A DNA stretch of 64,000 nucleotides from Helianthus annuus. Its lineage: Eukaryota; Streptophyta; Magnoliopsida; Asterales; Asteraceae. The position numbers and the translations under genes were made by a program. Below the pieces are notes generated by a model. It saw nothing but the letters and a program-made list of their open reading frames with translations. It ran no database searches and was not told the origin of the DNA. This document shows positions 1-64,000 of this stretch, in pieces. The stretch is taken from assembly GCF_002127325.2 (NCBI RefSeq), contig NC_035435.2, positions 109,970,517 to 110,034,516 of the forward strand, written 5' to 3'. Every line of letters begins with the position of its first letter. Position 1 is the first letter of the stretch.

Positions 1-1397
1 AGCTATGTAAAGGATATTTATGGTATGTTTAACTTATGATCATATTCCGGAAGGTACGTCACTATATGAATCGGCGGACTTTCGCAGTTTGACGCAAATA
101 GTCCCTGCAGTCGAATAAACTTGATTTCAACACACCAAACCCTCCAAAACTTATTTCTAAGTTATGTATAGGTTATTTAAGGTATGTTAAGCCTATGTCA
201 CTGTTCCGGAGTGTTTGTTGCATTGAACTGATTACGTTTACGCATCAGTTCGCGTATAACTTTTTAGAAAGCGATTTAGAGCTCGAAATCGAACGAGAAT
301 TGATATGTGCATAAGATACACATTTTTATACAAATCCCAAGTATGAAACACAATATTTCATTGGTTTTGTATTTTTTTGATGGTCAAAGGGGCACAGATG
401 TCACAAAATGGGTCAGGTATACTCATAAAATTGCTAATTCGTCTGATTATCCTATTGTTGACGAGGGAATGAGCTTAGGAGGTTGAGTGTATACGGATTG
501 GAGTTCAAGGTATGTTTAAATTCGGAATTCGGAATTTAAAGTATATGGAAAGTAACATATGAGAAAAGTAATCATCTAGCACCTAGTACTCGTTCTTGAC
601 ACTATGAAACCCATGGGGGTTTAAATGTTTTCATGGGTTAAAGTACCCATTAGAATCGTAACGAGAGTTAAGTAACATATATTATATATTTTCGCATAAC
701 GAACCCCTCAAAGCCTATTTCTAAGCTATGTAAAGGATATTTATGGTATGTTTAACTTATGATCATATTCCGGAAGGTACGTCACTATATGAATCGGCGG
801 ACTTTCGCAGTTTGACGCAAATAGTCCCTGCGATCGAATAAACTTGATTTCAACACACCAAACCCTCCAAAACTTATTTCTAAGTTATGTATAGGTTATT
901 TAAGGTATGTTAAGCCTATGTCACTGTTCCGGAGTGTTTGTTGCATTGAACTGATTACGTTTACGCATCAGTTCGCGTATAACTTTTCAGAAAGCGATTT
1001 AGAGCTCGAAATCGAACGAGAATTGATATGTGCATAAGATACACATTTTTATACAAATCCCAAGTATGAAACACAATATTTCATTGGTTTTGTATTTTTT
1101 TGATGGTCAAAGGGGCACAGATGTCACAAAATGGGTCAGGTATACTCATAAAATTGCTAATTCGTCTGATTATCCTATTGTTGACGAGGGAATGAGCTTA
1201 GGAGGTTGAGTGTACACGGATTGGAGTTCAAGGTATGTTTAAATTCTGAATTCGGAATTTAAAGTATATGGAAAGTAACATATGAGAAAAGTAATCATCT
1301 AGCACCTAGTACTCGTTCTTGACACTATGAAACCCATGGGGGCTTAAATGTTTTCATGGGTTAAAGTACCCATTAGAATCGTAACGAGAGTTAAGTC
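1..1397. repeat. Tandem repeat, two 723-bp units
   Basis: The sequence from 1 to about 674 recurs at 724-1397 with a constant offset of 723 and only a handful of substitutions, for example CAG/GAT near 115/838 and T/C near 266/989. Homology stops abruptly after 1397. Inside each unit a segment of about 70 nt (around 145-212) is a diverged copy of the unit junction (697-770); both contain a TTATTTCTAAG-like or CTATTTCTAAG core, a GGTATGTTAA-like stretch and TTCCGGA. The array therefore has an internal sub-repeat. No open frame is supported. It may be LTR- or satellite-derived; its origin is not established. Confidence 0.9.
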
Positions 1398-4123
1398 CTT
1401 AGAAGATGTAACTTAGTATTTTGACAAATAACCACTAGATTATCATCAAAGGTTTGGTTACTATGGATATTATATATTATATATTTTATATAGTATATAT
1501 CATAAATTTTAGTCCAATAATATAACAAGATTATCCCCTAAGAGTCTGCAAGTCCCATCGATAGCTTATAACGGCTAGTTTGAAATTAAAAGCAATATGA
1601 CAGTTGTGATCAACTATCACATCCGCCATAACGGGGGCAATTATTAGGGCCTAAGTTTTATTTATTATGGATCCCATATTCTGAGGCATATTCTGGATAA
1701 ATTATCCTTAATGTGTAATACGGGACCTTAGAGGATCAAGGATCCTTAATGTTTACTATAGTTACTAATAATTGTTCTTGATGTTTTCTTATGTTTATAT
1801 GCATGGAAACTAAGTGGTAGACCAAGTCAAAGCTGGAATATCGCTAAGGATTCATTGGAAGTTTGCACATGCTTATTCCTCAAACGGTTATGGGAGAGGG
1901 CGTGGGTCTAGCAAGAATATCGCACTTAATTGTTATTTTTATATTCAAATGGGTTGATCAAGTAACACAGACACATACACATAATACACATTGAGTATAC
2001 ATCACTAAACACTCTCGGCAAACACACACTCATCATTGTACCAAACTTGATCAATTTCCAAAGTTGTATTTAATTTTACTAAGCTGATATACTTGGTGGT
2101 TGATAGTTTTCACCACCCGAGGTTTTTATGCCGGTGATCTACTAGTGATCAAGGACTTTTTCTTGTACAAATCCTTGTGTTCATTCTACATTTCAAGTTT
2201 TGTAATCATTGTATTCATACAAGCACTCTATCTCACAAATAGATTTGGTTACATTATCCTTAGCGTGATTTTTGACCAAAACAATTTTCTTTTAAAATTT
2301 GTTAAAAGATCGTCACACCTTCGTCAAGGAGCACGAATGTAAACTACTAGTTTAAAATAAGAATAAAAAATAAATACGAAGATGCATGATACTACGTGTC
2401 CATGCTATCGATCTGGCCTATCTGGCTCTCTATGTGCTAAAAAGTTATATTTTCCATCAACAAATTTATATTTATATTTATATTTATATTTATATATACT
2501 ACAAACATGATGAAGGGGAATAGTGTCAGGCAGCTGCCTGACACTTCCTATTGGTCCAGCCAAATTACGATTTTGTCTTGTTTAAATTTACAGTTTTGTC
2601 ATTGGTTTTGTTTTTCCCACTCCCAGCTAAATTGTGATTTGGTCCCCCAGTTCAAATTTACATTTTTGCCATCACTTTTCTTTTTTTCTCTGTCAAATTA
2701 CGATTTTGCTCTCAGTGTAAAACTATAGTCATGCCATCGTTTTATTCTTTTTTTTTACAAAACTATGGTAGTGTTTTGTTTTAATTGGTTGAGTCGATGT
2801 AATTTTTTTTTAGATTGTGTTATAAGTAGTATATACACCTAACCGAAAGATAGATGTACATACTATGAAAGAGAAATATTCGACTTAGTGCCCCGTAATA
2901 CGAGCGGACAAAATCTAGTATGCATTTAATAAACTTCTTTTAATATATTTTATATTTGGGAATAATAATAATAAAATAATAAAAACTACATTGCCGAGTA
3001 ATCTACTCTAAAGAATACAAGGGGGGACTACGTGTAACGTAGATAGAAATTATGCATTAAATATTTGAATATGCTATTGTACTCTATTGTCCTTTTCTTC
3101 GATAAGATGGCAGCAGTCATACTAGATTCCAGAGGGACCACCCTTCACCCCCACCAACATATTCCCAACACATTGGTGAATGATGCATTTTGATTGTTTC
3201 TATTAGATGCATTGATTGTTTTTATCGGATTCAACTCCTATAACACGATATGAAATAAAAGAAATTTGTCGTTCGAAAAAAAAAAAAAAAAAAAACATCT
3301 TTCTTATATTCTATAAGTGGAGGAAACTCCTATAAGCGGTAAGCCGTATTTTTTTTTTTTCATTAATAATTAATAGGAGTAGATTAGTTTACGGTTAAAA
3401 TTTTTTATAAAAAAAGTTTTCTTCAATTTTCAACAAATAATGATTGGTAGTTTTGTTGGGACTAAAATCAACCCCATGCTCTTGTATGATCATTCTCACA
3501 CCAACATACTGAATTATCACCAGAGGGTTTTTGTCTATTTGTGTTACTTTGTCTTTTACTTTGACATCACCCTCCACGTTTGTGCGCCTGCATGACTTTT
3601 GGCTTCTTTCTTTCCTTTAAATATCTTAGTTACAAAAAACTTCATTCATAACTTAGGGCAATTGCCAACATTTAGTGTAGAAATTTAAATATAAAAAATA
3701 ATAACAAAAAAAATCTCTACTACATAGAATCTGATATTTTGTTTGATTGTGAATAGAGAAGGTTGAGCTTCATATTGATCTGGCTTCTGGCTTGTTTCTT
3801 GGTATGATTCTTGGCTATAAAGTTGTATTTGATTGAATTTTAATGTCTACTTTTAGTTGTATGGTTGTGTATTATTGCTGGAGCTTCATGGGTGTGGATC
3901 TTTCTTGTTAAAAACCTGTTCTTTTTTGGTGGGTTTTGAGCAGAAATTGTTCACTTATTGTAGATACTTGTCATTTATGGTTTTTATGTGCAAGAAAGCC
4001 TCATATTTTGAGTAAAACTGAATCTTTTTTTATGTATCTGATTTGCAGCTTAGATTTGTGTATCAGTTGTTGCTGGTGGTGGTTTGGATCTTTACCATTA
4101 AAGGTATGCTTTCTTTTATACAG
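1398..4123. other. Gene-free AT-rich stretch
   Basis: I see no supportable gene. The stretch holds an AT-only tract (about 1466-1505), a TTTATA-type hexamer microsatellite (about 2466-2495), a perfect 24-bp palindrome (2522-2545) and a 20-nt poly-A run (3276-3295). The part from about 1530 to 2350 has the look of a decayed LTR, but I could not find both boundaries. Short open frames here have no recognisable product. Confidence 0.5.
2522..2545. repeat. Perfect 24-bp palindrome
   Basis: The left arm AGTGTCAGGCAG is followed directly by its exact reverse complement, with no loop. No flanking repeat or element boundary was recognised. Confidence 0.9.
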
Positions 4124-4446
4124 AGTTAAATACCATTTTAGTACCTGTGGGTCATTTTTCTGTCAAAGCTTTCATTTTTCGCCTGTGTGTTCAAAAAGGT
4201 GAAGTCACGGTTGCCATTTTAGTCCTTGGGTTAACTTAATCCATTTTTTCTGTTAACGAGAAGGGAAATTCGGTCATTTTATATGGCCGAATTGCCCTTC
4301 TCGTTGACAGAAAAAATGGATGAAGTTAACCTAGTGGACTAAAATGGCGACGGTGAAACCTTTTTGGACCCACAGGCAAAAACTAAAACCTTTGGACTAG
4401 ACTTGCAAAATGGCTCAAACCACATGGACTAAAATGACATTTAACT
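4124..4446. mobile_element. Foldback MITE
   Basis: The termini are inverted repeats: AGTTAAATACCATTTTAGT at 4124-4142 against 4428-4446, with two mismatches. The interior continues as an imperfect foldback, with a strong central hairpin around GAGAAGGG...CCCTTCTC (about 4258-4303). The string CTTTTATA lies just outside both ends (4113-4120 and 4447-4454), three bases off the left terminus, so the target duplication is plausible but imprecise. There is no coding capacity. The superfamily is unassigned; hAT-like is possible. Confidence 0.75.
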
Positions 4447-5975
4447 CTTTTATATATAATTTGAACTTTTTAATTGATTCTTCAGAACTATGATAAAACT
4501 TGAAGTTAGTTATATTAAGTGTAAATCTTTGATCAACTGGTTGGTTGGTGATTCTTGAAGTGATCCAAAGAACCTTGTAGTGGGTACCCTTTTGCTGTGT
4601 AGATCTTTGTTTGAACATGATTTACGAATGGCCAAAATGAGCCACCCCTTGACTCAGCTTGTGTCAATTACTTCGACTCATGTAGACGTGTCTCTCTGTT
4701 TTTGGTTTTAACACGATAAAAAATGTTTGGTACACATAAGGTAGCACATATGTTATTTAATGTGTAGTCGTGTACACAATAATTTTATTCGTCTGAGAAT
4801 CACCTTCCCTTGTAACATTAAAACTAAACACTTAAAGTAAAACTTGAAGCAAACCAACTTATGAAAGTTAGAATGCATTATCAATCTTAGCCCTCCACTT
4901 TATTTTAACTGAGTGTGTGGCAGAATGCCATTGATTAATGTCATACAAGCCGACCGATACATGTTTATGAAAAAACAGTCAGTTCCAGTTTGCACAAGTG
5001 ATCTTTTCTTAGAGAACTTGCATTTATCAAATGTCACGCGACGTGTAATCTCAAGCACTTTTTGAAAATTGGTAAAAATGAAGCATGGTATGGATTGAAC
5101 AAGTCATTCAGTTTAGAAAAATCACAAGTGAGTTATGTAACTTTGCAAGCTTGGTTTGTCAAAGCGCGACTCAATTAAACATGCAAGTTGTTAAGTCTAA
5201 CCATATATAGTAGGTATAAGCTTGGTTTGAGTCATTTTTAGATCGAATTACAAACATGTTTAGCTAAATGGGTCTTTTTTTTCAACATGGAGGGTTCGCG
5301 GATTGTACCATTTAACCCATTTATTTTATATTTTTAGAAAATGTATTTTATGTAGTAACTTAAACTATTAGGGTATTTTATAAATAAGTTGGAATTACTT
5401 AAACAAAATTGCTACAAAAACAAGTAAAAACTAAAAAGAAAAATTTAATTTTAGTATGTAAATAAATTTAGATAAATTTCTTTCTATGGGTTGAAAAACT
5501 CTTGTTCGTCTCAGCCCACGAATACATATGTCGTGTTCAGGTTCAAACATCTGACACGATTTCGTGTTCGACCCACTAACATCACGTGTGTAACATGCCA
5601 GCTTTTACCCTTTAATAACAATATATATTTTTCAGGCCTCCCATCCCTATTCCTATCTCTTTAACTTTTGTCTTCTTTGTCTTGCTTCTGGTTTTGGCCT
5701 TCATTCTTTCTAATGTGCTACAAATAGATCTTCCCCCTTTCTTAGACAACATCATAAAATTCGCTTCAAGATTCATTTCGTTAGACGTTTTACTTCACGT
5801 GTTTCAAATTTTTCGACCTCAAGATTATCTTCCAATGATCTCCAATTCGCCTTTTCGTTCACTTTTTAGTTTAAATTTTCTGTTTTGATTAGCATTAAGC
5901 AGGTTCACTAGCTGATATTGACATGGGCTTTCCAAAGTACTCATATCAAGTAATGGTGAATTCAGGCTCTCAAGA
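4447..5975 (+). other. Upstream region of the At1g01500-like gene
   Basis: No gene was found. The stretch presumably contains the promoter and 5' UTR of the gene that starts at 5976/6003, but I could not fix a TATA box or a transcription start. Two short out-of-frame ATGs (5923 and 5953) precede the start codon. If the leader is unspliced they would be upstream ORFs; a TTCAG just before 5967 would also allow a leader intron. Confidence 0.4.
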
Positions 5976-8900
5976 ATGGGGCTTCATCTTTTAGAAAAGA
6001 TCATGGACACTCCAACCCGTTTAGAAAACGGCTACAACGGGCCAACCCACAACTCCTATTACCAACACAGCCCAAAGTCATCTCTAGCATGGCTAGATTT
6101 AAGAGTTTTCTACATTAGAATTAGCAAATGTGACATCAACAATGAATCAACACCCGAGTATCTCACACTTAACCATGTCCCACTTAACCGCGATACTTTA
6201 CTAGAAGTTAATGGTGCTAGAACTAGTATATACTCGGACGGAGTAACAACCCTTTTAAGAAGAGACCGAATAGACAAAAAATCCGAGGAAGTTACATTTG
6301 TTAGTACAGACAGTCTTAGGACGACAGGAAGTTTGAAGTTTGAGGTGTTTGATAAGGATGTTCTTCTAGTTTCGGGTGTTTTTGATTTGTGTCATGGTAA
6401 TGGAATGCATGGTGAGTCGAGTGGTTATGTTTCGAAATGGAGAATGGAATGTGAGACGGATATGGTTGCTGGACACGGGTTTTTGAAAGGGAAGCATAAT
6501 ATGGGGCTTGAGTTGGATCCGCCGTCGATTGAGGTTTGTTCGGCGGGTAGTTTTGCTGGTGACCCGATAATATTGACGAAAACTTTACAACTTAGTTGTA
6601 GAAAGAAGCAAGCAAAGAAAGGAGTTCTTGAAGCTATACCAGAAAATGAAACAATGGCAAATGAAGATGAAGGTTCCTCATCTGGCTCTAGCCTTGTTTT
6701 GAAGGTACGTTCTTGTTATGTTTTTATTTTTATTTATGAATAATTTGTATATTTATATATTTATATCGTTTATATGGTACTAAGTTGAAGTAAATGTAAT
6801 TTGTGAGGTTTTAAGCATTTGATAACACAACAGGCGATTTTTCAAAACTATTTAGGTCTTGACACAGAATCAAGCAGAAACAAAGAAAAAGGAACAAAAC
6901 TATAAGTTTTCTAAATTAATACAGTCGTTATATTAAGTTCGTACTGTTATTATATTTTTGGTAGGTATTGTTCAATCTTAGGAGTTCAAAATTAATAGTT
7001 TAGAATTTTTTTTTTTGAACGGCAAATTTGGATCACTGACGGACCACTGGACCACACCAATTCAGGAGAAAACCCAATAAACATGGAAAAACGCCCTTGT
7101 GAGAATCGAACCCAGGATATTGGTCCCAAAGCCTTATCACACCACTAAGATGCCACTAGGCTATAAAGCCATGGGCAATAGTTTAGAATTAGAATTAAGG
7201 TTAAATACCTAATTCAATAGGGTGGTGTTATTGGGACATCACTATTAGAAGTGACGGGCTCGTATGTCATACACGTTCTGCTTGTGAGTAGTTTAAGCTC
7301 GAGCTCGGCTCGGGTCTGCTCGTTTACTATTTATTTAATAATTATTGATTATTTATATATGTTAATATTCATAAATTTAATATATAAGATGATATATGGT
7401 GTTTAGTTTTTGTCTTGTCATATTTTTATATATAATAATTATTATAATATAATGAGTTTTGTGAAGGCAAAAGTTGTACCACTAAACTAGGGCCATTCAA
7501 ACCGCTTGTTGCTCGTCCCTTGCTCGACGCTCGTTCGGAAATTGCTCGGAAGATGCTCGTTCGCTTTGACGCTCGGTTGTAAACGAGCCGCTCGGCTCAG
7601 TTCGGCTCGAATTATTAGTTTTAATTAGTATATATACATATACACATACATATATAAACATGTATATACACAAATATAAATTATAAATATATATACACAC
7701 ACATACATACTTACTTAAAAATAGATTACATTTATAGTATTATATATACCACGCTATTAGATTTTTGTCCACTATATACAAATTTACAACTATATCTATA
7801 CGTACTAGCCCAATCACGCAAATAAAAAATTAATATCAAATCTAAAAGTTAAACCCTAAACCAATAAACGACAGTCTGATCATCGCCTTAATGTTTCATG
7901 CCGTTACCCTAAGTCGATCGTCTCCTGCTCTTAACGTCATTGTTCGTGCAATATTATCATCGTCTCGTCGGCCACAACATTGTTATTCATAATAAAAATT
8001 TTATGCCATGAAATGTTTCTGTTTTAGTTAAAGACATAAAAACTTGAGACCCAACATTGTCTCTATCTCTCGAACTTCGCTCTACGCTCACTCGGAATAT
8101 TTACTGCTCGGAAAATGCTCACTTGATTTGAGGCTCGGTTTTAAATAAGCCGCTCCGCTCGGCTCGGTTTGTAAACGAGCCAAGCATGAGCAAAGGTCCG
8201 CTCGGCTCGTGAACAACCCTACACTAAACCACTAATAAGGTCGTCTAGATTCATAACCTCAATATGTAAAGCAAGGGCTCGAGGTCTTATGTTTCTTTAA
8301 CGACAAATCACTTTATATCTATATGTAAAGAGTCAGGAAGCCAGTCGCTGAAAAGCCTACAAGCTCCTCTTATGTTAAATGAACTTTGATATAACCTTAA
8401 ATTTGATTCAAATTTTTTAACGAGTCAGTTTCAAATACCTCACACGAGTTATTTGACTTTTAAACCGTAATGGGACCGACAAGAACACTACTTTTAACCC
8501 CATAGAAAATTGTTTGCCTTTTGGGAGTGAAGACAAGTGCTTCACATGTAACGAGGTTCTGTAACCTTATCTTGATGAGGGTCCGGACCAGCATGGCTTC
8601 TGGCACTTGTTTCCATGTTCAATAATGAATGCCTTACAGCAGGTTAACGGACACGGAGTGGGTTCGAGTTAAACTCTTCAAATTTTACCAAAATGTGTTA
8701 CTCGTAAATTCTGAACTGAACCACTAACTACAGTTTTGAGAAACGACAAAACCATTTGGCTATTACTAGCTTCTTAAACTATAAATATTTTAGGTATGCA
8801 CAATTGCATACTAAGTTAAGGAATATAGACAAGAGGTCTGGCTCAACCATTTTGGTAGCCTAAAGCGAATTAAAATAGCCTAAAGCGAATTAAAAATTTA

Positions 8901-9718
8901 AGACCTTTTTTCCAAAAAAAACACTATTTGAGAAAAACTCTCCTTTATCCGGGCTTGGGACCGGCAAAATAAACTAAAAGGTTTATTGCTGGCGAAGTTA
9001 ATTTAATTTTTTTTGTATTTTTATATATTTTTTTGTATGTGTAAAGATAAGTTTAGCCGAGTCCAAATATCATATATATATTTTTTTTAAAGTTGGAAGC
9101 CCTATTAATTTGGAGGCTTAAAGCCCAAGCCTCAAAATACTTGATCCTTGATAGACAAACACGTAGGATTCCCGAACTGTTAAATCAGGTTTTCTTTTCA
9201 AACGAAAACTGAACCACATAAATCTCGAATCGGCTAATATGCTTGGATTTAGGTGATTCAATCGGTTTCAAAGTGTGCATGAAAAACTTTTTGACAATTT
9301 AAAATTTTCCTCTTTTGAATTAAAATTTTCTGCTCAAAATGAAATAGTTAAATGATTGTTATATGTTTACATAGTGATATAATATTTCTACCAAATTTGT
9401 TGGATTAGTAATAGACTAATAGGTTACCTTGCTTCTCCTGCTTGTTAACTCATTTCTTGTTTGTTTATGTCATTTTGCTTGATGATCATGAAGGACCAAG
9501 ATTACCCGAGGTACAAGCCGGAACACGAGCATCATAGTCTTTACCCGAGAATGGAGTACTATGAAAATGAAGATGGGGAATTATCATGGTTCAACGCTGG
9601 CGTGAGAGTGGGTGTCGGGATTGGTTTAAGTGTTTGTCTAGGGGTCGGGATTGGTGTTGGGTTACTAGCCCGAACCTACCATCGTACAACTAGAAACTTT
9701 GCAAGGCGGCTTATTTGA
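5976..9718 (+). CDS. Conserved plant protein, At1g01500 family (two exons)
   Basis: Exon 1 runs 5976-6704 and exon 2 runs 9494-9718; the intron is GT(6705)...AG(9493) in phase 0. The joined frame gives 317 residues, or 308 from the second Met at 6003. From memory the Arabidopsis At1g01500 protein is of similar length (about 327 aa) and resembles this one along its whole length. Conserved stretches are WLDLRVFYIRIS near the N-terminus, LLRRDRIDKKSE and VTFVSTDSLR in the middle, and PIILTKTLQL before the exon junction. Exon 2 encodes SWFNAGVRVGVGIG followed by a glycine-rich hydrophobic segment, probably one membrane-spanning helix close to the C-terminus, and a short basic tail. The biochemical role is unknown: Arabidopsis homologues have been labelled erythronate-4-phosphate dehydrogenase family, but I see no dehydrogenase motif. 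The Met at 6003 aligns better with what I recall of the family start. The intron is inflated by three mobile elements, but its splice sites and both exons look intact. Confidence 0.88.
7008..7176 (-). mobile_element. tRNA-derived SINE in intron
   Basis: This is a short retroposon inserted in reverse in the intron of the At1g01500-like gene. Read on the minus strand it has a box A (TAGCCTAGTGG, 7153-7163), a box B (GGGTTCGATTCTC, 7101-7113) and a terminal poly-A, seen as T(11) at 7006-7016. It is flanked by a perfect 14-bp target duplication, AATAGTTTAGAATT, at 6994-7007 and 7177-7190. The pol III promoter boxes, A-tail and target duplication together identify a SINE. The tRNA of origin is not clear. 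Confidence 0.88.
7488..8221. mobile_element. Non-autonomous hAT element, GCTCG-rich
   Basis: The termini are TAGGG...CCCTA, and the first 18 bases form an imperfect inverted repeat (TAGGGccaTTCA against TAGGGttgTTCA). A perfect 8-bp duplication, CACTAAAC, flanks the element at 7480-7487 and 8222-8229. An 8-bp duplication with TAGGG ends fits the hAT superfamily. Both subterminal regions are packed with GCTCG/CGAGC words (about 7510-7610 and 8085-8210). No transposase frame is present. It lies in the intron of the At1g01500-like gene. Confidence 0.88.
8833..9150. mobile_element. Decayed hAT-type MITE in intron
   Basis: A perfect 8-bp duplication, ATAGACAA, at 8825-8832 and 9151-9158 brackets 318 bp. 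The left end (GGCTCAACCATTTT, about 8840) matches the reverse complement of the right end of the element at 10725-11079, so the two belong to one family inserted in opposite orientations. The terminal repeats are eroded. Confidence 0.75.
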
Positions 9719-10181
9719 CATGGGTTTTTACAATTCTACCCCTAGACGACACAAGTGCAAGTGCACCCGCTTTAGAAGTTTTGGTTGAAATCCGTGGAGT
9801 TTTAAAGTAGTTGGTCTCGTAGTTGTAGGTTAGTTACTAACAGGGTTGGTGTTGTCGTCATGTAAATAGCTATGATCTGTCGTGGTTCTTAGTTGTTTTG
9901 GTGTACGTCTTTGGTCACCCTCTTTGTTTTTTACTTTTGTCACCAAATGGTCAATAGGAATAAGGTTTCGTCGATGGAAGTCTGTTTTCTATACGAATTA
10001 TCAAAATAATATAGACCGCCCATTTGATAGCTTTGTTCCAAAATATAACAATTTCTTTTTGTTCTTAATGCTACAAATAATCTTTTTAAACGAAAAAGTT
10101 ATTATTTATAGAAAATGTACTTGGACTTAATTTTATGTCATTGCTCATATGCTTATGGCAAAATCAAAGAAAAAAAAATGG
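9719..10181 (+). other. 3' flank of the At1g01500-like gene
   Basis: No gene was found. The stretch follows the stop codon at 9716-9718 and probably includes the 3' UTR. No poly-A site could be fixed with confidence. Confidence 0.4.
10170..10178 (-). terminator. Pol III T-run terminator of the tRNA-Glu gene
   Basis: Nine A on the plus strand read as T(9) on the minus strand, four bases downstream of the tRNA 3' end. This is the usual RNA polymerase III termination signal. Confidence 0.85.
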
Positions 10182-10253
10182 TTCCATTGCCGGGAATCGA
10201 ACCCGGGTCTCCTGGGTGAAAGCCAGATATCCTAACCGCTGGACGACAATGGA
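10182..10253 (-). tRNA. tRNA-Glu (anticodon TTC)
   Basis: This is a complete 72-nt tRNA. The acceptor stem TCCATTG (from 10253) pairs perfectly with CAATGGA, and A at 10182 is the discriminator base. The T-arm GGGTTCGATTCCC is intact and the D-arm region CAGCGGTTAGGA matches plant tRNA-Glu. The anticodon TTC is at 10218-10220, position 34-36 of the tRNA. There is no intron. A T-run terminator follows. It looks like a functional nuclear gene that delivers glutamate to GAA codons. Confidence 0.95.
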
Positions 10254-10724
10254 TTGATGTGCTGGTTACCTATTTTTTGTTATAACAATATGAGTTAGGT
10301 TGCATGGATTTAATAGGCAATTTATTGTTTCATCTATAATCTTGATCAATGAAACGTACATAACTTCTTACATTACTTGCTTAACAAAATAATTAGTACA
10401 GTAAGGTTGGTATAAAATAGACACTTTTTTATTTGTACTATTTAAATTTCTCTATAGATACACTTACTTTTACAAGTTTTTCTTTAATCAAATTATATAG
10501 TATCATATCATACCTAGAATATACAGTTTCTTTTAGTCATTCTTGTTCTTTTGCACCCATCTTCATAATCCGTTTGACCATAGGACAACTTCTTCTTTTG
10601 CACCCATCTTCATACTTCGCTCGACCATAGGACATCTGACTGAGTGACTTCCACTCCAAAAGTTCTACGTTTGGCCTACCCATGTATTGGTGGTTTAGTT
10701 TTGACATCTCACAAACACAATTGA

Positions 10725-11079
10725 ATCAGGGCCGACCCAAGGGTAAGCCAAATGAGCCTTGGGCCTTGGGCCACCAAAACTATAGGGCCTCCACAATTAT
10801 TTGATGAAACCACAGTCCATTTATAAAAGATTTAGAGTGTAGGTTATCAACAGATTGATGGTTGATAGTGTAGTGGTTTTGTGTATGTATTGATGTTGGT
10901 GAGACCCGGATTCGAATCCCTGGTTCACCATTTTTTTCTTGTTTTTAAATTTTAACACAATCTTTCAAATAATTACACTTGGGCCCTTCAAGTTTCACTT
11001 TCAATCACATACATTTTTTTGGAAAAACGTCACAAGATTTTACTTCGCCTTAGGTCACTAAAATGGTTGAGCCGGCCCT
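10725..11079. mobile_element. hAT-type MITE carrying a tRNA-like segment
   Basis: The left end CAGGGCCGACCC (from 10727) and the right end GGCCGGCTC when inverted (ending 11079) resemble each other and the hAT terminal consensus CAGGG. The 8-mer ACAATTGA lies outside both ends (10717-10724 and 11080-11087), two bases off the left terminus. A relative sits inverted at 8833-9150. Inside, 10866-10930 looks like a tRNA (listed separately). It has no coding capacity. Confidence 0.75.
10866..10930 (+). other. tRNA-like segment inside the MITE
   Basis: A box A-like TAGTGTAGTGG and a perfect T-arm-like GGATTCGAATCC are followed by a run of T (10931-10937), with TGGTGA...TCACCA pairing near the end. 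It resembles a decayed tRNA or the head of a SINE, not a functional tRNA: no normal anticodon arm can be drawn. Confidence 0.55.
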
Positions 11080-11087
11080 ACAATTGA

Positions 11088-11578
11088 AAGAAAATTTGGA
11101 TGATATTTTTAATGGTAGGCACGTCATATTCTGCTTTGTTATTTTCTCCATGGTTTGCCATTTAGATTTTAAACTGATCATTATAGCTTATAAAACCTTT
11201 ACACTATACAACCCAGTGTAGTGGTTGACACCCCAGCCCTCAAGCCACCTCACCACCTTTGCCTCCACCTAACTAAAACGCAACGGGGCACCAAGCCACA
11301 TCACCATCTTCAGCCCCTTTGGCCGCCACCCCCATTAACGCCTCCTTGCCCCTCACCTACCGTCCACTTAATTTCCATATTCAATAAAAAATATTATGCC
11401 TCATGACTTAATTTATCTTTTTGTTTATTTTATTATAACATTGTTTTAATAAAGTTGTTTATTAAACTACTACACACTTTACGAGGTTTAGTTACTTAAA
11501 GCCTTATTACATATATCTACTATAACGTGACATGAGCTTTTTCACTTTCTAGTTTAAAAGAATATCGATAATGACCTT
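11088..11578. other. Gene-free flank left of the CACTA element
   Basis: No gene was found. A C-rich patch (about 11231-11370) gives a short open frame with no recognisable domain. Confidence 0.4.
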
Positions 11579-12043
11579 CACTACTACAAAAATAGGCATT
11601 TGCTACGGCGAAATCCGTAGCAAAAAGGTTGTTTGCTACGGATTTGCTACGGATTTGGTTCGTAGCTACAAGTCCCGTCGCGAAATTATTTGCTATGAAC
11701 TTTAGCTACGGAAATTATGTTTGCGACGAATTTAGCTACAAAAAATGGCGTCGGTATTTTAGCCACGAATTTGCTATGAAGAAGTTTGCTACTAAATTTT
11801 GCTATGGGTTTTTAGCTACGGATGTTTTTAGCTACGGAAACTTTTAGCTACGATTGTTTTTTAGCTACGATTGTTTTTAGCTACGGATACTAGTAGCTAC
11901 GGAAAATTTTAGCTACGGATGTTTTTAGCTAGGAATACTTTTAGCTATGGTTATTTTTAGCTACGGACTAGTTTTGCTACGAATGGGTTGGCTATGATAA
12001 TTTGCACTGTTTTTGCTACAAAATTTAACCACGAACTTGCTAT
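11579..12043 (-). mobile_element. CACTA (En/Spm) transposon, left end with subterminal repeats
   Basis: The terminus reads CACTACTACAAAAATAGG, the canonical start of plant CACTA elements. It is followed by a dense array of subterminal words of the TAGCTACGGA/TTGCTACGAA type, which in En/Spm elements bind the TNPA-like protein. The array is interrupted at 12043 by a solo LTR and resumes at 13764-14020. The PF03004-type gene on the minus strand ends near this terminus, so this is the 3' end of the element relative to that gene. The right terminus lies beyond the window, making this the outermost mobile layer. Confidence 0.85.
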
Positions 12044-13763
12044 TGATGTGTGCGAGGTGTTATATATATTAAGTATATATTTTAAGTCTTTTTACACTTT
12101 TTAGCCAGGTTTTAAATTTATAAAACACGATATTTACTAACACTAAACACACATATGGGCAAGTGCACCCATCGTGGACGTAGTATAGTGTTGGTAAGAT
12201 ACCGAGGTCGTCCAAGGACACAAGAGCTTTTAGTACCGGTTTATCCTCAACGTCTAATCAAATCAAAATGTTAGAAAAGATTTTTAAACTAAGAAAATAA
12301 AACTATCTAAAATGCTGAAAAATAAAAATAAAAATAAAAACAGATAGACAAGATGAATCACTTGGATCCGACTCGTGTGTTAGTGTAACCTTTGATTATT
12401 TTCGCACTTTTGCACTTGTTTAAGAGATTATCTTAGTTATTGTAGTAGGCCCCTCTTTTGAAAGCGACGTTACCCTCAACCCAGTAGTTTGAGTCAGCAA
12501 GGATACAATCCTAAAGGGTCGGATTATTGAAAGATAATTAATTAAGTTATTAATGCATAATGTGGTAGGCCCCTCTTTTGAAGGCGACGTTACCCTCAGC
12601 TAAGTAATCTGAGTCAGCAGGGATACAGTCCTAAGTAGCTGGGTTAAAGTTTTAATAGTAGTTTAACTTATGAGGGGATCAAAGAGTTTGGACCCCCGCC
12701 ATCCAATACCTTTGGGTATTGAAGGAGGTCCTACTAAATTTGACCCAGGTCCTTTGCAGAATCTATACACTGAACAATGGCAAGACTCTTACCAAACCGT
12801 TCCCTTAACCCCCGACCAGGTAGCCAACATACCTCCATATAGACCGTGGAGATATGAATGGTGAAAATCTTTTATTTTATATAGACAGTAAAATAATGCC
12901 AAGACACCACGGACAAACGATAAGGAAGAATCATCTTCAACATAAGAAACTAGTAATTAAAGTCATTAATACAATACCAATTAAAAAGTGCAAAAGATTA
13001 AAAATAAAAAGTATTACACTAAACACTTGTCTTCACCAAGTGATGTAAGAGGCTTAGGCAAACATAGCCTTTGATTGTCAAGAACTCTTACGATTAATCC
13101 TGAATCCCGAGACGACTCACACACTCTATGATGAACAATGGATGATGGTGTTATGGTGGTGGTGGGTGGTGGGTGAAGTGTGAGAGAGGTGGTGTGCCAA
13201 GGGATGAGTTGCAAAAGCTCCAAGCACTCCTATTTATAGGCTGAACAGAACCCTGGGCACGGCCCCGTGTCTATCTGACTCTCTCTCTTCATTAATTGTA
13301 ATTCGCAATTACAATAAATGCGCCTGCAGGAAGTTGACCACGGCCCCGTGTCCGCTGAGCACGGCCCCGTGGTGGGCGATGGAAGCTTCTACAGATTTGT
13401 CTTTTGTGCCAAGGCTGACCATGACCCCGTGTTCGCTGGGCACGCCCCGTGTTGAGCTGGACACGCCCCGTGTTGAGCTGGGCACAACCCCATGCTCAGC
13501 TGGGCACAGCCCCATTCTCAGCTTTCTTCTTGTTTTTGCTTTGGGAGATGCTGTCGAGGAGTCGGGCATGCCACGTTTCTTCTTTTTCTTTATATTTATG
13601 TTGGATTTAGCTGCATTTTTCCTTCTTTTGTTCGTTTAAGCTCTTTTAACCCTGAAAATACAAAAGGAAGACAAAAGCACACTTTTTCCAACATTAGTAC
13701 TTAAAAAGAGGTAGTTTTATGCCACATTTGATGTAATTTATATGTTGCATTTTGTGCACATCA
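12044..13763 (-). mobile_element. Solo LTR of the LTR-C family
   Basis: This 1,720-bp sequence is the reverse complement of the LTR at 46507-48094, from the TGATGTG end (at 13763) to the terminal CA (at 12044). No internal region is attached. The 4-mer CTAT flanks it exactly on both sides (12040-12043 and 13764-13767), consistent with a short or eroded target duplication. It contains a TATA-type box (CTATAAATAGG on the minus strand, about 13230-13240), a direct repeat of about 110 bp (12446-12530 and 12560-12640) and an array of eight GCACGGCCCCGTG-type palindromes (13255-13520). The solo form implies LTR-LTR recombination after insertion into the CACTA end. Confidence 0.85.
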
Positions 13764-14030
13764 CTATCGTTTAGCTACGAGAATTTTCTACCTTTCACTT
13801 TTTTTTTGCTATGAAACTTGCTATGTTTTTTGCTATCGGGTTTGCTACATACTTTAGCTACAAATTCACTACTATTTGGCTACAAATTTTTGTAGTGTTT
13901 TGCTACAACTCTGCAACAGGATTTAGTTACGAACTTCGCTTGACTTTGCTACAGATATAGCTATCAATTTTAGAAGGTCTTTGCAACAAATTTAGCTACG
14001 CGATTTGCTTGGAATTTTTCAAATATTTTT
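13764..14030 (-). mobile_element. CACTA subterminal repeat array, continued
   Basis: TAGCTACGAG, TTTGCTACA and TAGCTACG-like words continue the array that was broken by the solo LTR, as far as about 14010. The copies here are more degenerate than those next to the terminus. Confidence 0.7.
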
Positions 14031-14294
14031 TTATATTGTTTTCTATTTTTCCTTTATAAATATTATATTCAAATTTCATAAATATAAAAAACTAAAACTA
14101 AAAATAAATACTCAAACCATATAACATAATAATTCAAACATAACAATAAATATTAAAAACTCATACTAAAGATCCAAATCATCCAAACATAACCGAATAC
14201 AACACGATAAAAATCCAAATAATTCAAACATAACTAAACTTAAATGATAGAAATCCAAATTATCTAAAAGCAATATAATAAAATTCAACGCATT

Positions 14295-16659
14295 TTAAGT
14301 TGGTGGCCGGTTTTGTGGCGGGTTTTGTGACAACATTTGAATTTTCTCATTCATTTCGGCATGCAACCTCGCACCTTCTTCAATTTTCTCCATCATAGCA
14401 TGTTTCTCTATCTTATCTTGTTCCAACTCCGCTATTTTTTCCTTCAACCGTTCCACCTATAACATCAAAAGAAAAAATTAACCCATTAATATCCATTATG
14501 ATACCTAATAAGTTATGACACAATGTATATAAGGTTGGGTGGTAGCCTGTTTGGCTATATATTGCTGGGTATTTTTATTTGGCTGTATGAGGGTTTGTAG
14601 CTAGTCCCCTGCTAGCTGTTTTGTGAATGAATATATTTGTTGGCCGTTCAAAAAAAAAAGTTATGACACTATGTTATAACCAAATATAACCTAATAAAAG
14701 CTATTACACCCATAGTTATAGAATATTACAAATAAACTAACTCGGTACAAACTAATAATTCATTTAAACCTATGCAGTTAATGCGGAAAAATATCGGATA
14801 TCGGTTAAGGACCGATATTTGAGATATCGGTTATCGCGGTGGGATATCGGCAATATATCGGTTCAACGTTTTTTCTTGTTTATTTATAAATATATGTGAC
14901 ATACCTAATAAATTAAACACACATTCTATGATTCTAACACCAAGTGTGGTAAACTGATAAATGATAATCAACATAGCTCACTAAATTAAACTGATAAATG
15001 ATTCTAGCACTAACATTCTATGATAAATTGATAAATGATAAACTAATTTAAACACACATTCTGGGAGAGACGATTGTAGGTTGTGTAATAGATTTAGGTT
15101 GTGTGATAGATTTAGGTTGAGTGACTGGAAGGGACGGCTGTTGCTGCCGATGCGTGTGAAGGGTGTGAATATAGTTTGGTTAATGATATTTGGGCCAACA
15201 TTGGGCCAACAATAACGCAAAAGGGAATAGGCTTTGGACTTTGGAGAGCAAGCTTTAAAGAAAAAGAATAAAATTGGGCCAACTGATATTATCGCTGAGA
15301 TAACCGATATTACGAAGACAAAATATCGGCGATATATCGGTATATATCGCCGATATTATCGCTACCGATATTATCACGAGATTTTGAACCGATATTTTAC
15401 TGAGACCCGATAACCGATATTTCGGTGATATATTACCGATATATCGCCGAGATTAACTGCTTAGATTTAAACCACCCATTAATAATCGTTATCACATGAA
15501 CATAGACTTTTTCTACTAAAGGAGTTAATACATACCTCATTGTTGTCATTTCTCTCTTGTGTACCCATCATCACGACACGCGAGTCAGCGATAGTGCTGA
15601 TCCCATACATTTTACCCTTTTTCTTGCCTCCAACAGTTTGCGACAACAATTCCATGTCAATTTCCGGATGCAAGCTGGTATCCTCTCCATATTTGTCGAC
15701 AACATATTTATTGTAAGTTTCCTGTGATGGGCGCATAAAACAATCAATAAATTAGTTTTATATATTTATATAATAAAGTATTTCTATTATAAGCGTTTGC
15801 ATTTTGCACTAAGGTGAGGCGAGTCACTCGAAAAGCACATCACAGCAGTCCTTACGCAGTTCTGGATATATTTTAAAATTCCAGCAAGTTTTCTGTTGGA
15901 TTCTGGCAATATTTCAGCCAGAGTCAGCTCTAAACAACCTACAACTCATCTATATTAAAGTAGATATATATGAATGAATTAAGGGTAATCTTGGCTAGGA
16001 GGAGAAGCAACACTTTTAGGTTTGGTTTTAGGAATATCCAGCAGTTTTATTTATGTAATAAAATTGTATTTTAATTAAAAAATTGAGGTGATAAAAATTC
16101 ATAGTAAAAAAAGTGTTAAATATTAATACGTGAAAAGGATGATTAAGTTGAAACATTGTTGTTATAACAACAATAATAATTATGAAACAAATAACAAATA
16201 GAAAAAAAAACTAGTTAAAATGCTTAAATATGTAATTTTTGAATTTTTGGTATAACTTATAAGTAAGGGTAAAAAGGTCATTACATAATTTATTTTTAAT
16301 AAAATAAATCAAAATAGTTAAATTTGCATTTGTTTTAATTAAGGAAAGGGAAATATGCAATTTTAGTTTAAGATTGGATAAATATGCAATTAAGATGATT
16401 TATATGGGGAAATATGCAAAAGATCATTAAAAACATGCATTTACAAAATAACAGAACTTACATAAGCTTCACTCGCCCTCGTGTCAACCCTAGTCACGTT
16501 ATGCTCATGAATGTTCTCTTCCATGTCACCGCCTTCTCCCGAACCGTGCTCAATCGAGCTGCTAGACCCCAATAACCCATCTAGGGGTCTCGACCCTTTC
16601 TTTGCATGTGTTTGTAACCAGAATTCACCGAACTTGACGCGCCGCTTCAAGGTCTTCTC
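14295..16659 (-). CDS. CACTA transposon gene, exons 4-6 (PF03004-type plant En/Spm protein)
   Basis: This is the 3' half of a six-exon minus-strand gene. Exon 4 is 16659-16462, exon 5 is 15721-15536 and exon 6 is 14456-14295, ending in TAA. All acceptors are AG, the donors are GTAAGT and GTATGT, and all three junctions are phase 0. Exon 4 has the KFGEFWLQTHAKKG and TRASEAY signatures of the plant Ptta/En/Spm family; exon 5 has GGKKKGKMYGIST. Exon 6 encodes a charged coiled coil (VERLKEKIAELEQDKIEKH) and a proline/asparagine tail. Exons 1-3 are at 45107-46275. The six exons sum to 1,248 nt, that is 415 residues without an internal stop. In En/Spm-like elements such proteins accompany or regulate the transposase. 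Exon limits are predicted from the sequence only. Confidence 0.78.
14527..14658 (+). mobile_element. Truncated non-LTR retroposon
   Basis: A 16-bp target duplication, AGTTATGACACAATGT (one mismatch), sits at 14511-14526 and 14659-14674. The element ends in GGCCGTTC plus poly-A (14650-14659). The same GCCGTTC-A(n) tail is present on the SINE at 7008-7176, suggesting a shared retrotransposition machinery. No box B was seen, so it is more likely the 3' end of a LINE than a complete SINE. It lies in intron 5 of the CACTA gene. Confidence 0.85.
14771..15464. mobile_element. Mutator-like MITE rich in ATATCGG words
   Basis: A perfect 9-bp duplication, ATTTAAACC, at 14762-14770 and 15465-15473 fits the Mutator superfamily. 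The ends share GCAGTTAAT (14774 on; inverted at 15452-15460), followed on both sides by clusters of GATATCGG/CCGATAT words (14790-14860 and 15285-15450). There is no supported coding frame. It sits in intron 5 of the CACTA gene, just outside exon 5. Confidence 0.85.
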
Positions 16660-16662
16660 CTA

Positions 16663-17032
16663 CATCAAAACCCAAAATTATAATATATATATATATCAAT
16701 TGGTACATGTTTGCTACAGTATAAGGGTAATTTTTTTTACATGATAAGATTTTCAGGTTCGTGTTAGGTTTGGGTTCATTTAAAATTTCCGTGTTCGGGT
16801 TGAACCCGCCAACCTGATCCATTTAGCACCCTTAAATACCGGAGCTTCATCTCTATGTTTAAATTTAGCTCAAAACAAAGTTTACTTATACAAATTTATC
16901 AAAGTCGTAAAAAAAAGTTCGTATAATTGATGTTTTTCAGAGGTACACTTTACATTTCATTGTTATATAATACTAGTGACGAAAGTTAAATATTTGAATT
17001 AAAGGGGGGCTAATAAATTGAATCGGTGCCGA
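16663..17032 (-). other. CACTA gene intron 3, left part
   Basis: No gene was found. This is the part of intron 3 next to exon 4. It includes a short GTTCGGGTTGAACCCG palindromic patch near 16790-16812. Confidence 0.5.
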
Positions 17033-17258
17033 TAAGGGTGAGCATAGAGACAAAACCGACCCGACCCGGGATAGAACCGACCCGAACCAATACCCGAACT
17101 GCATAGAATATAAGAACCGAACACTAGACACTATGCTATTCATCGGGTATCAGTCCACTGTGAAATCGGGTCCTCAGTTTTGGTAAAATACCCAAGACTG
17201 CCATTGCAGTTGATCTTCTTGTTGAAATTCAGGGTCAAGGGCCTCTCAATTTTCAAAC
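17033..17258. mobile_element. hAT-like element, left fragment
   Basis: The fragment begins TAAGGGTGAGCATA, which matches the inverted right end at 44980-44993 (TAGGGGTGAGCATA). The outer 8-mers GGTGCCGA (17025-17032) and GAGGCCGA (44994-45001) agree in 6 of 8 positions, as expected for an old hAT duplication. The two fragments (the second is 44527-44993) are separated exactly by the Tekay-1 element. Subterminal regions are rich in GACCCGA/CGGTT words. No transposase frame was found. Confidence 0.72.
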
Positions 17259-17263
17259 GTAGT

Positions 17264-20200
17264 TGTAACACCTCGAAATTTTGCGTCCAATGATGTATTG
17301 ACACGTGTCATAGGTTTACACGTGGTAATAAATACTAATTAAAGGACTAGAGTTGACAAACATTGAAAGTATGTGAATTCGAGGGTTTGAAATGTCAACA
17401 AGGGATAAATATACTGTATAGTACCCCTAAATGATGCTCGTACCTTCAAACGAATAAATCATGGATCGTACGGAACGAGATATGGAAGAAAGCGAGAGAT
17501 TACAAACTACATGGGTTAAATGTGTCAACATGTTTAAGTTGTACCTCTGAGTGACCCTTTAACGAACCCGAGACTTTGTAACAGTAAATTACGCTCACTA
17601 GAATGTACGATATAAATTTCGCGAAGTTCCGTTTTAAAACGAGAAAGTTATGATCAAATTCGTATGCGAGGGGTTAAAAGCGTCAAACATTGAAAGTTAT
17701 GACTTTTCGGGTAATAATAAATTAACCAAGGGTTAATAAGTTGGGTAAAAGCCACGGGGCCCTTATTTGTAAATAAATAAGGCCCAAAACGCAAAGTTAC
17801 CCCTTCGAAACCGAAAGGCCATGGCAATAATTGCAAAAGATTTAAAAATATTGAAAAACAAGTCTCAGGCGGGCCGCGTTGAAGAAACAAAGGATCTTAC
17901 GCGGGCCGCGCGGGCAGTATAGATGCGGGCTCTGACATTAGGATTCAGGCGACCCGCGTAAGAGTTGATGTATCACTAACGCGGGCCGCATCAACCCCCC
18001 AGATGCAGAAAACGTGGACAGAAGCACTGTTTGGTGTTTTAACCGACCTTAGAGCCAATAATGAGAGTATGGGCGCCCCCTAAACGACCCCTAGCACCCA
18101 GGGACACTTGGTGATCATCCAAGAACACTTGTAGCCTTAGTTGTCAATGATCTAAGGTGTGAAGTTTACTATAAAAGGCCATTTAGTGCACCATTGTTCT
18201 TTACACCTTCAAACAACTCTTCTGATCATTCCTGGAGCTCAAATGCCTTCATCTCTCATCCCTAGTTGTGCATAGGACTCTTGTAAGTATGCTCCACCCT
18301 TTCTTGGTTAAGTTTTGCTTAGTTAAAGCCCAAAAGTCAATTCGTAATTAACGATTGACTTAACGATAAATCACAAATGGTCCAGTGGTTTGTCGAATCA
18401 AAGGTAGTTATATGTTGGTAATTATGTGGGCATTAAACCCCTAAAAGGGCACCCTCTGATTCCCACTCTAACTAGTCCAAATGTCGAGTCAAACTTGCTT
18501 AGAAAAAGTCAACAGAATGCTAAATTGCGATTTCATGCATAATCAGTAATGTAGATGGCGTGTAACCTATTTTAACACTCATATAACATGATAATAAGTA
18601 TATTAACTAGTCTAAGCTTGTTTGATCCGACCATTTACTGTTTTGACCCGGTTCGGAACCGAAAGTCGCAAAACTTTGACTTTTGCTTTAATTTCAGTTC
18701 TGACCCGTTATGGTATGATTTAGATATGCCTTAGGACTCTCTTAGGACCAGGTTACATGATGGTATAACCCTCTGTGACCGGTTCATCGTTTGTCCGAGT
18801 TTTTCACACATTTCCGTTAAAAGTTCAAAAGTTGACCATAACGCCCTTGTTACTTTAAAACGAGAAGTTTGGACATGTGAAAGGACAATAACCTTAGTTA
18901 CTAATTCTAAGCATGTCCCTAAAATTTCACGTCAATCCGGGGTCTAGAATAGGAGTTATGCTAAATAGCGCAATTACGGAAACTTTAGTAATTAAACGGC
19001 GCATTTAGCGTAAAACCTATCTAAACCCAAATTTTGACACCAAACCTTTTACACACTGATGTAAAATAATATTTTGGGATTTTTAAAGGTTTTTAATTAT
19101 TTTTAACCTGCTCATAACCTGCGGTTATGGCATCGATTCGGTAATTACCGAATATACCCTTTTCGGACATAACTTGAGTTCTACATGGTATTTTGACCCG
19201 ATTCCAGTTGCTACTGATTTTAAATAATAAATGGAGTATTTTGGACTTTATAAACTGTTCGGAAAACTCAGATTCCCTGTAGAACTCGGAAACCTCTTTT
19301 ATAATCTTTAAAAAGACCGAAATACCCCTACGGGGCGTATATTGGATTTAAACTCGTTATGGGCGTAAAGGAAGGTATCCTACTGATACCACAACCTCTT
19401 TAGAGCATAATAACTTAGGAAGCCTGTGTAGGACTCTTACGGTTACCCGTTACGCCATTTGCGCGCACGGTTCGGTTTATGTAACTAGTTTACATAAACT
19501 AGCCAAAACGGGTCAAGCCTTATCGTTTTTACTTCAAACTCCAGAGTGTGGTTATTATACCCATATAAAACAAGTCTTCAAACTTGTTGGGCCCAAACCA
19601 CATTCCATTCCTGGTTTTCGCTTTTCACGCGATTAAACCGTAATTATCCTTTGAAACTGACCGGTCTAAGCTAAGGCTAAATTAAAGACCCGTTAGGATT
19701 CTAATAGGTTGTTATAAACCTTCGTTCCAGAATAGGAGACCAGTAAAAGATACTTGCATTTGTTTGATTGAGGTTATTACTTGCTCAGGTAAATACTTTT
19801 AACTTATTTTCCGTTATACGGGCTTGGGTTACGGTATATAAAGATACCGCTTGGTCGGGCAATTGACCCAACTCATTAGTAGTTGGTTATTATCAATATG
19901 ACCCGTTTAAAAATTGGTTTTGTTGGCTTTACGCCTTAGGGAGCTTAATGACCATGTCCCGGATATCCTTGGCATCATTTTACGAAATGGCCACGACCCC
20001 GACACACGGGTGTAGGCGTACACCCGAAAATGTGTCTATATTATTAAAGGTATAACCGTTGGTTTTCCCGCCACGTCTTTATGCTTTGTGGCGTGTCTAT
20101 TAACCTTAAACCCGGCACGACTCGGGCGACCGAACGCTTAGTGAACATGTAATTCTTTTACAAGATTTAATTGATAAATTATCCCAACTTATAAAGAGTT

Positions 20201-20594
20201 TGTGCCTTGTGCATTCAAATCAATTTTATTAAACCTTTTTCAAAAGTGTCGGTTGAATGTATTTACCAGTGTAAACTGACGTATTTTCCCCAAAAGATTA
20301 AATGCAGGATCTACACGTAATAGGCTGGCCACTCCTTAGCATCGTTGGAGTCTCGCAAGCTTGGGATGCCAATATCTGATGAACAATATTTTATTTTTAT
20401 TTTTGATCCCCTGTGGATTCATTTCAACTACTTGTGATACTTGGATATTACATTTGATGGTTGAAATATAATCTATCTTTATGCTTCCACTGTGCATTTA
20501 AATATTGTGTGGTTTGACTATATTGTTGCCAACTACGTCACGGTAATCCCCCACCAGGCCCACCGGTGATACACGTGGAAATCGGGGTGTGACA
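17264..20594 (+). repeat. 5' LTR of Tekay-1
   Basis: This 3,331-bp LTR runs from TGTAACACC to GGTGTGACA and is nearly identical to 41190-44521. Two pairs of GC palindromes of the GCGGGCCGCG type lie at 17869-17910 and 17949-17989, 180-300 bp upstream of the TATA-type box. Confidence 0.95.
18169..18178 (+). promoter_or_regulatory. TATA-type box in the Tekay-1 5' LTR
   Basis: CTATAAAAGG is followed about 30 bp later by an ordinary transcribed-leader-like stretch. The 3' LTR copy is at 42094-42103. It is the best candidate for the element's core promoter; the start site was not determined. Confidence 0.65.
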
Positions 20595-20597
20595 GGT

Positions 20598-20609
20598 TGG
20601 TATCAGAGC
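20598..20609 (+). other. Primer-binding site of Tekay-1 (tRNA-iMet type)
   Basis: TGGTATCAGAGC, complementary to the 3' end of initiator tRNA-Met, begins three bases after the 5' LTR. Confidence 0.93.
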
Positions 20610-21645
20610 AAACGTTGAGTGAATTAAACACTATCCTTATGTGTTTAATCTCAATGACACAATTGCACATACTCGAGTCTAGACAAGAACATAGGACAAA
20701 TTCGAATTGTTGTTCTAGTTTGTCTTTTATTGTTTATTATTGGTTTTAAAATCTGTTTAAGCAGGAAATATGCCACCAGCAATTAGAAGAGGAGGAAGAG
20801 GCAAAGGGCCGATCACTACTCATAATGATCACGAGGCCGGACCTTCCAAGAGCTCCTTCCAGCACAAGGAGTGAAGAACCTCAGAGGCGTAGAAGAAACC
20901 TCTTTGAGCCCGCAAGACGGTCTACCTCACACAGTTCGACACCTTCATACCGTCACTCTTTTGGACCAAATTCGGAGAACGAGCCCAGTAACCCTCAACC
21001 TTCGTTTATACCTCTCCAGCGATCTTTTTCGCACCGTTCCTATGGCGATCCCACTCCTTTCTTCCAAGGCCAGTTCAACCCGGCTGATTATGTCCAGGAA
21101 CCAATAGGTTATAACCCTTTATGACCCGAAGACCATTTCTCCGAAGATAATGTGGTAGATATGGACGAGGACACGGATCCCATCGAACCTGCAAGAGGTA
21201 CTCCCAACCATCCTATCGAGATCTCTGATGGGTCATCCTTTCATGGAACACCCTATCAAGGTCCCGACAGTTATCAGGCGAGGTTTAACCAGTGTGATTG
21301 GTACTTCACACCCTCTCACCACTCATCACCTCACCAGCAGCAGCAGCAGCAACAGGATCCTTCCGAGGATTCGCGTTTCGTGGCAGTTACGCCACCGCCT
21401 CCACCGCCACCAGTTCAACAAGCACCTCCAGATCCGCCAAGGCGTAGGAGATCAGGCGCGTGGATGTCCACCCGAGGAGGGGAATTTCACTTCAGCACCC
21501 CTCGCCACTCGAGTGCGAGTCATTTTCCGCCATTGCCTGAAGAACCACAAATGGGTGAACCTTCGAGCCACCCTGCAGAGGTGAATTCTGCACCAGTTGC
21601 ACCACCTCCGCCACCATTTGGGTATGATAACCCTATACCTGCGTA

Positions 21646-22819
21646 TGACGTGATGTCGTGGGTCACGCAAATTTAATCCCCAAACAACTATAGATAGTGG
21701 TAAGAGGGTATCAAACTCAGGGAGTATGTGGAAGGTATGTCAATTGTATAGCTTTGTACTTAAACTAAAATTAAACTAAATTGCAGAAATTAAAATTCAA
21801 GAGTTTGGATTGTTGTTTTAGAAAACTAAATTAAAAACTAATTTCAAATCAAATGTTGGTTGTAAAACAGATTAGGAGAGAACAATGATCACCTTAGGTT
21901 TCAGTTTCTTTAAACAATTGTGTGTAATTCCAACTAGAAAGAGTTACATAGACATAACTCGTGTATAGATGATTGAAGTGATAAAAGGGAACAAAGTACT
22001 CGGATTATATAAACGCGAGGTTGTTTCCCGATGACCAATTAATCAATAACCACCCCTAACCCTTCCTGTGATATCTCGATTGCCAACGGCACCAAGAACG
22101 TACGATTAAGACTAGAAATTGCAATATCGATTAACAAGTTACAAGCAATCAAACATACACCATGATATTCAAGCAACGCAAGTTATCATTCTAGAAATTC
22201 AGAAATAAAACACACAAAAGTTCAAGAAACTTTCACCTAAGATGATCACCGAAGAGTTTAGCCGGACATGGCTTGGTGAATCATCATCATAATCAAACCA
22301 ATGTTCATACGAATCGAAAATACAAACCGGATGATAGCAATTGTTCAAAACCAAGCAAAAACAGCAAAAATCGCCCCCAAGATGTTCTCCAACCGTCCAA
22401 TGATGAGGAATGATGAAAAGACACCATCAAACTACTTAATTGTGGCAGTTACATGTTTTCTCGCAGATTCCACCGTAATTTACGGCTCCACCGTAAATTA
22501 CGGTGGACAGTAAAATGTTACGGTGTGTAGAAGCTGTGTTACGGTGGGGAACATATGAAATCCAGGTCCACCGTAAATTACGGTAGGACCGTAATTTACG
22601 GTGGTGAGCGGACTTGTCTTCTTTGTTTTGTCTCTTGTTCCATGCTCGACCCGTTCATCACCAAAATCTCCAAAGCTGCATTTAATCCGTCTTTTAGCTC
22701 CCGAACCGCACCTGAAACATAAGCACAGTAGTTATCTAATTCAAGATAATTACACGATTAAGTGAAGGATTATTTCATCTTTTAACACGCTTAAGGGTTG
22801 TCCAATGGACCACCCGTCA
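21646..22819 (-). repeat. 3' LTR of the Athila-type element
   Basis: This 1,174-bp LTR carries two palindrome pairs of the CACCGTAAATTACGGTG type (about 22463-22500 and 22564-22604). It ends in TGACGTG on the plus strand and starts TGACGGGTGGTCC on the minus strand. Confidence 0.94.
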
Positions 22820-22836
22820 CATCCCCACACTTAACC
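22820..22836 (-). other. Polypurine tract of the Athila-type element
   Basis: The minus strand reads AAGTGTGGGGATG directly before the 3' LTR, the usual site for plus-strand priming. Confidence 0.85.
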
Positions 22837-24120
22837 GTTGCTTGTCCCAAGCAACTCATCAAATCAATTTCAAAACAAGTGATCAAATTAACCCAAGCAA
22901 ACATGTAATCTTTTTACTAACCCCTTTTTAACACCCAAGCGATGCACCCCTCTCTAAATCTCTCCTCTCGGCTACAAGTGAAAACTAGCAAAGATAAGCT
23001 AGACACACACTAGGCAAACGGGTGGTTGCACAATCATAAGCTTGTACCTAAATCGATCATTCTCCTAAAATGGGTCAAACATGAATGCAAATCAAAGGGA
23101 CTTCAAGGTTGTAACGCGGCTAGGTGTATATGTAGGAAATGGAATATATATGAAGTAGCGAAAATTCGACCCGGTCTTTTTATTACAAACAAAAACAAAC
23201 GAACAAACAAACAAACTACTATATACATGACAATTAACCTTTCTTTTTTTTTTCATTGCTTTTCTCTGTTTCCTCTTTTTTTTTCGATTTTTTTTTTCAA
23301 TAAAGCAAGCAACCATACAATAAAGCTTTAAACATATCTACTTCAAACTAGCAAAACTACTAATACCATCACTAACACTATAAGACCGGGTCAAATTTGG
23401 GTAAAATTTTAAGTAAGTAGCTAGGGGTAACAAATGATAAGCTTTTAAGGCACAAAATGGGCAACTAAATGTCCAACCCCCCCGCCCCTCTCACTACCAT
23501 GCTCATATATATACTTATGAGGTCCAACCCCCCAAATCCCACACTCGCTCACACCAACGACGAGGCTACCTAAATGCCCTTATCCTTTCTACATTCATGT
23601 CTAACTAAGGACTCAAATCGCATTCAAGCACAAGTTCTAATGCACCCCCACCCGTAGCCACTCTCATCAAAGACAATTATTATTTATATACAAGTGTGAC
23701 TACAACTCTCACCAAGAATGAAAAAGGTATCAAGGGTTGCCGGTGCATTATTTGGGGTTAAATTAGGGCGTTCAAATTCTCACATCATTTCGCTTGGCTC
23801 AAAATTTTTCAAAAACTCCAAAAATTCCCCCCCATCCCCACACTTGGGATACATTGACCCCAATGTATGGCTTTGGGAGGCTTTGATCACTAACTCAATC
23901 AACATCAACAAAAGCTTTTTTACTCAAACCCCAAATTTCTTTTTGTATTTTTCATTTTATATATTTTTTTTATGCTTTTCTTCTTTTTAACACACGACAC
24001 CACCAACTAACACCAACCCAACAAAACAAAACAAACATACACCACCCATCCACCCAGCCATAATCAACCTAAAACCACAAATATATACAAATTATACAAA
24101 AGAGAGAGAATACCACCTGA
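22837..24120 (-). other. 3' untranslated internal region of the Athila-type element
   Basis: No gene was found. The stretch lies between the last ORF and the polypurine tract, with homopolymer runs (23245-23300, 23940-23990) and C-rich patches (23470-23540). Short frames here lack any domain. Confidence 0.55.
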
Positions 24121-25839
24121 TTAATAGTAGCGCGGTCCTGGAGGTCCAAAGATGGATGACATCATATCATTCCATTCCCCAAATCCAAATGCACCGCTGC
24201 TACTCCCTCCTTCTTGTTGTGCTCCCTCTTGTTGCCTTGGGTCAAGCCATTGAGAATGGTGAAGTGGTGGAGTCGGATATGAAATGCTACCATCATAAGG
24301 CGGTAATGAGGCATAGTCCACATGTTGTGGATCCTTAACAACCGGCCTTCCGGCATGCCAATCCGCATGCATCCTCCTCGCCTGATCATCATGATATCTA
24401 TTATTAGTGTCCACTTCTCTAGAGTATGCGAAAGTACGGTTCCATGCCTCTTGGCGATCGAATCTATGTTTTAACGCCCGCTCTATACTTGCGCTATTCC
24501 TCGTGTTTTGATCATACAACGACCTCTCCGACCCCGACCATGTATCAAAAATAGATACCGGAGGACGTTGACTTTCAATCACCTCTTGCATTGTACCACT
24601 ATAAGCCCACCCCGGCTCATAAGATTGTTGCGCATAGTCATAGAACATACCACCGTGACCTCCACCATAACCCCCTTGACCCACATTCAAGTTCACCCCG
24701 CCTTGCGGTTGCTCCTCATAATCTTCATCCCCGCTTGGGATCTCTGCTTCACTCTCGGGTTCATCCTCTTCACCCGGTAACAAATCTCTCGCATTCGCCT
24801 TAAGAGCTCTCCACCTTTGGCCTTCCGACTTTAACTTGTGATAACGCTCCGTTTGAGTATACGTCCAAACATTCCCCAACTTATCCAACGTAAAAGGCTG
24901 GTGCCTTTTTGTTACCCCCCGATCTTCAGATGTTATCGCCTTCTGTTGTTTCATCAATCCCGTAATTATTCGACAATACGGGACGATGTCTCTTCCATAC
25001 TTATTCCGACAGATCCATAAGTGGTGCGTAATAAGGTAACGTATCGGGAAACATGGAGCCCCATGCATCAACGAATAAAGAACGGGTACCTCCGGAAACC
25101 TCACCTGTTCTTTGTCTCCCCTTCGTGGAAGGACATTGAGAAGACAGATTGTATGCAACAATTTAGCTTCTATCTTTAAATTCTTCCGGTATAGAATACC
25201 ACTGTATTTACCGGGTAAAAATATTGCTGCCAACATATCATTCCATCTAACATGTTTCTCCGGTTTGAGCAAGAGATCATCGAGAGTGGGAATCATGTAC
25301 TCACGAGCCGGGAGACTATCATACTTCCCGAGCTTCTTCAAAGTGTCGAATGACATCTCCACCGGTACCCCGTGTACCTCTCCAATCAACTTCATCTGTG
25401 ACGGCTTGTTAAAGTTGTGACATTTCAAGGTTGCCATCCACTCTTGTATCTCTGTCATGAACAGGTTACTCTTGTCTTTGTCGAAACATTTGAGCGCCGA
25501 TTCCCATCCTAGCGCCCGAAACTTATCAAACACCCCAAATTGCTGAAACTCCACTTCCCGAACCTCTCGTTCACAAATGAAGGCCGCCGCCTTGTTCTTC
25601 AACTTATTCATGCAGTCATGGTAAAGTGTCGGTTGCCACTCCTCTGCTTGATCATCTAATGGACCCGAATTCCACACCGGCTTTTCACTCGGATCCAACT
25701 CCATCTCTTCTTCACTCCCACTCTCGCTTTCACTTATACGACCCATATATTGCCTTTTTCGCGGTGGTTGTTCTTTTTGTTTGCCTTTCCCTTTTGATGA
25801 TGATGAACTCGATCCCGCTTGTTCCTTTGTCTTAGCCAT
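24121..25839 (-). CDS. Athila ORF in env position (PF03078-type, ATHILA ORF-1 family)
   Basis: This is an open frame of 572 residues starting with MAKTKEQAGSSSSSS. It has a Ser/Lys-rich basic N-terminus, a globular middle (about residues 60-330) with the arrangement seen in Athila ORF1 proteins (GWESALKCFDKDK, KHVRWNDMLAAIFLPG, LPRRGDKEQVRFPE, LITHHLWICRNKYG), an acidic patch (DEPESEAEIPSGDED) and a Gly/Tyr/Gln-rich C-terminus. It lies downstream of pol in the same orientation, 1.26 kb after the pol stop. I see no signal peptide and no transmembrane helix, so an envelope role is not supported. The function of this family is unknown. The frame is intact. Confidence 0.85.
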   Translation of the reverse strand: MAKTKEQAGSSSSSSKGKGKQKEQPPRKRQYMGRISESESGSEEEMELDPSEKPVWNSGPLDDQAEEWQPTLYHDCMNKLKNKAAAFICEREVREVEFQQFGVFDKFRALGWESALKCFDKDKSNLFMTEIQEWMATLKCHNFNKPSQMKLIGEVHGVPVEMSFDTLKKLGKYDSLPAREYMIPTLDDLLLKPEKHVRWNDMLAAIFLPGKYSGILYRKNLKIEAKLLHTICLLNVLPRRGDKEQVRFPEVPVLYSLMHGAPCFPIRYLITHHLWICRNKYGRDIVPYCRIITGLMKQQKAITSEDRGVTKRHQPFTLDKLGNVWTYTQTERYHKLKSEGQRWRALKANARDLLPGEEDEPESEAEIPSGDEDYEEQPQGGVNLNVGQGGYGGGHGGMFYDYAQQSYEPGWAYSGTMQEVIESQRPPVSIFDTWSGSERSLYDQNTRNSASIERALKHRFDRQEAWNRTFAYSREVDTNNRYHDDQARRMHADWHAGRPVVKDPQHVDYASLPPYDGSISYPTPPLHHSQWLDPRQQEGAQQEGGSSSGAFGFGEWNDMMSSIFGPPGPRYY

Positions 25840-27096
25840 TTCCTACACACATTAGACAAGCAACAAAAGCAAACACAAAATTAAACCCTCTTTTCCAAAA
25901 CATCCCCACACTTGCTTGTTATCATGGTTGTAGATGTTAGTGAACCAAAAGTATATCAAAAAATTTTTCAAAAATTGGGCATGGTGTCTCTACAATGTAA
26001 AGACACCCAAAAGTTCACTACTTTAACCACAAATCCTACATCTATAACCATATCTATGTTCAAATAATCAATTTCATAACCATATCTACAAACAAGCAAG
26101 TGAGTAAGAACAAATAACCTAGGTCACCTTACTTTTCACAATGTAGCATCAAAATCTAACAAATAAGCTTTCATACCTTTGTTTGAAGATGCACCAGTGC
26201 TTGTGAAACCCAAAACTCCAAAAACCCCCAAAAATCTCGAACTAGGGTTTGGGATTCGGACCCAAAGACAGTGTTTTCTCCTAAATCTCTCGTCAAAATC
26301 AACAAGCTTGTGAAAAATTAGTCAAGTTAGACTAAAATTTCACTTGATTTGGACAAAAATTGAAGGAATTATGGGAAGAAGAAGAAGATTATGGAGAGTT
26401 GTGATGGGGATGTGAAGAAGAAGATGGATGGATGTAGAGTGAAAAGAAATTGTGTGGTTGGGGTGAAGGCACGTGATTTTGTGTTTTATTATTATTATTT
26501 TTTATGTATAAACCGGATACCCAAACGACGGACATGAAAATTCCCCGCACCGTAAATTACGTTCTCACCGTAATTTACGGTGAAACCTGAACCTTTATTC
26601 TGTGCCGTAAATCAGTACTGAAATACCGTAAAACCCCAAAATTTCCTAGCTCCACCGTAAATTACGGTCTCACCGTAATTTACGGTGAGACCTGATCATT
26701 AAATTTTACCGTAAGTCAGTACTGTTTTACCGTAAATACCAACCATGATTCCTTTTCACCGTAAATTACGGTAGAACCGTAAATTACGGTGAACACTGGG
26801 CAACCCTGCTTTCGCTAAAAATTGAGATTTTAAGTGCAAATTTTTTAGATTTTTTTTAATTTTTTTTCGATTTTTTTATGTTTTTTTTTAATTTTTTTTT
26901 TCAAAAACTTGTAAAAATTACCCTACCCCCTCAAAAAATCCCGTGTTGTCCTCAACACAATGTTAGAGTAATTCGTGACCCGAACATCCCCACACTTGTT
27001 TCGAACACGGATTTCGAGGAACTATGGCAATTGTGCAAATTATACAAAACAAAACAAAACAAAATACTACTATATACACTACCGAACCTGGGCCTC
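25840..27096 (-). repeat. Non-coding spacer with paired CCGTAAATTACGG palindromes
   Basis: This region between the pol stop and the downstream ORF carries three pairs of CACCGTAAATTACGGT-type palindromes at about 26547-26583, 26651-26690 and 26757-26793. It also has single half-copies (ACCGTAA...AGTACTG) in between. The same motif pairs occur in the LTRs of this element. No gene was found. Confidence 0.8.
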
Positions 27097-30000
27097 TCAT
27101 GGTTGTTCTTCATCGACCGGGCGCAAGATGTAGCCCGCTTTGCCAAGCTCCAAGTTATTGATGTCGTTTCCCTCCAAGTACGGCTTCAAGCGGTGACCGT
27201 TCACCGTTTGTTGTTTCAATGTTTGCTCGTCTTGGATGTCTACATCACCAAATCGTCCAACTCTCCGAATGACATACGGACCCATCCATTTGCTTTTAAG
27301 CTTGCCCGCGAACATCTTCAATCGTGAGTTATACAACCAAACTTTCTGACCCACTTCGAACGTTTTCTTTCGCAATTTCGCATCATGCACTTTCTTGAGT
27401 TTATCTTTATAGGCCGATGCACATTCGTATGCCTCATCCCGAATCTCCTCTATCTCGCTCAATTGCAACTTTCTCAACTTACCCGCCTCATCATAATCCG
27501 CGTTGACCGTCTTGATTGCCCAATGTGCCCGATGCGCCAACTCCATTGGCAAGTGACAACCCTTACCATACACCATCCGGTAAGGTGTTGTACCAATAGG
27601 AGTCTTGTAGGCCGTTCGGTATGCCCACAAAGCATCATCTAACTTGCTCGACCAATCCTTTCTATCCGTTCTTACCGTCTTCATGAGGATCTCTTTGATT
27701 TGACGGTTGGACACTTCGACTTGTCCACTTGTTTGCGGATGGTAAGGTGTGGCAACTCGGTGGTTCACGCTATACCTCTTCAATAATTTCCCAAAGTTGA
27801 AGTTCTTGAAATGCGAACCACCATCGCTTATAATAACCCGCGGGATTCCAAAGCGAGAGAAGATGTTGGATTGAACAAATTTACAAACAACCGAATGGTC
27901 GTTTGTTCGTGTTGCAATAGCCTCAATCCACTTCGAGACATAATCCACCGCTACCAAAATGTATAGAAAGCCATTTGAATTCGGGAAGGGACCCATAAAA
28001 TCTATACCCCATACATCAAATATCTCCACAACCAAGATTGGTTGTAATGGCATCTCATCCCTTTTCGATATGCTTCCCATCTTTTGACAATTAATACAAT
28101 TTCTAGCGAACTTAATTGCATCCTTGAAAATGGTGGGCCAATAAAACCCACAAGAAAGAACCCGATAGCCTGTTTTGTGCCCACTAAAATGACCCCCACA
28201 TGCGGACGAATGAGCATGGGTCAAAATTTCCAACACTTCTGTTTCGGGCACGCACCTTCGTATAACTTGATCCGGTCCAATCTTGAAGAGATCCGGTTCA
28301 TCCCAAATGTATTGCTTCACTTGAACCATGAATTGTTGTCGACGCTTTTTGGTCCAATGACTTGGGATGGCACCCGTGGCTAAATAGTTGACATAATGAG
28401 CATACCACGGTGTAACGAAAGTGGAAACGGCTAAAAGTTGCTCATCAGGGAAACTTTCATTAATTTCACTCACATCATCGGTCCCTTCCACCGGAATCCG
28501 AGACAAGTGATCCGCTACTACATTCTCACTTCCCTTTTTATCTCGGATTTCTAGATCGAATTCTTGTAACAATAAAACCCACCGAATCAACCGTGGCTTC
28601 GCGTCCTTTTTCTCCATCAAGTACCGGACCGCACTATGATCCGAATAGACCACCACCTTGCTTCCCCAAATATACGAGCGAAACTTATCCAAAGCATACA
28701 CCACCGCTAGTAATTCCTTCTCGGTTGTGGTGTAATTAAGTTGCCCTTCGGATAAAGTTTTGCTTGCATAGTTAATAACCACCGGTTTCTTGTCAACCCG
28801 TTGACCCAAAACTGCACCAATAGTGGTGTCGCTCGCATCACACATTATCTCGAACGGCTTTGACCAATCGGGTGGTTGCAGAATAAGCGCCTTGACCAAA
28901 TGTTCCTTCAAAACAGTGAAAGCTTGCATACACTCGTTAGTAAAATCAAATGGGACATCTTTCAATAACAAGTTGCATAGGGGTTTGGTGATAACACTAA
29001 AACCCTTAATGAAACGTCTATAAAAACCCGCGTGTCCCAAGAATGACCTTACACCCTTAACATTTTTAGGAGGTGGCAAAGATGATATTACCCGTATCTT
29101 TGCCTTATCCACCTCCATCCCCCTTTCAGAAATCACATGGCCCAACACAATGCCCTCTTGCACCATGAAATGACTTTTCTCCCAACTTAACACTAAATTT
29201 TTCTCAACGCACCTTTTTAAAACCTTTTGTAATTCGTTGAGACAAGCATCAAAAGTAGTGCCAAAAATGGAGAAGTCATCCATAAATACTTCGAGCGACT
29301 CTCCAACCATGTCTGAGAAGATACTCATCATACATCGTTGGAAGGTTGCCGGAGCATTACACAAGCCAAATGGCATTCGCCGAAAGGCAAAGGTGCCATA
29401 TGGGCAAGTGAAGGTGGTCTTGTGTTGGTCATCCGGGTGTATGGCGATTTGATTGTAACCCGAATACCCATCTAAAAAGAAATAATATTTTTGACCCGAC
29501 AATTTTTCAATAATTTGGTCAATGAAAGGTAGCGGGAAATGGTCCTTAGAAGTGGCGGCATTCAATTTTCGGTAGTCAATACATACACGCCACCCGGTAA
29601 CCGGTCGGGTGGCAATTTGTTCACCACTTTCATCCTTGACCACTTGAATGCCGGCCTTCTTAGGCACAACTTGGGTGGGACTCACCCAAGCACTATCCGA
29701 AATTGGATAGATGATTCCCGCATCCAACCATTTAATTACCTCCTTTTTAACTACCTCCCTTAGGTTCGGGTTCAACCGCCTTTGAGCTTCTCGTGTCGGT
29801 TTGGCATCTTCGGTTGTGATGATCTTGTGCATGACAATTGATGGACTAATTCCTTTGAGATCGGCAATTGTCCATCCGATAGCTCCCTTGTTTTCCTTCA
29901 AGACTTCCAACAATGCTTGCTCTTGGGCCAACTCCAAATTAGAGGCAATAATGACCGGTAAAGTGTCATTATCCCCTAAAAACACATACTTCAAATGGCT

Positions 30001-31869
30001 CGGCAAGTCTTTGAGCTCCAACTTTGGCGGTTCCTCTAGTGATGGTTTAGTACCCGAGTCTATTTCCGCCGGTAGACCCTCGAATTGGTGGGTCCATGGT
30101 GGTCTACCTTCTTTCAACGCCATAGCATCTTGCGCTTCCTCTTCAACCCGGAGTGCATAAGCATGTACCTGTTCAGAAAAGTCACACAGGCAAATATCCA
30201 AACCATCCTCCTCATACTCATGCGGGTTGCATCCATCTACTATATCTGCCATGAAACACTCATCCACACCGTTAGCATTAGAATTATTAGTAAAAACATT
30301 CAAACGCATTTTTCTATTTCCAAAAGCCATATCAACTGTACCAAATCTACAATCAATAATAGCATGTGCGGTGCTTAAAAATGGCCGACCCAAAATTATA
30401 TTTTGTTGTTGCTTAGGGTCCGCCGATGAGTAATCCAAGACTAAGAAGTCCACCGGGTAATAAAACTCATCAATTTTCACAATTACATTTTGAACCATAC
30501 CCCGAGGCAACTTATGAGACAAATCGGCCAAAACAACCGTTGTCTCCACCCTTGCTAACGGACCAAAGTCATATTGGTCATATAAGCCCCCCGGTAAAAT
30601 GCTAACTCCGGCTCCAAGATCTAGCAACGCCTTAGCCATTTGAAAATTACCAACTTGTACATTAATCAATGGCGTGCCCGGATCTTGGAGCTTAGGAGGA
30701 AGCTCCCCATTTAACACCGCACTTACTTGCCCGGTTAAATCCACCCGCTTAGGCACTTTCTTCTTGTTTTGCCTTTTTTGTGTACATAATTCTTTTAAGA
30801 ATTTTGCATAAGCGGGGACTTGTTTTATTGCATCGAGGAGTGGGAGATTTATTTTTACTTGTTTAAACATATCCCACATCTCCTCTTTTTGAGGACCCCT
30901 CGACACAATAAAATTTTTCTTTCCCGGGTCAAGTAAGGCCGATGGAAACGGAACTTGACTCGGTTCACCCTCAACTTTTTCATTCTTTTCATCTTCACCC
31001 AAACCCGGTTTTTTAACAATTGTTTCTTTTAGTTTAACCGGTGAAATTTCATCATCACTTTCAATTCCCGTGACATCCTCAACTACCCCCTCAACCAATT
31101 CGGGTGACAAATTGGCTTTAAATTCTTTCCCACTTCTTAATACACTAACATGATTAATATTAACATTACCTCGTGACGAACCATGTGAAGGGTTTACCTT
31201 AGTGTCGCTTGGAAGTTGACCCTTACCTTTCTTCAATTCCGCCACATCGGTTGCTAATTGACCCATTTGGGTTGTTAGTGATTGGATGCTTTTATCACGA
31301 ACCTCATCCTTTTGCATTCGCACTTCATCAAGTTGGTTCCGTTTTTGCATCTCCATTTGCATGCTCTTTAGCATCTCCATCATCTCATTTCCACCCGAAG
31401 ACCCCCCTTGTTCTTGACCCGTTTGGTATTGCTTTTGATAACCTTGGTTATTTCCGCCTCGGTATCCACCTTGGTTATTGTAAGATTGGCGTGAACCAAA
31501 GTTACCTTGGCTACCTTGAAAATTCGGGTTTGCTTGATTTGAAGGGTTCCCATATCTAAAATTCGGGTGGTTCCTCAACCCGGGGTGGTAGGTATTAGAG
31601 TTCATGTTGTTGTAGTTCCTACCACCTCCTCCTTGACCTTGACCTTGAAGCGCATGGACTTCCTCGTATTGCCCGTCCAACATCCCTTGGCAATTTTCAG
31701 CCGCATGACCTATTTCATTACATAAAGCACAAACATCATATATTTGGTTAGTGGTTTGAACATTACCATCATCTATAGCGTGCACTTGAGGTCGGGTAGT
31801 GGTCGGTCGGGCTCTTCTTGAAGCTTGAGCTTTCCTCTTTGATGTAGTTGCCATGCTTTCCAAGAACAA
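27097..31869 (-). CDS. Athila gag C-terminal part plus pol polyprotein
   Basis: This is a 1,590-residue open frame. In order: a basic region; one CCHC zinc knuckle (C47, C50, H55, C60); an aspartic protease with the Athila-type DLGA core in [13 protein letters not shown]; a reverse transcriptase with VCIDYRKLN and the catalytic FMDDF (M at about residue 863, near 29283); RNase H beginning at [16 protein letters not shown]; an integrase with an H-H-C-C finger (CINCQKMG) and the D, D, E residues in [18 protein letters not shown] and [10 protein letters not shown]; and a C-terminal [12 protein letters not shown] domain without a chromodomain. The N-terminal half of gag is missing from this frame: a partial LTR and PBS stand in its place, and the first residues (MFLES) come from the joint. 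The polymerase domains look complete, so they could act in trans if expressed. Confidence 0.92.
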
Positions 31870-32552
31870 CTATGCAGTTCCCGGCAACGGCGCCAAAATT
31901 TGACGTGATGTCGTGGTCACAGCCAAATTTAATCCCAATAACAACTATATAGATAGAGGTAAGTGGGTATCGAACACAGGGAGTTTGTGGAATATGTGCT
32001 ATCTCGATGTATGTCTAACTTCACTAAAGTAAACTAAATTGAAAGAAAAATAAATTCAAGAGTGGGTTTGATTGGTTGATTTTTAAAACTAAGATTAACT
32101 AATTAAATTGCAAAAGAAAAGTTTTGGTTGTAAACAATTAGAGACGAGTGACCATCTTTAGTTTCCGGTTTGCTTCAACATTTGTGCTATCATTCACTAG
32201 AAAGAACTACATAGACATAGTTCATGTGCAATTACTTGTTGTGATGAAAGGGAACTAAGTACTCAGATTCCTAGAACGTGAGGTTGTTACCCGATGACCA
32301 ATTGACCCTTACCCGATCCTAGTTCTACCCATGATATCTCGATTGCCAACGGCACCAAGAACGTATGGTTTCAAAATAGAATAATCATAAGCATCAACAA
32401 TTTACAAGCAAATAAGAACACACCATGATAAATAAAACATAAATTCAATTTACCATTCTAGAAATATGAAATCAAGCACACTTGTCTTTACAAACCTTCA
32501 ACTAAAGATGAACATAAAGAGTTTAGCTATCCATTGCTTGAACAACCCTCCT
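31870..32552 (-). repeat. Partial LTR plus second primer-binding site embedded in gag
   Basis: A tRNA-Asp type PBS (TTGGCGCCGTTGCCGGGAA read on the minus strand, about 31880-31898) is preceded by about 640 bp (31903 to about 32550) that aligns with the 3' part of this element's own LTR (34141 to about 34775). It is clearly more diverged than the two outer LTRs are from each other. The outer LTR third and the whole gag N-part are absent on its 5' side. It has the content R-U5-PBS of a genomic RNA 5' end. It separates the two halves of gag and breaks the frame. Confidence 0.85.
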
Positions 32553-34082
32553 CTACCAATTCCCAAATTCGTTCCCATAATTTGTTCCAAAAGTCCCACC
32601 GGTAATAGACATCAAATCACGTGCATCTTCGGCACTCAACCCTTCGTGGAAGGCATTCATCAACTCCCACAATTCAATTACATGGTGAGGGCAATTTTTA
32701 ATCATCATATTGAAGCGCTCGAACGCCTCATGAAACATCTCACCATGTTGCTGTTGAAAGCTTCTCAACCCCTTCCTTGCATCATTGGTCTTTTGGGCGG
32801 TGTAAAACTCATCCAAGAAAGTTTGTTGCATCTCTCCCCATGTATATATGGATGCCGAAGGTAACGTGTAAAACCACTTCTTCTCCTTATCTTCCAAGGA
32901 AAATTGGAACAAAACCAATTTAATATCGTCAGCCGAAAACCCTTGACTCCCAAGAGTGTTGCAAATCGAGTCATAAGCCTCTAAATGAAAATAAGGCTCC
33001 TCCGTTGCCAACCCCTTGTACTTTGGTAAACTTTGCAAAGAGTTGGTTCTTACTTCAAATGTTCGCCCTTGATCATTATGAGGAATGACTACCGGTGAAG
33101 GGTTTTGCGTGATTACCGGCCGAAAATGTGCTTCAATGCCCCTCACATTTTCTCTAAGGTGTCTCCTTGGTACACCATACCTACCTCTTGGAATAATAAG
33201 ACCATTTGGCCTTGGTACTTGCCCTTGTGGTGCGATTGGTTGTTGAAACTGTTGTTGTCGCATCGGTGGGCGTTGAGGTGGTCTTTGAAATTGTTGTTGT
33301 ACATGTTGTGGCCGGACTTGTTGCAATGGAATAGGTTGTTGCATTGGTGGCCCTTGTGGTCTCGGCCGAATGTGTTGTGGTATAAGTTGTTGTTGCGGCA
33401 TTCCACCAACACTTGCCATCCCTTGGGATTGACTTTGAATGTATCCAAAATCTCCTTGATCACCATAACCTCCATAAAAATACCCATCCTCTTCATAACC
33501 CTCAAAATCTTCAAATCCCTCATCATAACCATCTCCTTGAATTCCCGAAGTTTGCCCAAATGGGATGGTCGAATACTGAAAACCCGATTGTTGTTGTTGT
33601 GGTCTAAAAGATGAAGTAGTATGCACAATAGTTGAATTGGGTGCAATTGTGAAGGTGGATGATGATTGACCCGTAGTTGGGGGAAAGAAGTGGGATAATG
33701 GTGGGATTGTGGTGGATGGGTTGTAGGTGATGGCGGGTTCAGCTTGAGTGGTGATTGGTTGGGTGACATTGGGTGGTGTGAATTCGGCAGTGGTATTAGG
33801 TAATGTGGTGTTTGGTGATGGTTGGGTGGAAGTAGGTATAAAGGATGAGGTCGTTTGACCCGTTGTAGGTGGAATTTGAGAATCAACCATGATGTTTCTT
33901 GGTGTAATGGGTGAAGTGGGTGAACCAATGATTTTGTTTTCTCGTACTAAAACTCTGTTTTGTCTTAGTGTTCTTTCAATTTCCGGATCAAACGATAGCG
34001 GTGATGACCTGTGAGAGCCTCTAGTATGCATACACCTGAAGTACCTGCACACTAAAAACCAACGTAAACCCGAAAATAACAA
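32553..34082 (-). pseudogene. Athila gag N-terminal part, truncated
   Basis: The open frame is 509 residues; a likely start is the Met at 34031 (MHTRGSHRSSP). It has a long Pro/Gln/Thr-rich N-terminus with SQGM and GGMPQQQ stretches, then a retrotransposon gag (PF03732-like) core from about residue 340, YKGLATEEPYFHLEAYDSI to FHEGLSAEDARDLMSI. Gag normally continues into the zinc-knuckle region, but the frame ends after TFGTNYGNE at the embedded LTR fragment. The capsid portion is present and the nucleocapsid is disconnected. Confidence 0.85.
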
Positions 34083-34117
34083 ACAAAACTATTAAACTAA
34101 CACACGTTGCGCACTAC

Positions 34118-34135
34118 TCCCCGGCAACGGCGCCA
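34118..34135 (-). other. Primer-binding site of the Athila-type element (tRNA-Asp type)
   Basis: The minus strand reads TGGCGCCGTTGCCGGGGA, complementary to the 3' end of plant tRNA-Asp, five bases from the 5' LTR. Confidence 0.92.
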
Positions 34136-34140
34136 AAATT

Positions 34141-35307
34141 TGACGTGATGTCGTGGGTCATGCAAATTTAATCCCCAAACAACTATAGATAGTGGTAAGA
34201 GGGTATCGAACTCAGGGAGTATGTGGAAGGTATGTCAATTGTATAGCTTTGTACTTAAACTAAAATTAAACTAAATTGCAGAAATTAGAATTCAAGAGTT
34301 TGGATTGTTGTTTTAGAAAACTAAATTAAAAACTAATTTCAAATCAAATGTTGGTTGTAAAACAGATTAGGAGAGAACAATGATCACCTTAGGTTTCAGT
34401 TTCTTTAAACAATTGTGTGTAATTCCAACTAGAAAGAGTTACATAGACATAACTCATGTATAGATGATTGAAGTGATAAAAGGGAACAAAGTACTTGGAT
34501 TATATAAACGCGAGGTTGTTTCCCGATGACCAATTAATCAATAACCACCCCTAACCCTTCCCGTGATATCTCGATTGCCAACGGCACCAAGAACGTACGA
34601 TTAAGACTAGAAATTGCAATATCGATTAACAAGTTACAAGCAATCAAACATACACCATGATATTCAAGCAACGCAAGTTATCATTCTAGAAATTCAGAAA
34701 TAAAACACACAAAAGTTCAAGAAACTTTCACCTAAGATGATCACCGAAGAGTTTAGCCGGACATGGCTTGGTGAATCATCATCATAATCAAACCAATGTT
34801 CATACGAATCGAAAATACAAACCGGATGATAGCAATTGTTCAAAACCAAGCAAAAACAGCAAAAATCGCCCCCAAGATGTTCTCCAACCGTCCAATGATG
34901 AGGAATGATGAAAAGACACCATCAAACTACTTAATTGTGGCAGTTACATGTTTTCTCGCAGATTCCACCGTAATTTACGGCTCCACCGTAAATTACGGTG
35001 GACAGTAAAATGTTACGGTGTGTAGAAGCTGTGTTACGGTGGGGAACATATGAAATCCAGGTCCACCGTAAATTACGGTAGGACCGTAATTTATGGTGGT
35101 GAGCGGACTTGTCTTCTTTGTTTTGTCTCTTGTTCCATGCTCGACCCGTTCATCACCAAAATCTCTAAAGCTGCATTTAATCCGTCTTTTAGCTCCCGAA
35201 CCGCACCTGAAACATAAGCACAGTAGTTATCTACTTCAAGATCGATTAAGTGAAGGATTATTTCATCTTTTAACACGCTTAAGGGTTGTCCAATGGACCA
35301 CCCATCA
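34141..35307 (-). repeat. 5' LTR of the Athila-type element
   Basis: This 1,167-bp LTR is the partner of 21646-22819. It carries the same two CACCGTAAATTACGGTG palindrome pairs (about 34966-35000 and 35062-35100). I found no convincing TATA box downstream of them on the minus strand. Confidence 0.94.
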
Positions 35308-35667
35308 GCGTACGTCGGTTCCACAGCGTACAACCCGTTTGAGCAGCCAGCTCACACGCACTATAACTATAATTATGCGGATGCCGACCCATACGTGGTA
35401 GCGGCCAATTACAACGCCCTCCATCACGAAGGACCTTGTGGAAACCCTTGGGGATTAGGATACGCAGCTCATGGGTATCCAACACCTACTAGAACTCCGG
35501 TTCAACAACCATCGCAGCAGCCACGATTTTCCCCACCGGAGCAGGAAGAGATCCTTCACCGTTTAAATAGGGTAGAACGAGACTTTGAGCAAGAACGTAA
35601 GAACAATCGTGGATTACTTAAAGGCCTAGCAAACCTGCTAAAGGGGAAGAAGAATCGAGATCATTAG

Positions 35668-36582
35668 TCTTTATATGTTCTATTGTATTTCCTATTTTAA
35701 TCAAGTCCCTGCGTGGACATCTATTTGTGTTTAGTCCCTACGTGGACAGTTGCCTTTCAGTCCCTGCGTGGACTTATCTTTTTGTCCCTGTGCGGACATC
35801 TATCCTTGTATTTGGTCCCTGCGTGGACTTGTTTTCTGTAAACCTCTGCATAGGTATTTGTCTATTAAAATTCCCGTTTAGGGCAGTGTGTAATCATTAT
35901 TATGATTAATGGAATGTTAAGTTTATAAATTTCATTTTTGTCATTTTAATACATTATTATATGAAATAAATTAAAAATCATTCCTTTTAAACAAGTCTGC
36001 CTAAATAAAGAATTTTAATGGTGAGACCTAGTCTGGTGTCATTAAAAGACCCGGCCAAGATGGTGAGACCTGAGTAAAAGGTTCAGATTCCTGTTAACCT
36101 CTGTAAACATGTTAACATTCTTGGTAGATGTGACTCGTTAAAATCACACGCGTCATTCTGATATAAGAATCCTTCAAAGGATTCCAAGACCGAAGTTAAT
36201 GATTTATAAATCATGGGTTAAATCATCCATTAGCGATGTAGTGCCTACGGGCCATATTTATTGTCATATAAGACAACAGAAAGTTGTAGTCTATGACTCC
36301 CTGTCAGAAAAGGGTAAAAGAACTCTGGTTCAAACCTTCATGCCTTGATTCTCTGAAATCCTGGCTTATATTATAAAACGTCCTTGTGACTAGGCTTTTG
36401 TGCCACTAACAATATTGTTGTAATTAGGATAAGTTATATTCAAATCCTAAATAAAAGTGAGTAACAAATTAACCGAATATGGTCTATGTTTACCATGGTT
36501 AATGAATTGCCATAAAAGACAATTCCATAATAAACTCCTAAATAAAATTCTATCATATTCCTTGTAGCAGATCAAGATCGCG
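35668..36582 (+). repeat. Tekay-1 spacer between leader ORF and gag, with GTCC-CTGCGT-GGAC repeats
   Basis: No gene was found. Five copies of the small hairpin motif GTCCCTGCGTGGAC (some with one or two changes) lie at 35705, 35734, 35760, 35784 and 35814, spaced 24-30 nt apart. Each has GTCC/GGAC arms. The remainder (35830-36582) is AT-rich and shows only a short duplicated phrase, GGTGAGACCTG (36021 and 36061 areas). Confidence 0.75.
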
Positions 36583-39500
36583 ATGGCTGACCCAAATGGA
36601 GCTACTAGTCATTCAAAGGAGGATGACAATGATAACGCCCAAATTCATATAACAGGCGCTGAATTGAAAGCTCTAGTAGACGGCGCTGTTAAGGCGGCCT
36701 TGGATCGGCAGTACGAAGAATACACCGAGTCTCGAAGCAGGACCCGATCTGCACCACACTCTAAACCAAAAACCCATTCTGAACCTCACAGCAAACCACC
36801 CTCGACCCAGCCTAAACCTAAGAAGGATGACGATCGACACTCATCAAATGAGAATAGTGTCCATCCTAAGAAGAAAGTGGTCGATGATGCACCTCACGCC
36901 AGGGGTTGCACGTATAAGTATTTCGTTTCCTACAAACCCTGAGATTTTACTGGGGAAAAAGGCGCGGTGGATTGTATGACCTGGCTAGACGAAATGGACA
37001 CCGTGGTGGACATTAGTGGTTGTGCTGAGAGCGATGTGGTGAAGTTTGTATCCCAGTCATTTAAGGGTGAAGCCCTAGCGTGGTGGAGATCATTGGTTCA
37101 AGCCTCTGGGAAGGCTGTTTTGTATAGCATGTCATGGGAGGAATTTATTGCTCTCATTAAAGAAAACTACTGCCCTCAGCACGAGGTTGAGAAGATAGAA
37201 TCTGATTTCCTATCGTTGGTCATGAAGAACCTGGATTGCCAGGCATATCTCACGAGTTTCAACACTCTGTTGAGATTGGTTCCGTACCTTGTAACACTGG
37301 AACCTAAACGGATCGCGCGCTTTATTGGGGGTTTGGCCCCAGAGATAAAAGCTAGCGTGAAGGCTTCTAGGCCTGCTACTTTTAGATCCGTGGCAGATAT
37401 ATCTCTGTCTCTCACACTGGATGCAGTGAGACAGAGATCTCTGAGAAATGCTGATAGTGAGAAGAGGAAACGTGAAGATGATGATTCACGTAGGTCTAAC
37501 AAGAAGCACCGGGGGAATCGTGACCACAAGAAGGGGTCAGAGAACAAGAAGAATGATCGACAGTCGGGCGATAGGCCCAAGTGCAATGTTTGCAAAAAGC
37601 ACCACTTCGGAAAGTGCAGGTATGAGCAGAAATCCCAGCCGAAGGCATGTGGGATATGCAAGTCCTCTGAGCATAGGACTCTTGAGTGCAAGAAACTCAA
37701 GGATGCAACTTGTTATAGTTGCAACGAAAAAGGGCACATCAAGACTAACTGCCCGAAGATAGTGAAGAAGGCTGAAGAGGGGAAAAAGACCAATGCGAGG
37801 GTCTTTCAGATGAATGTTCAAGAGGCTATCCAGAACGACAACGTCATAACCGATACGTTCCTTATCAATAATGTATTCGCAAGAGTGTTATTTGATTCTG
37901 GAGCGGATAAATCCTTTGTGGATGATAAGTTCTGTGAGTTGTTAAAATTGCCTATTAAAAACTTGAATGTGAAATATGAAGTAGAACTAGCTGATGGGAC
38001 TATGGGAACAGTCTCAACTGTTTTAGATGGATGTGTTATATCCATTAGGAATCACTCATTTCCTTTATCCCTATTACCCTTTAAACTCGCTGGTTTCGAC
38101 GTAGTGTTGGGTATGGATTGGTTATCGCATAACCAAGCCCAAATTGTGTGCAACAAGAAACAAGTGGTAATCAAGACTCCGTCTGGAGAACCACTTACCA
38201 TCCAGGGAGATACTCGACATGGATTGCCTGCGCAAGTATCTATGCTAAAGGCATCCAGATGTTTGAAGAAAGGATGTGTCATTTATATGGCACAGGTGAC
38301 TATTGGGGAGGAGAAACCCAAGATTGAAGACATCCCAGTCATCTCTGACTATCCTGAAGTTTTCCCGGAAGAACTGCCTGGTTTGCCACCGGATAGGCAA
38401 GTGGAATTCAGTATCGACATCATTCCAGGAGCCGCGCCTATTGCGAGAGCACCATATAGATTGGCACCCACGGAAATGAAAGAATTGAGGACGCAGCTAG
38501 ATGATCTGCTAGCCAAAGGTTTTGTTAGACCCAGTTCATCTCCTTGGGGAGCACCGATCCTGTTCGTCAAGAAGAAAGATGGTTCGATGCGTCTATGCAT
38601 CGATTACCGTGAGCTGAATAAAGTTACAATCAAAAATAGGTATCCTTTTCCCAGGATCGACGATCTATTCGATCAGTTGCAAGGAGCAAGCTATTTTTCC
38701 AAGATTGACCTAAGGTCAGGGTACCATCAATTGAAGGTCAAGGATGAAGATGTGCACAAGACTGCATTCAGGACTCGATATGGTCATTTCGAGTTCCTAG
38801 TGATGCCTTTTGGGCTCACTAATGCACCTGCCGCATTCATGGATCTCATGAATCGCGTCTGCAAGCCGTATTTGGATAAATTTGTCATTGTCTTCATCGA
38901 TGACATCCTCATTTACTCGAAGAGTCAAACTGACCATGAGAAGCATCTCCGATGTATTCTTAAACTACTCCATCAAGAAAAGCTTTATGCCAAATTCTCT
39001 AAATGTGAATTTTGGTTACGAGAAGTCCAATTCCTTGGACATGTATTCAGTGAGTGTGGTATCCAAGTGGATCCCGCCAAAGTTGAAGCCGTCATGAATT
39101 GGCAGGAGCCGAAGACGCCTACAGAGATTCGCAGTTTCCTAGGTCTAGCAGGATACTACAGACGCTTCATCGAGAATTTTTCAAGAATTGCTGCACCCCT
39201 AACTTCCTTAACTAGAAAGAGTATAAAGTTTAATTGGGGCCCTAAGCAGCAAGAAGCTTTTGATATCCTCAAACAGAAGCTAAGCAATGCTCCAGTGTTG
39301 ACATTGCCTAACGGAATGGAAGAATTTGTCGTATATTGTGATGCATCGCACACCGGTATAGGTTGTGTGCTTATGCAGAGGGGCAAGGTGATTGCCTATG
39401 CGTCACGACAATTGAAAGTGCATGAAAAGAATTACACCACCCATGACTTGGAGTTGGGTGCCATTGTATTTGCACTAAAGCTTTGGAGGCATTACTTATA

Positions 39501-41153
39501 TGGCATTAAATTTGTGATCTATTCTGATCACAAAAGCCTCCAGCACCTGTTCAACCAGAAAGATCTGAATATGAGGCAGCGACGTTGGATGGAAACTCTG
39601 AACGACTATGACTGTGAAATAAGATACCATCCAGGCAAGGCCAACGTAGTCGCAGATGCCTTAAGCAGAAAAGAAAGAGTGAAACCAATAAGGATCAATG
39701 CCAAGAGCATTGAATCAAGAACAGTCTGAATGAGAGATTGTTAGCTGCACAGAAGGAAGCTGTGTCAGAAGCTAACTATCCTCACGAGAAGCTAGGAGTA
39801 ATTGAAGAACAGTTATCCTATGGCAAAGATGGAATTCTGAGATTGAATGGAAGGATATGGGTTCCTGTTTATGGAGGTCTTCGTGACGTTATCCTTCAGG
39901 AAGCCCACAGTTCCCGATATTCTGTTCATCCTGGAACTAATAAAATGTACCAGGACTTGAAAGCAAACTTTTGGTGGATAGGCTTGAAAAAGTCTATAGC
40001 CACCTATGTAGCAAAGTGCTTGACTTGTGCGCAAGTAAAAGCCGAGCATCAAAAGCCGTCGAGCTTGCTACAACAGCCTGAACTTCCTGAGTGGAAATGG
40101 GAAATGGTGACGATGGATTTCATCACCAAGTTGCCAAAGACAAAGAAGGGAAACGATACAATATGGGTAATAGTTGATAGACTGACCAAGTCAGCACATT
40201 TCCTACCCATAAAGGAGACTCATAGCTCCGATATACTAGCCCAGTTGTTTGTAGATAAGATTGTAGCCCTTCATGGCGTGCCTGTGTCTATCATCTCTGA
40301 TAGAGATACCAGATACACGTCACACTTCTGGAAAAGTTTCCAACAATCTTTGGGCACACGTTTGAACTTCAGTACGGCTTACCACCCTCAGACAGATGGA
40401 TAGAGTGAGCGTACAATCCAAACGTTGGAAGACATGCTTCATGCATGTGCGATCGACTTAGGTGGTAGCTGGGATAACCACCTACCATTGGTCGAGTTCT
40501 CCTATAACAACAGCTACCATACAAGCATTAAGGCTGCACCTTTTGAAGCTCTATATGGTAGAAAGTGTAGAACGCCCGTTTGTTGGGCAGAAGTCGGAGA
40601 TGTCCAGATGACAGGACCTGGTATAATATTCGAAACAATGGACAAGATTGTCCAAATTCGCGATCGATTGAAAGCTGCCTGAGACAGGCAGAAGAGCTAC
40701 GCAGATTTGAAGCGTAAGCCTTTCAATTTCGAAGTAGGCGACAAGGTTTTGCTTAAGGTATCACCCTGGAAGGGGGTGATGCGATTCGGTAAGAAAGGCA
40801 AGTTAAGCCCGAGATATATTGGACCCTTCGAAGTAATCGAACGTGTCGGATCGGTTGCCTACAAATTAAACTTACCGGAGGAGCTCAGTGGTATCCACAA
40901 TGTGTTTCACATCTGTAACTTGAAGAAGTGTTTCGCTGATGAATCACTGTTTATACCGCATACAGATGTACACATCGACGAGAGCTTAAAGTTCGTTGAA
41001 AGACCTGTGTCGATCGAGGATCGACAGGTTAAGAAACTTCGCAAGAAGTATATACCTATAGTGAAGGTAAAATGGGATGCCCGTAGAGGTCCCGAATATA
41101 CGTGGGAGGTAGAGTCCACGATGAAGGAGAAGCACCCTCATTTGTTTCAATAA
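36583..41153 (+). pseudogene. Tekay-1 gag-pol, degenerate
   Basis: Domains in order: gag (MADPNGATS start at 36583; LAWWRSLVQ and [16 protein letters not shown] in the PF03732-type core); three zinc-knuckle-like motifs, [26 protein letters not shown] and [14 protein letters not shown]; protease with DSGA; reverse transcriptase with FIDD at 38893-38904; RNase H ([12 protein letters not shown]); integrase finger (CLTCAQVKAEHQ) and D-D-E core; and a chromodomain-like tail (PEYTWEVES...HPHLF). Breaks: TGA at 36940-36942 in gag; a frame change at about 39710-39720 between RNase H and integrase; TAG at 40401-40403 beside the integrase glutamate region; TGA at 40680-40682. The element cannot make a full polyprotein. 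All domains are otherwise recognisable, so decay is recent. Confidence 0.92.
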
Positions 41154-41172
41154 ATCTCTAGGTCGAGATTTC

Positions 41173-41189
41173 TTTTAAGGGGGTGAGGA
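41173..41189 (+). other. Polypurine tract of Tekay-1
   Basis: TTTTAAGGGGGTGAGGA directly precedes the 3' LTR. Confidence 0.88.
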
Positions 41190-44100
41190 TGTAACACCTC
41201 GAAATTTTGCGTCCAATGATGTATTGACACGTGTCATAGGTTTACACGTGGTAATATATACTAATTAAAGGACTAGATTTGACAAACATTGAAAGTATGT
41301 GAATTCGAGGGTTTGAAATGTCAACAAGGGATAAATATACTGTATAGTACCCCGAAATGATGCTCGTACCTTCAATCGAATAAATCATGGATCGTACGAA
41401 ACGAGATATGGAAGAAAGCGAGAGATTACAAACTACAGGGGTTAAATGTATCAACATGTTTAAGTTGTACCTTTGAGTGACCCTTTAACGAACCCGAGAC
41501 TTTGTAACAGTAAATTACACTCACTAGAATGTACGATATAAATTTCGCGAAGTTCCGTTTTAAAACGAGAAAGTTATAATCAAATTCGTATGCGAGGGGT
41601 TAAAAGCGTCAAACATTGAAAGTTATGACTTTTCGGGTAATAATAAATTAACCAAGGGTTAATAAGTTGGGTAAAAGCCACGGGGCCCTTATTCGTAAAT
41701 AAACAAGGCCCAAAACGCAAAGTTACCCCTTCGAAACCGAAAGGCCAGGGCAATAATTGCAAAAGATTTGAAAATCTTGAAAAACAAGTCTCAGGCGGGC
41801 CGCGTTGAAGAAACAAAGGATCTTACGCGAGCCGCGCGGGCAGTATAGATGCGGGCTCTGACATTAGGATTCAGGCGACCCGCGTAAGAGTTGATGTATC
41901 ACTAACGCGAGCCGCGTCAACCCCCAGATGCAGAAAACGTGGACAGAAGCACTGTTTGGTGTTTTAACCGACCTTAGAGCCAATAATGAGAGTATGGGCG
42001 CCCCCTAAACGACCCCTAGCACTCAGGGACACTTGGTGATCATCCAAGAACACTTGTAGCCTTAGTTGTCAATGATCTAAGGTGTGAAGTTTACTATAAA
42101 AGGCCATTTAGTGCACCATTGTTCTTCACACCTTCAAACAACTCTTCTGATCATTCCTGGAGCTCAAGTGCCTTCATCTCTCATCCCTAGTCGTGCATAG
42201 GACTCTTGTAAGTATGCTCCACCCTTTCTTGGTTAAGTTTTGCTTAGTTATAGCCCAAAAGTCAATCCGTCGTAATTAACAATTGACTTAACGATAAATC
42301 ACAAATGGTCCAGTGGTTTGTCGAATCAAAGGTAGTTATATGTTGGTAATTATGTGGGCATTAAACCCCTAAAAGGGCACCCTCTGATTCCCACTCTAAC
42401 TAGTCCAAATGTCGAGTCAAACTTGCTTAGAAAAAGTCAACAGAATGCTAAATTGCGATTTCATGCATAATCAGTAATGTAGATGGCGTGTAACCTATTT
42501 TAACACTCATATAACATGATAATAAGTATATTAACTAGTCTAAGCTTGTTTGATCCGACCATTTACTGTTTTGACCCGGTTCGGAACCGAAAGTCGCAAA
42601 ACTTTGACTTTTGCTTTAATTTCAGTTCTGACCCGTTATGGTATGATTTAGATATGCCTTAGGACTCTCTTAGGACCAGGTTACATGATGGTATAACCCT
42701 CTGTGACCGGTTCATCGTTTGTCCGAGTTTTTCACACATTTCCGTTAAAAGTTCAAAAGTTGACCATAATGCCCTTGTTACTTTAAAACGAGAAGTTTGG
42801 ACATGTGAAAGGACAATAACCTTAGTTACTAATTCTAAGCATGTCCCTAAAATTTCACGTCAATCCGAGGTCTAGAATAGGAGTTATGCTAAATAGCGCA
42901 ATTACGGAAACTTTAGTAATTAAACGGCGCATTTAGCGTAAAACCTATCTAAACCCAAATTTTGACACCAAACCTTTTACACACTGATGTAAAATAATAT
43001 TTTGGGATTTTTAAAGGTTTTTAATTATTTTTAACCTGCTCATAACCTGCGGTTATGGCATCGATTCGGTAATTACCGAATATACCCTTTTCGGACATAA
43101 CTTGAGTTCTACATGGTATTTTGACCCGATTCCAGTTGCTACTGATTTTAAATAATAAATGGAGTATTTTGGACTTTATAAACTGTTCGGAAAACTCAGA
43201 TTCCCTGTAGAACTCGGAAACCTCTTTTATAATCTTTAAAAAGACCGAAATACCCCTACGGGGCGTATATTGGATTTAAACTCGTTATGGGCGTAAAGGA
43301 AGGTATCCTACTGATACCACAACCTCTTTAGAGCATAATAACTTAGGAAGCCTGTGTAGGACTCTTACGGTTACCCGTTACGCCATTTGCGCGCACGGTT
43401 CGGTTTATGTAACTAGTTTACATAAACTAGCCGAAACGGGTCAAACCTTATCGTTTTTACTTCAAACTCCAGAGTGTGGTTATTATACCCATATAAAACA
43501 AGTCTTCAAACTTGTTGGGCCCAAACCACATTCCATTCCCGGTTTTCGCTTTTCACGCGATTAAACCGTAATTATCCTTTGAAACTGACCGGTCTAAGCT
43601 AAGGCTAAATTAAAGACCCGTTAGGATTCTAATAGGTTGTTATAAACCTTCGTTCTAGAATAGGAGACCAGTAAAAGATACTGGCATTTGTTTGATTGAG
43701 GTTATTACTTGCTCAGGTAAATACTTTTAACTTATTTTCCGTTATACGGGCTTGGGTTACGGTATATAAAGATACCGCTTGGTCGGGCAATTGACCCAAC
43801 TCATTAGTAGTTGGTTATTATCAATATGACCCGTTTAAAAATTGGTTTTGTTGGCTTTACGCCTTAGGGAGCTTAATGACCATGTCCCGGATATCCTTGG
43901 CATCATTTTACGAAATGGCCACGACCCCGACACACGGGTGTAGGCGTACACCCGAAAATGTGTCTATATTATTAAAGGTATAACCGTTGGTTTTCCCGCC
44001 ACGGCTTTATGCTCTGTGGCGTGTCTATTAAACTTAAACCCGGCATGACACGGGCGACCGAACGCTTAGTGAACATGTAATTCTTTTACAAGATTTAATT

Positions 44101-44521
44101 GATAAATTATCCCAAGTTATAAAGAGTTTGTGCCTTGTGCATTCAAATCAATTTTATTAAACCTTTTTCAAAAGTGTCGGTTGAATGTATTTACCAGTGT
44201 AAACTGACGTATTTTCCCCAAAAGATTAAATGCAGGATCTACACGTAATAGGCTGGCCACTCCTTAGCATCGTTAGAGTCTCGCAAGCTTGGGATGCCAA
44301 TATCTGATGAACAATATTTTATTTTTATTTTGATCCCCTGTGGATTCATTTCAACTACTTGTGATACTTGGATATTACATTTGATGGTTAAAATATAATC
44401 TATCTTTATGCTTCCGCTGTGCATTTAAATATTGTGTGGTTTGACTATATTGTTGCCAACTACGTCACGGTAATCCCCCACCGGGCCCACCGGTGATACA
44501 CGTGGAAATCGGGGTGTGACA
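41190..44521 (+). repeat. 3' LTR of Tekay-1
   Basis: This 3,332-bp LTR has the same ends as 17264-20594 and only scattered differences from it. Its TATA-type box is at 42094-42103, with the GC palindromes at about 41790-41920. Some palindromes are eroded here by single transitions relative to the 5' copy. Confidence 0.95.
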
Positions 44522-44526
44522 GTAGT

Positions 44527-44993
44527 TCATAGCTGATTCAATTCAGCATAATCAAACACTAATAATGCTATGATTTAAAAGGAAGATTCAAACCCAGGCG
44601 AGTAAATTTATGATTACCATAATATCTTGAAAGAAGCACCCAAGTTAGATTGCAGATTGATGGATTACTTGAAGAAATAAGTATAAATTATAGATTGTAG
44701 GTGAAACAGTTCCGCATTCATTGTTATTGATGAACAAACTGATGTTGCGATTTAAGACTTTAGGTTAAAACATTATATTGCTGCTGGGCCTGGTTGGCCC
44801 ATTCTATTTGCTTGGTAAAAGTCGGTCCACTAGGTTTGGTCGGTTTTCGTGTTCAAGAACTGACCCGAAACCCAAAAATTGTAAAATACAAGAACCGAAT
44901 TAATACCTCTATTAATAGCTAAGGTTCGGTTTTGGGTAATTTACAGTTCAGGTATCGGTTTTTTCGGGTCAGCCCTATTTATGCTCACCCCTA
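44527..44993. mobile_element. hAT-like element, right fragment
   Basis: This is the other half of the element that starts at 17033. It ends TATGCTCACCCCTA, the inverted counterpart of the left terminus, and has GGTTCGGTTTTGGG and GACCCGAAACCC-type subterminal words. No coding frame is supported. Confidence 0.72.
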
Positions 44994-45106
44994 GAGGCCG
45001 AACAAATGCCTGCCGCAAAGTGCGGGGGGTCCTACTAGTGTTTACTCCGGTGTCTATATATATGTGTGTGTGTGTGTTTTAAAGATGACAAATTAACGTT
45101 TCTCAC

Positions 45107-46275
45107 CATGTTTTTTCTAACCGTGAGAAAGCTCTTCGAGCCAAGGGTATGCCTGCCACCCGTTGCTTTTCCTCTGTTATCGCTATTTTGAGAAGCTTTG
45201 TTTTTCCATGAAACAGTATTCCAAGCATGCACTAGCGATTCCCAAGACTCTTGACTCATCCACAGTGGCTTAAATGGAAGAATTGGAGTCAAATCGTTCT
45301 CAACTTCCGCACCCTCTTGGATCGCAAGGGCCTTGGCTTTATCACGAGCCCTCTTCAACAAATCAGGAAACTTCCCCTTAATGCACTTCTCCCAGCATGA
45401 GTGAATTGATGATTTCGAAATATCTTCCCATCGATAGTATTGCTACATAAAAGCATTTATTAATAATATATAATTATTGGGTAAATTACTTTTTGAGTCC
45501 CTGTGTTTTAGTGGTTTTAACCACTTGAGTCCAAAATCAAAAAGTTTAACGACCTGAGTCCCTATAAGCATTTTCTTTAACCATTTGAGTCCTTTTGAGT
45601 CCAAATTTTAACCTTTTGAGTCCAATTATTTGGACTCAAATCGTTATAAAATAAACAAAATTGGACTCAAAACGTTATAAAATAAATGACTAGGGACTCA
45701 GGGCGTTAAACTTTTTGATTTTGGACTCAAATGGTTAAAACCACTAAAACACAGGGACTCAAAAAGTAATTTACCCTTAATTATTTATCAAGTCATAAGC
45801 ATTATCATATACAAATGGGTAGTAAGTATACACCTGAAAACGCTCAAACAAGCGTTCGCGGTGATGGGAAGGAACATCTTTCCATCCTTTCCATGGACCC
45901 AACCACATAGACTTTAAGTTGGATCCAATGGTCCGAGAAACTTTATCATGATCATTGAATCTACAAAACGAAAAGAATGAACATTAGTAATGATTTTATT
46001 CACGTATAAAGAGAATAATAACATATAAAAACTTACTCATCATTTTCAACCCAAATCCAACTGCGATTTTCGAATGTGGGTAGTGGAGCTGGAATAACAG
46101 GTCCACGCCCAACGGCAGCGACATGCTCATCAACATCATTAAGCTCGTGCTGCAACTGACCCCTACCAACACCTTGACCAGCACCTTGACCCCCACCACA
46201 TCCGCTACCTCGACCACCACCTTGACCCCTACTAGCACCTTGACCCTCACCACGTCCTGCTGAACTGCGTGCCAT
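45107..46275 (-). CDS. CACTA transposon gene, exons 1-3 (PF03004-type plant En/Spm protein)
   Basis: This is the 5' half of the gene whose exons 4-6 are at 14295-16659. Exon 1 runs 46275-46037, from the MARSSAGRG start through a Gly/Gln/Arg-rich low-complexity region to IWVEND. Exon 2 runs 45960-45834 (FNDHDKVSRTIGSNLKSMWLGPWKGWKDVP). Exon 3 runs 45442-45107 (QYYRWEDISKSS, KPLWMSQESWESLVHAWNTVSWKNKASQNSDNRGK, HTLGSKSF), the hallmark block of the Ptta/En/Spm family. Donors are GTAAGT, GTGTAT and GTGAGA; acceptors are TAG; phases match at every joint. Intron 2 holds a MITE (45479-45777). Intron 3 is 28.4 kb long because of the nested hAT/Tekay-1/Athila insertions. The true 5' end is not defined; only the first in-frame Met preceding the conserved part was taken. 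Confidence 0.78.
45479..45777. mobile_element. Long-TIR MITE with GAGTCC words
   Basis: Inverted terminal repeats of about 75 bp begin GGGTAAATTACTTTTTGAG and have only a few mismatches. An exact 8-bp duplication, TAATTATT, sits at 45471-45478 and 45778-45785. GAGTCC and its complement GGACTC recur many times through the element. It has no coding capacity. A hAT-type origin fits the 8-bp duplication. It sits in intron 2 of the CACTA gene. Confidence 0.88.
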
Positions 46276-46506
46276 ATTTTCTACAACAAAAATAAACTTA
46301 TTAATATTCATAAATAAGGACTGTTACATAAAACAAGTGTAAATAAACAATATTCAATGTATGGATGTTGTTCAAGCTTGGGATAGTTTGGTTTCGATTA
46401 ATTAGGTTTTATCCTTTAAAAATATACCTGATAACTGTTACAAAATATAAATTAGATTTTCAAATTTGGGCTATCTCTAAAAATATACCTGATAAAAACC
46501 GCATTC
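46276..46506 (-). other. CACTA gene 5' flank
   Basis: No gene was found. AT-rich sequence upstream of the CACTA gene start is cut at 46506 by the LTR-C insertion. AAAAATATACCTGATAA occurs twice (about 46416 and 46478). Confidence 0.5.
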
Positions 46507-48094
46507 TGATGTGTGTAAAATGCAACATATAAATTACATCAAATGAGGCATAAAACTAACCCTTTTTAAGTACTAATGTTGGAAAAAGTGTGTTTTTGTC
46601 TTCCTTTTGTATTTTCAGGATTAAATGAGCTCAAATTAACAAAAGAAGCAAAAAGACAGCTAAATCTAACATAAATACAAGAAAGGGAACAAAAGTGGAC
46701 TGCCCGACCCCTCGACAGCATCCACCCAAGCAAAACAGAGAAGGCAGAAGACTGAACACGCCCCGTGCTCAGCGAGCACGGGGCCGTGCCCAAGAAGCAG
46801 CAGAAAAGACAAACCTGTAGAAGCTTCTATTGCTCACCACGGGGCCATGCCCAGTGAACACGGGGCCGTGCCCAGGCTTCTGTTCAGCCTATAAATAGGA
46901 GTGCTTGGTTTCATTGCAACTCATCCCTTGGCACACCACCTCTCTCACACTTCATCCACCACCCACCACCATCACAACACCATCATCCACCACCATCATC
47001 CATTGTCCATCATAGAGTGTGTGAGTCGTCTCGGGATCCAAGATTGATCGTAAGAGTTCTTGACAATCAAGGCCATGTTTGCCTAAGTCTCTTACATCAC
47101 TTGGTGAAGACAAGTGTTTAGTATAATACTTTTTATTTTTAATCTTTTGCACTTTTTAATTGGTTTTGTATTAATGACTTTAATAACTAGTTGCTTATGT
47201 TGAAGGTGATTCTTCCTTATCGTTTGTCCGTGGTGTCTTGGCATTATTTTACTGTCTATATAAAATAAAAGATTTTCACTATTCATATCTCCACGGTCTA
47301 TATGGAGGTATGTTGGCTACCTGGTCGTGGGTTAAGGGAACGGTTTGGTAAGGGTCTTGCCCTTGTTCAGCGTTTAGAGGTCCTGCAAGGGACCTGGGTC
47401 AAATTTAGTAGGACCTCCTTCAATACCCAAAGGTATTGGATGGCGGGGGTCCAAACTCTTTGATCCCCTCATAAGTTAACTACTATTAATACTATAACCC
47501 GACTATTTAGGACTGTATCCCTGCTGACTCAGACTCCTTTGTCGAGGGTAACGTCACCGCCAAAAGAGGGGCCTACCATAATTTGCATTAATAACTTAAT
47601 TAATTATCTTTCAATAATCCGACCCTTTAGGATTGTATCCTTGCTGACTCAAACTACTGGGTTGAGGGTAACGTCGCCTTCAAAAGAGGGGCCTACTACA
47701 ATAACTAAGATAATCTCTTAAACAAGTGCAAAAGTGCGAAAATAATCAAAGGTTATACTAACACACGAGTCGGATCCAAGTGATTCATCTTGTCTATCTG
47801 TTTTTATTTTTATTTTATTTTTCAGCATTTAGTTAGTTTTATTTTCTTAGTTTAAAAATCTTTTTCTAACATTTTGGTTTGATTAGACGTTGAGGATAAA
47901 CCGGTACTAAAAGCTCTTGTGTCCTTGGACGACTCGGTATCTTACCAACACTATACTACGTCCACGATGGGTGCACTTGTCCATATGTGTGTTTAGTGTT
48001 AGTAAATATCGTGTTTTATAAATTTAAAACTTGGCTAAAGTGTAAAAAGGGCTTAAAATATATATTTAAAACATATACACACTAGCACGCATCA
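46507..48094 (+). repeat. 5' LTR of LTR-C
   Basis: This 1,588-bp LTR runs from TGATGTGTG to ACGCATCA. It has four CACGGGGCCGTG-type palindromes in two pairs (46754-46791 and 46835-46873) immediately before a TATA-type box. Further down is an internal direct repeat that ends GAGGGGCCTAC (copies near 47520-47577 and 47632-47697). Confidence 0.92.
46889..46898 (+). promoter_or_regulatory. TATA-type box in the LTR-C 5' LTR
   Basis: CTATAAATAG lies 15 bp downstream of the last palindrome and is conserved in the 3' LTR (63537-63546) and in the solo LTR. Confidence 0.7.
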
Positions 48095-48100
48095 AGTTTT

Positions 48101-48118
48101 TGGCGCCGTTGCCGGGGA
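48101..48118 (+). other. Primer-binding site of LTR-C (tRNA-Asp type)
   Basis: TGGCGCCGTTGCCGGGGA lies six bases after the 5' LTR and is the same primer type as in the Athila element. Confidence 0.9.
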
Positions 48119-48393
48119 CACAAGGATTTTAAGAAAGTTAGGAATCAACGGCCTAATCATTTTTTTATTTTTTTTAGGATTTTCTTAAATTTTTCAGCTT
48201 CTTCAGAACTCAGCACGGGCCGTGCCCGCTGAACACGCCCCGTGCCCAAATCATTGGAACTGGCAATCTTGTTTTAAGTCAGACAGTAAGCTGAACACGG
48301 TGCCGTGTTCACTCAACACACCCCCATGCCCAAGATTCAGTTACTGAAAACAGAACCGTTAGATCCCGGCGGTTGGTAATTTCTGACACAAAC

Positions 48394-49062
48394 ATGAGTG
48401 ATGGTAATTCTTTTTACTTTCGGCACTCTTATGGTACATGGTGTCAATTATGTGGAGGCAAACATAAAGAATTAGAATGTTACTTTCTAAATTATAAGCC
48501 CCACTATATAGACCCATCGTCTCCCTATAACCTTAAGAGGGGCGAAAGTAAAAATTATCACTATCTCTCCCTCGAATGCGCCCAGCCAGATATTCTAGGA
48601 GAAATGCTCCTTGACGAATTATTTCAACTAGAAAATCTAGTTCTAAATTGGTTACAAGAGCTTAGGAAGGATTTCATTAATCCATCCCAAGACGATGACC
48701 AAGAAGAAATGTTGGGGTCGCATGAAAACAACCTCGTTGTTCCCAATCCTACCTTCATACCTAGCAAAGACATGGAAGATAGTCGTCCCTGTGCCGATTG
48801 TGCCGTGAAGGACTCTCCATCGACTTCGTTCGGTGCATACATAGACCTGAGCGATTCGGCATATACCTTCTTTAACCAGAGCCCGGAAAAGGGTTGGACT
48901 TGTCCACCTAAAATAAACATAGGAATCACCCTCACCGACAACCTCTTGCGTTCTCGTCTTAGTCTAGGACAATTAAGGTATCTTAGGCACTTTGGGGTTG
49001 TTCCATCCAGTAAGGAACCACCCGATATCAATAGTTCCTTAGAAAATGGAGAAACTCCCTAA
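48394..49062 (+). CDS. LTR-C ORF1, unknown protein with a zinc-knuckle-like motif
   Basis: This is a 222-residue open frame from the ATG at 48394 (MSDGNSFYF). Near the N-terminus lies CQLCGGKHKELEC (C17, C20, H24, C29), close to the CCHC knuckle of gag but with CX2CX3HX4C spacing. A run of acidic residues follows (about 98-112), with Cys pairs CADC and a conserved-looking C-terminus (LRSRLSLGQLRYLRHFGVVP). I recognise no other domain. It lies where gag would start, 276 bp after the PBS. It could be a remnant or a derived nucleocapsid that helps package the element's RNA. The frame is intact, which argues for selection or youth. Confidence 0.6.
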   Translation: MSDGNSFYFRHSYGTWCQLCGGKHKELECYFLNYKPHYIDPSSPYNLKRGESKNYHYLSLECAQPDILGEMLLDELFQLENLVLNWLQELRKDFINPSQDDDQEEMLGSHENNLVVPNPTFIPSKDMEDSRPCADCAVKDSPSTSFGAYIDLSDSAYTFFNQSPEKGWTCPPKINIGITLTDNLLRSRLSLGQLRYLRHFGVVPSSKEPPDINSSLENGETP

Positions 49063-49586
49063 GACAGCTTCCAGACACGGGGCCGTGTCCAGGTCAGCAC
49101 GCCCTCGTGCCCACCTAAAAGATTCTCTGCTGATTTTGTCAGAATACGGACAAAATGTGTCAGGATTTTAACTGCACACGGGGCCGTGTCCAACCAACAC
49201 GGGGCCATGTCCAGCGCGCTGTCGTTTTCTTTAAATGCAGCCTGATTCCTGCTCATTTTTAACCACTTCAAAAGACAGAGATTCCTGGGATCTTCACTCA
49301 TACTATCCTAGGTAAGTTCTAAAAGAAGGTTCCAAAGAACCCTCTTGTCTTTTCCACTTTTATTCATTGCCTCCTCTTTCAATTTTTTTTCAAACATTTC
49401 CTCCATGAAAGCTTGGAAACTCCATGATTCCAACCTTTAATGTGAAGTTTGTAAGGTTATTATCTAAGGAATCTTACTTAAAATTAGTTGTATAACTTTG
49501 TTTTAAATTATCTGTGCTTAATACTCGGCTAAAAACCATAAAAATAATTTAAAACTCCAAGATTCCTTAGTCTAAAATCCTGCAGA
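49063..49586 (+). other. LTR-C spacer with a candidate intron
   Basis: No gene was found. The spacer contains four CACGGGGCCGTG-type palindromes in two pairs (about 49073-49115 and 49175-49215). A donor-like AG/GTAAGTTCT at 49310-49320 and an acceptor-like CTGCAG ending 49586 would allow splicing into ORF2. This is a suggestion only. Confidence 0.45.
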
Positions 49587-49943
49587 CAAGTGGACACGGC
49601 GCCGTGCTCAGCGAGCACGGGGCCGTGTCCGAGGTTCTGTTTCCTGAAGATTGAACTCTCTTCGGTCTATTTCCCAGAAATAGCAAGCAGAACAAGCGGA
49701 ACGTCTTCATCAAGAAATAACCGACAGGGGAGGAGATCATCAACGGCGGAAGACTCTCTTGTAAACTATGTTTACGCCCTAAGAGAGGCTATTGATGAAA
49801 TGACGGGGATGGAAGAAGCATTGGTCGACCGTATCAACCATCTGACGGTGGGACTGGAAGGATGTCTCCGAGAGGTAAACCTCTTGCACCAGAGGTTAAA
49901 CCTTCTCGCCTCTCCCCCTTTGGTACCTATAATAAACCAAAGG

Positions 49944-51401
49944 TATAACAACCCTAACGTAAACCGACATCCTTGAATATTTTTCCGACACCCTATTATT
50001 TGAAATATCCCGATATGTCTTATATTACACCCCGTATATGAAAACCAAGCCCGAAATACGTTATAGTTTATAAAAATAAAATAAAAATCTAAATTTAGAG
50101 CTGAGGCGGGCCGCGTAGGATCCCACCTCAAGCTCACGCGGGCTATATGAGAGCACTAACCGGACTCCGCTGAATTCTTTAGTTCAAGCGGGCCGCGTAA
50201 GCTTAAGCTTGCATTAACGCGGGCCGCGCGGACTCATAAAACGCGGATACATCTGGTGCTGACACGTGTCGACATCGTGTCAAGCCTAGTGGTGACCCAG
50301 CCAAGCTATGCGTTGACCCAGCGTTGACGCGGGCCGTGTGAGCTTGGCCTGTTCTTTACGCGGGCCGCGTGGAGACCAGATTTCAGCCCGATATAAGAAG
50401 GCAATGGGCCTTTAGTTCCGATCGTCCATTTCTTTCTTTCAATCTAAATTTCTGAAGTAGAGTTATTATACTCGGGCATTATACCCCCTAAATAGCGAGG
50501 TTCTGCTACGATGTAAGTATTATAACCCCTGGAGACGTATTAGATACGCTGCCCGATTGATCTAGGGTTCCGTAACGGCTGTCGTGGTTCTGCCCGACGT
50601 AGTCGTTGGAATGCCGTCTCGGGGAGGGTATTACTAATGTTAAAATGGGTTATTATACTAACATACGTGCATTTGTGTAATTTATAGATTTTCACCAGGA
50701 AACCTTAAAGAGTAATCTAAGACAGCAATGTGAGTGATCCTTCTTTTTATGAACTCATTTTTGTGAGTTGATCCACTTTTTGTTTACTATTTTTACAAAA
50801 CCTCACTAAATTAAATATATAAAAAGCAGTTATTGAGTATTTGTAAGAATACAATTATAGTGGGTATGTTGGGGTTTTGTATACAAAATTGGTTACTGGC
50901 GTGGTAACATCCCATAAGTTGAGTATGACCGTACCACTGATGTTAATTGTGATGTCTTGGAAACAAATGTAATTGCGGATGTGCCCTCAATACTGCAAAT
51001 TGGTCTTATTTAAACTTGATTAAACTGGGATTCACTCACCAGTATTTCCACTAACAAAATGTTTTTAAAACGCGTTTCAGGTAACAAAATGTGAAAGCCA
51101 AATAGAACCCAGCTGGACAGCACTGAAGGCTTGGAAAAGTGACAATAAAGTTACCTAAAAAGAAATAGATGTTTTTCCTAAATAAAATAGGGTGTACCCC
51201 TATGAAATTATATGTAATGAAAACTTGGGTTTTACCCATGTGTTTAATATTATAAAATGTGGTGGTTTACTCTGATAACATATTTCCTAACTACGGTCCT
51301 GATGAAAATTTCCGCTGCCGAATTGGATAAATAAACGTGATACCACCGAAACTGGCTCGCGGCCGCCCGTTCCCGGGAACTAGGGATTGGGGGTTGTGAC
51401 A
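49944..51401 (+). repeat. LTR 1 of Tekay-2
   Basis: This 1,458-bp LTR ends GGGGGTTGTGACA. Six GCGGGCCGCG-type words lie between 50106 and 50370 in pairs about 20-30 bp apart, directly upstream of a TATA-like GATATAAG (50390-50397). The middle LTR has the better TATA (CTATATAAG). Confidence 0.93.
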
Positions 51402-51406
51402 GAAGG

Positions 51407-51418
51407 TGGTATCAGAGC
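51407..51418 (+). other. Primer-binding site, Tekay-2 body 1
   Basis: TGGTATCAGAGC lies five bases after the LTR (tRNA-iMet type). Confidence 0.93.
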
Positions 51419-51550
51419 TATGCCACTGATTCAGCCACAGAAGTGTTCCGCTGACATCAAAATTCAAAATGTTAGGAAATAAATTACGGAAATACGTGCA
51501 TAATTGTATTTACTTGCTATGTGTTATCTGACTATTTGTTAGTTTACAGT

Positions 51551-52414
51551 ATGAGCGACCAAGGACCCTCTGACGCGTATCGTCAATTGTCTGGTTCGCC
51601 TAGGAGCGAAGGCACCTCCTCTTCTCAGCCTGCCCTCTCAGGGTACTCTGCTGATACGGAAGAAGGAATCTTTGTGTTTAAGGCTCAGTCTGAAGAGCCA
51701 TTTCCTCAGAAAAAGAGGGGATGGTTCAGTAGGGGAGCACACGAGCGTAGGAAACGTATGAAAAAATTGCAGGAACAGCGAGTGTTAGCCGCAGCAAAAA
51801 TAGAAACTGATGCCTATAACCAGGATATGCTAAATAGGGGTATAGCTAATATCCGTATTTTAGCAACCACTGCTGCTAACCCAAACCTGGAACAAATGCT
51901 AGCACCCCAACCACAACCACAAATTCCTGACCAACCCATGGAAGTAGAAAACCCTGGAAATCAAGTAGAAATGCATGATTTCAACCCGGAGGAGATACTT
52001 AGGGTACCTGCACCAAACCCCCTAGACCCAAATTATGACCCCTGGTGGGATGAAATTAGGGACTATGTGCAACAAAACCCAATACAGGAAAATGTGCCAA
52101 CGTTCAACCTAGGAGCCTACCCAGGGTTAGATCCTCAAGATCCCTACAACATTAGTGATGCATATGTTAGGGAAATTTTAGAGAATCCATACCTATACCA
52201 GGCCCCTATCCCTCCATACCAGGAACCCGCACCCCAAATTCCAAACCCAGTCCTAGAACCTGCACCCCCAATGAGTGCAGAAAATGTCCAAGAACTTAGG
52301 GCTTTTGGTGAGGAAATTTTAGAAAGCAGTGAGAGAATGCGACAAGTGGGAGAGCGTCTCGTATGGAAATACGATGAGCGCAATATGGATTTTTGGATGA
52401 ATCCATATCCCTGA
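51551..52414 (+). CDS. Tekay-2 leader ORF (extra ORF before gag), body 1
   Basis: This is an intact 287-residue frame from the ATG at 51551 (MSDQGPSDAYRQ), which I prefer to the upstream GTG at 51521. Features in order: a Ser-rich N-terminus, a basic segment KKRGWFSRGAHERRKRMKKLQEQR (about residues 58-80; possible nuclear localisation or RNA binding), a Pro/Gln-rich middle, an acidic/aromatic segment (NYDPWWDEIRDYVQQNP), several Pro/Tyr repeats (PYQEPAPQIP), and a helical C-terminus (VQELRAFGEEILESSERMRQVGERL). No known domain was recognised. The nearly identical copy at 58748-59611 shows only a few amino-acid changes. Its position matches the broken leader ORF of Tekay-1. Confidence 0.8.
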   Translation: MSDQGPSDAYRQLSGSPRSEGTSSSQPALSGYSADTEEGIFVFKAQSEEPFPQKKRGWFSRGAHERRKRMKKLQEQRVLAAAKIETDAYNQDMLNRGIANIRILATTAANPNLEQMLAPQPQPQIPDQPMEVENPGNQVEMHDFNPEEILRVPAPNPLDPNYDPWWDEIRDYVQQNPIQENVPTFNLGAYPGLDPQDPYNISDAYVREILENPYLYQAPIPPYQEPAPQIPNPVLEPAPPMSAENVQELRAFGEEILESSERMRQVGERLVWKYDERNMDFWMNPYP

Positions 52415-52694
52415 ATCGATTGTGGAGACGGTAGTAGTAATAATAATAATAAAATAATATATGTGTGTATGTGTTAGAAAAAAAAACTACGGATGCATAC
52501 TACTAGTATTGTAGCTTTACATTTCAGTCGGTATTGTAATTTTAAATTCAGTACTAGTGTGTAATGATGCATAATATACGAATAGAGTAAAAGTCGCAAT
52601 GCTCGACGCTTTTGGCTAAAAGTGCGTGTCATGTGATTGGCGATATTCAAATATTATTTGTGATATTAATATTTGGTAAATGTTTAAAATTCAG
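52415..52694 (+). other. Spacer between leader ORF and gag, Tekay-2 body 1
   Basis: This AT-rich spacer has a TAATAA run (about 52432-52455). No gene. The copy in body 2 (59612-59885) lacks a GGCGAT-containing stretch that is present here. Confidence 0.6.
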
Positions 52695-55600
52695 ATGGCC
52701 GACGAGGGAAATCAAGATAATCTAAATAACGATAACCAGAGTAACAATAACGTGGCTAACGAAAATTCAAACAACAATGGAAACCAAATGGATAATAGTG
52801 TCGTTCAACACATAGTGGCACAAGGAATTATAGATGCAATGCCATTTATTATTCAAACGGTTCAAGAAGCGAATAATAAAAGTAAGCATAGCAGTAAGCG
52901 ACCAAGTGAACCGGAACATAGCGTGAACAATGGACTCGTACTTCAAGTACCCATTCCCAAAAGAAGAAGAACCATGCCATATGGTTGTTCTTATAAAGAA
53001 TTCTGGTCCTGCAAACCAATAGAATTCTCGGGTAATGAAGGACCCATTGCAGCTCTACGCTGGATAAGAAAACTAAGGCTGTTCTAAAAATAAGCAAGTG
53101 TGCTGAAGAAGACAAAATAATGTTTGCTTCGAATCTGTTTAAAAATGCAGCCCTAGAATGGTGGAACACTATCCTCCAGTCAAGAGGGAGTGATAGGATT
53201 TATAACATGGAATGGGAAGAATTCAAAAACATGGTAGAAAGGAAGTTCTACCCTCCCAATGAAAAAGAGCAGATAGCAAATAAGTTTCTGAATCTTAGAA
53301 TGACCGGGGTAGACAGTAAGGGTTACACTACCACATTCTTTGAATATGCTAGGATAGTACCAACCCTTGCATCACCTGAACCAGTGTTAATCTCCCGTTA
53401 CGTCTGGGGATTAATTGGAGAAATTAGGCATGTAGTCAAGGCAGCTAGACCCCAAACCATAGAAGAAGCTGTAGAACTAGCTAATACCTTGACAGATGAG
53501 TTAATCCGTACTAGAGAAGAAGACCAGAGAAGAAACCTATCCCAAAGGTTTACCCAAGAATTCCGTTCTGGAAATTCCAACTGTAGGAATGTAGGTTCTA
53601 CCTCTGCACCATACTGCAGAAATTGCAAGAAGAAATCCAGTAATGGAATGTGTTTCAATTGTGGAGAAAAAGGTCACATCAGGACAAATTGTCCGAAATT
53701 GGCTCCAGTTGCAAACAATAAGAATCCTAAAAATGCTAGAGCATTTGTTCTAACTGCAGATGAAGCCAAGATGATCCCGGACGTCATTGCTGGTACGTTT
53801 TTAGTTAATGATATTTTTGCTAAAGTATTATTTGACTCTGGTGCAAACCAAAATTTTATTAATACTTCGTTTTGCAAACTCCTAAATCAATCATTAACTA
53901 AACTACCACAAGAATGTCTAGTAGAAACAGCAAATGGAGAAACCTTTAGGATTTCTGAAATCCTGCAGGGAGCAAGAATAGAAATTTTTAATCAAAAATT
54001 TATTGCAAACCTTTACCCAATGAATCTGGCTGGATTCGATGTTGTGTTAGGAATGGATCGGTTAATAGCCAATAAAGCCAATATCTTATGTGATCAAAAG
54101 TCAATTCAGGTAAAATCACCAAGAGGTGAAAAGATCACAATTAAAGGAGATAAACCATCTAGATCCACTAAATTCATCTCTGTGATGAAAACTGCAAGTT
54201 GTATAAGAAAAGGATCTATAGTTTATCTGATTTCTATGATCACTAACACTAAAGAAAAAGAATTAAACGACATTCTAGTAGTGTCCCAGTTTTCAGATGT
54301 CTTTCCAGAAGAATTGCCAGGACTACCGCCAGACAGGGAAGTTGAATTCAGAATTCACCTGCTACCAGGGACAACACCAATTGCCAAAGCACCTTATCGT
54401 TTGGCACCCGTTGAAATGCAAGAATTAAAGAAACAATTAGACGAATTGTTGGAGAAAGGATTCATACAACCAAGTTCATCGCCATGGGGAGCACCGATAT
54501 TGTTCGTCAAAAAGAAGGATGGATCAATGCGTATGTGCATTGACTACCGTGAATTAAACAAAGTCACGATTAAGAATCGGTATCCATTACCGAGGATTGA
54601 TGATTTGTTTGATCAACTTCAAGGAGCTCGATTTTTCTCTAAAATCGATTTAAGATCAGGATATCATCAATTAAAGGTACAGGAAGAGGACATTCCTAAA
54701 ACCGCATTCAGAACAAGGTATGGCCATTATGAATTTACTGTCATGCCATTTGGTTTAACCAATGCCCCAGCCGCATTTATGGACATGATGAACCAAATAT
54801 GTAAGCCATATTTGGATAAATTCATAATTGTCTTCATAGATGATATTCTAATTTACTCTAAAAGTAAAGAGGAGCATGCAAAGCATTTGCAATTACTTTT
54901 AAGTTTATTAAGAAAGGAAAAGCTTTATGCTAATTTTTCAAAGTGTGAGTTTTGGTTAGAACAGGTGCAATTCCTCGGACATTTAGTTAATCATGAAGGA
55001 ATCCATGTGGATCCAACAAAGATCGAGGCAATTACCAAATGGAAAACTCCTGAGTCACCAACTGAGGTTAGAAGTTTCTTAGGATTGGCTGGTTATTATA
55101 GAAGATTTATTCGAAATTTTTCTAGAATAGCCATCCCTTTAACTAAGTTAACCTGTAAATCTATTAAGTTTGAATGGGGACCAAAACAAGAAGAAGCCTT
55201 TAGAATCCTGAAGCAAAGATTAACCCATGCACCCATACTAGCATTACCAGAAGGAACTGAAGACTTTGTAGTCTATTGTGATGCTTCCAAGTTAGGCTAT
55301 GGATGTGTGTTGATGCAACGTCAAAAGGTTATAGCTTACACATCTAGACAGCTTAAGAGTCATGAAGAGAATTATTCAACCCATGATTTGGAATTAGGAG
55401 CCATAATTTTTGCCCTTAAGATTTGGAGACATTATCTTTATGGTAGTAAGTTTACCATATTCACAGATCATAAGAGCTTAAGGTATGTTTTTGGGCAAAA
55501 AGAGTTGAATATGAGACAAAGACGCTGGATGGAATTGCTTAGCGATGATGATTGTGATATCCAGTTTCATGCAGGAAAAGCCAATGTGGTGGCTGATGCT

Positions 55601-57091
55601 TTAAGTCGAAAGTATCACGAAAAGCCAAAAAGGGTACGTTCTCTTAAATTAAATCTACAAGTAGATTTAAACGATCAAATTAGGAAAGTTCAACAAGAAT
55701 CAGTAATCAATGAAGATACTGAAAAATTAAAAGGAATGAGTAAGGAGTTAGAACAAGGAACGGATGGAATTTGGAGGTTCCATAAAAAGAGAATGTGGAT
55801 ACCTAAATTAGGAAATTTACGTCACCGTATATTAGAAGAAGCTCATAAATCTAAATATACGATGCATCCAGGAAATGATAAAATGTACCAGGATTTAAGA
55901 AAAAATTTCTGGTGGATAGGAATGAAAAAGGATATAGCAACCTATGTTTCTAAATGTTTAACTTGCTCACAAGTTAAAGCTGAACATCAGAAACCCTCAG
56001 GTTTATTACAGCAATTAGAAATGCCAGTCTGGAAATGGGAATTGATAACAATGGATTTTGTTACCAAATTACCCAAAACAAGAAAAGGTAATGATACAAT
56101 CTGGGTGATTGTAGATAGGCTAACCAAATCAGCTCATTTCTTACCAATGAAGGAAACCTTTAGCATGGAACAATTAGCTAAATTGTATGTAAATGAAATT
56201 GTTTCTTTACATGGCATTCCTTTATCAATTGTTTCTGATAGAGATAGCCGATTTACCTCTCATTTTTGGTCAAGTTTCCCAAAGGCAATGGGAACTAAGT
56301 TGAATCTAAGCACCGCTTATCATCCTCAAACAGACGGGCAAAGTGAAAGGACAATTCAGACCATGGAAGACATGCTTAGAGCCTGTGTAATTGATTTCGG
56401 AGGTAATTGGGACGAACACTTACCTTTGATAGAATTTTCTTATAATAACAGTTATCACACAAGTATCAATGCTGCACCATTCGAAGCACTTTATGGACGA
56501 AAGTACAGAACCCCAGTCTGTTGGGCAGAAATTGGGGAAAAACAATTATCTGGACCTGAGATAGTACAAGAAACTACTGACAAAATTATTCAAGTCAAGG
56601 AACGACTAAAAGCAGCACATGATCGACAGAAGAGCTACGCTGACAACAGACGTAAACCATTAGAATTTCATGTAGGTGACAAAGTATTGTTAAAAGTCTC
56701 TCCTTGGAAAGGAGTGGTAAGATTCATCAAGAGAGGAAAGCTAAGTCCCAGGTACATTAGACCTTTTGAAATTATTAAAAGAATAGGACCTGTAGCCTAT
56801 CAGCTACAACTGCCAGAGGAAATGGCAGGAATACATGACGTATTTCATGTATCTAATCTCAAAAAGTGTCTAGCTGACGAATCACTCGTAGTACCTCTCA
56901 AGGATATAGAGGTTAATGAACAACTCAAGTTTATAGAAAGGCCTCTGCAAATTGAAGATAGGAAAATTAAGAATCTCAAGCACAAGAGACTAGTTCTGGT
57001 CAAAGTGAAGTGGAACTCCAAAAGAGGACCTGAGTACACATGGGAACTCGAGTTAGAAATGCAAAAGAAATATCCGCACTTGTTCGAGTAG
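52695..57091 (+). pseudogene. Tekay-2 gag-pol, one nucleotide short of intact
   Basis: Gag starts at the ATG 52695 (MADEGNQDN). At about 53065-53070 one base is missing relative to body 2 (GATAAG here, GATAGAG at 60251-60257), which shifts the frame. From 53120 an open frame of 1,323 residues runs to the TAG at 57089. Residues counted from 53120: zinc knuckle [14 protein letters not shown] at 178-191; protease DSGA at 239-242; reverse transcriptase FIDD at 572-575 (54833-54844); RNase H Asp at 721; integrase catalytic D979, D1040 and E1076, with 35 residues between the last two; and a chromodomain-like end, [28 protein letters not shown]. All catalytic residues are present. The single frameshift separates most of gag from pol, so the copy is probably defective but very young. 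Confidence 0.92.
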
Positions 57092-57113
57092 ATCTCGAGG
57101 ACGAGCTCTAAAA

Positions 57114-57127
57114 CAAGGTGGGGAGGA
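57114..57127 (+). other. Polypurine tract of Tekay-2
   Basis: CAAGGTGGGGAGGA directly precedes the middle LTR. Confidence 0.85.
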
Positions 57128-58598
57128 TATAATAACCCTAACGTAAACCGACACCCTTGAATATTTTTCCAACACCCTATTATATTGAAATATTCCGATA
57201 TGTCTTATATTACACCCCGTATATGAAAACCAAGCCTGAAATACGTTATAGTTTATAAAAATAAAATAAAAATCTAAATTCAGAGCTGAGGCGGGCCTAG
57301 TAGGATCCCACCTCAAGCTCACGCGGGCCGTATGAGAGCACTAAACGGACTCCGCTGAATTCTTTAGTTCAAGCGGGCCGCGTAAGCTTAAGCTTGCATT
57401 AACGCGGGCCGCGCGGACTCATAAAACGCGGATACATCCGGTGCTGACACATGTCGACATCGTGTCAAGCCTAGTGGTGACCCAGCCAAGCTACACGTTG
57501 ACCCAGCGTTGACGCGGGCCGCGTGAGCTTGGCCTGTTCTTTACGCGGGCCGCGTGGAGACCAGATTTCAGCCCTATATAAGAAGGCAACGGGCCTTCAG
57601 TTCCGATCGTCCATTTCTTTCTTTCAATCTAAATTTCTGAAGTAGAGTTATTATACCCGGGCATTATACCCCCTAAATAGTGAGGTTCTGCTACGATGTA
57701 AGTATTATAACCCCTGGAGACGTATTAGATACGTTGCCCGATTGATCTAGGGTTCCGTAACGGCTGTCGTGGTTCTGCCCGACGTAGTCGTTGGAATGCC
57801 GTCTCGGGGAGGGTATTACTAATGTTAAAATGGGTTATTATACTAACATACGTGCATTTGTGTAATTTATAGATTTTCACCAGGAAACCTTAAAAAGTAA
57901 TCTAAGACAGCAATGTGAGTGATCCTTCTTTTTATGAACTCATTTTTGTGAGTTGATCCACTTTTTGTAAACCTTTTTGTTTACTATTTTTACAAAACCT
58001 CACTAAATGAAATATATAAAAAGCAGTTATTGAGTATTTGTAAGAATACAATTATAGTGGGTACGTTGGGGTTTTGTATACAAAATTGGTTACTGGCGTG
58101 GTAACATCCCATAAGTTGAGTATGACCGTACCACTGATGTTAATTGTGATGTCTTGGAAACAAATGTAATTGCGGATGTGCCCTCAATACTGCAAATTGG
58201 TTTTATTTAAACTTGATTAAACTGGGATTCACTCACCAGTATTTCCACTGACAAAATGTTTTTAAAACGCGTTTCAGGTAACAAAATGTGAAAGCCAAAT
58301 AGAAGCCACCTGGACAGCACTGAAGGCTTGGAAAAGTGGCAATAAAGTTACCTAAAAAGAAATAGATGTTTTTCATAAATAAAATAGGGTGTACCCCTAT
58401 GAAATTATATGTACTGAAAACTTGGGTTTTACCCATGTGTTTAATATTATAAAATGTGGTGGTTTACTCTGATAACATATTTCCTAACTACGGTCCTGAT
58501 GAAAATTTCCGCTGCCAAATTGGATAAATAAACGTGATACCACCGAAACTGGCTCGCGGCCGCCCGTTCCCGGGAACTAGGGATCGGGGGTTGTGACA
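57128..58598 (+). repeat. LTR 2 (middle) of Tekay-2
   Basis: This 1,471-bp LTR serves as 3' LTR of body 1 and 5' LTR of body 2. It has a TATA box CTATATAAG at 57574-57582 and the same palindrome cluster (about 57290-57555). It has a 15-nt extra stretch near 57968-57982 compared with LTR 1. Confidence 0.93.
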
Positions 58599-58603
58599 GA
58601 AGG

Positions 58604-58615
58604 TGGTATCAGAGC
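58604..58615 (+). other. Primer-binding site, Tekay-2 body 2
   Basis: A second TGGTATCAGAGC after the middle LTR confirms that a second internal region begins here. Confidence 0.92.
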
Positions 58616-58747
58616 TATGCCACTGATTCAGCCACAGAAGTGTTCCGCTGACATCAAAATTCAAAATATTAGGAAATAAATTACGGAAATACGTGCATAA
58701 TTGTATTTACTTGCTATGTGTTATCTGACTATTTGTTAGTTTACAGT

Positions 58748-59611
58748 ATGAGCGACCAAGGACCCTCTGACGCGTATCGTCAATTGTCTGGTTCGCCTAG
58801 GAGCGAAGGCACCTCCTCTTCTCAGCCTGCCCTCTCAGGGTACTCTGCTGATACGGAAGAAGGAATCTTTGTGTTTAAGGCTCAGTCTGAAGAGCCATTT
58901 CCTCATAAAAAGAGGGGATGGTTCAGTAGGGGAGCACACGAGCGTAGGAAACGTATGAAAAAATTGCAGGAACAGCGAGTGTTAGCCGCAGCAAAAATAG
59001 AAACTGATGCCTATAACCAGGATATGCTAAATAGGGGTATAGCTAATATCCATATTTTAGCAACCACTGCTGCTGACCCAAACCTGGAACAAATGCTAGC
59101 ACCCCAACCACAACCACAAATTCCTGACCAACCCATGGAAGTAGAAAACCCTGGAAATCAAGTAGAAATGCATGATTTCAACCCGGAGGAGATACCTAGG
59201 GTACCTGCACCAAACCCCCTAGACCCAAATTATGACCCCTGGTGGGATGAAATTAGGGACTATGTGCAACAAAACCCAATACAGGAAAATGTGCCAACGT
59301 TCAACCTAGGAGCCTACCCAGGGTTAGATCCTCAAGATCCCTACAACATTAGTGATGCATATGTTAGGGAAATTTTAGAGAATCCATACCCATACCAGGC
59401 CCCTATCCCTCCATACCAGGAACCCGCACCCCAAATTCCAAACCCAGTCCTAGAACCTGCACCCCCAATGAGTGCAGAAAATGTCCAAGAACTTAGGACA
59501 TTTGGTGAGGAAATTTTAGAAAGCAGTGAGAGAATGCGACAAGTGGGAGAGCGTCTCGTATGGAAATACGATGAGCGCAATATGGATTTTTGGATGAATC
59601 CATATCCCTGA
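58748..59611 (+). CDS. Tekay-2 leader ORF, body 2
   Basis: This intact 287-residue frame is nearly identical to 51551-52414. I noticed changes such as Q/H in EEPFPxKKRG, R/H in ANIxILA, N/D in TAAxPNLE, L/P in EEIxRVP and A/T in ELRxFGEE. The small number of differences fits a recent duplication, and the conserved frame in both copies supports a real protein. Confidence 0.8.
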   Translation: MSDQGPSDAYRQLSGSPRSEGTSSSQPALSGYSADTEEGIFVFKAQSEEPFPHKKRGWFSRGAHERRKRMKKLQEQRVLAAAKIETDAYNQDMLNRGIANIHILATTAADPNLEQMLAPQPQPQIPDQPMEVENPGNQVEMHDFNPEEIPRVPAPNPLDPNYDPWWDEIRDYVQQNPIQENVPTFNLGAYPGLDPQDPYNISDAYVREILENPYPYQAPIPPYQEPAPQIPNPVLEPAPPMSAENVQELRTFGEEILESSERMRQVGERLVWKYDERNMDFWMNPYP

Positions 59612-59885
59612 ATCGATTGTGGAGACGGTAGTAGTAATAATAATAATAAAATAATATATGTGTGTATGTGTTAGAAAAAAAAACTACGGATGCATACTAC
59701 TAGTATTGTAGCTTTACATTTCAGTCGGTATTGTAATTTTAAATTCAGTACTAGTGTGTAATGATGCATAATATACGAATAGAGTAAAATTCGCAATGCT
59801 CGACGCTTTTGGCTAAAAGTGTGTGTCATGTGATTATTCAAATATTATTTGTGATATTAATATTTGGTAAATGTTTAAAATTCAG

Positions 59886-60551
59886 ATGGCCGATGAGGGA
59901 AATCAAGATAATCTAAATAACGATAACCAGAGTAACAATAACGTGGTTAACGAAAATCCAAACAACAATGGGAACCAAATGGATAATAGTGTCGTTCAAC
60001 ACATAGTGGCACAAGGAATTATAGATGCAATGCCATTTATTATTCAAACGGTTCAAGAAGCGAATAATAAAAGTAAGCATAGCAGTAAGCGACCAAGTGA
60101 ACCGGAACACAGCGTGAACAATGGACTCGTACTTCAAGCACCCATTCCCAAAAGAAGAAGAACCATGCCATATGGTAGTTATAAAGAATTCTGGTCCTGC
60201 AAACCAATAGAATTCTCGGGTAATGAAGGACCCATTGCAGCTCTACGCTGGATAGAGAAAACTGAGGCTGTTCTAAAAATAAGCAAGTGTGCTGAAGAAG
60301 ACAAAATAATGTTTGCTTCGAATCTGTTTAAAAATGCAGCCCTAGAATGGTGGAACACTATCCTCCAGTCAAGAGGAAGTGATAGGATTTATAACATGGA
60401 ATGGGAAGAATTCAAAGACATGGTAGAAAGGAAGGTCTGCCCTCCCAATGAAAAAGAGCAGATAGCAAATAAGTTTCTGAATCTTAGAATGACCGGGGTA
60501 GACAGTAAGGGTTACACTACCACATTCTTTGAATATGCTAGGATAGTACCG
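59886..60551 (+). pseudogene. Tekay-2 gag, body 2, truncated
   Basis: Gag is in one frame from MADEGNQDN through [14 protein letters not shown] and MEWEEFKDMVERK to FFEYARIVP. It then stops where the sequence jumps into LTR material at 60552. It lacks the frameshift of body 1 and retains the base deleted there. One Tyr-to-Cys type change is visible near 60440 (KVCPP against KFYPP). The nucleocapsid and all of pol are deleted. Confidence 0.88.
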
Positions 60552-61041
60552 TGACCACAAGTCGGGTTGACAGTACCGTGGGTGGTAATTGAATAGATGG
60601 AAACAAATGTAATTGCGCGACCGCCCTCAATACTGTACAATGGTCTTTATTAAACTTGATTAAACTGGGATTCACTCACCAGTATTTCCCACTGACAAAA
60701 TGTTTTTAAACGCGTTTTAGGTAACAAAATGTGAAAGCCAAATAGAAGTCAGCTGGACAGCACTGAAGGCTTGGAAAAGTGGCAATAAAGTTACCTAAAA
60801 AGAAATTGATGTTTTTCTTAAATAAAATAGGGTGTACCCCTATGAAATTATATGTACTGAAAACTTGGGTTTTACCCATGTGTTTAATATTATAAAATGT
60901 GGTGGTTTACTCTGATAACATATTTCCTAACTACGGTCCTGATGAAAATTTCCGCTGCCAAATTGGATAAATAAACGTGATACCACCGAAACTGGCTCGC
61001 GGCCGCCCGTTCCCTGGAACTAGGGATCGGGGGTTGTGACA
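60552..61041 (+). repeat. LTR 3 (partial) of Tekay-2
   Basis: This is about 490 bp matching the 3' third of LTRs 1 and 2 (from near 50915 to 51401). Its first 90 bp are clearly more diverged than the rest. It ends GTTGTGACA next to the AAAGG duplication. Confidence 0.85.
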
Positions 61042-61220
61042 AAAGGGCATGGAACGTGGTCCCCGAAGTCATCATACCCGCCGAATGGTACGACATACAA
61101 CCGAAGCCTCCGCGAGGGATAGTACGAGGAGTCCCGGTGGTTGTTCCCCCTGCTCCGCAAGATGTTGAGGAAAATGAAGCCACCTTCTTCCTTCCAAGGG
61201 AGATAGAAGAATGGCTTTAA

Positions 61221-63108
61221 CAACATCTAGGAAGAAAAAAAAAACCATCGGCCAAGAGTCCTACTACATCGGGAAACTATTCCCGAAATTTTCTTAACAA
61301 AAAAGTAGAACTCGTTATGATAACTTTGTGTACCTCCTGACCTAATTAGTTAAGTTTTTCTTTTATTTCTTTTTATTTTTAGGAACGTTATGTAAGATCT
61401 CTCTATGGTTTTAATGAAATGATGGTTTTAAGGTGATGTTGAAATAAATAAAACACACTCATGGTGGTCAAGGATGACAAGGGAAACGAGAAACATAGCC
61501 CCATGCACAAAAAAAGGCCATCCGACAACAATTTCTCCATTACAGTAAGCTCAGCACGGGCCGTGCCCAGCCAACACGGCCCCGTGCTGAACATCCTGCA
61601 GACAAATGCCCAGTTCAGGTAACTGGACACGGGCCGTGTTCATCGAACACGCCCCCGTGTCCGGGCTTCTGTTTCTTTTCTTTAATTATTTTTACTGGCA
61701 CCTGAACACGGGGCCGTGCCCGGTCACCACGGGGCCGTGTCCAGACTGCCAGTAACCTAAAATTTTGCTTTTAACACCATTTTGCACATTCAATCAACCT
61801 AAAAATTTATTTTTTTGGAAACATTGAGGACAATGTGTAATTTAAGTGTGGGGGGGATGCTAAAACCTTGAATTTTGCAAGTCCTAATAACAAGCCTTAC
61901 ACAAAACTCTATTGGAACCGCTAATCACCCCAAATTTTTTTCAAAAATTTTCATTTTTTTTTTCTACTTGTCTAAGTTTAAGTTGGGAATTCTAAGACTA
62001 ACAAGGCTATATTTTTATAAGTTTACAACAGATAGCGTCGTGATAAAAAGAACCAACATAAGAAAATTATGAAACGGCATGACAAGCTTAGTTAAAATTT
62101 GATTATATATACTTGATTACATAAAAAACCCATTCCCACAAAAGTGAGTTTTGAGCCTTTCTTGAGCATACAAATATACATCTTTACGTTAAATGCTCAT
62201 TTTTCGTTTCTTGTGTGAATAGCCGCTTGGTTCTTACGACTCTAGAACTTGCCACGACAATTCATTCCCGGTCCTTACCAACTTAAACCCAAGTAAGTAA
62301 ATGATGGAGGCATTAGGACTAACCCTTTTTCTTTGAACACCATTATTTTTATTTTACTTTTCACCTACCCAAAAATTCCCCCTAGTTAGCCCGTTTGAGC
62401 CTAAACTTTTTCATTTCTTAACCCAAAACCCTTTTTACCCACCAAAAACCCTTTTTATTTTTACCTTTTATTTTAGTAACAAGCTCGGTCTTCGTGTGAC
62501 TAAATATATATATATATTACAATGAAGTTTGAAATAAACAAACAAAGCTCCTCAAACAAAAGTTTGTTTCAATAAATACTTCATTGAAAATAAAAAGTCA
62601 CAAAAACAAAATGTTTTACGAAAACCGACGCTTTTTACGTTTTTTGCCCTTTTCTACTAACCACTAACCCAACCACCCACCTTTAGCCCAAGCCTAACCC
62701 TTCACCCAAAAAGTCCTCTTGATATTTACAAAGGTATAAAGTTAAAAAGGAGGAGGATTGATTGCTTGGCAAGCTTATGGTAGGAATAAGTTCCATGCCG
62801 CTCTCGAGTGATTCACTAAAAAAAATTACACCTTCGGCCGAGTGTGAGTGATTTCTCCCGTGAGGTATGTGAACTTGTATATAAATGAAATTTTAGAAAG
62901 GTATGTTATGCCTTAATAAATAATTTACCTTATGAAAAGTTTTTAATAAATCATGACGAATAGGATTGTAAATAAGTAAAAATAAAACCTAAACAATCTT
63001 GGAAAATCCTGACACTCTATGACAAGCCCAAAACCTTCTCTTCTACCCATTCCATTTGGAAGTGTAAGCCACATATTAAAGAGTTTTGCTTGAGGACAAG
63101 CAAAAATT
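61221..63108 (+). other. 3' internal region of LTR-C
   Basis: No gene was found. The region contains six CACGGGGCCGTG-type palindromes in three pairs (about 61551-61590, 61623-61665 and 61703-61742), a TA microsatellite (62505-62518), an imperfect hairpin (62519-62587) and AT-rich sequence to the polypurine tract. Confidence 0.65.
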
Positions 63109-63124
63109 AAAGTGTGGGGATATT
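63109..63124 (+). other. Polypurine tract of LTR-C
   Basis: AAAGTGTGGGGATATT precedes the 3' LTR. It is very similar to the Athila polypurine tract (AAGTGTGGGGATG), supporting shared ancestry. Confidence 0.82.
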
Positions 63125-64000
63125 TGATGTGTGTAAAATGCAACATATAAATTACATCAAATGAGGCATAAAACTAACCCTTTTTAAGTACTAATGTTGG
63201 AAAAAGTGTGTTTTTGTCTTCCTTTTGTATTTTCAGGATTAAATGAGCTCAAATTAACAAAAGAAGCAAAAAGACAGCTAAATCTAATATAAATACAAGA
63301 AAGGGAACAAAAGTGGACTGCCCGACCCCTCGACAGCATCCTCCCAAGCAAAACAGAGAAGGCAGAAGACTGAACACGCCCCGTGCTCAGCGAGCACGGG
63401 GCCGTGCCCAAGAAGCAGCAGAAAAGACAAACCTGTAGAAGCTTCTATTGCTCACCACGGGGCTGTGCCCAGTGAACACGGGGGCGTGCCATAGTATCAG
63501 ACGGGCACGGGGCCATGCCCAGGCTTCTTTTCAGCCTATAAATAGGAGTGCTTGGAGCCATTGCAACTCATCCCTTGGCACACCACCTCTCTCACACTTT
63601 ATCCACCACCCACCACCATCACAACACCATCATCCACCATCATCATCCATTGTCCATCATAGAGTGTGTGAGTCGTCTCGGGATCCAAGATTGATCGTAA
63701 GAGTTCTTGACAATCAAGGCCATGTTTGCCTAAGTCTCTTACATCACTTGGTGAAGACAAGTGTTTAGTATAATACTTTTTATTTTTAATCTTTTGCACT
63801 TTTTAATTGGTTTTGTATTAATGACTTTAATAACTAGTTGCTTATGTTGAAGGTGATTCTTCCTTATCGTTTGTCTGTGGTGTCTTGGCATTATTTTACT
63901 GTCTATATAAAATAAAAGATTTTCACCATTCATATCTCCACGGTCTATATGGAGGTATGTTGGCTACCTGGTCGTGGGTTAAGGGAACGGTTTGGTAAGG
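63125..64000 (+). repeat. 3' LTR of LTR-C, truncated by the window
   Basis: It matches 46507 onward. Its palindrome array has five members (63372-63520) against four in the 5' LTR, because an extra segment of about 29 bp is present near 63490-63520. The TATA-type box is at 63537-63546. Confidence 0.92.

Follow-up and report, generated by a model that had tools for sequence, protein, structure and literature searches.

Palindrome Pairs in the Window

In a 64-kb stretch of sunflower (Helianthus annuus) DNA, hereafter the window, four LTR retrotransposons carry short palindromes, most of them in pairs, and this raises the question of what such pairs do and why they take a similar place in elements whose palindromes differ in sequence. 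The elements and their landmarks are as follows:

17264..20594 (+): Tekay-1 5' LTR (self-BLAST, termini)
17867..17991 (+): Tekay-1 palindrome cluster, 5' LTR; pairs 17867/17899 and 17947/17979, pitch 32
18170..18177 (+): Tekay-1 TATA TATAAAAG, 178 free bases past the cluster
41190-44521 (+): Tekay-1 3' LTR, 98.6% identical to the 5' LTR (self-BLAST)
41793..41917 (+): copy of the Tekay-1 cluster in the 3' LTR; TATA at 42095
21646..22819 (-): Athila 3' LTR, the element lying on the minus strand (self-BLAST, termini)
22472..22602 (no strand): Athila U3 module, 3' LTR; pair 22472/22490, half-sites 22518 and 22539 (21 bp apart), pair 22570/22588, both pairs at a pitch of 18 bp
24124..25842 (-): Athila env-like ORF, 573 aa (weak Pfam match and Helianthus relatives)
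26503..26510 (-): TATACATA, 38 free bases beyond the Athila pre-env array on the element's strand
26549..26790 (no strand): Athila pre-env array, three pairs within a 104-bp tandem repeat (26549/26567, 26654/26672, 26758/26776; all 18 bp)
27100..31869 (-): Athila pol (RT, RNase H, integrase; Pfam)
34141-35307 (-): Athila 5' LTR
34967..35097 (no strand): copy of the U3 module in the Athila 5' LTR
46507..48094 (+): LTR-C 5' LTR (self-BLAST, termini)
46757..46870 (+): LTR-C U3 pairs 46757/46777 and 46838/46859
46890..46897 (+): LTR-C TATA TATAAATA, 19 free bases past the cluster
48214..48328 (+): LTR-C leader pairs 48214/48234 and 48296/48317, the degenerate partner at 48317 identified by eye
49076..49627 (+): LTR-C internal pairs 49076/49098, 49177/49198 and 49595/49616
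61555..61739 (+): LTR-C internal pairs 61555/61575, 61628/61648 and 61707/61728
from 63125 (+): LTR-C 3' LTR, running off the window end
63375..63517 (+): palindromes of the LTR-C 3' LTR, one of which (63506) is unpaired
49944..51401 (+): Tekay-2 first LTR (self-BLAST)
50104..50370 (+): Tekay-2 U3 cluster, first LTR; three pairs, pitch 31-32 (50104/50136, second member degenerate; 50186/50217; 50327/50358)
57128-58598 (+): Tekay-2 second LTR
57289..57555 (+): copy of the Tekay-2 U3 cluster in the second LTR; TATATAAG at 57575

The palindromes GCGGGCCGCG, CACGGGGCCGTG and ACCGTAAATTACGGT are present in the window as 11, 12 and 10 exact copies, respectively, and each gives 0 matches in 100 dinucleotide shuffles of the window. 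The short, mostly paired palindromes described in an earlier sequence-only reading are thus real, and their pairs have a family-specific pitch: 18 bp in Athila (5/5), 20-22 bp in LTR-C (10/10) and 31-32 bp in Tekay-1 and Tekay-2 (5/5). The core is CGG-N1-CCG in Tekay and CGG-N1/2-CCG in LTR-C, and CGG-N5-CCG spans the Athila pairs. The observed/expected CpG ratio of the U3 is 1.18 in Tekay-1, 1.39 in Tekay-2, 1.07 in Athila and 0.52 in LTR-C.

When the copies of one palindrome are counted per region against 200 shuffles, in 7 target and 12 control regions, the target level is matched by only 0-6 of the 200 shuffles in all 7 target regions; one of the 12 controls (14000-17000) also gives 0/200. 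This control region is another palindrome array. A weaker measure, counting single perfect palindromes, gives p values of 0.056 for the Tekay-1 U3 and 0.09 for the LTR-C U3, and control 1400-12000 is itself enriched for them (72 vs 44, p 0.016). CGG/CCG dyads are not enriched in the Tekay-1 U3 (p 0.35), and two control regions are enriched.

The clusters had been placed 15-180 bp upstream of a TATA box in three of the four families, and this is indeed their position: 19 free bases separate them in LTR-C, 178 in Tekay-1, and 21 (5' LTR, TATA-like TATAAG at 50392) or 19 (3' LTR) in Tekay-2, while TATA[AT]A is absent within 400 bases downstream of the palindromes in the Athila U3. The clusters also lie in LTRs, as had been claimed, but not exclusively, 8/10 LTR-C pairs and 3/5 Athila pairs being internal. 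The internal Athila array, which includes isolated half-sites at 26625, 26708 and 26729, is situated between the pol end (27100) and the start of the env-like ORF (25842), whose match to Pfam Transposase_32 scores 43.5 bits, below the cutoff of 45. An ORF downstream of a palindrome cluster and a TATA at another locus (L017) shows no similarity to the Athila env-like protein.

Once inserted, the palindromes change more quickly than the remainder of the LTRs (12/237 vs 86/6565 positions differing between paired LTRs), which corresponds to the ordinary CG transition rate (6/98 vs 26/441). Compensatory changes after insertion are rejected, none being found in the paired-LTR comparison. Compensation between arms, which the sequence-only reading had set as a test, is therefore missing after insertion, but paired palindromes do covary at their centres between copies (see below). 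Post-insertion decay says nothing either way on the function of the source copies.

Fixed Spacing across the Sunflower Genome

At least 9,507 exact Tekay-type pairs and at least 6,271 exact Athila-type pairs are found in the sunflower genome, the reversed-pattern controls giving 0 in both cases. Among 100 Tekay-type pairs listed, with gaps of 0-30 allowed, the gap is 18 in 71, 19 in 27 and 17 in 2, and the linkers, of constant length, comprise 79 distinct sequences in 39 similarity clusters. Of 50 Athila-type pairs listed, 43 have a gap of 3, 6 a gap of 4 and 1 a gap of 8. In a grid sample of 200 kb of the genome (640 sampled segments in 20 stretches), palindrome clusters are present in 31/640 segments (12/20 stretches), mirror-symmetric motifs in 6/640 (5 stretches), and shuffles give 0 in 8 rounds of 640; of the 15 stretch-motif combinations, 8 contain CGG or CCG. 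Palindromes that differ in sequence but take a similar place are thus a real feature of the window and recur across the genome. Repetition of just any symmetric motif is rejected as a general account by the excess of palindromic over mirror-symmetric segments. Chance or base composition is likewise ruled out as the source of the palindromes, which stand far above shuffles in the window, in the recurrence test and in the grid, a comparison that the earlier reading had called for. Among viral contigs, neither protein comparison nor the pattern of the Tekay pairs finds plant relatives. Two matches to the Athila box are seen in viral contigs.

The palindromes could be functionless by-products of mutation, generated by tandem duplication, unequal recombination or template switching at inverted repeats. 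LTR-C provides evidence of this kind: palindrome number varies by whole units among its copies (the inverted copy has five, arranged as a 21-bp tandem, where the two LTRs have two), a deletion in the 5' LTR extends from one palindrome to the next, and the linkers are mutually alike (0/2000 shuffles as high), as are some flanks, so that duplication accounts for part of the LTR-C repetition. The 104-bp tandem array before the Athila env-like ORF points in the same direction. The by-product explanation is nevertheless improbable, as it is opposed by a gap that stays fixed across 79 different Tekay-type linkers among the matches listed, by the position of the palindromes 5' of TATA and before env, and by the contrast between conserved boxes and diverged linkers in LTRs otherwise unalignable. 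As for the self-spreading units once suggested, local recombination and duplication in LTR-C are in their favour, and nothing beyond that is supported. An extra unpaired palindrome adjoins the TATA both in the LTR-C 3' LTR and in the inverted copy. Directly after the 5' LTR end of LTR-C (48094) lies TGGCGCCGTTGCCGGGGA, a putative tRNA-Asp-type primer site of the Athila type; LTR-C has no recognisable domain, and its sole ORF (255 aa) is without Pfam match. It may be an Athila-like element that is non-autonomous.

A Module Common to Two Lineages

A module of ~130 bp, composed of a pair, two half-sites 21-22 bp apart and a second pair, is common to Athila LTRs and to tRNA-Met-primed LTRs of chromovirus type, the assignment of the latter to chromoviruses being partly proven. 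When Athila is compared with the others over 13 modules, identity reaches 0.93 in the palindromes and 0.97 in the half-sites, versus 0.47 in the linkers, 0.37 in the loops and 0.39 in the 100-bp flanks, with linker lengths of 13-14, 14-15 and 21-24. The isolated half-sites, though not palindromes, are thus kept as well as the palindromes. The 40-bp flanks are slightly above shuffled (0.40-0.42 vs 0.35-0.36; 0, 0 and 8 of 300 shuffles), and therefore either the module is slightly blurred at its edges or the shuffle is not strict enough. The convergent use initially put forward is not the whole account, as the Athila-type module recurs in chromovirus-type LTRs and the Tekay-1 and Tekay-2 clusters are colinear with each other.

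The module is oriented against transcription in the Athila U3 and with transcription in L008, L028, L031, L033 and L037, i.e., in 5/6 non-Athila loci whose module orientation is readable; the exception, L021, is of ambiguous strand. This mixed orientation may fit an orientation-independent enhancer. In the first 300 bases downstream of the module, TATA[AT]A is absent in the Athila U3 and in 7/10 other loci (L008, L031, L032, L033, L035, L036 and L037); it is found at 11 bases in L034 and 67 in L028, and in L021 depending on the strand chosen. The R-U5 of L021 is Tekay-1-like, the likeness starting abruptly at L021:5000 (Tekay-1 LTR position 1393); this part may belong to another insertion, and a swap of the module onto a Tekay-1-like LTR backbone is not established.

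The module might also be a small MITE-like transposable unit inserting into LTRs, with the terminal pairs as inverted repeats. Its ends are indeed inverted repeats of ~33 bp, and it occurs in LTRs without other similarity by BLAST, but no target-site duplication is apparent by eye in the flanks, the module has a similar place in LTRs of related loci, its two internal half-sites are conserved and before the Athila env-like ORF it takes the form of a tandem array, which makes this origin most improbable. For palindromes as insertion targets, just a weak preference is reported (PMC6911290).

Symmetry of the Athila-Type Pairs

Hairpins, formed by RNA, cruciform DNA or single-stranded cDNA, could alternatively be the functional unit and serve RNA processing, reverse transcription or host small RNAs. 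The Athila-type pairs are inverted repeats, usually with 15-nt arms and a 3-nt loop, and their centres are complementary in 24/25 aligned pairs, in 48/50 of the genome pairs listed and in 26/26 pairs of the 13 modules, where RM1-RM4 and RM2-RM3 centres match in 5/13 each. Both-side changes at the centre number 6 among 20 distinct rows (0/500 shuffles as high). The RNA folding z-score is -8.1 to -9.8 for the Athila clusters and -7.3 for one LTR-C cluster, and small RNAs are drawn to palindromic clusters in maize Sireviruses (Bousios et al., 2016, as cited in PMC10760457).

The covariation is, however, confined to one column pair, and two further measures are at shuffle level (pairs with both-side change, 447/500; further pair types, 235/500). 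T/A centre pairs may moreover be inverted A/T pairs, in which case the count of independent double changes is too high, and pair 26758/26776 of the pre-env array is not complementary. The Tekay-type pairs are direct, with G at the centre of both members in 4/5 window pairs, their linkers vary at constant length and their folding z-score is just -2.0 to -3.2, one of five control regions giving -4.0. The conservation of isolated half-sites also argues against hairpins. As a general explanation, hairpins are thus unlikely, although for the Athila type a constraint by hairpins is still a competing explanation.

Proposed Function and Relation to Known Systems

The reading that we favour, with a probability of roughly two in three, is that the palindrome pairs are cis-regulatory U3 enhancer modules of Ty3/gypsy LTR retrotransposons for a putative dimeric host factor, resembling the repeated motif (RM) of Sireviruses. 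U3 sites for a dimeric factor had already been suggested for this locus and are retained as the best, sequence-derived reading. Each palindrome would provide two half-sites for the putative DNA-binding factor, and the working unit would be two palindromes at a fixed pitch, which equals roughly two turns of the helix in LTR-C and three in Tekay and is 18 bp in Athila, possibly bound cooperatively. Clusters of such units would activate the promoter of the LTR and, in Athila, also a second one ahead of the env-like gene. The location of palindromes 5' of TATA in 3/4 window elements, and of the Athila cluster between pol and the env-like ORF, speaks for this enhancer function, as do the rigid genome-wide geometry of the pairs, the boxes and isolated half-sites conserved beside diverged linkers, the orientation of the module and the cluster excess in the grid sample; against it, a simple pair of dimer sites does not need the inverted symmetry of the Athila-type pairs, 18 bp does not amount to complete turns of the helix, and most module loci have no TATA[AT]A in the 300 bases downstream. 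The exact inverted relation within these pairs would best be accounted for by copying from a hairpin template at a site under selection. LBD proteins bind GCGGCG and, as dimers, discriminate palindromes (PMC10118128), but their candidacy as the factor is not established.

A bolder and rather doubtful possibility is that sunflower LTR retrotransposons share a pool of enhancer cassettes that can stand in for one another. The 130-bp one, of nearly base-exact geometry, would have passed between Athila and chromovirus lineages and would work either way round, and hairpin-templated copying at replication would preserve the identity of its inverted pairs.

The earlier reading was aware of no described common mechanism, but the RM class is already documented. 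In Sireviruses (Ty1/copia), CGG-CCG palindromes form a cluster in the LTR 5' of TATA, which constitutes a CpG island, with an extra cluster before the envelope gene in env-bearing elements and a minimum of 8 copies per element, counted over the 3' LTR and linker (Bousios et al., 2010; PMC2829016). The elements studied here likewise have dyad-symmetric palindromes in many near-identical copies, a CGG-CCG core in Tekay, in LTR-C and across the Athila pairs, and an Athila array between pol and the env-like ORF that recalls the pre-envelope cluster; placement by TATA is comparable in LTR-C and Tekay-2, more distant in Tekay-1 and without TATA in the Athila U3. CGGT-N3-ACCG is held by the Athila pairs as by Osr10 CGGTCTGACCG, Osr8 CGGTCAGACCG and Barbara TCGGTCYCACCGA (PMC2829016, Table 3), and the Athila box CACCG-N7-CGGTG equals the OPIE-2 box in outer arms and length. 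Palindromic motifs are also clustered in the cis-region of maize Sirevirus LTRs (Bousios et al., 2016, as cited in PMC10760457), and repeated, partly symmetric activator elements are found in the U3 of Tnt1 (PMC2829016, PMC3601003).

The differences are equally clear. RM is called Sirevirus-specific relative to classic Ty1/copia (PMC2829016), whereas the hosts are here Ty3/gypsy: the frames searched contain RVT_1, RVP_2, Retrotrans_gag and Ty3 capsid domains and no copia-type domain. A rigid family-specific pitch, half-sites and a module common to lineages set our elements apart from RM as described in PMC2829016. One LTR plus the internal region contains 20 copies in LTR-C, 10 in Athila, 6 in Tekay-2 and 4 in Tekay-1, Tekay being below the RM minimum. 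Tnt1 is a tobacco Ty1/copia element, for which fixed-pitch palindrome pairs are not described in the accessible parts of PMC2829016 and PMC3601003. A literature search, with most subscription papers outside its reach, returned no account of such modules in gypsy elements.

Significance

RM has been presented as a peculiarity of a single Ty1/copia genus and without a known factor (PMC2829016). That an RM-like layout also occurs in Ty3/gypsy elements, where thousands of copies keep a single spacing, makes the host-factor question open to a direct binding experiment. A module common to lineages with otherwise unalignable LTRs would suggest that the regulatory parts of retroelements are mobile, or arise anew, without their genes. 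If the cassettes are truly interchangeable, competition between retroelement lineages would proceed by exchange of switches, all responding to the same host factor.

Palindromes recur, and are paired, in four nested elements

The window consists of nested LTR retrotransposons; the names Tekay and Athila are those of the sequence-only reading, and the Pfam basis here is Ty3/gypsy-type domains. Its four palindrome-bearing elements are as follows.

17264-20594 and 41190-44521: LTRs of Tekay-1
21646-22819 and 34141-35307, minus strand: LTRs of the Athila element, nested inside Tekay-1
46507-48094 and from 63125: LTRs of LTR-C
49944-61041: Tekay-2, nested inside LTR-C

Tekay-2 is arranged as LTR, internal region, LTR, partial internal region and truncated third LTR (60598-61041), and is bounded by a single target-site duplication, AAAGG (49939-49943 and 61042-61046), i.e., it is a tandem element carrying three copies of the LTR. 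The env-like protein of Athila is 92% identical to one Helianthus annuus protein and, beside gag in the same element, 31880-32540 has about 74% similarity to a portion of its own LTR. The window itself starts with a 673-bp direct repeat (1-673 and 724-1396, 99.1%).

The three palindromes described in the sequence-only reading are genuine, being present in 11, 12 and 10 exact copies and in none of 100 shuffles. They are also paired, as it had noted for most of them. When near copies are included (mostly with at most 2 mismatches, 3 at a few Tekay sites, and two partners recognized by eye), every copy accepted within these elements belongs to a pair, except unpaired LTR-C ones, found beside the TATA box in the 3' LTR and in an inverted LTR-C copy (12043-13763). 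The pitch, or start-to-start distance within a pair, is 18 bp in 5/5 Athila pairs, 20-22 bp in 10/10 LTR-C pairs and 31-32 bp in 5/5 pairs of Tekay-1 and Tekay-2, with one degenerate partner in each of the latter two sets. The leader or internal region contains 8/10 LTR-C pairs, and 3/5 Athila pairs are located between pol and the env-like ORF. The inverted LTR-C relative has five palindromes as a 21-bp tandem where both LTRs have two, and the LTR-C 5' LTR carries a deletion spanning from one palindrome to the next.

Recurrence was measured as the highest copy number of any one palindrome per region. For the seven target regions, it was matched in 2, 0, 0, 0, 6, 0 and 0 out of 200 shuffles. 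Among twelve control regions, 14000-17000 stood at 0/200 and the remaining eleven at 13/200 or more. A further palindrome array, ATATCGGCGATAT, is located outside the four elements at 15303-15440 (5 copies in 14000-17000, 0/200 shuffles). Counts of single perfect palindromes are suggestive only (Tekay-1, p 0.056; LTR-C U3, p 0.09), control 1400-12000 being likewise enriched (72 vs 44, p 0.016); CGG/CCG dyads are not enriched in the Tekay-1 U3 (p 0.35), while two controls are.

Pair spacing is rigid, with varied linkers, in the genome pairs listed

Pairs of the Tekay and Athila types are abundant in the sunflower genome, all counts being lower bounds that include many mutually related copies. 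The Tekay-type pair, GCGGGCCGCGT and ACGCGGGCCGC at most 30 bp apart, is found at least 4,853 times forward and at least 4,654 times in reverse (reversed-pattern control, 0). The 100 places listed are the first ones of contig C1; their gaps are 18 in 71, 19 in 27 and 17 in 2, and the linkers comprise 79 distinct sequences in 39 clusters at 70% identity. Athila-type pairs number at least 6,271 (control, 0), and among 50 listed ones the gap is 3 in 43, 4 in 6 and 8 in 1. For the single box ACCGTAAATTACGGT, there are at least 16,266 places, vs a comparison count of 29; at 90 of the first 100, an exact partner lies no more than 30 bp away, and 44/45 neighbouring couples are oppositely oriented.

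In a local alignment, the U3 regions of Tekay-1 and Tekay-2 match at the cluster (score 36 vs at most 34 in 300 shuffles), where two pairs are colinear; palindrome-free pieces give a best score of 22. The second colinear pair is separated from the TATA box by 178 (Tekay-1) and 162 (Tekay-2) free bases. Three further Tekay-1-type clusters from the grid described below have a TATA box at 179, 187 and 179 bases (L019, L020 and L025), and another grid locus, L024, has two clusters, one of them Tekay-2-type, with TATA at 19 bases.

Twenty 10-kb stretches of the genome, forming an unselected grid of 640 windows, were searched for at least 4 copies of one palindrome, found in 31/640 windows and 12/20 stretches. 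Mirror-symmetric motifs reached this number in 6/640 windows (5 stretches), and eight shuffling rounds gave 0. By manual count, CGG or CCG is present in 8 of the fifteen stretch-motif combinations, among which TGATGTCATCA, TATCCTGGATA, GTACTTAGTAC and CGCACGCGCGTGCG are doubtful motifs, the last overlapping another one. One locus with a Ty1/copia gag (Retrotran_gag_2; L029:1802-2650) has 7 ATTTCGCACGAAAT copies, the last 9 bases before TATA, and 13 more past the primer site at 2162. In L016 (9637-9762), CTTACGGACCGTAAG, the Athila TTACGG half-site in everted order, occurs four times in a stretch that also has RT and integrase domains of gypsy type.

Paired LTRs differ at 12/237 palindrome positions vs 86/6565 elsewhere, with CG transitions at 6/98 sites inside palindromes and 26/441 outside (CHH outside, 25/1774). 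Inserted copies thus appear to decay like methylated DNA, so that it must be the source copies from which the sharp between-family conservation stems.

A module is shared by Athila and other LTRs

Of the Athila-type loci outside the window, L003 and L006 proved to be LTRs of Athila (85% to that of the window) and L004 an Athila pre-env array, i.e., the palindromes between pol and the env-like ORF. In L008 (partner LTR, L010), L028 and L031-L037, the BLAST match to the Athila LTR is the palindrome region alone, over 38-145 bp; L021 has the same arrangement, yet no BLAST match to the Athila LTR. The coding capacity of L033 and L037 includes gag and RVP_2 with Ty3 capsid, L031 contains the end of an integrase and a weak chromodomain match (22.5 bits, cutoff 25.1), and an exact tRNA-Met primer site is present in L008, L028 and L037; L032, L034, L035 and L036 are grouped with L008 by nucleotide similarity alone.

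All 13 distinct modules examined consist of a pair, a half-site (an isolated palindrome arm), a second half-site 21-22 bp further and another pair, with linkers of 13-14, 14-15 and 21-24. Duplicates or loci of another type were left out (the second Athila LTR of the window, L004, L005, L007, L009 and L010). As L031-L036 were picked for two close pairs (at least 3 exact boxes), their two pairs are ascertained by this choice, in contrast to their half-sites and linker lengths. When Athila is compared with the other modules, identity reaches 0.93 for palindromes and 0.97 for half-sites, vs 0.47 for linkers, 0.37 for loops and 0.39 for the 100-bp flanks. Since linkers (0.39-0.45 vs 0.31-0.32) and, less so, 40-bp flanks (0.40-0.42 vs 0.35-0.36) exceed shuffles, common descent or exchange is likelier than pure convergence; because of these flanks, the module borders do not appear perfectly sharp. 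The module is oriented against transcription in the Athila U3, and with it in 5/6 other loci of readable strand (exception, L021). L021 aside, L034 and L028 are the sole loci among these with TATA[AT]A at most 300 bases downstream of the module.

Centres of Athila-type pairs are inverted

In 26/26 pairs of the 13 modules, the two palindromes are reverse-complementary to each other at the free central base. The centres are likewise complementary in 24/25 pairs of an overlapping set, with three pre-env pairs added and L003 and L021 removed (exception, 26758/26776), and in 48 of the 50 genome pairs listed. They are A/T, T/A or C/G, with a between-pair match in just 5/13. Paired palindromes thus covary between copies at these central bases: over 20 distinct rows, paired cells, both-side changes and covariation score are each reached by 0/500 shuffles. 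Two further measures are at shuffle level, pairs with a both-side change (1; 447/500) and further pair types (3; 235/500), because almost all variation is confined to one column pair. Inverted centres would suit hairpins, or template-switch copying at hairpins, and not a plain tandem copy. Tekay pairs do not have this relation, both members having a central G in 4/5 window pairs, and LTR-C centres are mixed. RNA folding is strong in the clusters of Athila, with z from -8.1 to -9.8, and in a single LTR-C cluster, with -7.3; it is weak elsewhere (-2.0 to -3.2), one of five controls reaching -4.0.

Candidate enhancer modules related to Sirevirus motifs

We propose that the palindrome clusters are U3 enhancer modules, which would be read by a putative dimeric host factor. 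In PMC2829016, a comparable role is proposed, not proven, for the Sirevirus RMs, the CGG-CCG palindromic repeated motifs of these Ty1/copia elements. Its Table 3 gives CGGT-N3-ACCG in Osr10, Osr8 and Barbara, the very form made by the Athila pair across its 3-base loop.

Downstream of the Athila pre-env array, TATACATA, a pyrimidine-rich stretch, an intron-like GT...AG and the env-like ATG can be read, a layout consistent with a putative second promoter. L017 (2223-8019) could be a second case of a putative promoter before a downstream ORF: after an integrase frame come palindrome pairs with a pitch of 20, a TATA box 31 bases further and an ORF of 525 aa, which has no Pfam match and does not resemble the env-like protein of Athila. 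This locus also contains four more pairs, spaced 102-104 bp apart.

The palindrome pairs are not a new kind, their described relative being the Sirevirus RMs. What is new, as far as the literature was searched, is the occurrence of palindrome clusters of this kind in Ty3/gypsy lineages, the fixed pairing of palindromes, pair centres that covary, and a module common to Athila and chromovirus-type LTRs.
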